A stretch of 64,000 nt of DNA, taken from Amphiura filiformis (Eukaryota; Echinodermata; Ophiuroidea; Amphilepidida; Amphiuridae). A model generated the notes under the pieces. That model saw only the letters and a list, made by a program, of their open reading frames with translations. It was not told the origin of the DNA and ran no database searches. The translations under genes were made by a program, and so were the position numbers. Of the stretch, positions 1-64,000 are shown piece by piece. The stretch covers positions 40,450,526 through 40,514,525 of the forward strand of contig NC_092637.1 in NCBI RefSeq assembly GCF_039555335.1, in the 5' to 3' direction. Every line of letters begins with the position of its first letter. Position 1 is the first letter of the stretch.

Positions 1-2034
1 GTATTATTCAGATTAGATGGCCTTGAAATTTTATATTTTAAATCGAGTTCAGATGCAAAAAGCGATATATCCATTTTGCTCGATTTGAAATAATAGGCAA
101 ATAAGTCGTCAAATAAAAAGAACAAAAATAAAAATTTGTTTTTAATCATACTTTCAAAAGGTGTACATTGGATTGTTTTAACGACCCATTCAGTGATCCC
201 ACCGGAAGTGTAAACAAATTAAAATTGTTTATAATTCTTTAAAGTGAAGGATAAATCATTCAAATTATCATTTGGTATTTTTGAAATGACAAATTTGGCA
301 AAAACGAAGAAAACAGCAGTACTGGCGAAGTTGAAGCCCCATTCAAATACATGTAGCTAATTTAGATACTGTCAGTATCTAAATTACAGATGTGTAAAAT
401 GTCTTATTTTGTCTTAAATACATGGCTTTCGGCTGAACCACTCGCAGGCTATGTTACCACATCTATGACAATGACAAAGGTACCAAAATCTGAATTTTGA
501 TGATTTTTACGATCATCCGGATGATCAAATCACTGAATGGGCCTTTAATTTAGGATAAGTTCTAATAAAGAGCATCAGTCCCGGCATCAGTACTATATAT
601 AAGCATTTTATTGTCTATGCTGAGTTGGTACATGTAGGCAGAGAGGTAGTGGAGTTTTGTGCGCCTCGATGTCGGAGCTGCGCGCCTCCGTATAAGTGCT
701 ACACGCCTCTGTTCGCTGTTTGGACATCACAATCCGAGAGAACTGATCAAGTTTTATGTTAGCGGTATAGGGCAAATGTTGATAACCCTAACTCAAAAAG
801 CTTCATAAAAAGATACCAATATTGTATATAAATTGAAAAAGTAAATTAAATAAATAAATAAATAAATATGAATATAATTTTACATAACCTACCTGGTGTA
901 TGGATAAGTGTACCGAGATACTGGATCTTTTGTCTGCAGTGCATGAGGAAAGCTAGTCGGTGGTTATGATGTGTTCTTCTGCTATATGCTGCCATCACAG
1001 TTAATAGTGACGTTTCTATTTTTTGTATATGCGTCCTGCTGCCACGAAATGAGCGTAAAGGCGCACGTTGGTAGTTTCTAGATATCCTGGCTGCTGTGTT
1101 GATGTTCTTTGTTTGCCGCGCACCTGTACAAGCTAGTAATATGTCCTTCGTAAATGCCCCATTGTGCCCCATTCACAAAGAACATACAGGTGCGTGTGAA
1201 ACACAGAACACCGACGCAGCAGCCACGACGTCTCGAAACCATCAACTTGAGACTTTACGCTCATTTCGTGGTAACAGGTCACAACAATTACCGGTAGATA
1301 CTTTCCTTTACATAGGGAATGTGCCTACTGGAATCTAAAATGCTGACGTTCGGTATAAATAAATAAAAACAAATTTTATGATTCATTTTATATACAATCA
1401 TAAAGATGAAATAAAATGTTATATGACCCTGTAAATATGCATGTAATTCGAATTGGTAGTGCAATCGTTTTGAGCATTGCAGTGATTTATAAATCGTAAC
1501 CCTGCTTTGATAATTGCAGAAGTAATTTTTGGTAATTTTGAGATTTGAAAACAATGTTCAAGAATACATCAGTTACGTATTCATCTTAATCATTTCTGAT
1601 TATTGCATTTTATTTGTCTCATTTTATGTTCTGGGCTTATTGTATTCCTTTATTGTTCAATAGTTTTTATGTATTTTGATAATAAAGTGATGTGATCACT
1701 CTATTCGGTACAAATATTGGTAAATAAATATGTTTAAATGCATGCTTGAACTATATTTTTACTTGTTCTCAAAATTACAAAAACTGACAATTATCGTAAC
1801 TTTTGTAGAAAATGTGCAGTGTGAGAAAAACCTAATTGTCTTTCGGTATTGTATTATTTTCTAACTGTCATTACATGGTATTCATATCATGGGCAGAATG
1901 CAAGATCATCGTACGTACAGTATAATGTAATAGCTGCCGATGTGAAACACTTATTATTTGCAGCGCACCCCTCATTGTAAATTGTTGATTATCAATATTA
2001 CTTTCCTGGTGACCTCTAAGCTAGCTCAAAGCTA
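1..2034. repeat. ~2 kb interspersed repeat, copy A (runs off the left edge)
   Basis: The segment is closely matched by 21453-24085 in the same orientation, from the first bases (gtattattcagattagatg) to the 'gacctctaagct' near 2020. It contains an internal inverted repeat (about 1030-1130 against 1185-1285), so part of it can fold back. The short open frames have no recognisable product. I read it as a non-autonomous transposable element. Copy A lacks the 1157-bp insertion found in copy B, so it shows the state before that insertion. No family name is recognised. Confidence 0.75.
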
Positions 2035-2249
2035 AGACATAATAATCAGCTTGACATCTAGTTGGTGTTCGTCATTTGTTATTGATCAAAACTATGTACA
2101 TCGAAAAATATTTATTTTCAAAATAGACTTTATTAGTCTATTTTTTCATATCGGCTACCACAATATGAACCTGAAGACTCGTCATCAGACTTGGACACTA
2201 TCCATGCTATCAGTGAGGAATTGCTATTATAATATAAATGTACATGTTA

Positions 2250-2745
2250 AACTCACTAGGGTGGATCAAACTAAGTGACAGATGGAAAAATCATATGCTT
2301 ATTCTTACATTTAAATGTTTAAGAAATCTTAGTCCTTCATATTTATCATCTCAGTTTGAATTTGTTCATAATACTCATTCTCATGTAACCAGAAATCATT
2401 CGTCTAATACATTGATTGTTCCAAAATACAACACTAATCCTGGATTGCGTACATTTCACGTCAGAGCTGCTCATATTTGGAACAGTTTATCACCAATGAT
2501 TCGAACTGATATGGAAAATATGTCTTTGAGACAATTCAAAACAAATGTTCTCATTTCATGTTAAAATGTCTATGAATTCCTATTTGTGATTGCATTTTTT
2601 TGTATATCTTATATTGTATCACTTCTGTGTACTATTATACTTTATATTATATTATGTTTTTTATTGAATGAGGGCCTGCTTGGAAAGCAGTGCTGGTCAC
2701 TGAAGTTGTTACCCTCAATAAAGAAAGAATAAACTAAACTAAACT
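2250..2745 (+). mobile_element. CR1/L2-like LINE, 3' end of ORF2 plus 3' UTR
   Basis: The frame ending at 2564 reads like the extreme C-terminus of non-LTR reverse transcriptase proteins: LSPSYLSSQFEF, then NTLIVPKYNTNPGLRTFHVR, AAHIWNSLSP and a final LRQFKTNVLISC. A 3' UTR follows with a hairpin-like 'gcttggaaagcagtgctggtc', an AATAAA at about 2718 and a short (actaa)n tail ending near 2745, typical of CR1/L2 elements. Only the last ~105 residues remain, so it is 5'-truncated. The class is secure from the motifs; the exact clade is inferred. Confidence 0.8.
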
Positions 2746-3114
2746 ACATGTATTACCACATACCACAGTATTATGTTTGTGATCATTCCAAAGGCTCAAA
2801 TGCATACAACTTTTAAACTAATTTATGTTAAGTACAAACTTGAGAATATGTTCTTCATTTTAAGTAAATGTCATCAAAACATATTTTTATTAAGTATACC
2901 AAGAAATGAACTAAGTACTCAGCATATTTGTGCCCTCCTTGTGGGTTTTTAAGACAAAATAAAGGAAACAAACATAATACAAACTTTATCTGCTTGCATT
3001 CTCTCCTTTTCGTTTCTAAATAGCTCATTTTAAGCCAAAGAACAGTGAATGTGAAATCCAACATTTTTTCTTCAATCACTGCGCCGTCTTTTTTAAAGAC
3101 ATTTCTTGTTTCAT

Positions 3115-3500
3115 TTCAGCTGAATCTAGCAGTTGTGTTTGTAATTGAAATTAGATACGTTGTAATAAAACAGGATTTTAAACATTTATATATTAATTTT
3201 CTCTGAGGACTTGCAGAAAATTGATTGATCTCATTAAATTTTTGTTGATGTGGTGGTGTGGCTAGTGATCAGGTAATGATGATAATGACAACAACGGCGA
3301 AGACGACGATGATGATGATGATGTTGATGAAGATGACATATGATGATGATGATAATTAATACACAAACGACAAAGAGGAACAAACATGCCTGGCTTATAT
3401 TTCTATTTTTAACATGGAAAGTTCAAATGACCTCCTGTCTGCTTGCAGATTATGCATATCTCTTTATTGTCATAAACATGATAAATCACATCATCATATC
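3115..3500. repeat. GAT-rich interspersed repeat, copy 1
   Basis: This segment runs from 'cagctgaatctagcagttgtg' through a (GAT)n-like stretch (about 3275-3356) to 'tctctttattgtcataaac'. The same order of words recurs at 16236-16600 and at 24500-25880, where a Penelope-like element interrupts it; part of it appears inverted at 18095-18190. It lies just upstream of the NTF2-like gene at 3709 and may contribute promoter DNA there. No coding capacity is seen. Confidence 0.7.
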
Positions 3501-3708
3501 AGACTGTCCACCATGCCTGAACATTTTAGGTATTGAGAGGAGCCACGAGCCCTCTAAAACCGAGGCTAGTTTTGATTTAATATAGGCAACCATTGAGTTT
3601 ATAACTTCTGTCAATTGCATACAATTATAAATGACATTCAATGAATCGACAAGCATCTGTCTGGTATAATTGTATAATCTTCCCAACCCGTCAAACACAA
3701 ACTTGCTT

Positions 3709-4927
3709 ATGATGAAGATCACACTCTTTGCCCTAATAATTTCGGCTGTACTCTTGAAATCTTGCAATGTCAATGCAAATTACACGACACAAGGTAAGAA
3801 GATGTTTACTTTCATTTCAATTTTAATATAATAAATGTTTGTTTTGTACTGGATGATATAAGAAATAATGGGTTACCCAGTAAACACAAAACGTTTGACA
3901 GCAAACATTTTATGATATAACGTTAAACGTTTCAAAAACATTAAGTACAAACACATGATTATTGCAAATTCATAACAAAGATGAATTCCGCAACTGTAAG
4001 TTGAACATTGATCCAATAATCAATTTTACATGACGTGCTGGATGGAAAATGTTAAGGGGTTACTACATTTATTTCCCAAAATTGACCAAATATTAAAATT
4101 TTACTTTCGGTGCCAGTTCGGATTAAATAAAGGATTAGGATTTAGTTATATTTCATTTGGCAAAACAGGATAATATTTTTTAATCAAAAAAAATAGTTCT
4201 GTATTTTTCTGGAATGGGGAATAATGTACATTCATCGACAAGGACCCAAAAGGACTTTTAGTTTGATCGTTTTAAAAGTTAGGCCATATAGTGCTTAGCG
4301 CGCATTTTGGCACAACACATTACACGTAAAACGCAAGCAAGCACGCGCTTTGGATAGAAGTTTGCCGAGGCAGCCGGGGGAATAGCGGTATAATGCCAAG
4401 GTACATTACGTGGCATCCATGAGCGATACGCAAACATTGCGGAGTCGGTACTCTTTCATTCTACCTCATTGGTTTGAATATTATAGGTAATCATTGGTGG
4501 AAAGACGGAACGACGCCTGATAGCAAGCAAGATATAAAGCTGTTTACTGATACGGTGAAAAGCGAATATGAAGAGCTCTTCAAGCTTCACGATGCTGCAG
4601 CGATGGCAAGAAAATACACGGACGATTGCGTGTATATTATTAAGACACAGGGGATCCTACGTGGTAGAGAGGGTAAGTTTGACATGATGTTGCTTATGTT
4701 GCCTTGTGTTGCCTGTTGGTGTTGTGATAAAAAAAGTAAAAATAAAAACGTTAACATCAAAATAACCAATTTACAAACGAATCTGAAAAGATCTTTAGTT
4801 TGCACTCTATGCATTGAAAACCAATATTATTGTTTGTGTGTTGATTGCTCCATCCATGAACTAATCTCAATCAACTCAACGAAAGAAGCTAGTAAGCAGT
4901 CAGAGTCAAGCAGGTAAAAAAGCAAAG

Positions 4928-4988
<61 letters not shown>

Positions 4989-5009
4989 GTGTTAGTATTA
5001 TTATTATTA

Positions 5010-5086
<77 letters not shown>

Positions 5087-5089
5087 ATT

Positions 5090-5160
<71 letters not shown>

Positions 5161-8100
5161 ACATCACAGATAGGTCAAACTATACTTTTTTCTGAATCCT
5201 TGTGACCAGAGGAACATTTTGGCATGGTTTATAACTCAATTTGAATTTTTCCCCGTATAAAGTTCAATGACCTCTACCCGCCATCTTGGAATGAATTTAA
5301 ATTGGCACCGGATACAAATTTGTTAAGCATATCAAGAGCTACATCTGTGCCAATTTTGGGGCTTTTCACCAAATTTAACAATATGTTTGTTATGATTCAC
5401 CATTCTGCAGCACTATACTCTCTTTTTTATGTATTAATGCATTAGCTGTTCGAGAGGCATATCAAAAGGTCTTTGATTCCGGGAAGGATAGCGTGGAGCT
5501 GGAGTTTCTCGAAGAGACCGATGTTGGCATGCTGGGGAATTCTTACATGAAAATCATTTGTGTTATGCATTTCTTTGACGAAGACCACAACAGCATGGGT
5601 GTGTCTAAGTAAGTGTCTGTTTGTATAGGGTCGGGTGGGAGGGCTCTTGAAAAGACCTTAAAATAAGAATGCACACCCGAAAATAACAGAGTAATGGACA
5701 CCACAGCTGAAGAAACCAAGCAACCTGGCGTATGGCAAACAACGTAATATAAAACCATGTCCCGTTTACCGGTGTAAAACCAGGTAATGGTAAGATAGCC
5801 TAGTAACAATTTAAGTCAGTCCACCACGGTTTGCACCTAGCTTCTTGTGTGCAAAGTCCTCTGTTAAAAAGGAAAATGTGAAGAAAACAAACACTTTGGA
5901 TTTTTGCTTTTCCAAACCAAGTGAAATTTTTCTCACTACAATATTACGTCCTACACTTCGGAGGACTTCATCAAGTGTGATTTTGGCCATCTGATCCACT
6001 TTCTCGGCAAACAAGTTTGAGTGGTTTCCGGTGTTCCTTAGTCTCTTTTGCAGACAAACAGATGGATGTTCGGCACCAGACTTGGTGAACATCAAGCGGA
6101 AGTCAAAAAGGCCAATGAGAAAAAGTTCACTCGCTCAGAGCGCAGGACATCGTTGCAAGGGCAAACCATGTTATAGATTGGGAAGAATTCAAGATCCTTG
6201 GACGGGAGCGTCTAGAGAAGTTCGGGAAGCAACGGAGATTAGAAGACGGGGCAACAACACCCTAAATAGGGAGGAGGGCACCTACCTTTTGAGTCATGTC
6301 TACGATCCACTTCTGAAGTCTGCAAAAGAGACTAAGCAAAAAGAAAAGTAAAAATCCAAAATGTTTATTTACTGATGAATCTATTTAACAAAAGAAAATG
6401 TGAAGATCATTGTTGGCAGGTTTATACATGTCGGAAGGACCCCCCGTTCTGTTTGAATTTTGATTGATAAAGCCAAACGATAAGCGTTCGAGAGCTCAAA
6501 GGGGGGAAGCTATGTAATGCATAGGGTGTCCCTGAAAGAACTGTATCGTTGGGAATTGAATTGTGTGGGTAAAACAAGCGTAATTAAATCACTGGTGATG
6601 TTGAGGAACATATCCCTAACATATGAAACTCCCTCATTTTCAAGCCTTTCCACGGAGTCAATATCTATCAATGACAACAGACACATCAAGCGCTGGTGAT
6701 GCGCAGTGAATAGGCCATCTTAATTTTTTAATCTTAATAGTTCGTCTCAAAGCCCAAGTTAAAAACCTACGGAATGCAGTTTTAATTAATACATCTGTGG
6801 CAAGACTAGTTATCTTTTCATTTCTCAGGGAGGTTGCACTGTGGTCAAAATGAAGAATTTTTATTAAGATTTACGCTTTGGGCTATGTTGACGTCTGACG
6901 TCTGAGATTTTTGTGTGGTGGATCAGGAAAAAAAATGCGGAAAAAACAAACGGCGATACCCATTTTAACTCTTTGTCCACGAGGCACCATAATTTGAAAG
7001 AGAGCACACAATGCGAAATAAGGACACCAGATCTGAAACTGGCTTTAACTTAAATCAAGGTTGATGTTTGCGTTCTTTCAATTCCTTTTTTTTCGGTTCA
7101 AACTAACTTTCTAATATTACTTAAGTCCTTCATACCTCACCTAACTCCAACTCCAATATTTCAATTCCATGTAATGTGTCTAACTTATACTAGATATTTT
7201 GTAATTCACACCACTTCAATTTGCACACATTCCTTTCGACATTTGAAAAACCCGCCCATATTTTTTATTTTTTAATGTAAGGGTAAATAGGACAATAACA
7301 ACAAATAAAAGCAATGTTTCCTCTACTTATACAAGACCAGGGACAATCAAACTTTGGGTGCTCCATTCTACTTCAGTGCCAATGAGGTTAAGAAAATGGC
7401 AGTTGTTCCAAATATAATGTACCTCACATAATAGTACTGACATTCAAAGTTTATATGTATTAAATTAAAATTGGGTATCGCTGTAAAATGTGTCATAAAA
7501 ACAGAACGGCAAGTGCTAATTACTTCGTTTTTTCACACAAGGCCACTAATGAATATATCATGTGCTTTAAATCCTAAAAGTTCAATCTGGTTATAAAATA
7601 AAGATGGATTCTTTGCACTATTGCACTTTTTTGAATCACCCTGTATATTGCTTGTAGAAAATAAACACCCTGTTTACGGACTGAACATCTAGTGTTTTAA
7701 GTTGAGCACTATAGACATTTAGTTTGAGTGTTTACTCTTTTGCAATGTATGCAACTTTTTTATGCAATTTGCCGACAACTTATGCACCTTTGCATCACTT
7801 AAGTTGCAGAAATCTTATCACATTCACATTTTGAGAAGGGTAGGGACACGTGTGCATTTCATTCAACATTTAATAAAGAGGTTCTGTGTACTTTTTTGAT
7901 TTGATTTGTTCGGGTTTGACAACCCTGGATAACCCAAGAAAGCCTCTATTGAAGCTTATTTCCATTGGGGTCCATTTGAACACCGGGACGGATTGGGAAC
8001 AGTCAGGGGTTAACACCCTACTCTTTTCGAAACTGGCTGCGAGATACATGTACAGGTGTGACTCTCTGCACACAGGGACCGACGGCTTAACGTCCCCTCC

Positions 8101-11100
8101 GAAGGACGGAGTACTTTCATGATTCATTTACCCAATTCTAAATGAACCATGGGAGAGCGGAAGTCTGAATTTAATCTACAGATGTTGCCAATTAATTTCA
8201 GACTTTTTTTTCCAAGTCAATATCCCAGCAAATCGCCACCGCCGGGAATCGAACCCGGGACCTCATGCACTAAAGGCAAGTACTCTAACCATTGCGCCAC
8301 GCTCTCCCACTTTTATGGAGTTTTCAAAAATGACAATTCAATTAAATGGAATGACATTTTAAATGAAACCTATTACCTACCTAAGTAGGTTTTCCATTTT
8401 TACATTTTACAGATATTAATTTGTGCTATTGTAGGCACCTGTGCGCATTTTATTCATTTTTCAGAGTTTGTATTCGTTTTTGCATATCAATACCATAAAC
8501 TTAATGACATTTATGATCCTAGTGTGTACTTTCATGGAGCTGTAGGTAATTAAAAATTTAGTGAAATTCAGTAGTGAACCAGACATGAATCAATTTTCAA
8601 CTTTAAGTGCATATCATTCGAGGACTGTTAATGTCAAAAATACAATTTTTTAATATAATTTGTCATAAAATTTGTATTATATCGCAAATTTCAAAAATTC
8701 AAAATTATTTGATATCAGTTAAGGCTATTCCTCGTATTCAGAATGCACTTTGGTATGTCTGAGTGATGAGCTCTCAGCTCTCAGCCCTTAATATCAAAAA
8801 TGAGTTAGTAAAATGCGTGATTGTAACGCGTGATTTGTAAAAGTTTACAGAACTCGAGGGGAGACAACCCCTCTGCCAGCAACCCCTTCCCCTCAAGCCT
8901 GTCTCCGCTAGCAGATCTTTTAGATTTTACGTTGCTAACGTGCAGTGACTTTTTTCTTCAAAAATAGCCCCTGCTTACACACCCCACACACCATCACCAA
9001 CACCCCGATCCACACCCGCGACACTAAACGCACAACCACCAAACTCACCCCATCACACACACCCACTCACCCACTCACACACCCACACTTAAACCATTTA
9101 CTCCATCAAGGTGAAAACATCAAAATACATATTTGAAACGAGTACCACAAATTGATGAGAACACATTTGCATTAAAATTGTTCATAATATTGCACATGAT
9201 AATAATGATAAGAGATCACATTAGCTGGTCATTGTACAGTTTGGTGAGATAGGGTATTGGGCTTTCTTGATAGCGTTTAGTTCTGCAACGCACAGTGGTC
9301 AGATGATCTGAATTACGAAGTAGCCGACTTGTGCTACTGCCGCGCTGGGGAGGTAGCCATTCGCGGAATTGATGAGAACTCATCATTGCATTGACGAAAG
9401 TTACACAGATATGTTTCCTTCTCTCAGTCAACACAGTAAGGTTGCATGTGGTCAAAGCCTTATCATAGGTGGAGTATTTGTTGTCCAGGATGATCTTGCA
9501 AGCCCGCTTTTGCACACGTTCAATGGCGGATTGTTGTTTGGTGGTGATGCTTGAATGCCAAACCGGAGCAACGTATTCTGTAAGCGGTCTGACGTAGCCA
9601 ACGTATATTGTCACAAGATCTTCAGTCGGCAAGTCAAACCTTTTCAGTAGCTTAAGCATGTGAAGCCTGCCGTTGGCTTTCTTCAGCATTTGATCAATGT
9701 GAGTTGACCATGTCAAGTCAGCTGAGATTTGGACGCCAAGGATTTTGGTGACATCCACCCGATTAAGATCAGTGTTACAGAGTATCAGCACGTGATTTAG
9801 CGGTCGCTTTAAGAACGAGATTGACATATATGCGCACTTCTCAGGATTGAGCTTCATGTTGTTCTCATTTGACCAGTCTGCAAAAGTGTTCAACTGATCT
9901 TGGATGGTGGTAGGCTGCGTTGCCTTAGCTGATTCTATGATGGTCATGTCGTCAACATATTTGAGAACACAGATAGACGATGGTGTGTCAACAAGTGCAG
10001 AATTAATCATGACAAGAAATCCATTGGGACCGAATAAGGTGCCTTGGGGTAAGCTTCCCTTCAGCGTTATCCACGATGAAATGGCGCCTTTGTACCGAAC
10101 ACATTGTGCTCCTTGCGTAAGGAAACTGCAAAGCCACACAACCACAGGGGGGCGGACTCCAAGATTGATTAATTTGCGAATGAGTACATTATGGTTTATG
10201 CGGTCAAACGCTTTGCTGAAGTCAGTGACCACCAGCGTACTGTGGCTTCCTGGTTTGTCTGCATTTTTGTGTAGCGTACGCAACAGTTTGACAAGGTAGT
10301 GCGTAGTCGCCACTCCTTTCCGGTTTCCAAACTGGTTGGGATCAATATGTTCTTGAATATCGTCCATGAGCCACTGATTCATGAATGATTCGGCTACCTT
10401 AGCAAAATTCCTCAACTACACCAAGTATTTAGTTATGTTTAGTTGTGGCGTTAAAATACCTAAACAATTAAGTTTCTGACGATACAGTTCTTTCAGGGAC
10501 ACCCAGTATGAGCAGCTTTGGAAGGCGTTCCAGATACCATACATGTTACACTACTGTATGCAAATGCAATTCTTGTAAGAGGTAGACGGCCCTATTTAAG
10601 AAAGGTAGGGTAATGTAGTATGTTAGACCCAAATAATGAGTCAGTAAATAATGTAAATAATGGGTGAGGCGGAAATATTGTACGCGTAACCAAGCGTAAT
10701 GCTTTGCGTAGAATGTGTTACGGCGCTTGACCTATTATTGCGACCCATTTTGAATAGGGTCGCGAGGTAATATAATTAAAAATATTTATCGATGAAGTAA
10801 TGCTTTGGTCATTTTTGTGTGGATCAAATTATAACAGTAGATGAGCGTAAAAGACTTAGTCTTCTTGGGCAGCCACAGAATTCAAATCATATGCTATTTA
10901 GTTTAATCATTTTCTTACGATCAGGGCCGGATTTACCATAGGGCCAGATGGGCCCGGGCCCAGGGCCCCCATATTTTGGGGGCCCCCAAATTTGCCCTGT
11001 GCAGGGTACATCTTCCATTTAAGCCGAAAAACACCATGTTAGGATACAAAAAATGCAAAAACGTACTGGTCCATTATCACTGATTATATAGCAAATTTCA

Positions 11101-14100
11101 ACTTCAATGTGGGTAAAATAGTCTAAAATTGAAATTTTTGCGCGCTTCGCGCGCAATTATCCTAGTAAAATCTAAACACTTGGCAACTTGAGAGCACATG
11201 CCTTCTTCACGATACGTTTGGGGCCTCCAAATTTTGGCCTGGCCCAGGGCCCCCAAAAAGGTAAATCCGGCCCTGCTTACGATCCGTGACCATTCATAGC
11301 ATACCTTTGTTTCTCTGTGGATTTGACTAGATGGACATATTCTAAGAAAAAAAAGCTCCTTTGTCCCTCCCAAAAATGGCGGGAAAATCTATTTATAGCT
11401 CATTTTTCAAAAAAACATGAATATCTATATACCATGTTCTGGATAGGCTACAATGACAAATAATATGCCGTTTTCCACTATCTTTGGCATGCCCAACCTT
11501 TTAAGATAAAATTCAAAGTGTTGAGAGGTCATCTTGACCCCTAAATCCAAGATGGCCGCCAGTTCCATATTGAAAAACATGAAAATCGATATATCTTGAA
11601 GTGGATAGGCTATAATAACAAACAATGTGTCGTTTTCAACTATATTTGGCATGCAAAACCGTTTAAGATCATATTCAAAGAGTTTGGGGTCACATTGATC
11701 TCTAAATCCAAGATGGCCAACAGCGCCATATTGACAAAAACATGAAAATCTATATACCATGAAGTGGATAGGCTATACTGACAAACAATGTGTCGTTTTC
11801 AACTATTTTTGGCATGCCAACTCTTTTTTTGTCATATTCAAAGTGTTTGGGGGTCATCTTGAACCCTAAATCCAAGATGGCCACCAGCGTCATATTGAAA
11901 AACATGAAAATCGATATATCATGAAGTGGATTGACTATAATAACCAACAATGTGTCGTTTTCAACTATTTTGGCATGCAAAACCATTTAAGATAATATTC
12001 AAAGAGTTTGGGGTCACCTTGACTCCTAAATCCAAGATGGCCGCCAGCACCATATTGACAAAAACATGAAGTGGATAGGCTATACTGACAAATGTTCCAC
12101 TATTTTTGGCATGCCAAACCTTGTCATGTCGTATTCAAAGTGTTTGGTGGGGCATCTTGACCCCTAAATCCAAGATGACTGTCTAAGCCATGTCGAAAAA
12201 CATGAACATCGATATTTAAGATGTGACACACATGAGGCCAATGCTTATTTTTACTCAATTACTTATACTATAGATTTTGAAAGTGTTACCTTTGTTCTTT
12301 TAGGGAAGTTGCACGTTAAGAGCATGTGATGGAGAACAGAACAGACACTAAAGAGCTACAGAGCAACCAAGAGACTGATAAACTAGTATGCATGCTGATA
12401 GATCATTGCCCTGTAAAAGACAGTTTAGAAAAAGTAGATAAATGGGAGAACATTAAGGACAAACTTTTACAATGGAAGGGCCTTGATAAATTTCAACATG
12501 TCAATACAACAGTGGAATGGGATAAAGGACCTAAGGGTTATCATATGCATGCTACTTGTTGCACCACGATGTCTAACACACACGCTCACTGCCAAGCCAC
12601 AAAACGCAAGCACAAATCTGAGAAATCAAAAAAAAAAAAAAGGCTGGGATGTCCGGTCAGTAATCATCTTTCTCAGGACCTCCTCCCAAGAAACTTCGTT
12701 CAAGTATAGGTGTTCTGCATGATTAGGCATTGTGCGTCCACAAAAGTCTGGTAACCGGGACAAAAACACTTTTGTTACTTTTGACACAAGATGCATGGAG
12801 AAGATTCAAGGCACACAATATCTACATTGCAGATGAGGATACAAGAGAGCGGTTAGATACGTTTATAACGTCAATCCAGAGAGACAAACAGCCTTTGGCT
12901 TGGAAATCAGATACCACCGTCATTGCTGGCGTCAATATGTCAGCAATCAAGCGAGAGATAATCTCAGTGAAAATACAGAGCATCTACAGCATGTTGACCT
13001 TCGGGAGGCTCAAGCTTTGTTCTTTCAACATATCGAACAAGTCATATTTAAAGATCGTGAAATACGCACCCTTGAAGGACTGCTCCAAGATTACATTCGC
13101 ATTACTTCAAACTACGGGCACTTTTCCCAAGTAAGGTCCAGCTACCTCAAGGAACTTCTGATCAAAGAATTTGGAAATTTCACGAACGTATTCAGAAGAA
13201 TGTTAGTGAGCTTGTGTATGATACAAGAGCTGTCGGTACATACATCGAGGCCGCGCTGTTATCACTAGGAGTAACGGATGACCAGTTGGTCAACAATGTC
13301 GCAACACGACTTAGAGAACAGGTCATCAAAAGAACAACTGTTCCTTGGCTCCCGTACATACATGAGTTGGAGCAAGATGAAAACTTTAGTGAGCTCCTAC
13401 TAAAGCTCATTAACTGGTTGAAAAAACCTAACACAGGTTCAGCTGATGACAACCCAAAGGTCTGATAAATTTCGTCAATCTTAGAGAGCAATCGTTATTT
13501 ACGACAGGGGTTGGCATTTTGAAGGGGGAACCTGATTTTTTTTATCTTGAGGGGGTGAATTTTGTTGTTGAACCAGGAGGGGGATTGTTAAGTTTTAAAT
13601 GGAGAAATTCGTAAAAACAAGGGCGGAATTTGAAAATTTGCTTTCCCCCCTCGCGTCCACTAAAAATTGTTAGATTCCCCTTTTTAAACTTAACAATCTT
13701 CCCTCCTGGTTCAACAAACAATTTAGCGTTTCAACCTCAAGATCAAATAAAGAATTCGGGTTCCCCATCTAAATGCCCATTCCCCCTGTCGTAAATAACG
13801 ATCTCTCCCTAAGATTGACGCAATTGATCGGACCTTTGGGTTGTCATCAGTTAGACCTGTGTTAGGTTTTTTCAACCAGGTAATGAACTTTAGTAGGAGC
13901 TCACTCAAGTTTTCAGCTTGCTCCACCTCATGTATACGGGGTCCAAGGAACAGTGGTTGTTTTGATGACCTGTTCTGAGTCGTGTTGCGACATTCTGACC
14001 AACTGGTCATCCGTTACTTCCAGTGATAACAGCGCGGCCTCGATGGCTCGAAGTGCTTGTATCACAAGCTCACCAACTTTCTTCTGAATACGTACGTGAA

Positions 14101-15478
14101 ATCAGTTTAATCAGAAGTTCCTTGAGGTAGCTGGACCTTACTTGGGAAAAGTGCCCGTAGTTTGAAGTAATGCGAATGTAATCACTTGTTCGATATGTTG
14201 AAAGAACAAAGCTTGAGCCTCCCGAACGTTAACATGCATTCTGCATTTAGAGGTCAAGATGCTCCCTTGAACACTATTGAATAATGACATGATTTCCAAG
14301 CCAAAAGGTTTGTTTGCCAAAGATAGTGGAATATTTGTTATAAAGGTATCATAGCCTATCCACTCTGCAATGTAGATAGTGTGTGCCTTGAATCTTCTCC
14401 ATGCATCTTGTGTCAAAAGTAACAAAAGTGGTTTTGTCCCGGTTATGACTTGTGTTGGCGCACAATGGCAGAACACCTATACTTGAACGAACTTTCTTGG
14501 GAGGAGGTCCTGAAAAGGTGACCGGACATCCCAAACCTTTGATTTCTCAGATTTGTGCTTGCGTTTTGTGGCTTGGCATAGCATGCATCCTAAATGGTAT
14601 TGCATGCCAAAAATAGTTGAAATTTAAAGACACATTGTTGTTATTTACTCTACATGATATGATCTTTTCATGTTTTTCAATATGACGCTGGCGGCAATCT
14701 TTCCATGAAAAGATAGAACTTAAAAACTTTCAGATGACAAAGACTTTGAATATGACAAAAAGATTTGGCATGCCAAAAATAGTGGAAAACGACACATTGT
14801 TTGTCAGTATAGTATAGCCTATCCACTTCATGGTATATAGATTTTCATGTTTTTGTCAATATGGCGCTGGCGGCCATCTTGGATTTAGGGGAAAACGACA
14901 ATGTGACCCCAAACTCTTTGAATATGATCTTAAACGGTTCTGCATGCCAAATATAGTTTAAAACGACACATTGTTTGTTATTATAGCCTATCCACTTCAC
15001 GATATATCGATTTTCATGTTTTTCAATATGTAACTGGCGGCCATCTTGGATTTAGGGGTCAAGATGACCTCTCAACACTTTGAATTTTATCTTAAAAGGT
15101 TGGGCATGCCAAAGATAGTGGAAAACGGCATATTATTTGTCATTATAGCCTATCCAGAACATGGTATATAGATATTCATGTTTTTCAAAATGTCACCGGC
15201 GGCCATTTTGAAAAATGAGCTATAAATAGATTTTCCCGCCATTTTGGGAGGGACATAGGAGCTATTTTTTCTTAGAATATGTCCATCTAGTCAAATCCAC
15301 AGAGAAACAAAGGTATGCTATGAATGGTCACGGATCGTAAGAAAATTATTCAACTAATTGGGGTTATCGTGGAACTAACATTAAGCTTTTCATTGATTGT
15401 ATTTACAGAATCCTTGTTATTCTGAAGCACCTGGAAAATGGATACGAAACATATCTGAAAGCTGAAGTCACGGAATAA
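3709..15478 (+). CDS. Secreted NTF2-like/SnoaL-like domain protein, four exons
   Basis: The exons are 3709-3793, 4487-4672, 5446-5608 and 15409-15478. All have AG acceptors and GT donors, the phases agree (1, 1, 2), and together they give 504 nt, that is 167 residues plus stop. Exon 1 encodes a signal peptide (MMKITLFALIISAVLLKSC). Exon 2 carries the helical part of an NTF2-like cone (YEELFKLHDAAAMARKYTDD, CVYII, then GILRGREG). Exon 3 ends in strands (SYMKIICVMHFF), and exon 4 adds the closing strands ILVILKHLENGYETYLKAE. The order matches DUF4440/SnoaL-like proteins, which bind small ligands or associate with partners; no enzymatic role can be assigned. The 9.8-kb intron 3 holds Penelope, SINE, LINE and foldback insertions. 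An AATAAA (15474-15479) overlaps the stop codon. A possible TATA-like 'attataaat' lies at about 3626. The model is inferred, but the four-way phase agreement is strong. Confidence 0.82.
4117..4222. repeat. Half copy of a palindromic MITE
   Basis: The words 'ggattaggatttagttatatt', 'gataatattttttaatc' and 'gtatttttctggaatgggg' match the right half of the palindromic element at 29365-29614. Only one arm is present. It lies in intron 1 of the NTF2-like gene. Confidence 0.5.
4929..5159. repeat. (ATT)n microsatellite
   Basis: About 230 bp of nearly pure ATT/TTA triplets with a few interruptions (ttagtgtt near 4985 and 5088). It lies in intron 2 of the NTF2-like gene. The open frame through it on the minus strand is poly-Asn and is an artefact of the repeat. 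Confidence 0.97.
5830..6410. mobile_element. Penelope-like element remnants, inverted pair
   Basis: On the plus strand, 6040-6350 reads as a decayed GIY-YIG endonuclease tail in more than one frame: FGTRLGEHQAEVKKANEKKF, then DWEEFKILGRERL, then NTLNREEGTYLLSHVYDPLL. At 5830-6055 a piece resembling the 3' UTR of the same element lies on the minus strand; 'gtctgcaaaagagactaag' occurs at the end of both pieces in opposite orientation. Inverted partial copies next to each other are usual for Penelope elements. Reverse transcriptase is missing. The piece lies in intron 3 of the NTF2-like gene. Confidence 0.65.
6420..7890. other. Intronic AT-rich stretch without a recognised feature
   Basis: The short open frames here (for example 6517-6699) have no family signature or splice context that I can support. 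It lies within intron 3 of the NTF2-like gene. Confidence 0.6.
7896..8309 (-). mobile_element. tRNA-derived SINE with target-site duplication
   Basis: Read on the minus strand, the head is tRNA-like: 'tggcgcaatggttagagta' fits an A box and 'gggttcgattccc' a B box, about 45 nt apart. The body contains 'cttcggaggggacgttaag' and 'cggtccctgtgtgcagag', words I associate with conserved-body SINEs of marine invertebrates. The tail is an (aatc)n-like 'caaatcaaatcaaaa'. The plus-strand hexamer ACTTTT flanks both sides (7890-7895 and 8310-8315) and fits a target-site duplication. It would be transcribed by RNA polymerase III from the internal boxes. It lies in intron 3 of the NTF2-like gene, antisense to it. 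Confidence 0.85.
8560..8800. repeat. Interspersed repeat fragment, related to 16690-16810
   Basis: The words 'tcgaggactgttaa', 'aaaattatttga' and 'attcagaatgca' occur in the same order at both places. No TIR or coding content was recognised. Confidence 0.5.
8960..10415 (-). mobile_element. Jockey/CR1-type LINE, 3' half of ORF2 with tail
   Basis: The open frame 9216-10415 (399 residues) is the palm-to-C-terminal part of a non-LTR reverse transcriptase. It has VVTDFSKAFDRINH (motif A), LPQGTLFGPNGFLVMI (motif B-like), YVDDMTI (motif C) and a thumb region ILGVQISADLTWSTHID with YVAPVWHSS and IERVQKRACKIILD. The endonuclease and the first RT motifs are missing, so it is 5'-truncated near 10415, as usual for LINEs. 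Downstream on the minus strand is a short 3' UTR and a TG/GT-rich stretch (complement of 8976-9100, rich in cacacac). It lies antisense in intron 3 of the NTF2-like gene. The intact 399-codon frame suggests a fairly recent insertion. Confidence 0.92.
10922..11275. mobile_element. hAT-type MITE (354 bp) nested in foldback 1
   Basis: The element has perfect 16-bp terminal inverted repeats beginning CAGGGCCGGATTTACC. It is flanked by the 8-bp duplication CTTACGAT (10914-10921 and 11276-11283), the duplication size of hAT transposons. The opposite arm of the foldback has the uninterrupted site (atcgtaag at about 15334), which proves an insertion after the foldback formed. The interior is GC-rich near the ends and non-coding. 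Confidence 0.93.
11416..12210. repeat. ~162-bp tandem units in the left arm of foldback 1
   Basis: Five units can be followed by the recurring 'aaatccaagatgg' at 11545, 11707, 11871, 12031 and 12169 (steps of about 162, 164, 160 and 138). Each unit also carries 'ggcatgccaa', 'gataggctata' and 'aacatgaa'. The matching array in the right arm lies at about 14590-15225 in reverse complement. The cores resemble the YY1-type motif AAGATGGC(C/G)GC, a point of resemblance only. Confidence 0.88.
12326..13465 (+). pseudogene. Decayed ORF in left arm of foldback 1, N-terminal part of an uncharacterised protein family
   Basis: The reading moves through at least three frames. It starts at 12326 (MMENRTDTKELQSNQETDKL). 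It passes a basic stretch (KRKHKSEKSKKKKRLGCP), a segment TFVTFDTRCMEKIQG, an HRHCWRQYVS motif near 12920, and YLKELLIKEFG. It ends with VGTYIEAALLSLGVTD, TVPWLPYIHELEQDENFSEL and a final DDNPKV near 13462. Cys/His pairs suggest a degenerate zinc-binding region. I recognise the word order from long predicted proteins in cnidarians, lancelets and echinoderms, without a known function. The frames are shifted (around 12650-12730 and near 13185) and include stops, so no intact product is expected. Confidence 0.7.
13470..13722. other. Centre of foldback 1
   Basis: Here the arms meet: 'ggttcaac' flanked by 'cctcctggttcaacaa' at about 13700 and its complement near 13570. Both sides carry the same G-rich/C-rich short sequence in opposite orientation, so the spacer between arms is under about 120 bp. 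Confidence 0.7.
13723..14570 (-). pseudogene. Inverted second copy of the foldback 1 ORF
   Basis: On the minus strand the same protein segments reappear in fragments: TFVTFDTRCMEKIQG (about 14400-14440), VREAQALFFQHIEQVI near 14200, then RIHEVEQAENLSELLLKF and DDNPKVRSIASILGR (13810-13940). It is shorter and more broken than the left-arm copy and has several internal deletions. It belongs to the right arm of foldback 1. Confidence 0.68.
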
Positions 15479-15554
15479 ATATTGCGGCAACATGTAGTTG
15501 TCATGCTTTTCAGTATTATAATACATCAGATTAACATCTTTAAAACTACTCGGG

Positions 15555-16069
15555 CTAAAAAAAAATTGTTATGTTGGCGTAACCCGACCGACCCTATTAT
15601 ATATTAGGCACTTTTTTTTGTTGAAAAAAAAAATAAAAAAACGATTGACCGACCCTAAAACAAGCAAAACCTTTTTTTTGTGTCCAAAAATACGACGGTG
15701 CTCCTCGGAAAAATGGAATTTTACTCAACCCGGAAGTTCAAATCTGGTTCAGAAACAATATTCCAATCGATTAGAAGGGTGGAATTACACGTTTTGGTCG
15801 GAGACTTTGCGTAGCAACTGTGTGATGAATTCCAACACGTATATCGCGCAAAGAGTCCAGGCAGCGAGAGACGATTTAACTCGCGGATATCGAGACATGC
15901 AATTGATCGAGCCAATGACCTTTCATACCGACATCTGGATACAGTGGTATGCAGTTTTGAAGAAGTATAAAGAGGGGAAGATGGTGAAGTTGCGTTCAAC
16001 ATTGTTCAAAAACAGTTCCTAAAAAAGTTTCGATCAGCCCGTTACGCCAACATAACAATTTTTTTGGCC
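15555..16069. mobile_element. ~515-bp MITE with long TIRs enclosing a 134-codon frame
   Basis: The ends are inverted: 'aattgttatgttggcgtaac' near 15575 and 'gttacgccaacataacaatt' near 16050, extended outward by A-rich/T-rich runs and ggcc/ggct. Inside, 15618-16022 is open on the plus strand for 134 codons, with words such as GWNYTFWSETLRSNCVMNSN and FHTDIWIQWYAVLKKYKEG. I recognise no family. The interior composition is less AT-rich than the surroundings, which could mean a captured host exon. It starts just 77 bp after the stop codon of the NTF2-like gene. Confidence 0.7.
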
Positions 16070-16235
16070 TAGTTCATGTTGTCAAATGGATTTGTAAAAA
16101 CGGCGTTTCTTTTGATTGTACTATTCATATAATTGAATAATTTAGGATTGGATTTATTCCTTTATAAAATTTCTCGGGATCAAGCAAGCATGAACAATAT
16201 TTATTTTCAAAATAGACTTTAAAAGTCTATTTTTA

Positions 16236-16600
16236 TTTCAGCTTAATCTAGCAGTTGCGTTACTTTGTAATTGCAATAAGATACGTTGTAATAAAACATG
16301 ATTTAAAATATTTATATATTAATTTTCTCTGAGGACTTGCAGCAAATTGATTGATCTTATTAAAGTTTTGTTGGTGTGGTGGTGTGGCTAGTGATCAGGT
16401 AATGATGATAATGACGACGAAGACGACGATGATGATGTTGATGACGATGACATATGATAATGATGATAATTAATACACAAACGACAAAGAGGAACAGACA
16501 TGCCTGGCTTATATTTCTATTTTTAACATGGAAAGTTCAAATGACCTCCTGTCTGCTTGCAGATTATGCATATCTCTTTATTGTCATAAATCACATCATC
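16236..16600. repeat. GAT-rich interspersed repeat, copy 2
   Basis: It has the same order of words as 3115-3500, with the GAT-rich part at about 16405-16470 and the end 'tctctttattgtcataaatc'. A partial third pass ('gtgtggctagtgatcaggtaatg') follows at 16612-16640. Confidence 0.75.
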
Positions 16601-16809
16601 ATATTTTTGTTGGTGTGGCTAGTGATCAGGTAATGATGACATATCCAGCTACATACACTATATTGTACATATCATTAGATTTATAAAGTTTACTTCGAGG
16701 ACTGTTAAATATCAAAAATAAAAATAAAAAAGTAAAAAAATAATTTGACAAAAAAATCAAAATTATTTGACATTCCTCTTATTCAGAATGCAATTCGATA
16801 TGTATGACA

Positions 16810-17765
16810 TGCGCTCATGGCCCAAAAAACTACTGTGCAAACGTTGCTATCCGAGCCCTTAATAGGACATACAGTATTAGTTACTTTACCGAAATGTGAA
16901 CGTTTGAGTTTACAATGGCCCAAAATGAGGATATTTTTGTTTAGTGAATTTGGTCACGGTATTTCGAGCCGGGTGGTAATTCCCCTCCCCAACGGTCGGC
17001 ACGCTTTTGGTGACAAATCTATTAGTACCTGGGTTAGATTACAAAGGACGTAATACATTGTGTAATAGTTAATATTTGATATTATACTCTGCTTTGTACA
17101 GCTACATTATATTAAATCAGTAATAGCAGTCCACTATATTGAAATTGAAAGGCAATAAAATAATAGAAATAGATCCTATTAATTCCCTGCTGCGGCTATT
17201 CTGATGATGCACAGCTGGTTAGTAAACATGGCAAATACTTTAATAAAACCTAGAATATTGTTTTGTTTCTAAGTTTTATTCTCTACTTAAGATTCCTCCC
17301 AATCAGCGAGAACCCCTAAGAACGGTAGACCCCGCTATGGATGGGAGGGTCGTACGACCTTATCTCCACACAATATACGTGAAGCACACATTTCTACCTC
17401 TGTCTCATCCTTCCTCACTCCCCATCTTTTAATGTTGGAGGGTCTAGTGGACAGCGACAACAAGGGTTTGTACTCTAAGCAGAAAATACACCAGAATTAA
17501 AAAAAATGTGTCAACTTCTGAACATAACAAATCTGCTATTACCGACTACATCACAATAGAAAATAATGTCATCAAGTAGGAGGAGCCTAAGAAAGATGAT
17601 ATTCAACAATCAGACTCATCAGAGAAGCAATTTGGATTAGTCTCAGAAGGCGTGCATGGGAGGGGGCGGCAAAACAGTCAACCGGGACATCGGTAGTTAA
17701 TATTTTGATCCACTTATAATTAAGAACTCAGCAACCGAAGGATGCAACATCGCCGGAAGTGGTCA
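16810..17765. other. Intergenic stretch without a recognised gene
   Basis: Nothing is supported here. The 78-codon frame at 16817-17053 has no signature and is probably chance. Confidence 0.6.
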
Positions 17766-17767
17766 TT

Positions 17768-17958
17768 AACCTTTTCGGTAAATCTCATAAGCATTTGAGA
17801 GTACACCTGAGAACTCGTCATTTGACGTTACGCTGATCTGCGCTGATGCGCACATCGTTTATCGAACTTGGCTACTGCACATTGCAAGTCAGTGTGACGT
17901 CAAATGACGAGTCCTCAGGTGTACTCGTAAAGGCTTATGGGATTTACCGAAAAGGTCA
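17768..17958. mobile_element. Palindromic MITE (~190 bp)
   Basis: The arms are inverted: 'accttttcggtaaatctcat' and 'gagtacacctgagaactcgt' on the left are answered on the right by 'acgagtcctcaggtgtactc' and 'gggatttaccgaaaaggt'. Arms of about 65 bp surround a short spacer. No coding sequence. Confidence 0.8.
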
Positions 17959-18094
17959 ATTCTGAAGAAGCCATCAGCTAAAACAGTGAGTAATTTTCAA
18001 TTTGTCTATCCAAAAATCTCACCAAATTACTTATGACGTTTTAGTTTGAGTATTTCAGACTAAAATGCTGTTTAAAAAACAGACAAACAACTTA

Positions 18095-18190
18095 TGTATT
18101 AATTATCATCATCATCATCTGTCATCGCCATTAACATCATCATCGTTGTCGTCATTATCATCATTACCTGAATACCTGATCTTTCAGATC
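18095..18190. repeat. Inverted fragment of the GAT-rich repeat
   Basis: 'gtattaattatcatcatcatcatc' through 'cattacctga' is the reverse complement of the core of the repeat at 3115-3500. Confidence 0.6.
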
Positions 18191-18487
18191 ACCATCACCA
18201 AAACAGTCAATACAGATTATATGAATAATGCATACATTTAGCTACCATGGTTGCAAAGAAAAGCCTTTCAGATGCTTATCTCACCATGTTATTATTTATA
18301 TCTTAGAAATCATTGTTTTTATGCTTTTCTTGCATCAATGCAGAATGATTCAAACAAATTTGTTCTACGTTTCATTCGGGATATCGCACGTCATGCTATA
18401 GCACATTGTTATATAGGCAATATAATTTAACTCAAACAAACTCAACTCTTGTCATTCGATTGACCAATAATTATTGATTATTAATTT

Positions 18488-20365
18488 TTAGCGTCCGCTG
18501 CAATTAAAACAAATAGGTAGTATGCGCAATCTCCGTACTATCGGGAGATCTTCATTTATCTTGTCGCCCGTTGGATTGTCGCCAGGGCGTTGTACATTCA
18601 CGTTGTCGACCGACGGGCGAGAGTCTTGTACATTCACATTGTCGATCGGCGGGCGAGGGTCTTGTACATTCACATTGTCGACCGGCGGGCGAGGGTCTTG
18701 TTCATTCACATTGTAAACCGGCGGGCGAGGGTCTTGTACATTCACATTGTCGACAGGCGGGCGAGGGTCTTGCACATTCACATTGTCGACTGGCGGGCGA
18801 GGGTCTTGCACATTCACATTGTCGACTGGCGGGCGAGGGTCTTGTACATTCCCATTGTCGACCGGCGGGCGAGGGTCTTGCACATTCACATTGTCGACCG
18901 GCGGGCGAGGTTCTTGTACATTCACATTGTCGACAGGCGGGCGAGGGTCTTGCACGTTCACATTGTCGACCGGCGGGCGAGGGTCTTGTACATTCACGTT
19001 GTCGACTGGCGGGCGAGGGTCTTGTACATTCACGTAGTCGACTGGCGGGCGAGGGTCTTGTACATTCACATTGACGACCGGCGGGCGAGGGTCTTGTACA
19101 TTCACATTGTCGACCGGCGGGCGAGGGTCTTGCACATTCACATTGTCGACTGGCGGGCGAGGGTCTTGCGCATTCACATTGTTGACCGGCGGGCGAGGGT
19201 CTTGTACATTCACATTGTCGACAGGCGGGCGCGGGTCTTGCACGTTCACATTGTCGACCGGCGGGCGAGGGTCTTGTACATTCACATTGTCGACTGGCGG
19301 GCGAGGGTCTTGTACATTCACATTGACGACCGGCGGGCGAGGGTCTTGTTCATTCACATTGTCGACCGGCGGGGGAGGGTCTTGTACATTCACGTTGTCG
19401 ACTGGCGGGCGAGGGTCTTGTACATTCACATTGTCGACCGGCGGGCGAGGGTCTTGTACATTCACATTGTCGACCGGCGGGTGAGGGTCTTGTACATTCA
19501 CGTTGTCGACCGGCGGGCGAGGGTCTTGTACATTCACATTGTCAACCGGTGGGCGAGGGTCTTGTACATTGACATTGTCGACCGGCGGGCGAGGGTCTTG
19601 TACATTCACATTGTCGACCGGCGGGCGAGGGTCTTGCACATTGACATTGTCGACAGGCGGGCGAGGGTCTTGCACATTCACATTGTCGACTGGTGGGCGA
19701 GGGTCTTGTACATTCCCATTGTCGACCGGCGGGCGAGGGTCTTGCACATTCCCATTGTCGACCGGCGGGCGAGGGTCTTGCACATTCACATTGTCGACTG
19801 GCGGGCGAGGATCTTGCACGTTCACATTATTGACCGGCGGGCGAGGGTCTTGTACATTCACATTGTTGACAGGCGGGCGAGGGTCTTGCACATTCACATT
19901 GTCGACTGGCGGGCGAGGGTCTTGTAAATTCCCATTGTCGACCGGCGGGCGAGGGTCTTGCACATTCTCATTGTCGACCGGCGGGCGAGGGTCTTGCACA
20001 TTCACATTGTCGATTGGCGGGCGAGGGTCTTGCACATTCACATTGTTGACCGGCGGGCGAGGGTCTTGTACATTCACGACAGGCGGGCGAGGGTCTTGCA
20101 CATTCACATTGTCGACTGGCGGGAGAGGGTCTTGTACATTCCCATTGTCGACCGGCGGGCGAGGGTCTTGCACATTCACATTGTTGACCGGCGGGCGAGG
20201 GTCTTGCACATTCACATTGTCGACCGGCGGGCGAGGGTCTAGTACATTCGTATTGTCGGACGGCAGCGGAGGGACTTGTCGTTTATCAATGGCCGCTCCA
20301 TAGACCTGTGCAGTCACAGTCATCATAACCAACACTAGGTGAAGCTTAAGAGAAAAAGGCCCCAT
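18488..20365 (-). CDS. Secreted precursor with about 45 tandem 12-residue repeats
   Basis: The frame encodes 625 residues. Residues 1-24 are a clear signal peptide (MGPFSLKLHLVLVMMTVTAQ, then VYGA), followed by AIDKR, a possible dibasic cleavage site. From about residue 36 to 590 the protein is a tandem array with consensus PPVDNVNVQDPR; variants are mostly D/N, V/G and V/I, and one unit is 10 long. The C-terminus leaves the repeat and ends IVRRLRILPICFNCSGR, with a dibasic RR, two close cysteines and a terminal Gly-Arg of the kind used for amidation. Just before the ATG the minus strand reads a pyrimidine tract and TTTCAG, a good 3' splice site, so an upstream non-coding exon is likely. The layout suggests a secreted extracellular or peptide-precursor protein; no homologue is recognised. 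Antisense frames of up to 445 codons exist only because the 36-bp unit keeps every frame open. Confidence 0.82.
   Translation of the reverse strand: MGPFSLKLHLVLVMMTVTAQVYGAAIDKRQVPPLPSDNTNVLDPRPPVDNVNVQDPRPPVNNVNVQDPRPPVDNGNVQDPLPPVDNVNVQDPRPPVVNVQDPRPPVNNVNVQDPRPPIDNVNVQDPRPPVDNENVQDPRPPVDNGNLQDPRPPVDNVNVQDPRPPVNNVNVQDPRPPVNNVNVQDPRPPVDNVNVQDPRPPVDNGNVQDPRPPVDNGNVQDPRPPVDNVNVQDPRPPVDNVNVQDPRPPVDNVNVQDPRPPVDNVNVQDPRPPVDNVNVQDPRPPVDNVNVQDPHPPVDNVNVQDPRPPVDNVNVQDPRPPVDNVNVQDPPPPVDNVNEQDPRPPVVNVNVQDPRPPVDNVNVQDPRPPVDNVNVQDPRPPVDNVNVQDPRPPVNNVNAQDPRPPVDNVNVQDPRPPVDNVNVQDPRPPVVNVNVQDPRPPVDYVNVQDPRPPVDNVNVQDPRPPVDNVNVQDPRPPVDNVNVQEPRPPVDNVNVQDPRPPVDNGNVQDPRPPVDNVNVQDPRPPVDNVNVQDPRPPVDNVNVQDPRPPVYNVNEQDPRPPVDNVNVQDPRPPIDNVNVQDSRPSVDNVNVQRPGDNPTGDKINEDLPIVRRLRILPICFNCSGR
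18590..20240. repeat. 36-bp minisatellite array inside the secreted precursor gene
   Basis: About 45 units have the plus-strand core 'cgggcgagggtcttgtacat', with unit-to-unit differences concentrated at a few positions (tgtaca/tgcaca, gaccgg/gactgg/gacagg). One unit near 20075 is 6 bp shorter but stays in frame. The homogeneity implies recent expansion or gene conversion. Confidence 0.95.
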
Positions 20366-20584
20366 CCTGAAACGTAATAAAAAGATGAAAGAAACATTCG
20401 AGTAAGAATGTTATAATAACAACGACAGTAAAAGTAAACCGTGTCACCGAGAAAAATCTCCAAACTTGAACGAAATCGAGAGAAAAACAAAACAAAGTGT
20501 AGACAAATTTGGTGTGATTTGAAAAGTTGCAAAATTACAGATTGCGTATATGGTAATAAAACTGATTTTTTTTCACCGGCACAA

Positions 20585-21245
20585 TGCAAACACTCAATAC
20601 TCTTAGCGCAATTGAACTTAAAGTTGATGATAGTATCATAAAACCATCTGATACTATCCGAAACTTAGGCATCATATTGGACTCTCGTACAATGACTCCG
20701 CATATTAACAGTATGATATCATCCATCAGCTTTCAACTTCGCAACATACGCCGCATTTAACGTTTTCTTGACCATGAACACACTCCATGCTGTTGTCAGA
20801 GCTCTTGTTCTATCGCGTTTTGATTATGGTAATGCCCTCTTATATCGAGCCAAATCTAAAGATCTGCAGTCACTCCAACACAAGGCTGTCAAGTTGATTT
20901 CCTCTGCCCCAATATGCGATAGTCCATCTCCACTTACGCATAAACTGCATTGGTTGCCCTTAAGAGAACGTATCAACTTCAAAGTTTGCCTCTACATCTT
21001 CAAATGCCTGGAAGGATCCGTACCTCAATACCCCATTCCGGACTGGTCACAAGATCATCAATGGACAAAACTCAAATCACTTCTCATGTTGGCAGAATTC
21101 AAATTGGCGACAGAGCATTCCAAGCCGCTGCACCGGCACCGTGGAACTGCCTCCCACGTAACATGCGTAACATCAGGGATGGAGGCACGCTCAATCACAA
21201 GCTTCAAGAAACTGTAAAATCTCACTATTATGCTTATTAATTTTG
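20585..21245 (+). mobile_element. CR1/L2-like LINE fragment, RT C-terminal part
   Basis: The reading starts with KVDDSIIKPSDTIRNLGIIL near 20620 and has a stop in LRNIRRI before 20765. It continues in 20768-21217 with VVRALVLSRFDYGNALLYRA, LQSLQHKAVKLI, LHWLPLRERINFKVCLYIFK and CLEGSVPQY, then shifts frame near 21025-21060. These are the standard thumb-to-end motifs of CR1/L2 ORF2. It lies 220 bp upstream of the secreted repeat gene and on the opposite strand. Confidence 0.85.
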
Positions 21246-22760
21246 TGCTTTGTTCAGACTTGCAAGTCAACCTGGGTTGAGTTAAACGAGATCTGCTCAA
21301 AACTAGCCATCAAGTTGGTTAAATCAAACAACGAAAACTTTGCGTATGCCATAAAGGCAGGTAAAACTGTAATGGTTTGTCACAAAGTAATTTATCAGTT
21401 TAATTCTAATTTTGTAATACTCTGGGAAAGTAATGCACTTAAAATGTCCGCCCGGTATTATTCAGATTAGATGATCTTGAAATTTTTATATTTTAAATCG
21501 AGTTCAGATGCAAAAAGCGATATATCCATTTTTCTCGATTAGGCAAATATAAGTCGTCAAATAAAAAATACAGTTAATGTTGTTTTTAATCATACTTTCA
21601 AAAAGCGTACATTGGATTCTTTTAATTTAGGATTAGTTGTAATAAAGAGCATCTGTACTACATCCATAAGCAATTTACTGTCTATTCTGAGGTGGTACAT
21701 GTAGGCAGAGAGGTAGTGGAGTTCTGCGCGCCTCGATGTCGGAGCTGCGCGTCTCCGTATTTGTGCTACAAGCCTCTGTTCGCTGTTTGGACATCACAAT
21801 CCGAGAGAACTATCAAGTTTTATGTTAGCGTTATAGGGTAAATGTTGATAACCCTAACTCAAAAAGCTTCATAAAAGGTTACCAATATTGTATATAAATT
21901 GAAAAAGTAAATTAAATAAGTAAGTAAAATATGAATATAGTTTTACATGGCAATAACCTACCTGGTGTATGGATTTCTGCAATTGTATGAGTCCCAAGAT
22001 ACTGGATCTTCTGTCTGCAGTGCATGAGGATAGCTAGTCGGTGGCGGATATGATGTGTTTTTCTGTTAGTTGTTTTGCTTGTGATTGTCTATATGCTGCA
22101 ATCATAGTAAAAGGGACGTTTCTATTTTTGTATATGTGTCCTGCTACCACAAAATGAGTTTAAAGTCGCAAGTCACAGACATAATATTGGCTTGAACATG
22201 TGTGTGTGCGACACAGAACACCGACGCAGCAGCCAGGACTTCTCGAAACCACCAACTCGCGACTATTTGCTCATTTCGTGGTATCAGGTCGCATATTACC
22301 AGCAGATACTTTCCTTTATATGGGGAATGTGCCTACTGGAATCTGAAATGATGACGTTCGTTATAAATAAATAAAAACAAATTTTATGATTCATTTTATA
22401 TACAATCATAAAGATGTAATAAAATGCTCTATGACCCAGTAAATATGCATGTAGTTCGAATTGGTAGTGAAATAGGTTTTGAGCATTGCAGTGATTTATA
22501 AATCGTCACCCTGCTTCGATAATTGCCGAAGTAATTTTTTGTAATTTTGAGAACACGTACAAAATATGGTTCAAGAATGCATCAGTTATACTTATTCACC
22601 TTATTCATTTCTGATTATTTAATTTCATTTGTCTCATTATCATTTGTTCAGTACAAAGATTGGTGAATAAATATGTTTAATTGCATGCTTGAACCATATG
22701 TTTACTTGTTCTTAAAATTACAAAAACTTTTCTAGAAAATATGCAGTGTGAGAAATACCA

Positions 22761-23917
22761 GGTTGTTTGATGGCATGTAAAACCTAGTCATTTTAAAGAA
22801 AGGTTGAACAATGATGGCGCTTTTTATCTAAAATCTTCGTTGCATCTTTACAAGGGGTAGAGACTTATAAAATGATATTAGAACATCAGCAAACAGACTA
22901 CATGACAAGGGAATTTTCAGAAAACTTTTTATATTGAAATATAAGGTATAACTCATATTATTTGGCTAATTTAAATTTAATATATATGTAAATAGCGCCC
23001 TCAATTCGCACACAAATGTACAATTTATAGAATTAAAATTACCACAAAAAAGCAGAAAAAATGAATAATTTGATATAGAAACAAAAAACTATAATAAAAA
23101 TTGCTACAAAATATATGTGTATATACAGTTTATTAGCCCAGCAAAGACAAAAACGTTTTTAAAACGCTTTAAATAAGATATATTTTGGGTTTTGGTTTAG
23201 GTAAAAACGTTTTAATAACATTAAAATGTCGGGTATATAAAGGTCCTGAAATCGTTTTAAAACGTTTTGTATGAAAACACACTACAACAATATTTTTAAA
23301 ATGTTTTCGAAATGTCATTGTAAACTATTTTTGCAAACACTTTTGGCCAAATATTTTGTCAACACTTAAATAACATTATGTTAAAATATTTGCACCCAGC
23401 AAACACAGAAATGTTCTTAAAATGTTTTTACAAAACGTTTTAATAACATTTAAATGTCGGGTTATATAAAGGTCGTGAAAACATTTTAAAAACGTTATTG
23501 TAAATATTTTGGGCAAACATTTTTTTTTTAAATATTTTTTCAACCCCAAAATAACATTCTGTTTAGAATGGTTTGTACCAATTTTTCTAAAATGTTTTTG
23601 GAATGTTATTAAAACGTTTTTATACCCTTTATATAACCTAACATTTAAATGTTTTCTGTAAAACATTTGTGTTTGCTGTGCAGTAAATTACCAACAAATG
23701 TTATTTAATGTTATGAAAACGTTTTATACCATTAATGTACCCTTTATATAACCCGACATTTAAACGTTTTCTGACAACCTTTTATAACCTTTTGCGAATG
23801 ATGTCGAAAACGTTTTGTGTTTGCTGGGAGTGTGCTAGCTGTTGGTATTATTCAGGTCTAGAATTGAACATTATAATAATTGTTAGAAAAATTAATAAAT
23901 GATCACATCAAACAACC
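22761..23917. mobile_element. MITE with TIR GGTTGTTTGATG, nested in copy B
   Basis: The element begins ggttgtttgatg and ends catcaaacaacc, a perfect 12-bp inverted repeat. Copy A of the surrounding repeat lacks it, at about position 1825. The part near both ends ('gatggcgctttttat', 'gcgccctcaatt', 'aataaatgatcacatca') recurs in short copies at 56379-56665 and, as a right end only, at 55265-55363. A target duplication could not be defined. It carries another MITE inside. Confidence 0.8.
23137..23829. mobile_element. Nested 'cccagcaaacac / AACGTTTT' MITE
   Basis: It starts 'cccagcaaagacaaaaacg' and ends 'cgttttgtgtttgctggg'. The interior is full of AACGTTTT and 'gtcgggttatataaaggt' in both orientations. 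A second, smaller copy with its own ends (about 23397-23682) seems to sit within it. Related pieces occur at 3874-3945 and 37513-38914. Non-coding. Confidence 0.78.
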
Positions 23918-24499
23918 GTCTTTCGGTACTATTTTCTAACGGTCATTACACGGTATACAAATCGTGGGGAGAGTTCATGATCGTCATAAGTACAGTAGAA
24001 TGTGATAGCTGCCTTATGTAAAACACTTATTATTTGCAGCACACCCCTCATTGTAAATTGTTGATTATCTATATTACTTTCCTGATGACCTCTAAGCTGG
24101 CTGGCTGGGGCTGGCTGGGGGTGGCTACGGGGCGTTATCTCAAGGACAATATTGTTCAAGGTTGCGCCGCAGGCTTACAAAGAAACAATAGCAATCAAGC
24201 TTAAACTTTAAATTAGCACCCGATAGAGGGCAGGGCCTGAAGAATGAGGGAAATTATGGGGTAAATATTTAACGGAATAAACTGCATAATCATATTATTT
24301 AGATTTATTCCGTTAAAAATCTTATTTTAACTTATCAAATTACTAGTTTTTATATTCTATGGTGTCAATGTCGCACATTAATATGTGATCCTGTCTTCTG
24401 GAGTACAAGAGTATACTCTCACATGATACTTAATATGTGATCTTAATACAGTATCTCATATTAGTTTTCATGTTCTCCTACCCACTATGGGTGCTTTAA

Positions 24500-25880
24500 T
24501 AGTATAATCTAGCTTAATCTAGCAGTTGTGTTTGTAATTGTAATTAGATACAGAGAGCTACTGAGACAGCGCCCCACCCCCCTCTGTGGTGGTTTCGTTA
24601 TGTAGATGACACTGTAAACTTTTAAGTTTAAAAGAAAAGTTCTAAGTTCTTAAAGTTTTAAGTTCTTAAAAGTTTAAAAGTTTTAAGTTCTTAAAAGAAG
24701 TGTCGCTCTCACGAATTCACTGACCATCTCAATTCGCTGGATAAGGACATTCAATTTAAAAGTCACCATTTATCGCAAAAGTACACACACGGAGCAATAT
24801 CTTAATTTCGCCTCGAATCACCCCATTGATCACAAACTTGGAGTCACCCGAACTTTGTACCATAGTGCCGATACCGTAGTCACCACCCACCAGGATCGCG
24901 AGGACGAGAAATCACACGTGAACAAGGCTTTAGCGAAATGTGGATACCCCAAATGGGCCCTCGATAAAGCCACTCACCCAAAAACTCACAAAACGAACGA
25001 TGTGGGCGATAAACGCCCAAATAAAGGTCACGTAGTGCTTCTCTACATCAAAGGTACGTCTGCAGCCATTAGAAGGACTTTTAGTAATTACGGGGTTAGC
25101 GTGTTTTTTAAAACCACCCGCACACTAAGACAAATCCTTGTGTCACCTAAGGACAAGACAGATAAGACGGACATTACAGGTCCGTTATACTACATCCCAT
25201 GCCAGGGCAAAACTGTAACCGGACAGTGCAAAGAAGCTTATCGGTGAAACCGAACGCTCTTTGAAAACACGGTTTTATGAACATAGGAGGCCTAGTAATA
25301 CAGCATCTGAGGTCTCAAACCACATTCACATCGAGTCTCCTGGACACTCTGTGGACTTAGACAAAGTTCACACACTCGACAGGGACAGCAGGTGGTTCCA
25401 ACGTGGAGTCAAAAAAGCAGTTCACATCAAAGCCAACCAACCAAAGACGGGGCCGATTCAAACTCTCAGAGGTGTACGAGTCTGTTATCAGGTCAAAGGT
25501 CAAAGAGATCACGACCTGATACAGTCACTCACTCGCTGATGAGAAAGATGGAGTACCATCTGAAAATTCCGAGGCAGGAATTAAATCAAAATCATGCAAT
25601 TAGTAATAAAACATTATTTTAAATATTTATATATTAATTTTCTCTGAGGATCTGCAGCAAATTGATTGATCTGATTATATTTTTGTCGGTGTGGTGGTGT
25701 GGCTAGTGATCAGGTAATGACGACGACGACGATGATGTTGATGACGATGACAGATGATGATGATGATAATTAATACACAAACGAAAAAGAGGAACAAACA
25801 TGCCTAGCATGTAATTCTATTTTAACACGGAAAGGTCAAATGACCTCTTGTCTTCTTGTAGATTATGCATATCTCTTTAT
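24500..25880. repeat. GAT-rich interspersed repeat, copy 3, split by a Penelope-like element
   Basis: The left part ends 'aattagatac' at about 24548. The right part resumes 'taataaaacat' at about 25602 and runs through the GAT-rich core (25718-25770) to 'tctctttattg'. In the intact copies these words are adjacent apart from about 4 bp, so the insertion between them is clear. Confidence 0.75.
24549..25545 (+). mobile_element. Penelope-like element, RT end plus GIY-YIG endonuclease
   Basis: The reading begins with a C-motif region FRYVDDTV near 24590. A deletion and a short 'aagttttaa'-rich patch (24615-24700) follow. It continues in shifting frames with THTEQYLNFASNHPIDHKLG near 24790 and TLYHSADTVVTTHQDREDE. 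Then come CGYPKWALDKA, a GHVVLLYIKGTSAAIRRTF segment and TLRQILVSPKDK. The GIY-YIG part has YYIPCQGK, FYEHRRPSN and LDRDSRWFQRGVKKAVHIKA. The order matches Penelope-type proteins. Frames change at least twice and a stop separates 24855-25247 from 25261-25539, so it is inactive and 5'-truncated. It sits inside a copy of the GAT-rich repeat. Confidence 0.85.
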
Positions 25881-26305
25881 TGTAAAAGTCGGTTTGGCCA
25901 TGAAGAAAAAAAATGTTACATGCTGTTTGAATTATAAAGATATAGTTGATTGACCTTATAATGTTTGTGCACTCACGTATTTGGGTATAAACACATCATA
26001 CTCCACAACTCGAGGTCTGCTCTAACATCGTCACCGGAAGTGAAATAACTTCCCGCCAGTCATCAGCTGTTGGATCATCACAACAACACTAAGCTTTGAT
26101 AAAGTCAGTGGCTCACTGACGAAACTGTCAGCAAGAAAAACTAGTAAGTTTTCTTCAAACTGGTTTTGACAAAAGAAAAACTCTCTTAATCCCGTTGATA
26201 TTGTTATATAAGTTTATTTTTCTCATCTTCTCCACTCGCCGCCGTATAAAGGTAAGTAGACGACATCCACGTTCTGAAACAAGGAAAAAATTCTAATTGA
26301 CAAAT

Positions 26306-26877
26306 AAACTGGGCTCAAAAAGAAACTTATAATTTTTTCACAAGGTCATATCTTAAAATCCTCTCCATAAAAATGAACAAAATTTACATATAGGATTACT
26401 TCAATACTCAAATACATGTCAGTAACCAAGCAGTTGTCCAACTGACACAACAGCAAAATGGAATGACACGGAACAGCTTCCTGGCAGGCGAATAATTGGC
26501 ACCCAGCAAAAGAAATCTGTGAGAATGCGTACACGTACACAGGCGATAATTTCCAAAGAGTATGTGGAATAATGTGGAATGGGGCTGCTTCTGCTTTTCA
26601 CACATCTTCAAGAAACAGGTCATGTTCCACACAATTCCAATTACTCATAGATTTCTTGTGTTGGGTGCCAATTAGTAAGCTGTGAATGTGGTCCAGGAAG
26701 CTGTTCCACGTCAGTGCATTTTGCTGTTGTGTCAGTTGGGCAATTGTTGAGTTACTGACCAGTGTTTAGAGTAGAGCATTGAAGTAATCCTGTGTGCAAT
26801 TTTGGGTCATTTTTATAGACAGGATGTTAAGATATGACCATCTGAAAAATTATAAGTTTCTTTTTGAGCTCAGTTTG
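26306..26877. mobile_element. Palindromic MITE (~570 bp, arms ~250 bp)
   Basis: The left arm from 'gctcaaaaagaaacttataa' is answered by 'ttataagtttctttttgagc' on the right. Inner words also mirror each other: 'caactgacacaacagcaaaatg' against 'cattttgctgttgtgtcagttg'. Arms show roughly a tenth of positions changed. Non-coding. Confidence 0.85.
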
Positions 26878-26989
26878 TGATCAAAATAGCCTTTACATTT
26901 TACGCCAGCATGCTCCCATTTAGGCAAAATATTTGGCTAAATTCAGGCTTTGATTACCAGTAATTATAAACGGGAGGTTGCATTATATA

Positions 26990-27258
26990 GCGTCACCCTC
27001 ATAACCAAAGTGCCTAAGTCATTATTACATGTTTCTCATTTCCAATTTTGATTTTCTGAGTAATAAACCCATAATTAATCAAATTTCCAGGTTCATTCTT
27101 CATTATCTTGTGGAATACATCAAAAGAGATGAATTCTACAAGTTAATGAAGAATGCGGCTGGAAATTTGATTAATTATGGGTTTATTACTTGGAAAATCA
27201 AAATTGTAAATGAGAAACATGTAATAATGACTTAGGCACTTTGGTTATGAGGGTGACG
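26990..27258. mobile_element. Palindromic MITE (~268 bp)
   Basis: The left arm 'cgtcaccctcataaccaaag' and 'ttattacatgtttctcattt' is mirrored by 'aaatgagaaacatgtaataa' and 'ctttggttatgagggtgacg'. Arms of about 110 bp surround a spacer of about 50 bp. Non-coding. Confidence 0.87.
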
Positions 27259-27302
27259 ATTAGACAAACGGCAGCTGTCTTCGTAAAATGGTATATATGA
27301 CC

Positions 27303-27550
27303 AGTGGCGTAGCGAGGGGGATGGGTGGGGCACGTAGCCAGCACTTTTTCAAAGGGTGACCAAAGATGGGTCAAGCCAACCTTTAGGGGGGGGGCAGCCT
27401 TTGACGAAAATGGTCAAAAATAGGCTAGAAAGTAATAAAAGGGCTACAAATCTTACATATCGTGGCGGCCAGCAAGGAGGGGGAGACAAGGGGTGGGGCG
27501 AGACTTCTCGAAGGGGGGGCAATTGCCTCCCTTTGCCCACTGGCTACCGA
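27303..27550. mobile_element. Possible hAT-type MITE with one clear end
   Basis: It begins CAGTGGCGTAGCGAGGGGG, the end type seen at 31505. The right end is degenerate (tggctaccgacg near 27541). The interior is G-rich ('gggggggg'). Confidence 0.45.
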
Positions 27551-27587
27551 CGTCTTTTTGTGCATTTTTCAGTTGCGTCAGACGTGA

Positions 27588-27710
27588 TGCAGGCGCCGTA
27601 TTTAGCATTAGCTTTGGACATTTAATTATTTTCTTTATTTTCCACCCGACTTACCCTGGTGTAACAATTAAATATCCAAAGATAACGCTGAATACGGCGC
27701 CTCCGCCTAA
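27588..27710. mobile_element. Short palindromic MITE, related to 63302-63437
   Basis: 'ggcgccgtatttagcattag' on the left faces 'aacgctgaatacggcgcc' on the right. The second copy at 63302-63437 has the same 'ttagctttgga' and 'ggcgcctccgc' words. About 120 bp, non-coding. Confidence 0.7.
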
Positions 27711-28475
27711 TGTTCAGTTATTCGCAGCCATTTCGTGGTCTCTGTCTTGATTTTCCGCTTCAGTTGTTAGTTTTGTTCAAGGTGTTGTTCGACGCTTTAG
27801 ATGCTGCGGAAAATTGTTGCCGCTACGGAAGTTGGCGGAAAAGTAGCCGCCAGCTGCGTCTGTCACAACGGAAATACACCCGCAAGACGTCGGACTATGC
27901 GATGGCTATGATAACTACCTGCCTATTGGTCAAAACGAAGTTTTCATTATCAATTGGACCAATCAGTAACATTGTTAGAATAATTTCACCACACACAAAA
28001 TTGAGGTGAATTATTTGCAAAGCTCCATTCTGATTGGTGATTAAAATGAAAATATCATGTAATTGACCAATCAGAGAGAATGTTAGATCGGCAGGTAGTG
28101 CTCTGGGGTTAATATGTTTTCAAAACTGGGTGAAAATACATATTTTAACAACTGGTAATTCAACAAGAAGGGACAATTTAATGATTTTTTTCGTTTAACT
28201 TTTAATATTTATTACACTTTCTTGTAAACAGGGAGTCCAAAAAAGGGTGACATATACAATTATTTAATGTTAACAAATATAAATTTCCTTTTCATGATAC
28301 CCTCTCCTAGTAATCTTATGAATGTCAAGTTCGAAACTTGTGAACCTATCCGCATTCCACGCATTCCTGAGCAAGCTCTTTATCATACCTGACATAATAC
28401 AACACGTGCTTTATTCCCACCGTCCATTAAACTTGATCTCCTAAGTTGCATTTATGATACGGAATTAAAACTTAA

Positions 28476-28814
28476 GGGGGCAAAATTTGGTGCCTATTTT
28501 TGCATTTTTCTCAAAAATTATAGAGCATTGATGACAAGTAAGATATGTATATTATAGGGGCAAGGACTACAACTACTTCACTGGAAATTTTATTTCAGCA
28601 CAGACAACAGTTGTGGAGTTACAGTCAAAAATGAGGGAAAACCAATGTGTGATCAATAAATCAATAACTACTTGCCTTGAGTTGCTGAATTTTCAGTGCA
28701 GTAGTTGTAGTCCTTGCCCCTATAATATACATATCTTACTTGTCACCAATGCGCTATAATATTTGAGAAAAATACAAAAATAGGCAAAAAATTGGCCAAG
28801 GGTGTACTACCCCC
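28476..28814. mobile_element. TTAA-target MITE (339 bp, Kolobok/piggyBac-like)
   Basis: It is flanked by TTAA at 28472-28475 and 28815-28818. Ends read GGGGGCAAAATTTGG on the left and a C-rich complement with an inserted 'gtactac' on the right. Internal arms mirror each other: 'tatattataggggcaaggac' against 'gtccttgcccctataatata'. G-rich ends next to TTAA fit Kolobok better than piggyBac, but no transposase is present to decide. Confidence 0.8.
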
Positions 28815-29179
28815 TTAAGAGACAATTACAGAAATAATTACTAAAGAATATCTTTTTGTTGTACCACCGCAAAATGCGTTTTATTTTCTACATGTAATCT
28901 TTTTTGGGACACTCACAAAAGTTTAACATTGTCAAAGATTACCCGTACTACTTTAAACCAATAACCAATATCTGTGTACGTGTAATCATAGCTGCCGCCA
29001 ATATCGACTATTAATATTTTTTGTCTTTTTGAATTACGCTTACGTTACGGAATTTGGAGTTAGTGGAGAGTTTGCGAGTTATTATATCAAGATCTGTTAA
29101 AGAATAAATGTTATTTTTTGATATTATATTGTGACCTATATTAATCTATATTAAGTTCTACAAATTTAAGTTTAAACCT

Positions 29180-29360
29180 CGTGTCACTTTGAGTTTGGTA
29201 GTGACGTCAAATGCATATATGTATGTGAGAGAGTGTTGCGATTGTGCCGCCTTTTACACGCGATCGTATTATGCAGTGATTTTGAAAACCGACGTCCACG
29301 TTTCAAGGCTACGCAGCCAAAAATGCGCAGTGACATCACTACCAAACTCAAAGCGACACT
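29180..29360. mobile_element. Palindromic MITE (~180 bp)
   Basis: 'gtgtcactttgagtttggta' on the left is answered by 'taccaaactcaaagcgacac' on the right. No coding sequence. Confidence 0.78.
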
Positions 29361-29364
29361 ACAA

Positions 29365-29614
29365 CCCATTCCAGAAAAATACAGCTCTAATTTTTTTAGA
29401 TTAAAAAATATTATCTTATACTTCTGCCAAATAAAACACAGCTCAATCCTCATTATTCATTTATATATTAGTACTAACTGGTAATCAAACTTTTTCTTAT
29501 ATCTTCAGTTATCACTAGTAAATGATTAGGATTGAGTTATGTTTTTTATTTGGTAGAACTTGATAATATTTTTTAATCCCAGAAAAATTAGTGCTGTATT
29601 TGTCTGAAATGGGG
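29365..29614. mobile_element. Palindromic MITE (~250 bp)
   Basis: 'cccattccagaaaaatacag' and 'aaaaaatattatc' on the left mirror 'gataatattttttaatc' and 'ctgtatttgtctgaaatggg' on the right. Half a copy occurs at 4117-4222. Confidence 0.75.
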
Positions 29615-29939
29615 AGTATATTATAACAGTGCAGTATGTTTATTATAGTTGACGAATCTATACTATAAACCGTTCATATGCATGTTTAACCTATAGAGTG
29701 CCTTAAGCGATTCGCTGATCGCCGGTAGCGATTAACAGTCTGAGAGATGACCGTATTTGCCGTAACCGGTTAGGCTTAGGGTTAAGGTTAGAGTTAGGGT
29801 ATGCTAATTGGTTCCGGCAAATACGGTCAGCGACTCCCTCTTAAGGCAAAACCGGCATTACACTGCTAAAAAATGGATGCGGACGCGCACGGTTTATAGT
29901 ATTTAGTGATACGTCAGTATGCGGTAATTACGACAAAAT

Positions 29940-32900
29940 TTATTGAAATGGTCCATATGGTCGTATTTTCATTTCTGTTCGTCTCAAGGAGTATTTATTC
30001 CCTTTCCAAGCATCCCACTTCACCAATTTAGCTGTTTGATCTTGGGCTCCGTGCAGGTACGGTCCATTTAAATCGGATTGGGTACAGGCGTTAAACCAGA
30101 AGGCACTTTCACGTACAACTGCACAATTAGTGCCATAGAGGTCATTGTCAGCATCCTTGGTTGTGAACGCCATATCAGCATGATAAGTCAGTGAATCACC
30201 TGTAAAGATATCACGACAACTTATTTATATCTTTATTTAGTTTCATTCTTTAGCAATGCGTTACTTGATTATTATGTGCATTCATGGCGGGATGACGGAG
30301 GTCACGACCCTCTTACGTGTCCCTATTCCACTTTTTTCCATTGCAATAATTGCGCTGTGCATCTTCCATTTTAGCCCTAAAAAAACCTGATTTGGGACGG
30401 AATAGGGTACAATAACAACATTTTGCGCGCTTTGGCGCGGACTGGTCCATCAAATAGCACAATCCAGCTTCATTTTGGTTTAAATACCGCGCAAATGTCA
30501 CAGTAGAACAGGCATAAAATATGCTCTTCCACCCTAAATTCTAATGCTTCCGCCACCACTGAGTGCACAGTTGATATTCGGACCATTCTTGGAATTACAT
30601 ATTATATTTGGAATTTCTGGGTCTGAATTGAATGTCATACACGTTCTACATGTGAAAGATACCATCACAGTCAACAACAGTGGCGTACCGATCGGGGTTA
30701 TATAAACGTAGGGCCTGCCTATTGGATTTTGACCTTTTATTTTTATAATAAATATAATATAATAATAAATAATATTTATTATAACTAGAGAACTATACGT
30801 CAAAAATTGGTCAAACTATTTATACTTTGTTGAGAAATGCTTTGGTGTGGAGTTGAACAATATTTGACCAATATGTCCTTTTTACCGCATTGACCTTGAC
30901 CTATTTTGCGATGTGTCTTATGCAACGATCCATTCCTTGATGGTGCAAACAATTAAGTTGGATTTTTATTTGCAAGACAAACTTCAGAAATCGAGACCAT
31001 TTTGGTTAAAGTCGGAGGATTCTTAGCTTTTGACCACCTGTGGACCCCAACATGTGACCCCAAGGAGCCCCAAATACGATCTGTGACCTTTTTGTTTACT
31101 CTAATGTAAAAGAGTGAATTTCTAATCTTTCAAGGAGTTGAACGAAGGACAACCCGTTTTTGAGTGGAAACCCACTCTAAAATGAAAGAAAGTATATTTT
31201 CTATAGGCAATATTCACTCTTTTGAGAGTATACAGACTACTTTTGTCAATCGTTTTAGAGTGAAAATTTTCCACTCAAAAAGGGGTTGTCCTGCATTTCA
31301 CTCTTTCACTCTTTTTTTCCACTCAGAGTACATTTAGAGTGTATAATTCTAGAACCATATGTCGCAGATATGCCAAACTATACTTTTCCTGAATCGAGAG
31401 GGATCATAGAAATACGTTGATGTGGTGTTAAACATTTTAATGTGCTCTCACGTCTAGTTACGACACTGGGATAAACTGGAGTGCTGGCAAATTTTACTAA
31501 CTCACAGTGGCATAGCGACGGGGGGGGGAGGCGCACGTGCGCTGGGCGCCACCTTTAGGGCGCCGAATTGACGTCAGCGTCGATTCTGCGCCCCTCCAAG
31601 CGACATTTTGTTTCAAGAATTGGGGAGGGGCAATATTATGTATCCTTAGCCCTGGGCGCCACAACCAATAGCTACGCCACTGCCAACTCGTTTGCAGTGT
31701 ATACGGGTAATGGGGCATTGTCTTACCTGCTGTACCACTGTAAGTCCCTAAAGACAACTTGTAATTAGTGTCCTCACCGCTGACCCGGAAGTGATCATAT
31801 TCAGATATCGTGTCTCTCCTCGAAGTCTTCCAAATCTACACGCAGCTCATAACGTTCCTGGTTGGTAATCAGAAAGATATACTTGTTGCCTAGCCAATAA
31901 TCGCTACCTATAATAGCCAAAGCCTTCACGGTATTCGTCCCAGCCACGATAGAAATCGACGGAATTGTCCTCCCTTTTTTGAAATATCTGAAAAACAAAA
32001 ATGCGCACCTGTTATTGTTTTTAATTTAATTATGTAAACCGTATTCGCCTATTTGCATGTCTGCAATCATATATAGATTGAATACAATACCGCTCTTTGC
32101 AAAGATACAAATCATATAGGTGCGAGTGATCAACATGATAGGAATATTCTATAGATCTTTATCCCTGTTCTTCGAGGTACCGCTTGAACGTACTAGTGCA
32201 GCGTGATATAATCAAAAATTGTTTGTACCTATTGATATGGTATAGTTAATCTGATAATTACGTCACTTCGACAGCGAATATATCCACCGAATTATATATC
32301 ATCATTTCATTTGCCAGTAAGAAACATTAAACATGCAACAAAAGCACGTACAATTATTACACAATCGATTAATTAAAAACAATTGCAATTTGCAAAGAGA
32401 AGAGTTGATCAGCAATTAAGCAGGACTTATTAAACGACAAGACCCCCAGTCCATGATGAGGAATTCAAAATCCAATCCGAATTTCCATAATAATTGTAAC
32501 GGCCAAAAATAATTTGCATCTGCATTATTGACTATAGTTGGTTCCTTTTTAGATATTGATAAAGACATATAATTTTGTGTATTTGTCTATTCATTTTAAA
32601 CAAAAACCAACCAGAAAGGATATGTCACTTTCCTGGATTGACATATCAAATGAATTCCAGAAACACTAAATTAATGGCTCTTTACGCGCAATTCATTGTC
32701 CAAAGTTGTCTTGTCCCCGCTCTCAACACACACACAGAGATCATTATCGATGTCTCTAAACTGACTAAAATGAGTAGATAAGGTTCTAGTATGGGATCCA
32801 GAATGTTCACTTATTTGTGTACGTTTCAACATTACCTGTTATCTTTATCAACACTTGGGTAGTGACTGCTATTGGCAACCGATGCTAGAAGTAGTTCCGT

Positions 32901-34626
32901 CGGTTGCCAATAGCAGTCACAACCCATCAAGTGTTGATAAAAACAACAGGTGTTGTTGAAACGTACACAAGTAAGTGAATAGTCTGGATCAGATACTAAG
33001 AACCTTATCTACTGAGTTTACTTTACCGATCCTGATGAATTTGTTCATTCATGACTAAAATGAATTTGAAACCACTTTTGTTTTGCACAAAATTACTTTT
33101 TTTGACAAGATTGACAAAATGTTGACGTCGTTTTGTTACAGGTTTAGCGCGTAAAGAAAAACACTGTTACTAAAAATGCCAAAAGTGTATTTATGTTATC
33201 AAGCAATATGCTACTAATCTAAATCCGTTGGGGTGTGATAGTTCACCTTATAATTTTCACTCTTTTTCGCGTGTAGCTAGGTTATTTTTTATGATAATAT
33301 AGACTTACAATTTTTGTAACGTTGGGCAAATAGCATAGCGGTAACATCGTTCATTTTTACTAATCAAATTCAATCCCCAATTGTTTATTCTTATGTGAAA
33401 ATGTACATATTGCACAAATATATGTTGAGCACCTTTTTCCTGGAAAAGCGCCAAAAACGCACCTCGGGGACACAATATTCATGCGGCATTCAACGTCCGG
33501 GAGTGTTGCCGTCTCAATGTCTGTTTTGCTTACGATATTGGCTGTTGCCGCATTGAAATGACGTAGGCCACCATTGTCTGGAAAAATAAATTAAGCCGCT
33601 TCTTTGTCGGGCACCATTAATTGCTTTCTAATGATTTTTGGCCTCAATATTATGTCATTTTATCACAGTCGTTTGTTCATGGAATCGTGTGACACAATTT
33701 GTTGTCAAAAACTAAGGGACGCACCATTAGATTCTCAGGGGGGGCATGGGAGTTTGGGTCAGGCAGATTTTTTTTTTTCGCCGCCGAAGGCGGCGAATTT
33801 TTTTTTTTTTTTTTTTTTAAGAGGACCAAATTTTTTTTTTTGCCGCCTTCGGCGGCGAAGTTTTTTTTTCAATTTTTTAATGTACATTTTTATACAAAGT
33901 TGGGTGGGGGAAATTTTTTTTTTTTTACTCATCAGTGAGGCAAAGTTTTTTTTTTTTTCTCACTAGTGGGCAAAGTTTTTTTTTTTTTTTCTCACTAGTG
34001 GGCAAAGTTTTTTTTTTCAAAAACTCCCATGCCCCCTGGAAATCTAATGGTGCGCCCCTAAGTTGTCGCTTGGTCAAGTAAAACAACAACTCAAACAAAC
34101 ACACTTACACAAACAAAATAAACACCATATCATACAAAACAAAAACACAACCCTTACCGTCCACCCCCCTCCGTCGGATTCCATATCACAATATACAAGG
34201 AGAGGCCCGTCATTGCCAAATGGATAGATGGTATATTTGCCACTTTTGCTGTGCCCTTGTTGAAAAAGGTCATAGCAGTCTTGAGGTTGCTCCTTTTCTT
34301 CTTGTCCGCAAGTTTCTGTTTGAAAATGCAAATGTTAATAAAGTTATAACTATTGTTGCCCAAAATAGTAGGATTTTCAGTGATGACACCGGTGTTGCCA
34401 AAATTTCAAAATTAAAAAAAAACATTTCAGCAAAAATTTGGTGTTTTTTCCCAGATTTTACAATTTTTTCAGCTTTTGTTAGTAATTTTCCTCTTTGTGG
34501 CCTCTCACACCACACCCGTGGAAAGAAAAAGTCCAAGTTAAGACCCATATCCCCAACCCCCACCACCGCTGCCACACTGTCCTTGAATACAAGTTCCTAT
34601 TGTAGCCTGTGTCCAATAATTAAAAT

Positions 34627-34663
<37 letters not shown>

Positions 34664-34945
34664 ATCAATCAATCAATCAATCAATAAATAAATAAATAAA
34701 ATCAACCAATCGATCAATTAATCAATCAATCAATACCGGGCAATTTGCATAAAAATTACATCTTTGTACGAAATAACAAAAATGATCAAATCTGTACTAT
34801 TACAATTATCGCATTTACATATGATGGCCCAAAAATTGTAAAATTATGTTGAAAACGTACCCTTTATTTTGCAATCGCAAATAAGATCAACGAGAGTTTC
34901 GACTGGTCCTTCTTCAACGAGATCTTCAAGAGCACGTATGTGTTC
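29940..34945 (-). CDS. Fibrinogen-related domain (FReD) protein, partial, probably disturbed
   Basis: Four exons on the minus strand have proper splice sites. 34861-34945 (85 bp) encodes [18 protein letters not shown] and LICDCKIK. 34158-34315 (158 bp) has [16 protein letters not shown] and [12 protein letters not shown], the start of a fibrinogen C-terminal domain. 31727-31987 (261 bp) has [30 protein letters not shown] and [20 protein letters not shown]. 29940-30199 has [35 protein letters not shown] and the final [14 protein letters not shown]. FReD proteins are secreted pattern-recognition lectins, often binding acetylated sugars through a calcium-supported pocket. Exon 31727-31987 holds two surplus bases (after GFG, and after DFEE); without them its phase would fit its neighbours, so it is either a young pseudogene or a sequencing error. 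The signal-peptide exon was not found. It is a paralogue of the gene at 58188. Confidence 0.82.
31505..31682. mobile_element. hAT-type MITE (178 bp) in FReD intron
   Basis: Ends are CAGTGGCATAGC and GCTACGCCACTG. Flanking octamers ctaactca and ccaactcg agree at six of eight positions, as expected of an aged 8-bp duplication. It lies 45 bp beyond the donor site of the FReD exon 31727-31987. Confidence 0.8.
32035..32765. other. FReD intron sequence without recognised features
   Basis: AT-rich, no repeat or exon recognised. The small frame at 32575-32781 has no support. Confidence 0.5.
32770..33015. mobile_element. Palindromic MITE (~246 bp), related to 62903-63178
   Basis: 'gtgtacgtttcaacattacc' on the left faces 'gttgaaacgtacacaagtaa' on the right, and 'gactgctattggcaaccg' faces 'cggttgccaatagcagtc'. 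The related copy at 62903-63178 is more diverged. Both copies lie in introns of FReD genes, though in different introns and with opposite orientation relative to the gene. Confidence 0.82.
33716..34058. mobile_element. Harbinger-type MITE with long T tracts (343 bp)
   Basis: It is flanked by TAA (33713-33715 and 34059-34061). The ends GGGACGCACCATTAGATT and AATCTAATGGTGCGCCCC continue into 'catgggagttt' and its complement. The three-base TWA target and G-rich TIR fit PIF/Harbinger. The interior is at least eight runs of 9-20 T separated by short words, including the hairpins 'cgccgccgaaggcggcg' and 'gccgccttcggcggc'. It lies 97 bp downstream of FReD exon 34158-34315. Confidence 0.82.
34625..34735. 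repeat. (ACTA)n and (AATC)n/(AATA)n simple repeats
   Basis: 'aactaactaactaac' is followed by 'aatcaatcaatcaataaataaa'. It sits in the short intron between two FReD exons and may be the tail of an old retroposon. Confidence 0.85.
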
Positions 34946-35099
34946 CTGAGGAAGGAAAAACGACAAATATGTACAAAAAATATAGAAGGTGAATTCCTTT
35001 GGACTCGCAACTTTTTATAAACCTCCTCCTTACATCATCAAGGGGATAGTCCACGGACATCCGATAAACCCTCAGGGACAAAGTAAATTGGTTTGTGAC

Positions 35100-35345
35100 A
35101 TAAAATGAAAGGCTACTGACTGTGGTGAAGCCTACTTAAGCGAGACCAAACAGTCCCCCAGTCATGGCTAAGTTAAACCACCACCGTAGACCTAGCTCAA
35201 GTAAAGTCCAGATTTGACCTTCAAAACATCGGAACAGAGAAGGTTGCGATCTTCGACAAAGAAGAAACATCATACTGCAGTTACTGTCCGTTTTCCTATA
35301 CACAATACACAGTGCTCTCACCATTGAGCTGTGACCTGTACAAAT
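35100..35345 (-). mobile_element. Possible degenerate tRNA-derived SINE
   Basis: On the minus strand, 'cagctcaatggtgagagca' resembles an A box. A clear B box is not seen. Weak support. Confidence 0.3.
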
Positions 35346-35744
35346 CGTGCCATGTTAGAAGTATAGGCATTTGCCTAGTTAACGTCAATGTGTGAAAAAC
35401 CGGCCAATATTAAAAGTACTCTCAAAAACTATTATATTTCTCTAACATGACCTAAAATTACAGCTAGGTTAGATGTTCAGAAATTTGGTACTTTGGTAAA
35501 ATAGTGAGTGAGGGCAAGGCATAGCTAGCCAACTCCCGTGTTAATTGAATGGAGATTTGACCGACAATTTTGGTAAACGGACCGCTCACTTCTGAAGAAT
35601 GCCACACGAAAACGGTACAAGCTACATTTAAAGTACTCTCTGTTCGATCGTCATGATGAGTTTCTTATATACTATGCCGAAATTGGGTCATCACTTTCTA
35701 CATTTTTTCTAAACATACTGTTTTAATAAGATTTTTTTCTTAAA

Positions 35745-36050
35745 ATGCATGTAACTAAAATTATTGTTTAGAGCGTGATGAAATAAAACATCACGATTTT
35801 CATCACAAAACAAATATAATGCATAAGAAATCGTTTGTTTTAGAGCGTGATGATGATCACGAAACAAAGTAATACATAAGAAATCAATTTTTCGTGAGTG
35901 ATGAAATAAATCATCACGATTTTCATCACGAAACAAAGTAATACATAAGAAATCGTTTGTTTTAGAGCGTGATGAAATAAAACATCACGATTTTCATCAC
36001 AAAACAAAGTAATAGGCCTACAAAAGAAATACATTTTCGAGAGTGATTAA
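35745..36050. repeat. Tandem repeat with hairpin units (~90-110 bp)
   Basis: 'agaaatcgtttgttttagag' recurs at about 35825 and 35948, with 'cgtgatgaaataaaacatcacg' hairpins and 'catcacaaaacaaa' between. About three imperfect units. The frames through it are artefacts. Confidence 0.75.
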
Positions 36051-36225
36051 ATCATGGAAGAAAGAGATAAGAAGGAACCACAACGAACACATTCACTTTG
36101 TCCACTCCCTTTACCGACATTTAATTGACATTGTTATTCATGAGGATTTACTTTGATCAATACCCCGCGTTAAATAGGTGATTGGTATTGTACTCTATGT
36201 ATTTGCATGTCTTCTGGAGCGTGTC

Positions 36226-36275
36226 TGAAGGATGATTTGAACTAATGACCTTCCGTGCAAGCACTCTATAGGATT
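36226..36275 (-). mobile_element. Degenerate tRNA-like SINE head (second at 36897-36945)
   Basis: Read on minus, 'tagagtgcttgcacggaagg' followed by 'tcattagttcaaatc' resembles the A-box end and B box of a tRNA. The same words occur at 36897-36945. Bodies could not be followed. Confidence 0.35.
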
Positions 36276-36504
36276 TTCTCTGGTGACGTGATCATCGGTC
36301 ATTGATGGCCTACATCTTTTTTTTTTTTTCGCCCAATTTTCCCGAACTTTGATGACTTTTTTCTCAGAGTTGGCAGTCTTTGGCACTGAAACGAGTTAGC
36401 TAGTTACGATTATACACATATAAACTATTAAATTAAACATGTTTCATGTACCGGACTCAACCGGAACATTGTGCATTATTTAAGAACATTTTTCATCTAT
36501 TTTT

Positions 36505-36590
36505 CATCGAAAAAGTCACCAAAATCTTACCTTATTTGCTAAAGATGAAACTCAGCAAATAAACGGCCGATTTTGATGACTTTTTCGATG
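36505..36590. repeat. Short palindrome
   Basis: 'catcgaaaaagtcaccaaaatc' faces 'gattttgatgactttttcgatg' around a spacer of about 40 bp, probably a small MITE remnant. Confidence 0.65.
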
Positions 36591-37512
36591 TGTTAAAGGA
36601 CATTTTCTACACAACACGATCAAGAAAACAGTTTGACTGTAGATCCCAAAACAAAGCTACTATACATGTTCAGAGCATCAGTGAAATTCCACAATCTTAC
36701 TTCTGGGTAGCGTTTGTTTGTTCTTGGATGGGTTTGTTATAGTTTTTTCAGTAATGATTTCGCCAAGCATCGATCGCGGTAAATGGATCATACATGAAAG
36801 TAAGTACCATTGATAGCTTTTCTTTTCATGCGTCAATGGATAAGCGGATTAAAACTTGGCCGATCGAAGTCGTTGTGGTTCCTTCTCATCTCTTTCTTCC
36901 ATGTTTGAACTAATGACTTTTCGTGCAAGCACTCTATATTCGGGATCACAGCGGCCTTCGCCGTCCAGCCAAAGTGTTTTTAAAATGCATAAAAGCAACT
37001 TGGTTTTAATGCTAATTATTGCATGTTCCAAGGAAGTCTGATTATCATTATGAAATAGCCGAGTGGGCGGGTTTTCGCTGAAATATTTTTTGTGTAAAAA
37101 CTGCAGCATTCTATTTATAAAGGAATATATGAATATTAACTGCACAACATGTAGAACGATTCGTGATACCCAATTGTGGTACAGTTGGTGTTGTTTAGCA
37201 GGGGGAGAATTTTATTTCAATTTTATATACGTCAAAATATTTTTTGAATTTACTGAAAATAAACGCTCAAAAATGATGAAAAATCTAATGTAATTTTTAC
37301 ATAGAACCCCGATAAAGATTACTGTGTCGTTTTTATGGTAATCTAATCTTCTATTTTCTAAAAAACATCTTGTGGGCTCTATGTGAAAATCTTGAATAAA
37401 CTGGGGGAAAACCCAACGTCTATACTCCGGGGACTATAGGCCTACAAGAAAATGGCAGATTCCCTATAGGCCTACATTGTACGGACCGATATATCAATAC
37501 CATGCACGATGC

Positions 37513-38914
37513 AGTCAAAGGTTGTCAGAAAATGTTTAAATGTCGGGTTATATAAAGGGTATACAGACGATATATAAAACGTTTTTCATAACATTCAAAA
37601 ATATTCTAACATTATGTTATTTAAGTGTTGACAAAATATTTCACAAAAGAAATGTTTGGAAATTTTTATTAAAAATAACATTTTGAAAACATTTTAAAAA
37701 TATTGTTGTTGTGTGTTTTCATAACAAAACATTTTAAAACGTTTTAATGACTTTGATATAATCCGACATTTAAAGGGGCATTTCGTGATCCACAGCATCA
37801 TCTCCCCCACTTTTTTCAAAAAAAGTTGAGACTTTTACATAATGTTTATGTACAAAACAAGAAGAGTCTTTCAAAAAAGACACAGTTCACGGATCAGGTG
37901 TATAGAAATTTGTTCTTCCATTTTCATATCTAACCTACTCTGCACTGATCTTGCAATAAATTAGTGATTTGAGGCATAATGACTCCTACATCCTGACTCT
38001 GGCTATAAACTAGAGCTCCATCCAACAAGAAACTCATTTCACAATTATAGGCTTATTGAAATTCAATTAATATACCATGCTGATAATAACCTTGGCCCAA
38101 TAATTATTTGGGATCCAATTAAGATAAGCAAACATTACTGGGTAGATAACAGGAATTAAGTTTTGTCAGTTGGAAGGAATTGAGTAAATCGCCTGTATCA
38201 AAATAGCAGTGTATTTTTCATATATGCAGTAATATGCTCAGCCTTATCACAAAATAAACAATAGCATTGACCTTACCCACCAATCAGTAAAGCCTATTAT
38301 AATCATGTGATGGCTCAATCCAATAGTAAACATGCTTAGAAAAAAGGCAAAAAAATAGTCCTGGCTGCCATTGTCTCAATACAAGATAAGATGTGCTAAA
38401 AAGTCCTTGTCATGTGGGACAGGATTAGATAAAGGGATACAAACCTGGGTATGAGGCATTAGGAATTATTTCCTAGCCTCATAATCACAAGGTTGATGGG
38501 CTACAATAGATATTCAAGACACAGTGTATGTAAGGGATAAACTGTGCATATGAGATATGGGTTCAAGTGGGGGAAATGTTCACTGCCGTGAACAAAAATT
38601 CTTGCAGATTAATTCGTTTAGCAAAGATATGAATTTCATTCTGGTATACCAGAACGAAATTACAACACAGTCTATGGAGCAGTATAATCATGCATAACTC
38701 GCAAACGCAAAATTGGAATCAACTGAAATTTTGGGAATAAGCTTTTTTCGTGGATATCTATACTGAAAATTGTCATAAAAAGAGGATCATCAGTGCTATG
38801 ATCACGAAATAGGCCTACTCCTTTAATGTTATTAAAAGGTTTTTACCAAAACCAAAACCCAAAATACAACCTGCTTCCAACGTTTTAAAAATTAATGTTT
38901 TGTGTTCGCTGGGT
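37513..38914. mobile_element. AACGTTTT-family MITE fragment interrupted by a TTAA element
   Basis: 'aaatgtcgggttatataaag' at 37537 and 'ttttgtgttcgctggg' near 38910 are words of the family at 23137-23829. The two parts (37513-37773 and 38827-38914) are separated by the element at 37774-38822. The left terminal repeat is missing. Confidence 0.7.
37774..38822. mobile_element. TTAA-target DNA element, Kolobok-like (1049 bp)
   Basis: It is flanked by TTAA at 37770-37773 and 38823-38826. The left end is AGGGGCATTTCGTGATC. The right end, read inwards on the minus strand, is AGGAGTAGGCCTATTTCGTG followed by ATC; the two agree after a 6-bp offset. The host MITE sequence continues on both sides, giving a clean insertion. 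No coding frame of note, so it is non-autonomous. Confidence 0.85.
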
Positions 38915-41726
38915 TAGGGCCTACTACAAAAATGTATTTGTATAAATTGGAAAACACTTCAGATTTATTGTCCTGCTTTTTTAACCAAAAAAAAAAAAAA
39001 ATAATAATAATAATAATTTCATTGTAGGCTGAAAAAGTTTCTCTCTCAGCCTATACCAACCGCGTGCAGTTAGGCCTATATGGCGTTTTAATTGAATTTA
39101 GGGCCTACAAATATCGCAAAGCGCATTTTAATATAACATTTTTCTGCTAAATTGGATTGGTAGGCTATTGTTTTGTTAAAATAATTACACAAAAACAAAT
39201 GATACGAGAAGCAATATTGTATAAATAAAGACAAAATGACAAACGTTTTCAACTGAGTGTTTTTAAGTTATTTGACAAGTTTATAATATTCATCATGTTC
39301 ATGCTGTTTGTGTGGCCTATAAGATGTTGCGAAATGATATATAGGCCTAGGCCTATATTTAACATGTTAAATTAGGCCTATGATAAAAAAATGTTTATAA
39401 TTTCTTTAATTTAAAACAAAATCCTATACATTATAGTATATAATATTATCATCGTTTAATTATAATTATTATTTCGTTGTTATTTTTTAAATCGTAATCA
39501 TAAAGAATAAATTAAGTCATGACATCCTGCTGCTGAATCATACTGTCAGATATCTGACTTTTGCAGTTCTGAGTTTGATCATGCTAATTATCGATTATCA
39601 TGTCATCATTTTTGAGAGCTATTCAGCTATGATAGGCCTACATGTATGTTTCCAGTGCGTAAATTCTTATCCATGACAATCGTCGAACGATTTTACTTTG
39701 TATGAACTTTGAACTTTATTAAATCCTATGGTACCGGTATCTGATTTGTTGAGCCAGTCCCATAATCGTTGCTATGCATTGTTATAATGCAGGCAGACGC
39801 AAAACTGCTGATAGCCTATAATGTTGGCAACGTCGAATTTGCGACGGCGTTTTACAATATACTTTAATACAATCACCACCATGCGTACACATTCTCAGAA
39901 TCACGAATTGACTTTATCCCTTTTTACATCAAGCGCACGTCCTTTTTCAGGTTGGATAGTAGCTGGATTTTGATTGGTTCACATGCCATGAGGTCATCGC
40001 GAGATGGCGTGTTTCTCACAAGAAGCCAATGATATAAAGCGTAAGCGTAGATGAGAAACTCGCAGTTTCGAATGAAGTCGGGCGCACTACTCCGCGTCGT
40101 GATATCTCTCTCCCTGAAAAGGGTCCAAAGTGCCATCGATTTTCAGTTGTTTTCTCCACATTTATGACGGTTTTTTATAGGTTTTTGTGTCTTAATCCAA
40201 ACTCCAAAGGCATTTCCTCGGTGGTGGGATATTATTCTTACAGATACGACGTATTTTTAGGCAAATTATTATGATTTTAACATAAAATTAGCAAGAACAA
40301 AATTTTGGTCAAACTGTCAGTTACGCCCTTTTGACATAAAAACGTCCATGGCAGCTGGGTACCAAAAAGTACCCAGCTCAGATGAGTGCGTAATGTCAGG
40401 AGGAACGCACGCGTAGTGCTTGCGTTTACCCAACGTGGTGTTCGCGGTAGCTGGCGCGTACATTTCTCACACTGCCGGCCAAATAACTGGTAAAACTGTC
40501 AAATTCCCGCACAGCCACTAACTCTGATTAAAGTTGACAAAAGTGGGCGGATTTAGGCATTAAAACGACCCGGAAAACCATTTTAGTCTTTAAATAAATA
40601 ATGATTTATGAAATGGCATCAATGTAGCAAGAAACTTGAAGAAAGTCTAGGGTTTTCAAGTTGTTTTCACTGACACTTTCGGGTGATCGATTAGGCCTAT
40701 TTCAAATTAGAATAAAAAAAATGCGTTCATCACAGAAACTCAAAATTAATTTAATTAATCTTTCATTGAATGTAAGTTTTTCATTTTAATGTAATTCTTT
40801 GTTGTTTTTTTTTTTTTTCATTTTTGTGTCATTGATATTTGTCATCTGAATCGTCTGATATATGTTCCAGTGCTGTCTTGTCTATAAAATAAAATTCATT
40901 ATTATTTGCTATGCTTAAATATTTTGTTATATGTCCTAGCCTACTTAGTTATATTTTATCTGTTTGTAGGCCTAGGCCTCCTTTAAATTAATTTGGTCTA
41001 TAAAGTTTAAGAAAATCATGGGATAAAATCTAAGAAACCTATTTTGCAAATTACACAAATTTGTGTTCAAATTTCGTTATGAATTACATTCTTTTAACAT
41101 TAAGTTCCTTACATTTTTTAGGCCTACGCTTTTAAATTACCGATTGAATTAATAATTATTTCAATCTTGTATAGCGCTTGATTGTTGATGATAATTATTG
41201 GAATATCTAAATAGAATGAAAAAGGACTGAATTTGATTTGATTTTTGGATTGGTTCATTGCGTAGACTTGTTTCACCATGAAATCAAGTGATACTCCTAA
41301 TTTACTGCCACATGCGTTGCATGCGCTTCAAACTTTTTAGAATGAATAAATTATGTTCAATTTGTAATAAATTGGAAAGGATTTGACCTTATCTTCAGTC
41401 GGCAAAAGATTGAAACAATCTTTTCAGCTGAATATTCAAGTGGAAAAGATCAATTGCTAAAAGACAGAGTTGATTGATTCGAAGCCATAATGTACGTTTC
41501 CCATACGGTAGGCCTATATTTAAAATCAATCACTGTCAGGAAAGGTTTCTGTCAATTTTAAACCGAAATAACAAGGTATTAAAAAGTGAAAGAAACCCCA
41601 CTGGCTATTTTGGTTGCTTAACGTGGATTTTTATGGGGGGGACTTTTTACCTTTATATTACTATTCACACTGCCGACGTAGCGTTTTACTAATGTAAGTA
41701 GGCCTACTTATGTGAAATATGTAAAT
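38915..41726. other. AT-rich intergenic stretch without a recognised gene
   Basis: It is rich in 'taggcctat' words and short A/T runs. The frames at 39924-40136 and 41474-41692 lack signatures. Nothing is supported. Confidence 0.6.
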
Positions 41727-42283
41727 GTATTGATCTCACCGGCATGTCAGATGTATAGAGCTGATCCACCATTGCAACCCTCATCATAGGACATGCATGT
41801 CAGATGAATAGAGCTGAGCCACCATTGCAGAAGATTTCAGATGACACTAACAATTATTTTATTTTCTCTTTCAGCAACAAAATACTAAAAGTGCATACAC
41901 CTCTTAGTCTCACGGTAGATTGTAACGTGTATGCAACCCCTTTTTTCTTTTTGCTGTTGGAACAAATATGTAAATAGAACATTCAAGGACTAGAAAAATG
42001 ACTAGCCTCAAATGGACAAACTTCCATCATAAAAGCAAGGAATTTTAGCACAATAATATTGCTGAGCACAAGTGCTTACTGGTTACCAAACTTTATCATA
42101 GGCCTAGTTCTGATCACAAATCTAAATTACCATCTAAAATGATGGAAGTTTGTCCATTTGAGGCTAGTCATTTTTCTAGTCCTTGAATGTTCTATTTACA
42201 TATTTGTTCCAACAGCAAAAAAGAAAAAAGGGGTTGCATACACGTTACAATCTACCGTGAGACTAAGAGGTGTATGCACTTTT
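41727..42283. repeat. 5' repeat of the BEL/Pao copy: direct repeat plus inverted duplicate
   Basis: 41727-42030 repeats 47353-47655 almost exactly. It is followed by 42031-42138, which is the reverse complement of 47656-47763, and by 42139-42283, an inverted copy of about 41886-42030. The result is a hairpin-capable structure with arms of about 145 bp directly upstream of pol. Confidence 0.9.
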
Positions 42284-42289
42284 CGGAGT

Positions 42290-45200
42290 TCAGACGAACA
42301 CTTTAATGGTCATTGTGCCTGTTCTGATGAAGTCTGAAAGCCAGGACGACTGTGTGGCTACGTACGCCTTCATCGATGAAGGCTGCGGAGCAGCATTTAT
42401 CGATCCGGATCTCTGTGAATCATTAAACTTAAGAACCAAAAAGACAAGGCTTGTAATAAGCACGTTGGCATCGAAGGACGCATCAGAGTCCAGCATTGTG
42501 GTAGATAGACTACAAGTGGGTGGTGTTGACGGTGAGAACTACATCGATTTACCTCATCAAACATATGTGAAGAATGGTATTCCAGTTACCCTAGAGGACA
42601 TGCCCACACAAGAGGATCTAGAAAAATGGCCACACTTGAGAGACATCCAACTCCCAGAGTTTCCTAACACAAGAAATGCTATTCCAAGGGTGACGGTCAT
42701 CATTGGTATGGATATACCAGGTGCCACCGTACCTTTACAGACAGCAGTAGGAGGCCCTGGGGATCCGTACGGAATCCTGACCCCATTAGGGTGGACAGTG
42801 CATGGGATTGTAAAGTGCCAAGGCAAAGAAGAGGTTATGGCAAACTTTTGCAAGGTAGAAAGAGAAAGTGAAACGAGTGGAGAAAATCTGGAACAACTGT
42901 TCCGTGCTTATGTTGAAAGGGACTTTACAGAGAAACTTGGAGATGACAGGAAGCTGTCGGTACAAGACAGGAGATTCATGAAGATCATGGAAGAGACACA
43001 GTTGGAAGATGGCCATTACTATGCACCATTACCCTTTAAGGAGGATGATCCACAGTTTCCCAACAACAAGACACAAGCAGTCATGTTCACAAAGCAGTTG
43101 AAGAAACGCCTGGATAGAAGTGAACAACTGCAACAGCAGTATACAGAATTCATGAACAAACTAGAGAATAAGAACTATTCTGAACCTGTTCCAAAGGAAG
43201 ATTTGAACCGTAGAGATGGTAAAGTGTGGTACCTTCCACACCACGCTGTTCAACATCCGCACAAGCCAAAAGTGAGAGTAGTTTTTAACTGTCCAGTGTC
43301 CTTTGGAGGTACATCGCTGAATGAACAATTACTTCAGGGACCTGATATGACGAACAGCCTGTATGGAGTTCTGCTTCGTTGGAGAGAAGAAAGAATAGCC
43401 ATGATGGCGGATGTGGAACAAATGTTTTACCAAGTACGAGTACCACAAGATGACAGTGATATGCTACGCTATCTATGGTGGCCTAATGGAGACACAGCGC
43501 AAGACCTTAAAACCTACAGAATGAGGGTACACGTCTTCGGAGCTACATCCTCACCCAGTGTTGCCAGCTACGCGCTAAAGAAAGCAGCCAATGATAACGA
43601 ACAAGACCATGGTAAAAGAGTAGTAGAAGCAGTCAACACCGACTTTTATGTTGACGACTTCCTAAAGTCGGTTCCCACTGAAGAAGAAGGAATAGAAATA
43701 GCTAGCAACATCACAGCCTTGTTGAAGAATGCAGGATTCAACCTGACGAAGTGGCTAAGTAATAGCCGAAAGCTACTCGAAGCGATCCCAGTGAAAGAAA
43801 GAGCCAAGGAAGTGAAGGAGCTCGATCTCAGCCATGACGCCCTTCCAACAGAAAGAACTTTAGGAGTTCTTTGGCACGTGGAGGAAGATAAGATAGGGGT
43901 AGGAGTAAAGGACGTCGACCTAAGACCAACCAGAAGGAATGTTCTCTCTGTGTTGAGTCGGGTATATGACCCGATAGGAATCACGTCACCATACGTCCTG
44001 AAGGCGAAACAGATTCTCCAAGCATCTACCAAAGACAAGATTGGATGGGACCAAGACATAAGCAAACAGCAAGAGAAGCAGTGGAATACTTGGCTAGAAG
44101 ACCTTCCTAAGATAGAGAAGATCAAGATCGAAAGGTGTTACAAGCCTAAGGATTTTGGGAACGTGATTGATACTCAACTTCATCACTTCGCTGATGCAAG
44201 CCAAGAAGGCTACGGACTGTGTCATACTTAAGATATGTGAATGAAAATCAGCAAATACATTGCGCATTTGTTACCGCCAAGTCACGTGTGACACCCTCAA
44301 GACACACACGATCCCGAAGTTAGAGCTTACGGCAGCAACATTAGCTGTAAAACAAGAAACCGCCCTAAGAAGAGAGCTTAACATTGAGATCAGTAACTCT
44401 ACATTCTGGTCAGACAGCCAGACTGTCTTGAAGTACATCAACAATGAGAAATCCAGATACCCAGTATTTGTAGCCAACAGAATTGCCATAATTAGAGAAA
44501 GCACAGATCCCCAGCAGTGGCGGTATTGCCCCACAAAGCTAAATCCTGCAGATCATGCTTCACGCGGACTGAATGCTGGAGACCTTACCGGTAAGACAGA
44601 ATGGTTGAATGGACCAGCCTTCCTCTGGGAATCTGAACAACATTGGCCTGAAGTCAATCAAGATTTGACAGAGACAGAAGATAGGAAAAATGAGAAAACA
44701 GAAGCAGGTACAACAGTATGCGGAATCCAAGCAAGTGAGGTGAGAGAAGCTGCAGACAACTTGATACAGTATTACAGTGACTGGGTAAAGTTGAAGAGAG
44801 CAGTGGCTTGGTGGACCAAATTCAAGGAGTACCTGCAAAAGAAGCTTAAAGGAGCAGACAAAGAGACCCTAAAGAGAGAATGTGGAAAGATTACCACTGA
44901 AGATATGTACAAGGCAGAAACTGCCATTCTGAAGTACGTACAAAGACAGACATTTCCAGAATACAGGACCCTACAAGCTGGCACCAGCCATGTGAAGAAA
45001 GGATCTTCCATAGCGAATTTAGATCCAGTTATGACGAAAGACAGCTTGTTGCGAGTAGGTGGAAGACTGCGACATGCCACAATAACAGAAGCTGCAAAGC
45101 ATCCGATCATATTACCCAAAAATAGTCATATCTCAACACTGATAATCCAGTATGTTCATCGAAGCAACAAGCATCAGGGAAGAGAGCACGTATTGGCTGA

Positions 45201-46260
45201 ATTAAGACAGAAGTATTGGATTATCAAAGCAGGAGTTGTGGTAAAGAATCTGGTCAAGAAATGTGTGGTGTGCAGAAAGGTGCAAGCAGCTGTGAGCAGT
45301 CAAAAGATGGCAGACTTGCCAGCCAACCGCCTACAGGCAGATGAACCACCATTTACCAACACAGGTGTTGACTACTTCGGTCCATTCCTGATTAAACAAG
45401 GCAGGACAACAAGAAAGCGCTACGGGGTAATATTCACATGCCTTGCCAGTCGCGCAGTACATCTGGAAGTAGCGACCAACTTGGACACAAGTTCATGTAT
45501 AAACACACTGAGGCGCTTCATGAGTAGAAGAGGACCAGTGAAACAAATACACTCAGATAACGGCACTAACTTGGTTGGTGCATCAAGAGAGTTAGAGCAA
45601 GCACTTCATGAGTTAGACCAGGAGGTAATAGAGAGATTCTCTACAAACCAAGGAATCACTTGGAACTTTAACCCTCCAGCTGCCTCACATCATGGAGGTG
45701 TATGGGAGAGGCATATTAGAACAGTGAGAAAAATACTGAATGCCATCTTAACAGAGCAATACTTGAAGACCTGTCGAGGAGAGGAGGAGCTGCACACATT
45801 CATGTGCGAAGTTGAACACATAATGAACAGCAGACCTCTGACCAGAGTGTCAAGTGATCCAGGGGATCTGAATGTCATCACACCGAATGGCTTACTTCTG
45901 TTGAAAAGCAATGTAACACTCCCTCCAGGCAGCTTCAATGAAAGAGACGTCTACACCAGAAAGCGATGGAGACAGATCCAATACTTGACAGAAGTATTTT
46001 GGAAGAGATGGACCCGTGAGTATTTGCCAATGCTCCAGAAGCGGCAGAAATGGTTACAACCAACAAGGAATCTACAAGTAGGCGATGTAGTCTTAGTCGT
46101 AGACAACAATGCCCCAAGAAACGCATGGTTAATGGGCAGAGTCCAGCAGGTCCATATTGGAAACCAAGGTCTTGTCAGAAGTGCATCTATAAAGACCAAG
46201 TCTTCAGTACTGAACAGACCTGTGACCAAGTTATGTTTACTCTTGGAACAAGAATCTTAG
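42290..46260 (+). mobile_element. pol region of the BEL/Pao element
   Basis: Parts in order: a DUF1758-type protease-like segment (about 42330-42840); reverse transcriptase (about 43200-43760) with FYVDDFLKSVPTEEEG; a Pao-type connector (about 43850-44130); RNase H (about 44170-44570); an H2C2 zinc-binding segment (HRSNKHQGREH and CVVCRK, about 45140-45280); an integrase core (GVDYFGPF, HSDNGTN, HHGGVWERHIR, about 45360-45850); and the C-terminal region common to this family (KRWRQIQYLTEVFWKRW). The A17-type protease, motif set and order identify BEL/Pao rather than gypsy or copia. It is not intact. Confidence 0.93.
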
Positions 46261-46689
46261 AGTAACTAAATCAAATCCTGAATACATTTTCACAACATTG
46301 ATGAGTATGAGTAAAGTGACAAGCAGTGAACACTAAAATGACTGAATACAAGCCATACAGAAAGAGAGAACTAGCCTGAAGCCTATGCCATCAGCTAAGT
46401 CAACAAAGTGAAAAAAGGATATTTTCACTAAAGAAAGCTGAGACAACAAAATTCCTGAATGAAGCAAGAAGGAATTTGCAGTTTACAACTAGATAATGAA
46501 ATATCAAGAATAAGAACCTTTACAATTGAAATGTGGAGGCTGAAAGAATGGACAATTATATATTGCAGTGAAACTATTATTGCACCAAGAAACTGTAGTA
46601 GCAGGGGACTATAGAGAACACCAAACATTGAAAGTTTAACTTCATGTGTACTGTGTAGCTGTCAGTGAACCATATTAGAAAGAACCACT

Positions 46690-46890
46690 AGAACTTCTAC
46701 GTACGTGTAATGGGTGCGGCACGAAACCTACATGTCCGGACATGTAGCAGTTCGTGAAAGGGACAGTGAGACGAGCCCTTCCCATTTCGCGCGCGCCGCA
46801 TAGTCTTGGGGGCGGTGTTGTAAGGTGCGGCACCGGGTACCCTCGGCTCGGGCTCGGGCCCTTGAGCAACCTCCCTGCCTGGGTTACTGG
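46690..46890. other. GC-rich island with a perfect 20-bp palindrome
   Basis: This patch is sharply GC-rich compared with its AT-rich setting ('cggctcgggctcgggccc', 'cgcgcgcgccgca'). At 46728-46747 is the perfect palindrome CTACATGTCCGGACATGTAG, inside a longer hairpin with cacgaa/ttcgtg. It lies in the 3' untranslated part of the BEL/Pao copy. Origin unknown; it may be an insertion or part of the element. Confidence 0.6.
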
Positions 46891-47352
46891 TGAAGAAAGA
46901 AGAAACTAGGACAGTAGAAAGGACCATAGTCGTTCACATACTCTACCAGTTCAACTAGACTGAACAGTGAATGGCACAGCTACACAGGTAGTATGTACAC
47001 AAATTAGTATGAGAGTCCCACCTGCATACATCCACCATGTCAACATGACTTCTAGAGCTGTAAGACAATAGCGGCACCATGGCAACCTACAATTGGCAAC
47101 TCAGCATTTTACCCAAGTGCACATCAACTTGTCAACAAGCTCATTCCCACCATGCTATGAAGAATATTGTATCAACAGAGCAAGACAATCATCTGAACTT
47201 CATCAGTGCCAAGTTACAATTCAAAGAGGCTTCATTACATGCCCATGATAAATTCACATGGCCATCGAGTGAGTGGAGCTTTATGTGGGAATAATTATGT
47301 GACAAGTTGGACAATGATCATAATGTGGGAGCTACATCTTCTTCAAGTAATA

Positions 47353-47763
47353 GTATTGATCTCACCGGCATGTCAGATGTATAGAGCTGATCCACCATTG
47401 CAACCCTCATCATAGGACATGCATGTCAGATGAATAGAGCTGAGCCACCATTGCAGAAGATTTCAGATGACACTAACAATTATTTTATTTTCTCTTTCAG
47501 CAACAAAATACTAAAAGTGCATACACCTCTTAGTCTCACGGTAGATTGTAACGTGTATGCAACCCCTTTTTCTTTTTGCTGTTGGAACAAATATGTAAAT
47601 AGAACATTCAAGTACTAGAAAAATGACTAGCCTCAAATGGACAAACTTCCATCATTTTAGATGGTAATTTAGATTTGTGATCAGAACTAGGCCTATGATA
47701 AAGTTTGGTAACCAGTAAGCACTTGTGCTCAGCAATATTATTGTGCTAAAATTCCTTGCTTTT
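47353..47763. repeat. 3' copy of the BEL/Pao internal repeat
   Basis: This is the uninverted form of the sequence duplicated at 41727-42283. It lies between pol and the 3' LTR and appears to be ordinary 3' untranslated sequence of the element. Confidence 0.85.
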
Positions 47764-48508
47764 AGATATTCAAAGGTTTTCAGTGAAGCATGCAACATTG
47801 TGTATGGCATCATATTGGATAAATCTCATATGTTTGCTTTGTGTAGTCAATGTAGCTCTCAAGCTATTTCCTCTCATTCATTTTCAAGCAAACTTTTGAG
47901 TTCCAAGTGAAGTCATGCAGACATGTTTCTAGTTTCATGTGTTATTATATTCAACATGCATGCAAGGACCATACATGTGATTTCTTCAAGAGCTGTTTTA
48001 AGACTGAACTGCAACAATTGATGCAAGTGAACTGTCAGACATTTAACTTTATGATCTACATGGAGATCCATTATGTTTTGCAAATGAGCATCATTAGCAC
48101 AGGTGTGCATAAATAATCTTTTCAGTTAAGAATGTTAAGTTGTTTGTGAATCAACAAAGTTAATTTGCAAATGGTTAGTTAGGAGATTTGGTATCAGGAA
48201 ATTACTGTTCCTCTCTCCAATTCCTTGCAAAAACATGCAAGAGTTTCAAATTTATTTGATCTGTTTATCACAGGTTAATGTTTTCAAATCTTGGAATATT
48301 CATGATCCAAATTTAGTTCTGCTTTTTTGAAAAGTTTCCAGATTTAGCTAAACATGTTTGTTGACTAATTGTTTACGTGTTCAAAACATTTCAAGTTTTA
48401 AATGTTATCGTTCAAATGTTAGACATTCTGATTTAAAGTGATTTTGTCAATGTAAATATTTGGCCTTTTGGTAATTGTATGTCTGTGAACATACCAATTA
48501 GAGGGGCG

Positions 48509-48819
48509 GATGTTACCGTCAGAATTCCCTTTTTATAGACTACTTGTTTGTCACAGCATCTGCACTGCCGCTATGGTTTCTGGGAGAAAGCAAAATGGCT
48601 GCGCCCATGGTAACGGAGATGCAGTGATGATACGGTTTTCTACTAGATTGTAGGTTACACACCTATTGTGCAATACTATTCCTACTGGAGATGCCTAGTT
48701 GAACGTTTTCCATAACGCGTCATGTACACATCATAAACACGAACAATAGAATGCTTCTGTAAAGTCTTATTTTGACATTCAATAAAGTTGTACATTTATT
48801 GTAACCTTTCCTTACAACA
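48509..48819 (+). repeat. Probable 3' LTR of the BEL/Pao copy
   Basis: It starts TGTTACCGTCAGAATTCC directly after a purine tract, contains AATAAA at about 48780 and ends near 'cttacaaca', the TG...CA form expected of an LTR. The end point is a judgement, since no 5' LTR is available to align. Confidence 0.6.
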
Positions 48820-48887
48820 TCTTGGTCTTCTTTCTGTGATCATTGATGATCTAAGTTATGTTCTAGATGAGTACAAATACGATATTT

Positions 48888-49024
48888 GACGGTAGAAAAC
48901 TGTATCATCACTGCATCTCCGTTACCATGGGCGCAGCCATTTTGCTTTCTCCCAGAAACCATAGCGGCAGTGCAGATGCTGTGACAAACAAGTAGTCTAT
49001 AAAAAAGGGAATTCTGACGGTAAC
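48888..49024 (-). repeat. Reversed partial LTR copy
   Basis: It is the reverse complement of 48509-48645 with about two differences, ending gggaattctgacggtaaca. Together with the LTR it makes a 516-bp foldback. Confidence 0.85.
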
Positions 49025-49029
49025 AAAAT

Positions 49030-52000
49030 GAAAAAATAATATGAATATCAGTATATCGAACATTTGAATGTACAAAATAGTGTTCGTGCATAGGCATATT
49101 TGATTGTTAAGTAACTTCGGTCAGCGGTGTAACTTTGGTCGGTCAAATATACTTTTTTTAAATGGTCATATTTTCGTACAGCAATATTGTTTTTAGTCAT
49201 ATTGATGTCCATTTGTTAAACAATTTATTTGGAAGAAATAATAGTCGCTCATGTCCATGTTTTTCCTCTAAATTTACTAAAACATCGGGATTTTTGACCA
49301 AAAATTAGCATTTTTTTACACTTTTTTCAGACAAAATAAAAATCGATATTTGTGAGCAAGGATGTGTGCTTGATTAATTTTGCAAGGGGTCAAATGTCAC
49401 AAAAACAACAACTTTCCCATATACAGTGAAGATCAATTTTTTATTTTTTTTTTCTTCATGGACCAAGTTGCCCAAAATGCGGGGTAACTTTGGTCAGGCT
49501 ATTTTTAACCTCGAGGGCACCCTTACAAAATTATTAAAAAATCTTTTTCAACTTCAGGGTGTAGAAGGGAACCCTAATGTCATAAAAAAGAGTTAATTAG
49601 AAATGTAGGCCTAATTGGTTTTGTTTGGAAGCAGTGGTTTAAAAACTCAAAGTTACCCCATTTTACGGTAACTTGCCAGGTTATGTTTGCTGATTTTTGT
49701 ATATACTTAAGTGGAGTAGTGTTTACTTATAATAATAAAGATCCGGTAAAAGAAATGAACTACCCATTGTGCATTATTTCAAAACTAGCGTTGTAAAAAA
49801 GACACTGTGTTTATCTATAATATTTCGAGCTAGGCTAAATTAAGACCTACCAGGAATGAAAGAATGAAGATTTAGAGTCAGCCTCCATTAAAAGCTTTTC
49901 GGGTGCTAATATAGCCTACCTATTTATTTGAGATAGTTGTGATTTATAAGCCTGTTATCATACTTCATAGGCTATCATACTAATTTTGGCTCCGGCTTGC
50001 TCTTTATGATTAGGCCTATAGCGCAGTTGTTTTAATGAAAATAAGCAAAAATAACACCGTTCTGAATAACATGAATAATGAATTGAACCTATAACCACTA
50101 AAAAACAACAGGAAAGCGCTTATTATTAACGGTTTCTTGTACAATTTACGGGGTAGGCCTACAATCCATTCAAGACTAATCAATGTTGACCAACTGCAGT
50201 GGCAACACGTAAATGTATCTCCCAATATTGCGTGCTGACTCATTTTACGCTCTCACGACAGCATCGTCGCACACTCACGGCGTACTCAGTGCGGAGTTCG
50301 CGATGGTTGATATCAGCACGCGAAGATCAAAACAAAAAGGTTCGACTTCACTACGCACCGGCCTACGCGCTACATGCGTCCTTTCTAGCCTCCTTCGGAG
50401 GCGAAGGAGCGTTCCGATTTCAATGCAAGAAGCCTAAAAAGTTTATTACGGGACGCTAAAGACGTGTGCTTGTCTACTGTTGGTGATAGGGCCTATAGGT
50501 CTGTAGAAATAGGGGCTGATAGCCTAGGCCTATACATTTAAGTCACTCAACTTTGGAAGTGAGGGATGTGTGGACACCATTGAGTTCAAAAATATGGGCT
50601 TTTGGTGAGAGCTTTGAAGCCATAACAAGGGGGTCATTCAGCGAGGAGGCCTAAAAAAGGGGGTCTTTCAGTGATACTGTGACAAAATTTGGGTAAAAAT
50701 ATAAAAGTTGACAAAATTGTTGATAATTAAATAATTAAAATAATAACCTGCAGCTGGTCTTTACTATTAGTGTCAGAGGGCATATGGCATGGTTTTTCAT
50801 TTTTTCTTTCAATTGGATGGAAAATAGGTTGGCTTTGGAGCAAAGCTACCCAAGAGTAGTGGTTTAGTGCTTTGAGGCTGGCAACCCATGTGACGGCAGA
50901 GATATCCACCCATAGACCGAGAGCTCTGTGTTAGTAGTTTATCGTAGGGAGGCTATATCCTCATAAAGGCTATATCCTCCTACGATACTTGAATTTGTAC
51001 GTGGCCACGAGCTTGCTTTATTTTCAGTGAAATAGTGTGAGTGCTTGGGTACATGGTATTAGGTTTCGATAAATTGTGGTGTAGTAATTAATGGATATTG
51101 AATTGTTTTTTCTATTGCGATTTGTGTAGTGGAGCGTGACAGGGTAGAAAAATGTGTTTTGGGAAGAGTTGATGATTTAATGAATGTGGTATTAATGAAT
51201 GTTTGGACTGGTTTTTGTGGAGTTTCAAGGGTTAATATTAATTGGAATTTGCAGTGGGAATTGTTAAAGTTTGTTTAGTTGAACTTGGCCAAATTGTTTG
51301 TTTTCAGTTGATGGAGATTAATGGAGAGTGTATTAACATATGGATTGATGAGGTTGTGAATGCACAATGATCCCTTGGGAGTAGTACAAGGTGTTTACTA
51401 GAAGTGAAATACCAGTAGTGATTTTAGGAGTTGTAAGTGCAGCAAGTAATGTGATATTGATTGAATGCACTTGAACCGAGTTCAAGGTTGTAGGAGGTTG
51501 TAACCAAATAATTTAGTTACTTTGAACTCAGAAAGTTTTGTAGATGACTTGTGTGATAGCTGCTGTAAAGTGAGTGGGTGCTGTTTGTGTTATTCTATTG
51601 TGCGTAATATGGGACGTTTGTTTTAAAGGAGCTGTTATATTAGTGGCAGGATTGGTGTGGCTGTTTTGTAATGAAGGGAGTGGTGTTCACACTAGCTAAG
51701 GGGTGTTCAGTTGTAAGTATGCGAAGGTACTTTCACACTAGCTGTATTGCGAGAGGGGGTATTTAACTCGAGTAAACTGGGTATTTATACCTCGAGTAAA
51801 GTGCCCAGTTGTGGTAAGCGTGTGGTACTGTAGGCTTACCCCATTGACTCATTACAAAACGTTTGTTTAAGAGCTTTAAAGACAGATATTATTAGTACTT
51901 GAGGAATATGTCACTAACCATTTGCTTGCCTCATCAGGGTATAGATAGTACCCGGGAGATAGTAAACCTTAGAGGAGAAGGCCCTGTAAGAATGGGTGAC

Positions 52001-52200
52001 CATTGGGAGAGTCTGTTTAATATTCAGTAAGCTTCAGTAGTAACACTAACATCAATCCCCATCGCACCAGTTCTTTTGCCCAATATTTCTGTACAATAAT
52101 TGAATGACCTTTGAAGGTACAAAAACTCATATTCCAAAAGATGAGGTCAAATTTGAGCAATGATTGGTATTATGCTGGTGAACGATCGCGATAGCCTTTA
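49030..52200. other. Stretch without a supported gene
   Basis: 49130-49680 has repeated 'gggtaactttggtc' words and may be an old repeat. 50190-50460 is less AT-rich and has a hairpin 'gcctccttcggaggc', but its frames show no signature. 50935-51000 holds an inverted 'tatcgtagg...cctacgata' pair. Nothing else is seen. Confidence 0.5.
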
Positions 52201-52220
52201 CGGAGATGGTGTCACTGTAC

Positions 52221-52460
52221 ATACCCACAGGTTATAGGGACTGTGGTATATATGAATATGAACTTGACCAGGTCAGTGACTTTCTCTGTCAAAACATATT
52301 ATGGTATTGTTTCAGTGCGAAAGGGGAGATATCTGAACAAATACCCACAGATTATAGGGACTGTGGTATATATGAATATGAACTTGACCAGGTCAGTGAT
52401 TTTCTCTGTCAAAACATATTATGGTATTGTTTCAGTGCGAAAGGGGAGATATCTGAACAA
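52221..52460. repeat. Tandem duplication of a 120-bp unit
   Basis: 52221-52340 and 52341-52460 are nearly identical (starts 'atacccacaggttataggg' and 'atacccacagattataggg'). The unit is a multiple of three, so the frame 52206-52514 repeats a 40-residue block (YRDCGIYEYELDQVSDFL). Coding status is unsupported. Confidence 0.9.
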
Positions 52461-52550
52461 AATGATCATAGTGCAATTATCTTGATTGCATCAAACAGTC
52501 AAAAGTATTTTTGAAACCAGTTTTATGATGTAAGTTGATGTAACAACTTA

Positions 52551-53044
52551 GGGGTGGTGCAATAATTATGTGTACCCCGGGGGGTGAATTATAGGGGGGC
52601 ACAGATTTTTTGGCAGGCCAAAAGGGGGGGGCAAGCATTTTTTGGCAGGTCAAAAGGGGGTCAAGCGATTTTTGGCAGGTCGAAAGGGGGGGCAAGCAAT
52701 TTTTGGCACAGATATTTTGGGCACCGTTTCTATATTACGCTCTAAAAAGGCGTAGGAAAACATTAGGAACACGTTCAAATATGCAAAATTTCCTGCTCGC
52801 TGCGCTCACACTATATGATAAGACAATTTAAGGTTTTAAATTCGGGTTCCCCAAAATCTTGCATGTGTAAAGGGGGGGGGGGGCAAAGATTTTTGGCACA
52901 TCAAAAGGGGGGGGGGGCAAAGGTTTTTTGGCACGTCGAAAGGGGGGGGCAAAGGTTTTTTGGCACGGCCAGAGGGGGGGGCAAGCGATTTTGGCAGACC
53001 ATTTTGAGAATTCACCCCGGGTACACATAATTATTGCACCACCC
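52551..53044. mobile_element. Harbinger-type MITE with internal G-rich tandem units (494 bp)
   Basis: It is flanked by TTA (52548-52550 and 53045-53047). The ends GGGGTGGTGCAATAATTATG and CATAATTATTGCACCACCC mirror each other and continue through 'tgtaccc' and 'gaatt'. Inside are six or seven units of about 35 bp, 'ttttggca' plus a run of G. The TWA target fits PIF/Harbinger. Confidence 0.8.
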
Positions 53045-53564
53045 TTAACCTTTGTTTGAGATAAGAAGGTATTGCAACAATGTTAATATGTCTTCACATC
53101 CGAACTGGATAATATTTTGATGGATTTGGACAGATTTGTTGGGTGATTTGTGTTTGTAATTTTTGCTATTCGTGATGTGTATTTTGAGTTGTGTTGGTGG
53201 AAAAGGTAAGCTTCTGAACCAAGTTTGAACTGATGAATGCCAATGGAACATGTAGTATGAATTGAGGGAATCATTCTAAAAATTGTCAATTGATCAGAAT
53301 TTTCAGCAGTAGGCCTATTGATCAGAATGAAATGGGGAAAATGATAAGTACAATCAAGATCGCTAGTTCTTATTGACAGAACGAACTCATAAGAGTCATA
53401 AGTTCTGAATATTGGGGAAAATATCTCAGGTTTGGGCATATAGCCACAAAAAAATGATATTTATAAACAAGCAACAAGTTAATAATAGGTCATCACTGGA
53501 GTGATTGGTTTCTGGCCCCCAAGTAAACCATATAATAACAAAGCTATTGTGGCACTCGACTGCC

Positions 53565-55045
53565 CATCTATATGCTTGTTCAGACGATCGCTTGTAAAGT
53601 TGCTTGTAACTACATTCAAATGTAAACTTGCATGTAGTGCCCGTCTAAACGCACTCACATGTAGCTACATGCAAGTTACAACTGACGATTCTACATGTAA
53701 GATATCTTACATGTAGCGAGCCAGGGGCACTCCCACTTTGGAGGTCACGCGTATGTAGGGCTGTTAAGACCCCTTTTCAGCGTCGCTCTACCCAAAAACC
53801 CCATATTTTTTACAAACACATGTTCTGTCACCCGAAGGCCCCTTATTTTTCCATTTGATCTGTCACCCAAAGACCCTTATTTTTCAATTGAATACATGAA
53901 TACAAAGGCCACCTAAGTCCATGCGAAGTTATTTTGAGAGAAAAACCCGTGTATCATTTTAATTCCTTCAGTTAGATTTACCTGGTCAATATGGTAAGTT
54001 TTACGTGCAAATGAGTGGATTAACCTGTATTAGGTATGACGATTAGCATTTCAGGGACTTCGTGGGGTTCATTTTAAATTTTGGACTTAGGTGGTTTTTT
54101 GAATCATATACAAAGACAACAATGTTAGAATGAGATTACCACTAGTAAGATAATACAAAATAAAGCACACAGGTATGTATAATGTTGATAAGCATTCTGC
54201 CATGTAATATAAACCACACACTTTCCTTTATTAAACCCATTTTTTGTTCAAAAGTCATTCTCTAGCAATGAATGTGTTACAAGTGGACTTTTATACATAC
54301 TGGATTTCAATCAATGTGTTACAAGACTCAAATCATGGAATTGGGTGATTCTTTCATACATGCTATTTTTCACATGCCCAATAGACACAGAGGATGAATT
54401 TGAGTTGTTCTTTCATGCATATGACAGGCCTATGTATAGCAACAATTTCCCATGCTTAACTCAATTTGGCCAAAGTATGGACTTAGGTGGCTTTTGTATT
54501 CATATATTCAATTTGAACAGCAATTTTCATTTATCACTGATTTTGTTACCTATTATTTGACAAAACAAAGAAATCTGAAGCCTTTTTGAACTAAAAATTT
54601 GATTTTTGAGGGTTTTTTTGACACTGTTTCGGCTCTCACCCAAAGGTTCCAAAAGTCATGTTCTCACCCAATGACCCCATATTGTTGACATTTTGCTCTC
54701 ACCGAATGCCCCTTACTGCGAAAGTGCCAGCCCTACACCTATATCCATTTCATATTGAAGTGCCCCCCCCCCGGGGTAGCGAAGTACATTCGAATGTAAG
54801 GCCAGTGTGAACAAGACTTGCTTGTAAACTCGCATGTAAGCATGACCTTGATGACCCAATTCTATTCTGATTGTGCATAATCATGGCATAATTTACCAGT
54901 GAAGGTCACTCTTACTTTTGAGTTGGCTCATAGACCATGTTGGCTTACAAGTAAGTCCCGTGTGGACACACACTCCCTTGCAGCCTAGTCTCACTTCCCT
55001 GGCATAATTTAATTGCCGGCTTGCTTGTAAGTAGGCTACCGTCTA
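53565..55045. mobile_element. 'acatgtag'-rich element split by another MITE
   Basis: The flanks 53565-53722 and 54780-55045 share 'cttgtaa', 'gcatgtaa' and 'cgtctaa' words in opposite orientations, including palindromes such as ctacatgtaag/cttacatgtag. A 1-kb element (53725-54777) interrupts it. Confidence 0.5.
53725..54777. mobile_element. ~1.05-kb MITE with 'ggggcactt' ends
   Basis: The left end reads 'caggggcactcccactttgg' then 'gtagggctg'. The right end, reversed, reads a G run, 'gcacttcaatatgaaatgg' then 'gtagggctgg'. The flanking 'tagcga' occurs on both sides, compatible with a target duplication. Inside are several 'ccccttatttttc' and 'tcacccaa' words. Non-coding. Confidence 0.65.
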
Positions 55046-55264
55046 ACCACACCTAATTTGCAGTTGGTGTTGCAATAGGAAAGGTTTTGGGAAGGATATC
55101 AGCCTTTGGTAGGGCATTAGGCACAACTAACCACCAACATCTTAACAACCAAGCCCCAACCCCACCTCATCCCCGCCCCCATCCAGAGTTACAAAATTAA
55201 CAGCCATCACAGAAAAAACCTACGATATATGTGGCTCGAGAGCCACAGCGGCTCTAGTTTGATA

Positions 55265-55363
55265 TTAGTGTGATAGCTGTTTGTTCTATTAAGGTCTAGA
55301 ATTGAAAATTATGTAATATTTTGTTAGAAACATTAATAAATGATCACATCCAACAACCGTGAA
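55265..55363. repeat. Right-end fragment of the GGTTGTTTGATG MITE
   Basis: 'aaggtctagaattgaaaatt' through 'aataaatgatcacatccaac' matches the last ~95 bp of the element at 22761-23917. Confidence 0.65.
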
Positions 55364-55447
55364 TATTTTTGATGTTTTATTATCAACTTGAACCGTTATT
55401 ATTGGATGCTTTACATCCAATATTTATTGGTCTCGCTATGAGTTTTA

Positions 55448-55929
55448 AAATAAACATCTCAAAAAAGTAACTAACCCCCCTTAAATAATGACCATTATTC
55501 ACAAACGGGTGATTGTATTACAAATCTGTAAAATGCGCTGGAAGCAAAATTTATTTCTGCACATTTTGACACCTCATTTGTAGCAATTGACTAAATATTG
55601 ACGTCACATCGTACATTTAAATCAATGTAGCCCAAGATTCTATTGATTTTGCATTCAGTGTAATGGACGAAAATCTTTGAAATGATATCTGAGTGTTTTT
55701 GTATTGTAAAAATTTGTATGTAAGTGCAACTTTCAAATCTGGACCTCACTACATTAAATTGACCGGTGTTTTATTGTTTTTCTGGGCTATCGTATCAAAT
55801 GAGGTGTCAAAAGGCGCAGACATAAATTCTGCTTCTAACGCATTTTACAGATTTGTAATACAATCGCCCGTTTTTGAATAATGTTCATTATGTAAGGGGG
55901 GTTAGTTACCTTTTTTGAGATGTTTATTT
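55448..55929. mobile_element. Palindromic MITE (~480 bp, arms ~110 bp)
   Basis: 'aaataaacatctcaaaaaag' on the left faces 'cttttttgagatgtttattt' on the right. The arms continue through 'taactaaccccc', 'acaaatctgtaaaatgcg' and 'tgacacctcattt' with their complements. The interior is non-coding. Confidence 0.87.
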
Positions 55930-56378
55930 GACTCGGCTACGTGTCGTCCAGTAATCTAAGTGTCCAATATTTTCAAACTCCTAAATAGCTCCACTAATAT
56001 TATTATGGGCTTAGTCGACCCATTATAATATTAGAAACTGTAAAAATCCAACTTAAACATGTTTAGTCCTATAATAATTATTCCCAAAAGTTTGTGTTTT
56101 CTGTTCTGTAAATAATTGTGAAACTTGAGTGCGGACACCAGAATCTTATTTTGATGACTATAAAGTGGTGATGCCAATACACGCAGAGTATGCCAGGAGG
56201 TACGTTTGACTATACATATATTTTGGGTTGATTTGATTAACTATACCATTGGGAATTTTACAGCTTCATAAAAGAAAGAAATTCATTTGACACGCACTCG
56301 TAAAAAACAATCGCGATGGATCAGAAGTCATGCACTCTTAAAATTACTGGGTAAATTTAATCTTCACCTAACCATTAA

Positions 56379-56665
56379 GATTGTTTGATATATGTTAAAC
56401 TAAATTATTAGCTCAACACTGATGGCGCTTTTATTAAATCTTGTTAGTATTATGCATAAAAAGCGCCCTCAATTTGCACACATACAGCTTATTTATTAAG
56501 TAAAAATTACCACACAAAAGCAGAGAGGAAAATCAATTTTAAAAATATTATAAGTATAATATTTGCGCCGCATATTACAGTGAAAGCTGTTGGTATTGTC
56601 CAAGTATGGAATAGCAAATTATATGTTTGGTAAGAAAAAATAATAAATAATCCCATCAAACAACC
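56379..56665. mobile_element. Short copy of the GGTTGTTTGATG MITE (287 bp)
   Basis: It starts gattgtttgata and ends catcaaacaacc. The subterminal 'tgatggcgcttttatt' and 'gcgccctcaatttgcacaca' match the long copy at 22761-23917. It lacks that copy's nested MITE. Confidence 0.72.
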
Positions 56666-56759
56666 GCGTAACTAAGGTATTTTGTTATTGGAAAAGGTCA
56701 TGCAGTTCTAATTTTATACGTTCATGTACACTATGCTGTATACGGTACATCATTTTTAT

Positions 56760-58187
56760 TTGATCATTTCAATCTTTATTGCAACCATTAAAATCATACA
56801 AAGTTTAAGCATAATGATTGAAAAGAAAACACATAAACCAGACTAGAGAACGGAGAAGACAAAATGTCATCCCCCGTATCTCCGCAGGTGCATAAATACC
56901 AATACATACAAAACATACAACACTGTACTAGAAAATATACCTTCAGTAAAATTTTTAAAAAGAAAAACATTTTAAAAGGGAATCCAAAAAGTTAAATGAT
57001 GATCTTAAGCTCTTTATATCTCCTAGAGTTTCGATATCTGCTCAAATGACTTTTGATATTGATTTGCTTTGACCATGGAAGTAAGAGACATGGAAGCTGG
57101 TCGATCCAACACCTATTGAATTATTTACGTAACATTCTATAGAGGGTACGTATCAAGCTATTGTGATAACAATGTAGTCAGCGTGTCTTTGATGTGGATC
57201 AGACTTGCCGCCTTTATTGCCAGTTCGTTTATTTACAGGTCTATTATTTTGAGCAAAAATCGTGTTTTTCTTGATTATGTTTCAAGTATGTTGTTTTAAA
57301 AAAAAAAAAAGTGACAGGGATGTTAGATTTGTAATCCATAATTACAGAAATCCAATCAAAATATCGATTTCTACCCTATACTTACAGATTTTCTTAAACT
57401 TCAAAATATTGGAAATCATGCATTTACGTCTAAACCGCTAATTAGCGGTAATAATTGATATGCGCACTTGGCACATGCTTTACATTATAAAATGAATCCT
57501 GCATCTATTTGTGTGCCCGGGGCTGCCTGAAATTGCTGTTGACCAGAATGTTCCAGAGTCTGGTATTATCTTTACATTTTGCGTAAAATAAATTGTATTT
57601 CATTTCATTTTCTGTTTTAAAACTGCTATCTGAAAGTCTAGCATATATATGCATTTAATCGGTAGGTTTTCACATAATTACATACTTTTAATAAAATTGT
57701 ATAAATTAAACTGATAGCATTCTGACCATTACGTAGGGATTTTATAAAATCTGTTTGTGTTCATAAAACTAGTCATGCACTGCGGTAATATAACACAGCC
57801 CATTATCAGGACTTAGTACACGACCTGGTACTGCTATTGATTTTTAAGCGGAACTTTGATTTTAGACATGGTACACGTTGACCATGCGTTGACTCAATTG
57901 TTCCACTTCCAACTGTACTGCTTTTGTTCAGTATCGCGGCAAGTATGATACTCACTTTGATGTAGTATTTGACCAGCTTCCATGTGTATTACTTCCATGC
58001 TTTGACTTTCACATTTTTGTGAGTGTATAAGTCTTAAGCAGGTGTTAGCAACTGTATTTTATTGCCTGTGTTGAACTTTGTAGGTCATTTTACTAGTAAT
58101 TCTTAAATTAGTATTGATTTGATGATAAACACACGACCAACTTTGGAAACAGACAGAATTGTCTTCATTTCGGACAAATCAGCTATC
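56760..58187. other. Upstream region of the second FReD gene, no feature recognised
   Basis: The part near 56760-56900 ('tcaatctttattgcaacc') could be the 3' end of a LINE on the minus strand, but this is not certain. No promoter motif is convincing. Confidence 0.4.
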
Positions 58188-61100
58188 ATGGGTTCTTCAA
58201 TGCGTAATTCTGCGGGATTTGTTTTCCTATTTTATGCAGGCCTATGTGTTATTGCCATCAACGCCCAGGTAGATTCGGGTGGCGGTACTACTGACACTGC
58301 AACGGTAAGTTTACATGGTAGTAAATTATATATGTGGCAACCTAATATAGCCTACTTTTTTGAATGAGATACTAGTATTCGCAGCCCCCATCAGCACAGT
58401 CCCTATAGGATAATAGGATGTTTGTTTGCAAAAATCAAGGTTGGCAATTTTATAACTACGCCCTGATCAGCATTAAGGAGGCAGTTTTGGAGTTCTTTGG
58501 TAAAGTATTTGCTCTTTCATGATTCAAATCGCTTTGTTGAACAATTTAAGTCAGCTATAACAGACCACGCAGTACAACAAAACCATGTTATCAATTAGGA
58601 AAATGCAAAAATCCTTAGCAAGGAGTGCGACGCTAATGCCAGATAGGCCTATTGCCAAGAAATTAAAGTGGATGATCCTCTCTTGACCTGAAATACACCC
58701 TCTACTGTCGGGATGTGTCCTACTGGAAGTAAAGATCTACCAACATCATTCTGATGACGCTTATCGACCATGATAGGCAAAATCTTCAACAGTGAGTTCT
58801 GTTCAAAAGAAATTTATCTTACCATTTTAATACTGTTTGCCACAAAGGTTTATAGTTCACTTATCAATTTGGGTTTCCCTCAGGAACATACTACAGCAGA
58901 GGAGGAACTTCTTGCGGAAAACACAGTGGAAACACTTGTTAATCTGATATGCGATTGCAAAATAAAAGGTAATTAAAAAAAATTAAGATTTCATATGTCA
59001 ATGTTCAATGCCACGCGTTCAGACTTCAGTATTTAAAACTCATCTTGTCAAATATTGCCGAGGGGCTAGCGCAAGAATTCATACCTACACTGTTATATCT
59101 GCATTAGCAGATAAGGATCTTATTTAGGCCAATAGTATTAGCTATAACCCTAAAATTTCTCATAACAAGCTGATTTTTTCAGGATAGGTCCAGAAACATG
59201 TGTAGAATCAAATTCCAAAAGTCCCCGAAAATCCCCCTTGTGCTTCCTTCAAAATCCAAGATGGCGTCCAAAATAGCCGCCATTTTCAGTTTTTATCATA
59301 ACTTTGCCCCCAGACATGTTAAAATCACAAACAAAGCATCTAAATATATGTTTTGAGGTACAAGGAATGTTTTAAAAACATTTGCAAGAGGTTTCAATAA
59401 TCCTAAGTAGCTAAAATCCAAGATGGCGTCCAAAATGGCCGCCATTTTCAGTTTTTATCATAACTTTGCCCCCAGACATGTTAAAATCACAAACAAAGCA
59501 TCTAAATATATATTTTGAGGTACAAGGAATGTTTTAAAAACATTTGCAAAAGGTTTCAATGATCCTAAGTAGCCAAATTCCAATATGGTGGACAAAATGG
59601 CCGCCTTTTTAGTAAGTAAAATTAGTTTTCAACCAGACATGTGTTTAAGATGTGTTAATTGGCATTGGAGAAAGTTCAAAACTCATGATTTGTAAGCAGC
59701 CTTGTAATGCACATCATCCAAATTCACTACCATTATTACCATCATTATTTTACAATATTGATTCAGTGCTTTTATCATGTGTACAATACAATAGTTACCA
59801 TTATTTTTTATTTGCCTCCAAAAGAGCTGAGCTCATACCAAGATGGCTTAAGCCTATGTTCACATCGGTATCCCCGTGATGTAATGTAATCAAATGGTAC
59901 ACCTTAAACTTGATCAACTTGCACTGTGTTTTCGGCATTAATGTTCTTCAATGCTGGTTCAGTCTCCTCATTGTCTCCAACTAGTACAGGTGCTGTGTTG
60001 CTGCAAGACTGACCACAGCATTTGCTGCACATCAATGTACAGAAGAGTCTCAAGTTTCTTGCAGCTGCATGTCATGTTGTTTCAGCCATCTTGTTTGCAT
60101 CCACATTATATCATGTTGAGCAATGTGTCTGGTGCAACAGCGAGTTCTGTTTCTACTGGAACAAGAATTCCATCTTGTGATCTCCATCCCCAGTCAGTTG
60201 GACTTAGGTTGTTCCCCATCCATTCTTGAACCGTGAGAAAAGTGCCATATCCATCAAATACAACAATCGGGTGTGCTCCATAATGCTTTAGCATGTGTGA
60301 TGTGTAATTCTGACATATGCCTGAATAGGTGGAGGGATGTGGCCAAATGGTGGCCAAATGTCGAAGTAGGTAACCACCATCTACTACAAAGAGACAATTC
60401 TCTGGCAGCTTGGAATGCTCAGTGAACGATTTCAACAGAAGGCCCAGGGAACTCTTTGGCGATTTACGCATAAGGTCATCTTCAAAGAGAGAAGGTGGCT
60501 GAGGACCTAGTTCGTACGTAAAGAACGACGCTATCTCAGAGCTGTTGTTCAGTACACATGTGATTCTATTATATAATAGAGTCGGATTCACTTCTACTTG
60601 TTGTCCCCTAACTCGCACCATCTTGTCCTTTGCTCCAATCATAGTAACCTTGTCATTTCGGCGTAAGGCAATGTTTGTAAACTTTGTACCCATTTTTTCT
60701 ATTGCTGACTTCGTGCCAACTTCCACCGCTCTATCACAGTTAGCGGATGAATCTGCTACAGTCCCAGTTGACACGTACCAGACGATCCAGTCCATACCCA
60801 GCAAAGGGGGATGTGCCTTCAACCAACCAACAAAAACTTTACGATCCCCTATGTTCCCGTATGAACACCCGTGAACTGCTCTAAAGCATCATAATCTGGG
60901 GCACATCGAGAAAGTGCGTGGACTCACTTGGTTAATGTACTGTCTGTGATGCCGCGACCATGTGTCATTCCCCCTGATGTCTTCAAAGTCCACAACAAAA
61001 AACTGCTCAATGGTTTGGTCAGAGAAGTTTCCACCCCAGAAAAAATCTAGACGTCGGATGGTGAAATATCCCTTGTCTGTGAACAGTTGGTACTCATCTG

Positions 61101-63826
61101 GGGGCATGTTTTCCCCAAAGACTCCATCTGTTGTAAATACAACTTTGCAGATTTGGCATAGTGGAGATGCCCTGCAGCGTAGAAGTGAGGCATCATCTCT
61201 CTTATGCAGTAGAGGCGGAGCTTCCAATTCCCTGTTCTTTCAGCTCTAATGAAATGCCGAATATATTAAAGGGCCACCTGTCTGATGTATTGCACCCACA
61301 GCTTCGCAATTCTGCTTTTACCTGCTTTGATGTCTCTTCACGCTATTACAGGCTGTGACACAGTCTCAGCCATTTATCGTCGAGGAAAGCGCAAACCCCG
61401 AACAAGAAACATGAATATAACTTGTTAGATACCTTTACAAATGCCAGCAGCATGCATGATGAGGTACAGAGAGCAGGGGAGAGCTTCATCCTGAAGATGT
61501 ATGGGGCTAGCAATGGTTCATTGAATGAATACCGCCACACTGTATACAAACGGGCAATTGGTCGCAGTAACCTTAGCTCTTCATTTGAGCTCGCGAGTTT
61601 ACCCCCAACTTGTGCTGCTGCAAAACAGCACTCATTCCGCACTTTCCTCACGGTTCAAGAATGGATGGGGAACAACCTAAGTCCAACTGACTGGGAATGG
61701 AGATCACAAGATGGAATTCTTGTTCAAGTAGAAACAGAACCCGCTGTTGCACCAGACACATTGCTCAACATGGTATCATGTGGATGCAAACAAGATGCAA
61801 CAACATGACATGCAGCTGCAAGAAACTTGAGACTCTTCTGTACATTGATGTGCAGCAAATGCTGTGGTCAGTCTTGCAGCAACACAGCACCTGTACTAGT
61901 TGGGGACAATGAGGAGGAGACCGAACCAACATTGCAGAACATTAATGCAGGAGACACAGTGCAAGTTGATTAAGTTTAAGGTATACCATTTGATTGCATT
62001 ACATCACATGGATACCGATGTGAACATAGGCTTAAGTCATCTTGGCATGAGCTCAGCTAGTTTGGAGGCAAATAGAAAATAATGGTAACTATTGTATTGT
62101 ACACATGGTAAAAGCACTGAATCAATATTGTAAAATAATGATGGTAATAATGGTAGTGAATTTGGATGATGTGCATTATAAGTCTGCTTACAAATCATGA
62201 GTTTTGAACTTTCTGCAATGCCAATTAACACATCTTAAACACTTCTTAGGCGGTCATTTTGGACGCCATCTTATATTTTGGCTTTATATCTAGGTATTGA
62301 AATCCTTCTAGTACATTTTGAATATATCCATTGTACCTCAAACCTATGTGAGATATTTTGTATATGTATTTAACAAGTCTGGTTGAAAACTAATTTTACT
62401 TTACGCCATATTGGAATTTGGCTACTTAGGATCATTGAAACCTCTTGTAAATGTTTTTAAAACATTCCTTGTACCTCAAAATATATATTTAGATGCTTTG
62501 TTTGTGATTTTAACATGTCTGGGTGCAAAGTTATGATAAAAACTGAAAATGGTGGCCATTTTGGACGCCATCTTGGATTTTGGCTACTTAGGATCATTGA
62601 AACCTCTTGCAAATGTTTTTAAAACATTCCTTGTACCTCAAAACATTATATTTAGATGCTTTGTTTGTGATTTTAACATGTCTGGGGGCAAAATTATGAT
62701 AAAAACTGAAAATGGCGGCCATTTTGGACGCCATCTTGGATTTTGAAGGAAGCACAAGGGGGATTCTCGGGGACTTTTGGAATTTGATTCTATACATATT
62801 CCTGGACCTATCCTGAAAAAATCAGCTTGTTATGAGAAATTTTGACCTTTTAATGATATATGAGCTAATACTATTGGCCTAATTATCAGACCTAGAAATT
62901 GCACTTACTTGTGTACGTTTCTGAAAGACCACCTGTTGCCTTTAACATAACTTGACATTTGACTGCCGCAGCTATTTGCAACCGACGCGGTAGAAGTAGT
63001 TCTAGCATCGATCGTACCAACTGGCAACACTAAGATCAGTGTTCGAACTACTTCTAGCGTCTGTTACCAATAGAAGTCACTACCTATGAAGTACGGATAA
63101 AGGAAATAGGTGTTGCTGAAACGTAAACAAGTACATGTAATTTCTGGAACAGATACTGAGAACCAATCTACTGAGTTTACTATAATTTTACCGATCCTGA
63201 TGAATCTGTTCAACCATTATATAGCTGCCCTGTAGGCTGTTATATATAATAGATATTTGACAAGTTAACAAATTTGCCGACGCTACCTTCGTGCACTATA
63301 CATTAGGCGGATGCACTGTGTTTAGCGTTAGCTTTGGATAATTAATTATTTTATTATTTTCTCCCCGACTTCATCGGGTGAAAAATCAATATCAATAAAT
63401 ATCTAATGCTAACTTTAAAAAGGGCGCCTCCGCTTAATAAAGGCGACGTTTTAAAGGCGGTGTTTAAAGTAGGGTCGGTCAGGCGATTTTTTTCTCCTGG
63501 AGGCTAAGATTACCATAAAATTTCAACAAAACCAATTCAAAAGATTTTTTGCAGACCTTATTTTCAAAAAATATTCAGCCCAAATTAATATATTTTGCCC
63601 CCTAAACGGTTGATTTTAGCATTTTTTTCCCGTCGCCTAACCGTCGATATTGACATTCCAAAAAACAGAAACATGTGGACAAGTGACGGTACCGGAGCCT
63701 CAAGACTGCTATGACCTGTTACAACAAGGCCACACCAAAAGTGGCAAATATACCATCTACCCATTTGGCAATGACGGGCCTCTCCTTGTATATTGTGATA
63801 TGGAATCCGACGGAGGGGGTTGGACG
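58188..63826 (+). CDS. Fibrinogen-related domain (FReD) protein, 5' part (continues beyond the window)
   Basis: Exon 1 (58188-58304) encodes [20 protein letters not shown] and VIAINAQ, a signal peptide, and ends in phase 0 at gtaagt. An in-frame ATG lies further upstream at 58119, but the signal peptide favours 58188 or the next Met at 58203. Exon 2 (58884-58968, 85 bp) encodes [18 protein letters not shown] and LICDCKIK. Exon 3 (63669-63826, 158 bp) begins the fibrinogen domain: [35 protein letters not shown]. Exons 2 and 3 equal in length and phase those of the minus-strand FReD gene at 29940-34945, and their sequences are close. The cysteine pair in LICDCK may support oligomerisation, an inference. 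Intron 2 (4.7 kb) is almost filled by foldback 2. The remaining FReD exons would lie to the right of the window. Confidence 0.85.
59255..59610. repeat. ~162-bp units, left arm of foldback 2
   Basis: 'tccaagatggcgtccaaaat' occurs at 59255 and 59417, and a diverged 'tccaatatggtgg' follows near 59578. Units include 'cagacatgttaaaatcac', 'gaggtacaaggaatg' and 'ggccgccattttcag'. The mirror array is at about 62255-62760. Confidence 0.85.
60106..61240 (-). pseudogene. Uncharacterised protein, middle and C-terminal parts (foldback 2, left half)
   Basis: On the minus strand, 60889-61227 has [31 protein letters not shown] and [11 protein letters not shown]. After a stop, 60106-60822 continues with [63 protein letters not shown] and PIVVFDGYG. 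It then jumps to [20 protein letters not shown], which implies an internal deletion. VVDGGYLL and VVFDGYG are the kind of strand-acid motifs seen in PIN/FEN-like nucleases. I recall the same order in long predicted proteins of lancelets, corals and echinoderms; their role is not established. Missing parts and stops make it non-functional here. Confidence 0.7.
61338..61975 (+). pseudogene. Same protein family, C-terminal part (foldback 2, right half)
   Basis: The plus strand reads [19 protein letters not shown] near 61338. After a frame change, 61422-61808 gives [60 protein letters not shown] and [14 protein letters not shown] further frame supplies CSCKKL and a Cys-rich tail. The end of this segment is the mirror of the minus-strand tail at 59950-60235. 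It follows in protein order the part missing on the left. Confidence 0.7.
62903..63178. mobile_element. Diverged copy of the palindromic MITE at 32770-33015
   Basis: 'acttacttgtgtacgtttc' on the left faces 'gaaacgtaaacaagtaca' on the right, with 'gtagaagtagttc' and 'gaactacttctag' in the centre. The tail 'ctactgagttta' to 'ccgatcctgatgaat' also matches. Confidence 0.7.
63302..63437. mobile_element. Short MITE, copy of 27588-27710
   Basis: 'attaggcgga' at the left and 'gcgcctccgcttaat' at the right mirror each other. The interior shares 'gttagctttgga' and 'taattattttatta'. Confidence 0.68.
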
Positions 63827-64000
63827 GTATGTTTTATGTTTAAGTTGCCTGTCTGTCCGTCTGCTAACCAGTCCTGTATGTGTGTGTCTTTCCCCCGTGA
63901 GGGGGTTTCTTTCGAAAATTTGAACGGGGATGTGCCACGCAGACTTTCGGATGTTGACTTTCTATATACCTACTTGCTGTTTTTGCTACCCATCAGTATA
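63827..64000. other. Start of FReD intron 3 and window edge
   Basis: Non-coding sequence after the donor gtatgt; nothing else recognised. Confidence 0.6.

Follow-up and report, generated by a model that had tools for sequence, protein, structure and literature searches.

Anatomy of the two foldbacks

Self-comparison of the 64-kb window, the whole stretch of DNA analysed here, resolves two large foldbacks, FB1 and FB2, whose limits we set by the last bases common to both arms. Each is an imperfect palindrome whose arms agree at ~96% of aligned bases, and each has coding sequence in both arms. Tandem Repeats Finder returned a period of 162 or 163 in all four of their unit arrays. The 11-base core TCCAAGATGGC is present in every array, oriented inward, and 10 of the 11 occurrences of this core or its complement in the window fall inside FB1 and FB2. 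The eleventh is an isolated GCCATCTTGGA at 5280, outside the foldbacks, with no second core nearby. A preliminary description had proposed two multi-kb inverted-arm foldbacks, ~162-bp unit arrays with these cores, and coding sequence duplicated in both arms, running from outside to centre in FB1 and from centre to outside in FB2. All of this is borne out, with the limits refined to those given below.

The features of FB1 are as follows.

10899–15356: FB1, a transposon left end duplicated in inverted orientation, bounded by TAG...CTA
10896–10898 and 15357–15359: ATT, candidate target duplication of FB1
10922–11275: hAT-like non-autonomous insert, CAGGGCCGG...CCGGCCCTG, identified by eye
11410–12070, plus strand: left unit array, period 162, cores at 11546, 11707, 11871 and 12031
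12320–13465, plus strand: left-arm coding sequence, broken across several frames
13591–13690: centre, a short spacer separating the aligned arms
13723–14476, minus strand: right-arm coding sequence, the same part as in the left arm, with many small deletions
14738–15210, minus strand: right unit array, period 162, cores at 14873 and 15040

BLAST aligns the inverted arms of FB1 at 11276–11993 and 14587–15341 (87% with gaps) and finds a self-palindrome at 12590–14578; ungapped identity is 96.0% (61 mismatches over 1526 aligned bases, a 4.0% difference). The left arm contains 24 gaps (116 bp), whereas the right arm (14587–15341 and the rest) is rich in indels, with 47 gaps (783 bp) against ~4% substitutions. 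Some 590 bp of the left arm (11994–12589), which hold the inner units and the initial part of the coding sequence, are almost without a right-arm counterpart. The hAT-like insert interrupts the left end, is flanked by an exact 8-bp duplication, CTTACGAT, at 10914–10921 and 11276–11283 (by eye), and must be younger than the arm that it interrupts.

For FB2, protein positions refer to the relative P0107.

59125–62881: FB2, two right-end fragments joined head to head, bounded by TAGGCC...GGCCTA
59122–59124 and 62882–62884: ATT, candidate target duplication of FB2
59250–59610, plus strand: left unit array, period 162
59958–60249, minus strand: left copy, C-terminal part (residues 1017–1110), joined after an internal deletion
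60226–61330, minus strand: left copy, protein middle to VVDGGYLL...FDGYG (approximately residues 400–777)
61314–61330: head-to-head junction of the fragments, with no intervening sequence by eye
61314–61925, plus strand: right copy to the Cys-rich end (residues 910–1110)
62403–62745, minus strand: right unit array, period 163

The start of the left copy was set by eye, and tblastn extends it to 61379 (residue 385), overlapping the right copy. Between its protein middle and its C-terminal part, this copy has an internal deletion of ~240 residues. Mapping on P0107 confirms the expected coding content, the middle and the Cys-rich end of a protein. The centre is no shared spacer: near 61314–61330, two different parts of one and the same protein meet, the right copy beginning further downstream in it. 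Because the left copy spans approximately residues 400–777 and 1017–1110 and the right copy 910–1110, the two right-half transposon fragments that make up FB2, joined head to head, differ in their inner breakpoints. The BLAST arms of FB2, 59121–60245 and 61639–62885, align as two pieces (86% and 90% with gaps), with an ungapped identity of 96.4% (40 mismatches over 1096 aligned bases, a 3.6% difference). Gaps number six in the left arm (151 bp) and six in the right (29 bp), far fewer than the 24 and 47 in FB1.

Coding sequences of FB2 and FB1

The protein encoded in FB2 is a member of a family that is widespread among invertebrates and has a nuclease fold of FEN1/EXO1 type. The FB2 copies themselves carry only parts of the nuclease-bearing protein, and the evidence for the nuclease comes from two relatives, P0035 and P0107, and from their alignments. 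The family also shows seven acidic sites that are conserved, a D-D-E pattern upstream and a tail rich in Cys. A fold search with P0107 gave ten significant rows, every one a FEN1/EXO1-type nuclease; RAG1 appears only at rank 39 (E 0.17) in a list filled by nuclease matches. Compared with the FEN1, EXO1 and XPG 5′ nucleases, identity is ~13% in the aligned part, and the FB2-family nuclease differs from them in lying inside a protein of more than 1100 residues that also contains a DDE-like region and a Cys-rich tail. Upstream, D94/D97, D260 and E503 are conserved among FB2 relatives, in a secondary-structure order plausible for a DDD/E transposase, and the parent protein of FB2 probably contains a transposase region of the DDE type. 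Eight of 40 FB2 relatives match DUF6589 in Pfam at E 0.01, and the five Pfam families that these 40 relatives hit at that threshold include no P-element model. Six window pieces gave only Pfam matches below the cut-off. P0016 looks by eye like an internal-deletion form. A large protein family labelled ‘uncharacterized’ or ‘Tesmin/TSO1-like’ in databases thereby gains a structural account, that of a FEN1/EXO1-fold nuclease inside a probable transposase.

The nuclease points to a known group of transposons. The AcademX lineage of the Academ DNA transposon superfamily, reportedly described by Kojima in 2020, has a nuclease of XPG type. AcademX target duplications are reported to be 3 or 4 bp long and those of AcademH 9 or 10 bp, the length being tied to the encoded nuclease and helicase (PMC10045372); Academ is also reported to have expanded in bivalves (PMC10294476). 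The parent of FB2 resembles AcademX in its encoded nuclease and in a candidate target duplication of 3 or 4 bp, where TTAT (59120–59123 and 62883–62886) is a second candidate beside ATT. By description, the nuclease and the ATT flanks agree with AcademX, and the FB2 parent fits an AcademX-like element. The literature titles and abstract openings searched name neither unit arrays nor foldback derivatives of Academ, which is weak evidence of absence.

The preliminary description had assigned the coding parts of FB1 and FB2 to one protein, and this did not hold among the relatives sampled. None of 214 fetched FB2-family relatives matched the FB1 pieces below E 0.2 in pairwise BLAST. Against a profile of ten family N-termini, FB1 scored 14.5, at the level of shuffled background (mean 13.2 and highest 22.5 over 40 shuffles), while six family members used as a positive control scored 15–20 times as high. 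FB1 coding thus appears to lie outside the protein family of FB2 as sampled, and to be a remote relative at most. Nuclease coding, which would link FB1 to AcademX, is absent from it. Locus scans of viral contigs and genome contigs, FB1 pieces included, returned no relative, and one FB1 piece had no match among phage records. A second protein family, of corals and molluscs, to which FB1 might belong is a conjecture that carries no weight here.

Origin of the foldbacks

Both foldbacks have TAG...CTA as their last bases and ATT on both flanks. The two ends of each match one another strongly (0 of 300 shuffles as good). Between FB1 and FB2 the outer ends match no better than shuffles (149/300 and 161/300), TAG alone being common. 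Outside the core, 44 of 2000 shuffles did as well as the alignment of the two unit consensus bodies, whose score ranked fourth among 51 rotations; for nine single unit pairs the score was reached by 4–121 of 300 shuffles in global and 17–184 of 300 in local alignment. The unit bodies thus appear alike at best weakly. What FB1 and FB2 have in common is the core, the ~162-bp period, the inward orientation, the TAG end and the ATT flank, which may have been inherited from a remote common ancestor or may be what the machinery requires in both. Common to otherwise different elements, the core, period and flank give a hint at what the transposase reads.

This architecture has precedents in Drosophila. 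In Galileo, of the P superfamily, 38 of 170 D. mojavensis copies have two recombinant terminal inverted repeats (TIRs), and the authors propose that TIR2 was repaired from TIR1, with inner sequence copied along (PMC3573991). Some Galileo TIRs carry tandem repeats of ~210 bp (PMC3573991). FB1 and FB2 show the same two-recombinant-TIR architecture, with long, internally repetitive TIRs, tandem units, and inner sequence of one side recruited, inverted, at the other end. Galileo differs in its P-type transposase, 7-bp flanks and ~210-bp repeats, and in that the recruited stretches named for it are flanks of the coding region, with examples of 121 and 441 bp (PMC3573991). Tetris, a foldback element of D. 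virilis, is likened here by description: its TIRs also contain tandem units, of ~220 bp, but it is apparently non-autonomous (PMC4079207).

We consider it probable that FB1 and FB2 are non-autonomous foldbacks from different parent families of one broad kind, that of FB2 being AcademX-like. The inverted duplication, the unequal inner breakpoints of FB2 and its head-to-head junction are direct observations around which a mechanism can be proposed. In the FB2 parent, a single protein would combine a probable DDE transposase with a 5′ nuclease of FEN1 type and a tail rich in Cys; the ~162-bp units at the termini may be what the transposase reads, and trimming of the cut ends may fall to the nuclease. 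A break at one end of the element could be repaired with the opposite end as template or, alternatively, by copying of its own strand after a fold-back template switch. Either route would leave the same end twice, facing, together with a stretch of inner coding sequence, and two equal ends might still be usable by enzyme made elsewhere. The flanking ATT triplets, seen around one copy of each foldback and short enough to match by chance, hint that each was mobilised, or arose, as a single unit whose two ends were intact. On the preferred reading, end-copying, known in the fly element Galileo as a route to foldbacks, may operate in other DNA transposons too.

The preliminary description had read the pair as the two opposite ends of one element family. 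Its one-end dimers stand, a left end in FB1 and a right end in FB2, but the single family fails because the coding sequence of FB1 is unmatched and the outer ends differ; one family with differing ends, FB1 its left-end and FB2 its right-end dimer, is therefore unlikely. Somewhat less likely again, in our estimate, is that long TIRs with units and part of the coding sequence are the normal state, from which the foldbacks derive by internal deletion and without end-copying. Long TIRs with tandem units are indeed described in foldback-type transposons (PMC4079207, PMC3573991), and internal deletions are visible in the FB2 left copy and, by eye, in P0016. A normal element would, however, have to carry the start or end of its transposase coding twice, within both repeats, and in FB2 the two copies have different starting points in the protein and abut head to head. 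Assembly error is frequent in long palindromes, yet an assembly or cloning artefact is very improbable, since a mirrored artefact would be near-identical, whereas these arms differ by ~4% in substitutions and by many indels, and only one arm carries the hAT-like insert.

Going beyond the preferred reading of separate parent families, deeply diverged AcademX-like families might keep a common terminal grammar (TAG, ATT and an inward 11-bp core every ~162 bp, approximately a nucleosome repeat), and through their FEN1-type nuclease inverted dimers of one end might arise regularly in end processing or gap repair and not by accident. We regard this extension as speculative and give it little credence.

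Other features of the window

At the BLAST limits used, all 11 other palindromic stretches in the window lack the TAG start. Two palindromic stretches of 571 and 268 bp are neighbours at 26306–27258. At 41887–42283 lies a 397-bp palindromic element, part of which has a 98.8% copy 5 kb off at 47513–47764. ARAGORN called no tRNA in the window, 8240–8301 included; this interval, outside the foldbacks, gave the one Rfam match in total (minus strand, tRNA-like, 39.1 bits) and is perhaps a tRNA-derived repeat. A 36-bp unit, TTGTACATTCACATTGTCGACCGGCGGGCGAGGGTC, forms a 47-copy array at 18590–20279. Directly left of FB1, a 399-residue open frame on the minus strand (9216–10415) looks reverse-transcriptase-like by eye, and the fetched protein P0141 matches within it (73 columns, E 1.9e-7).
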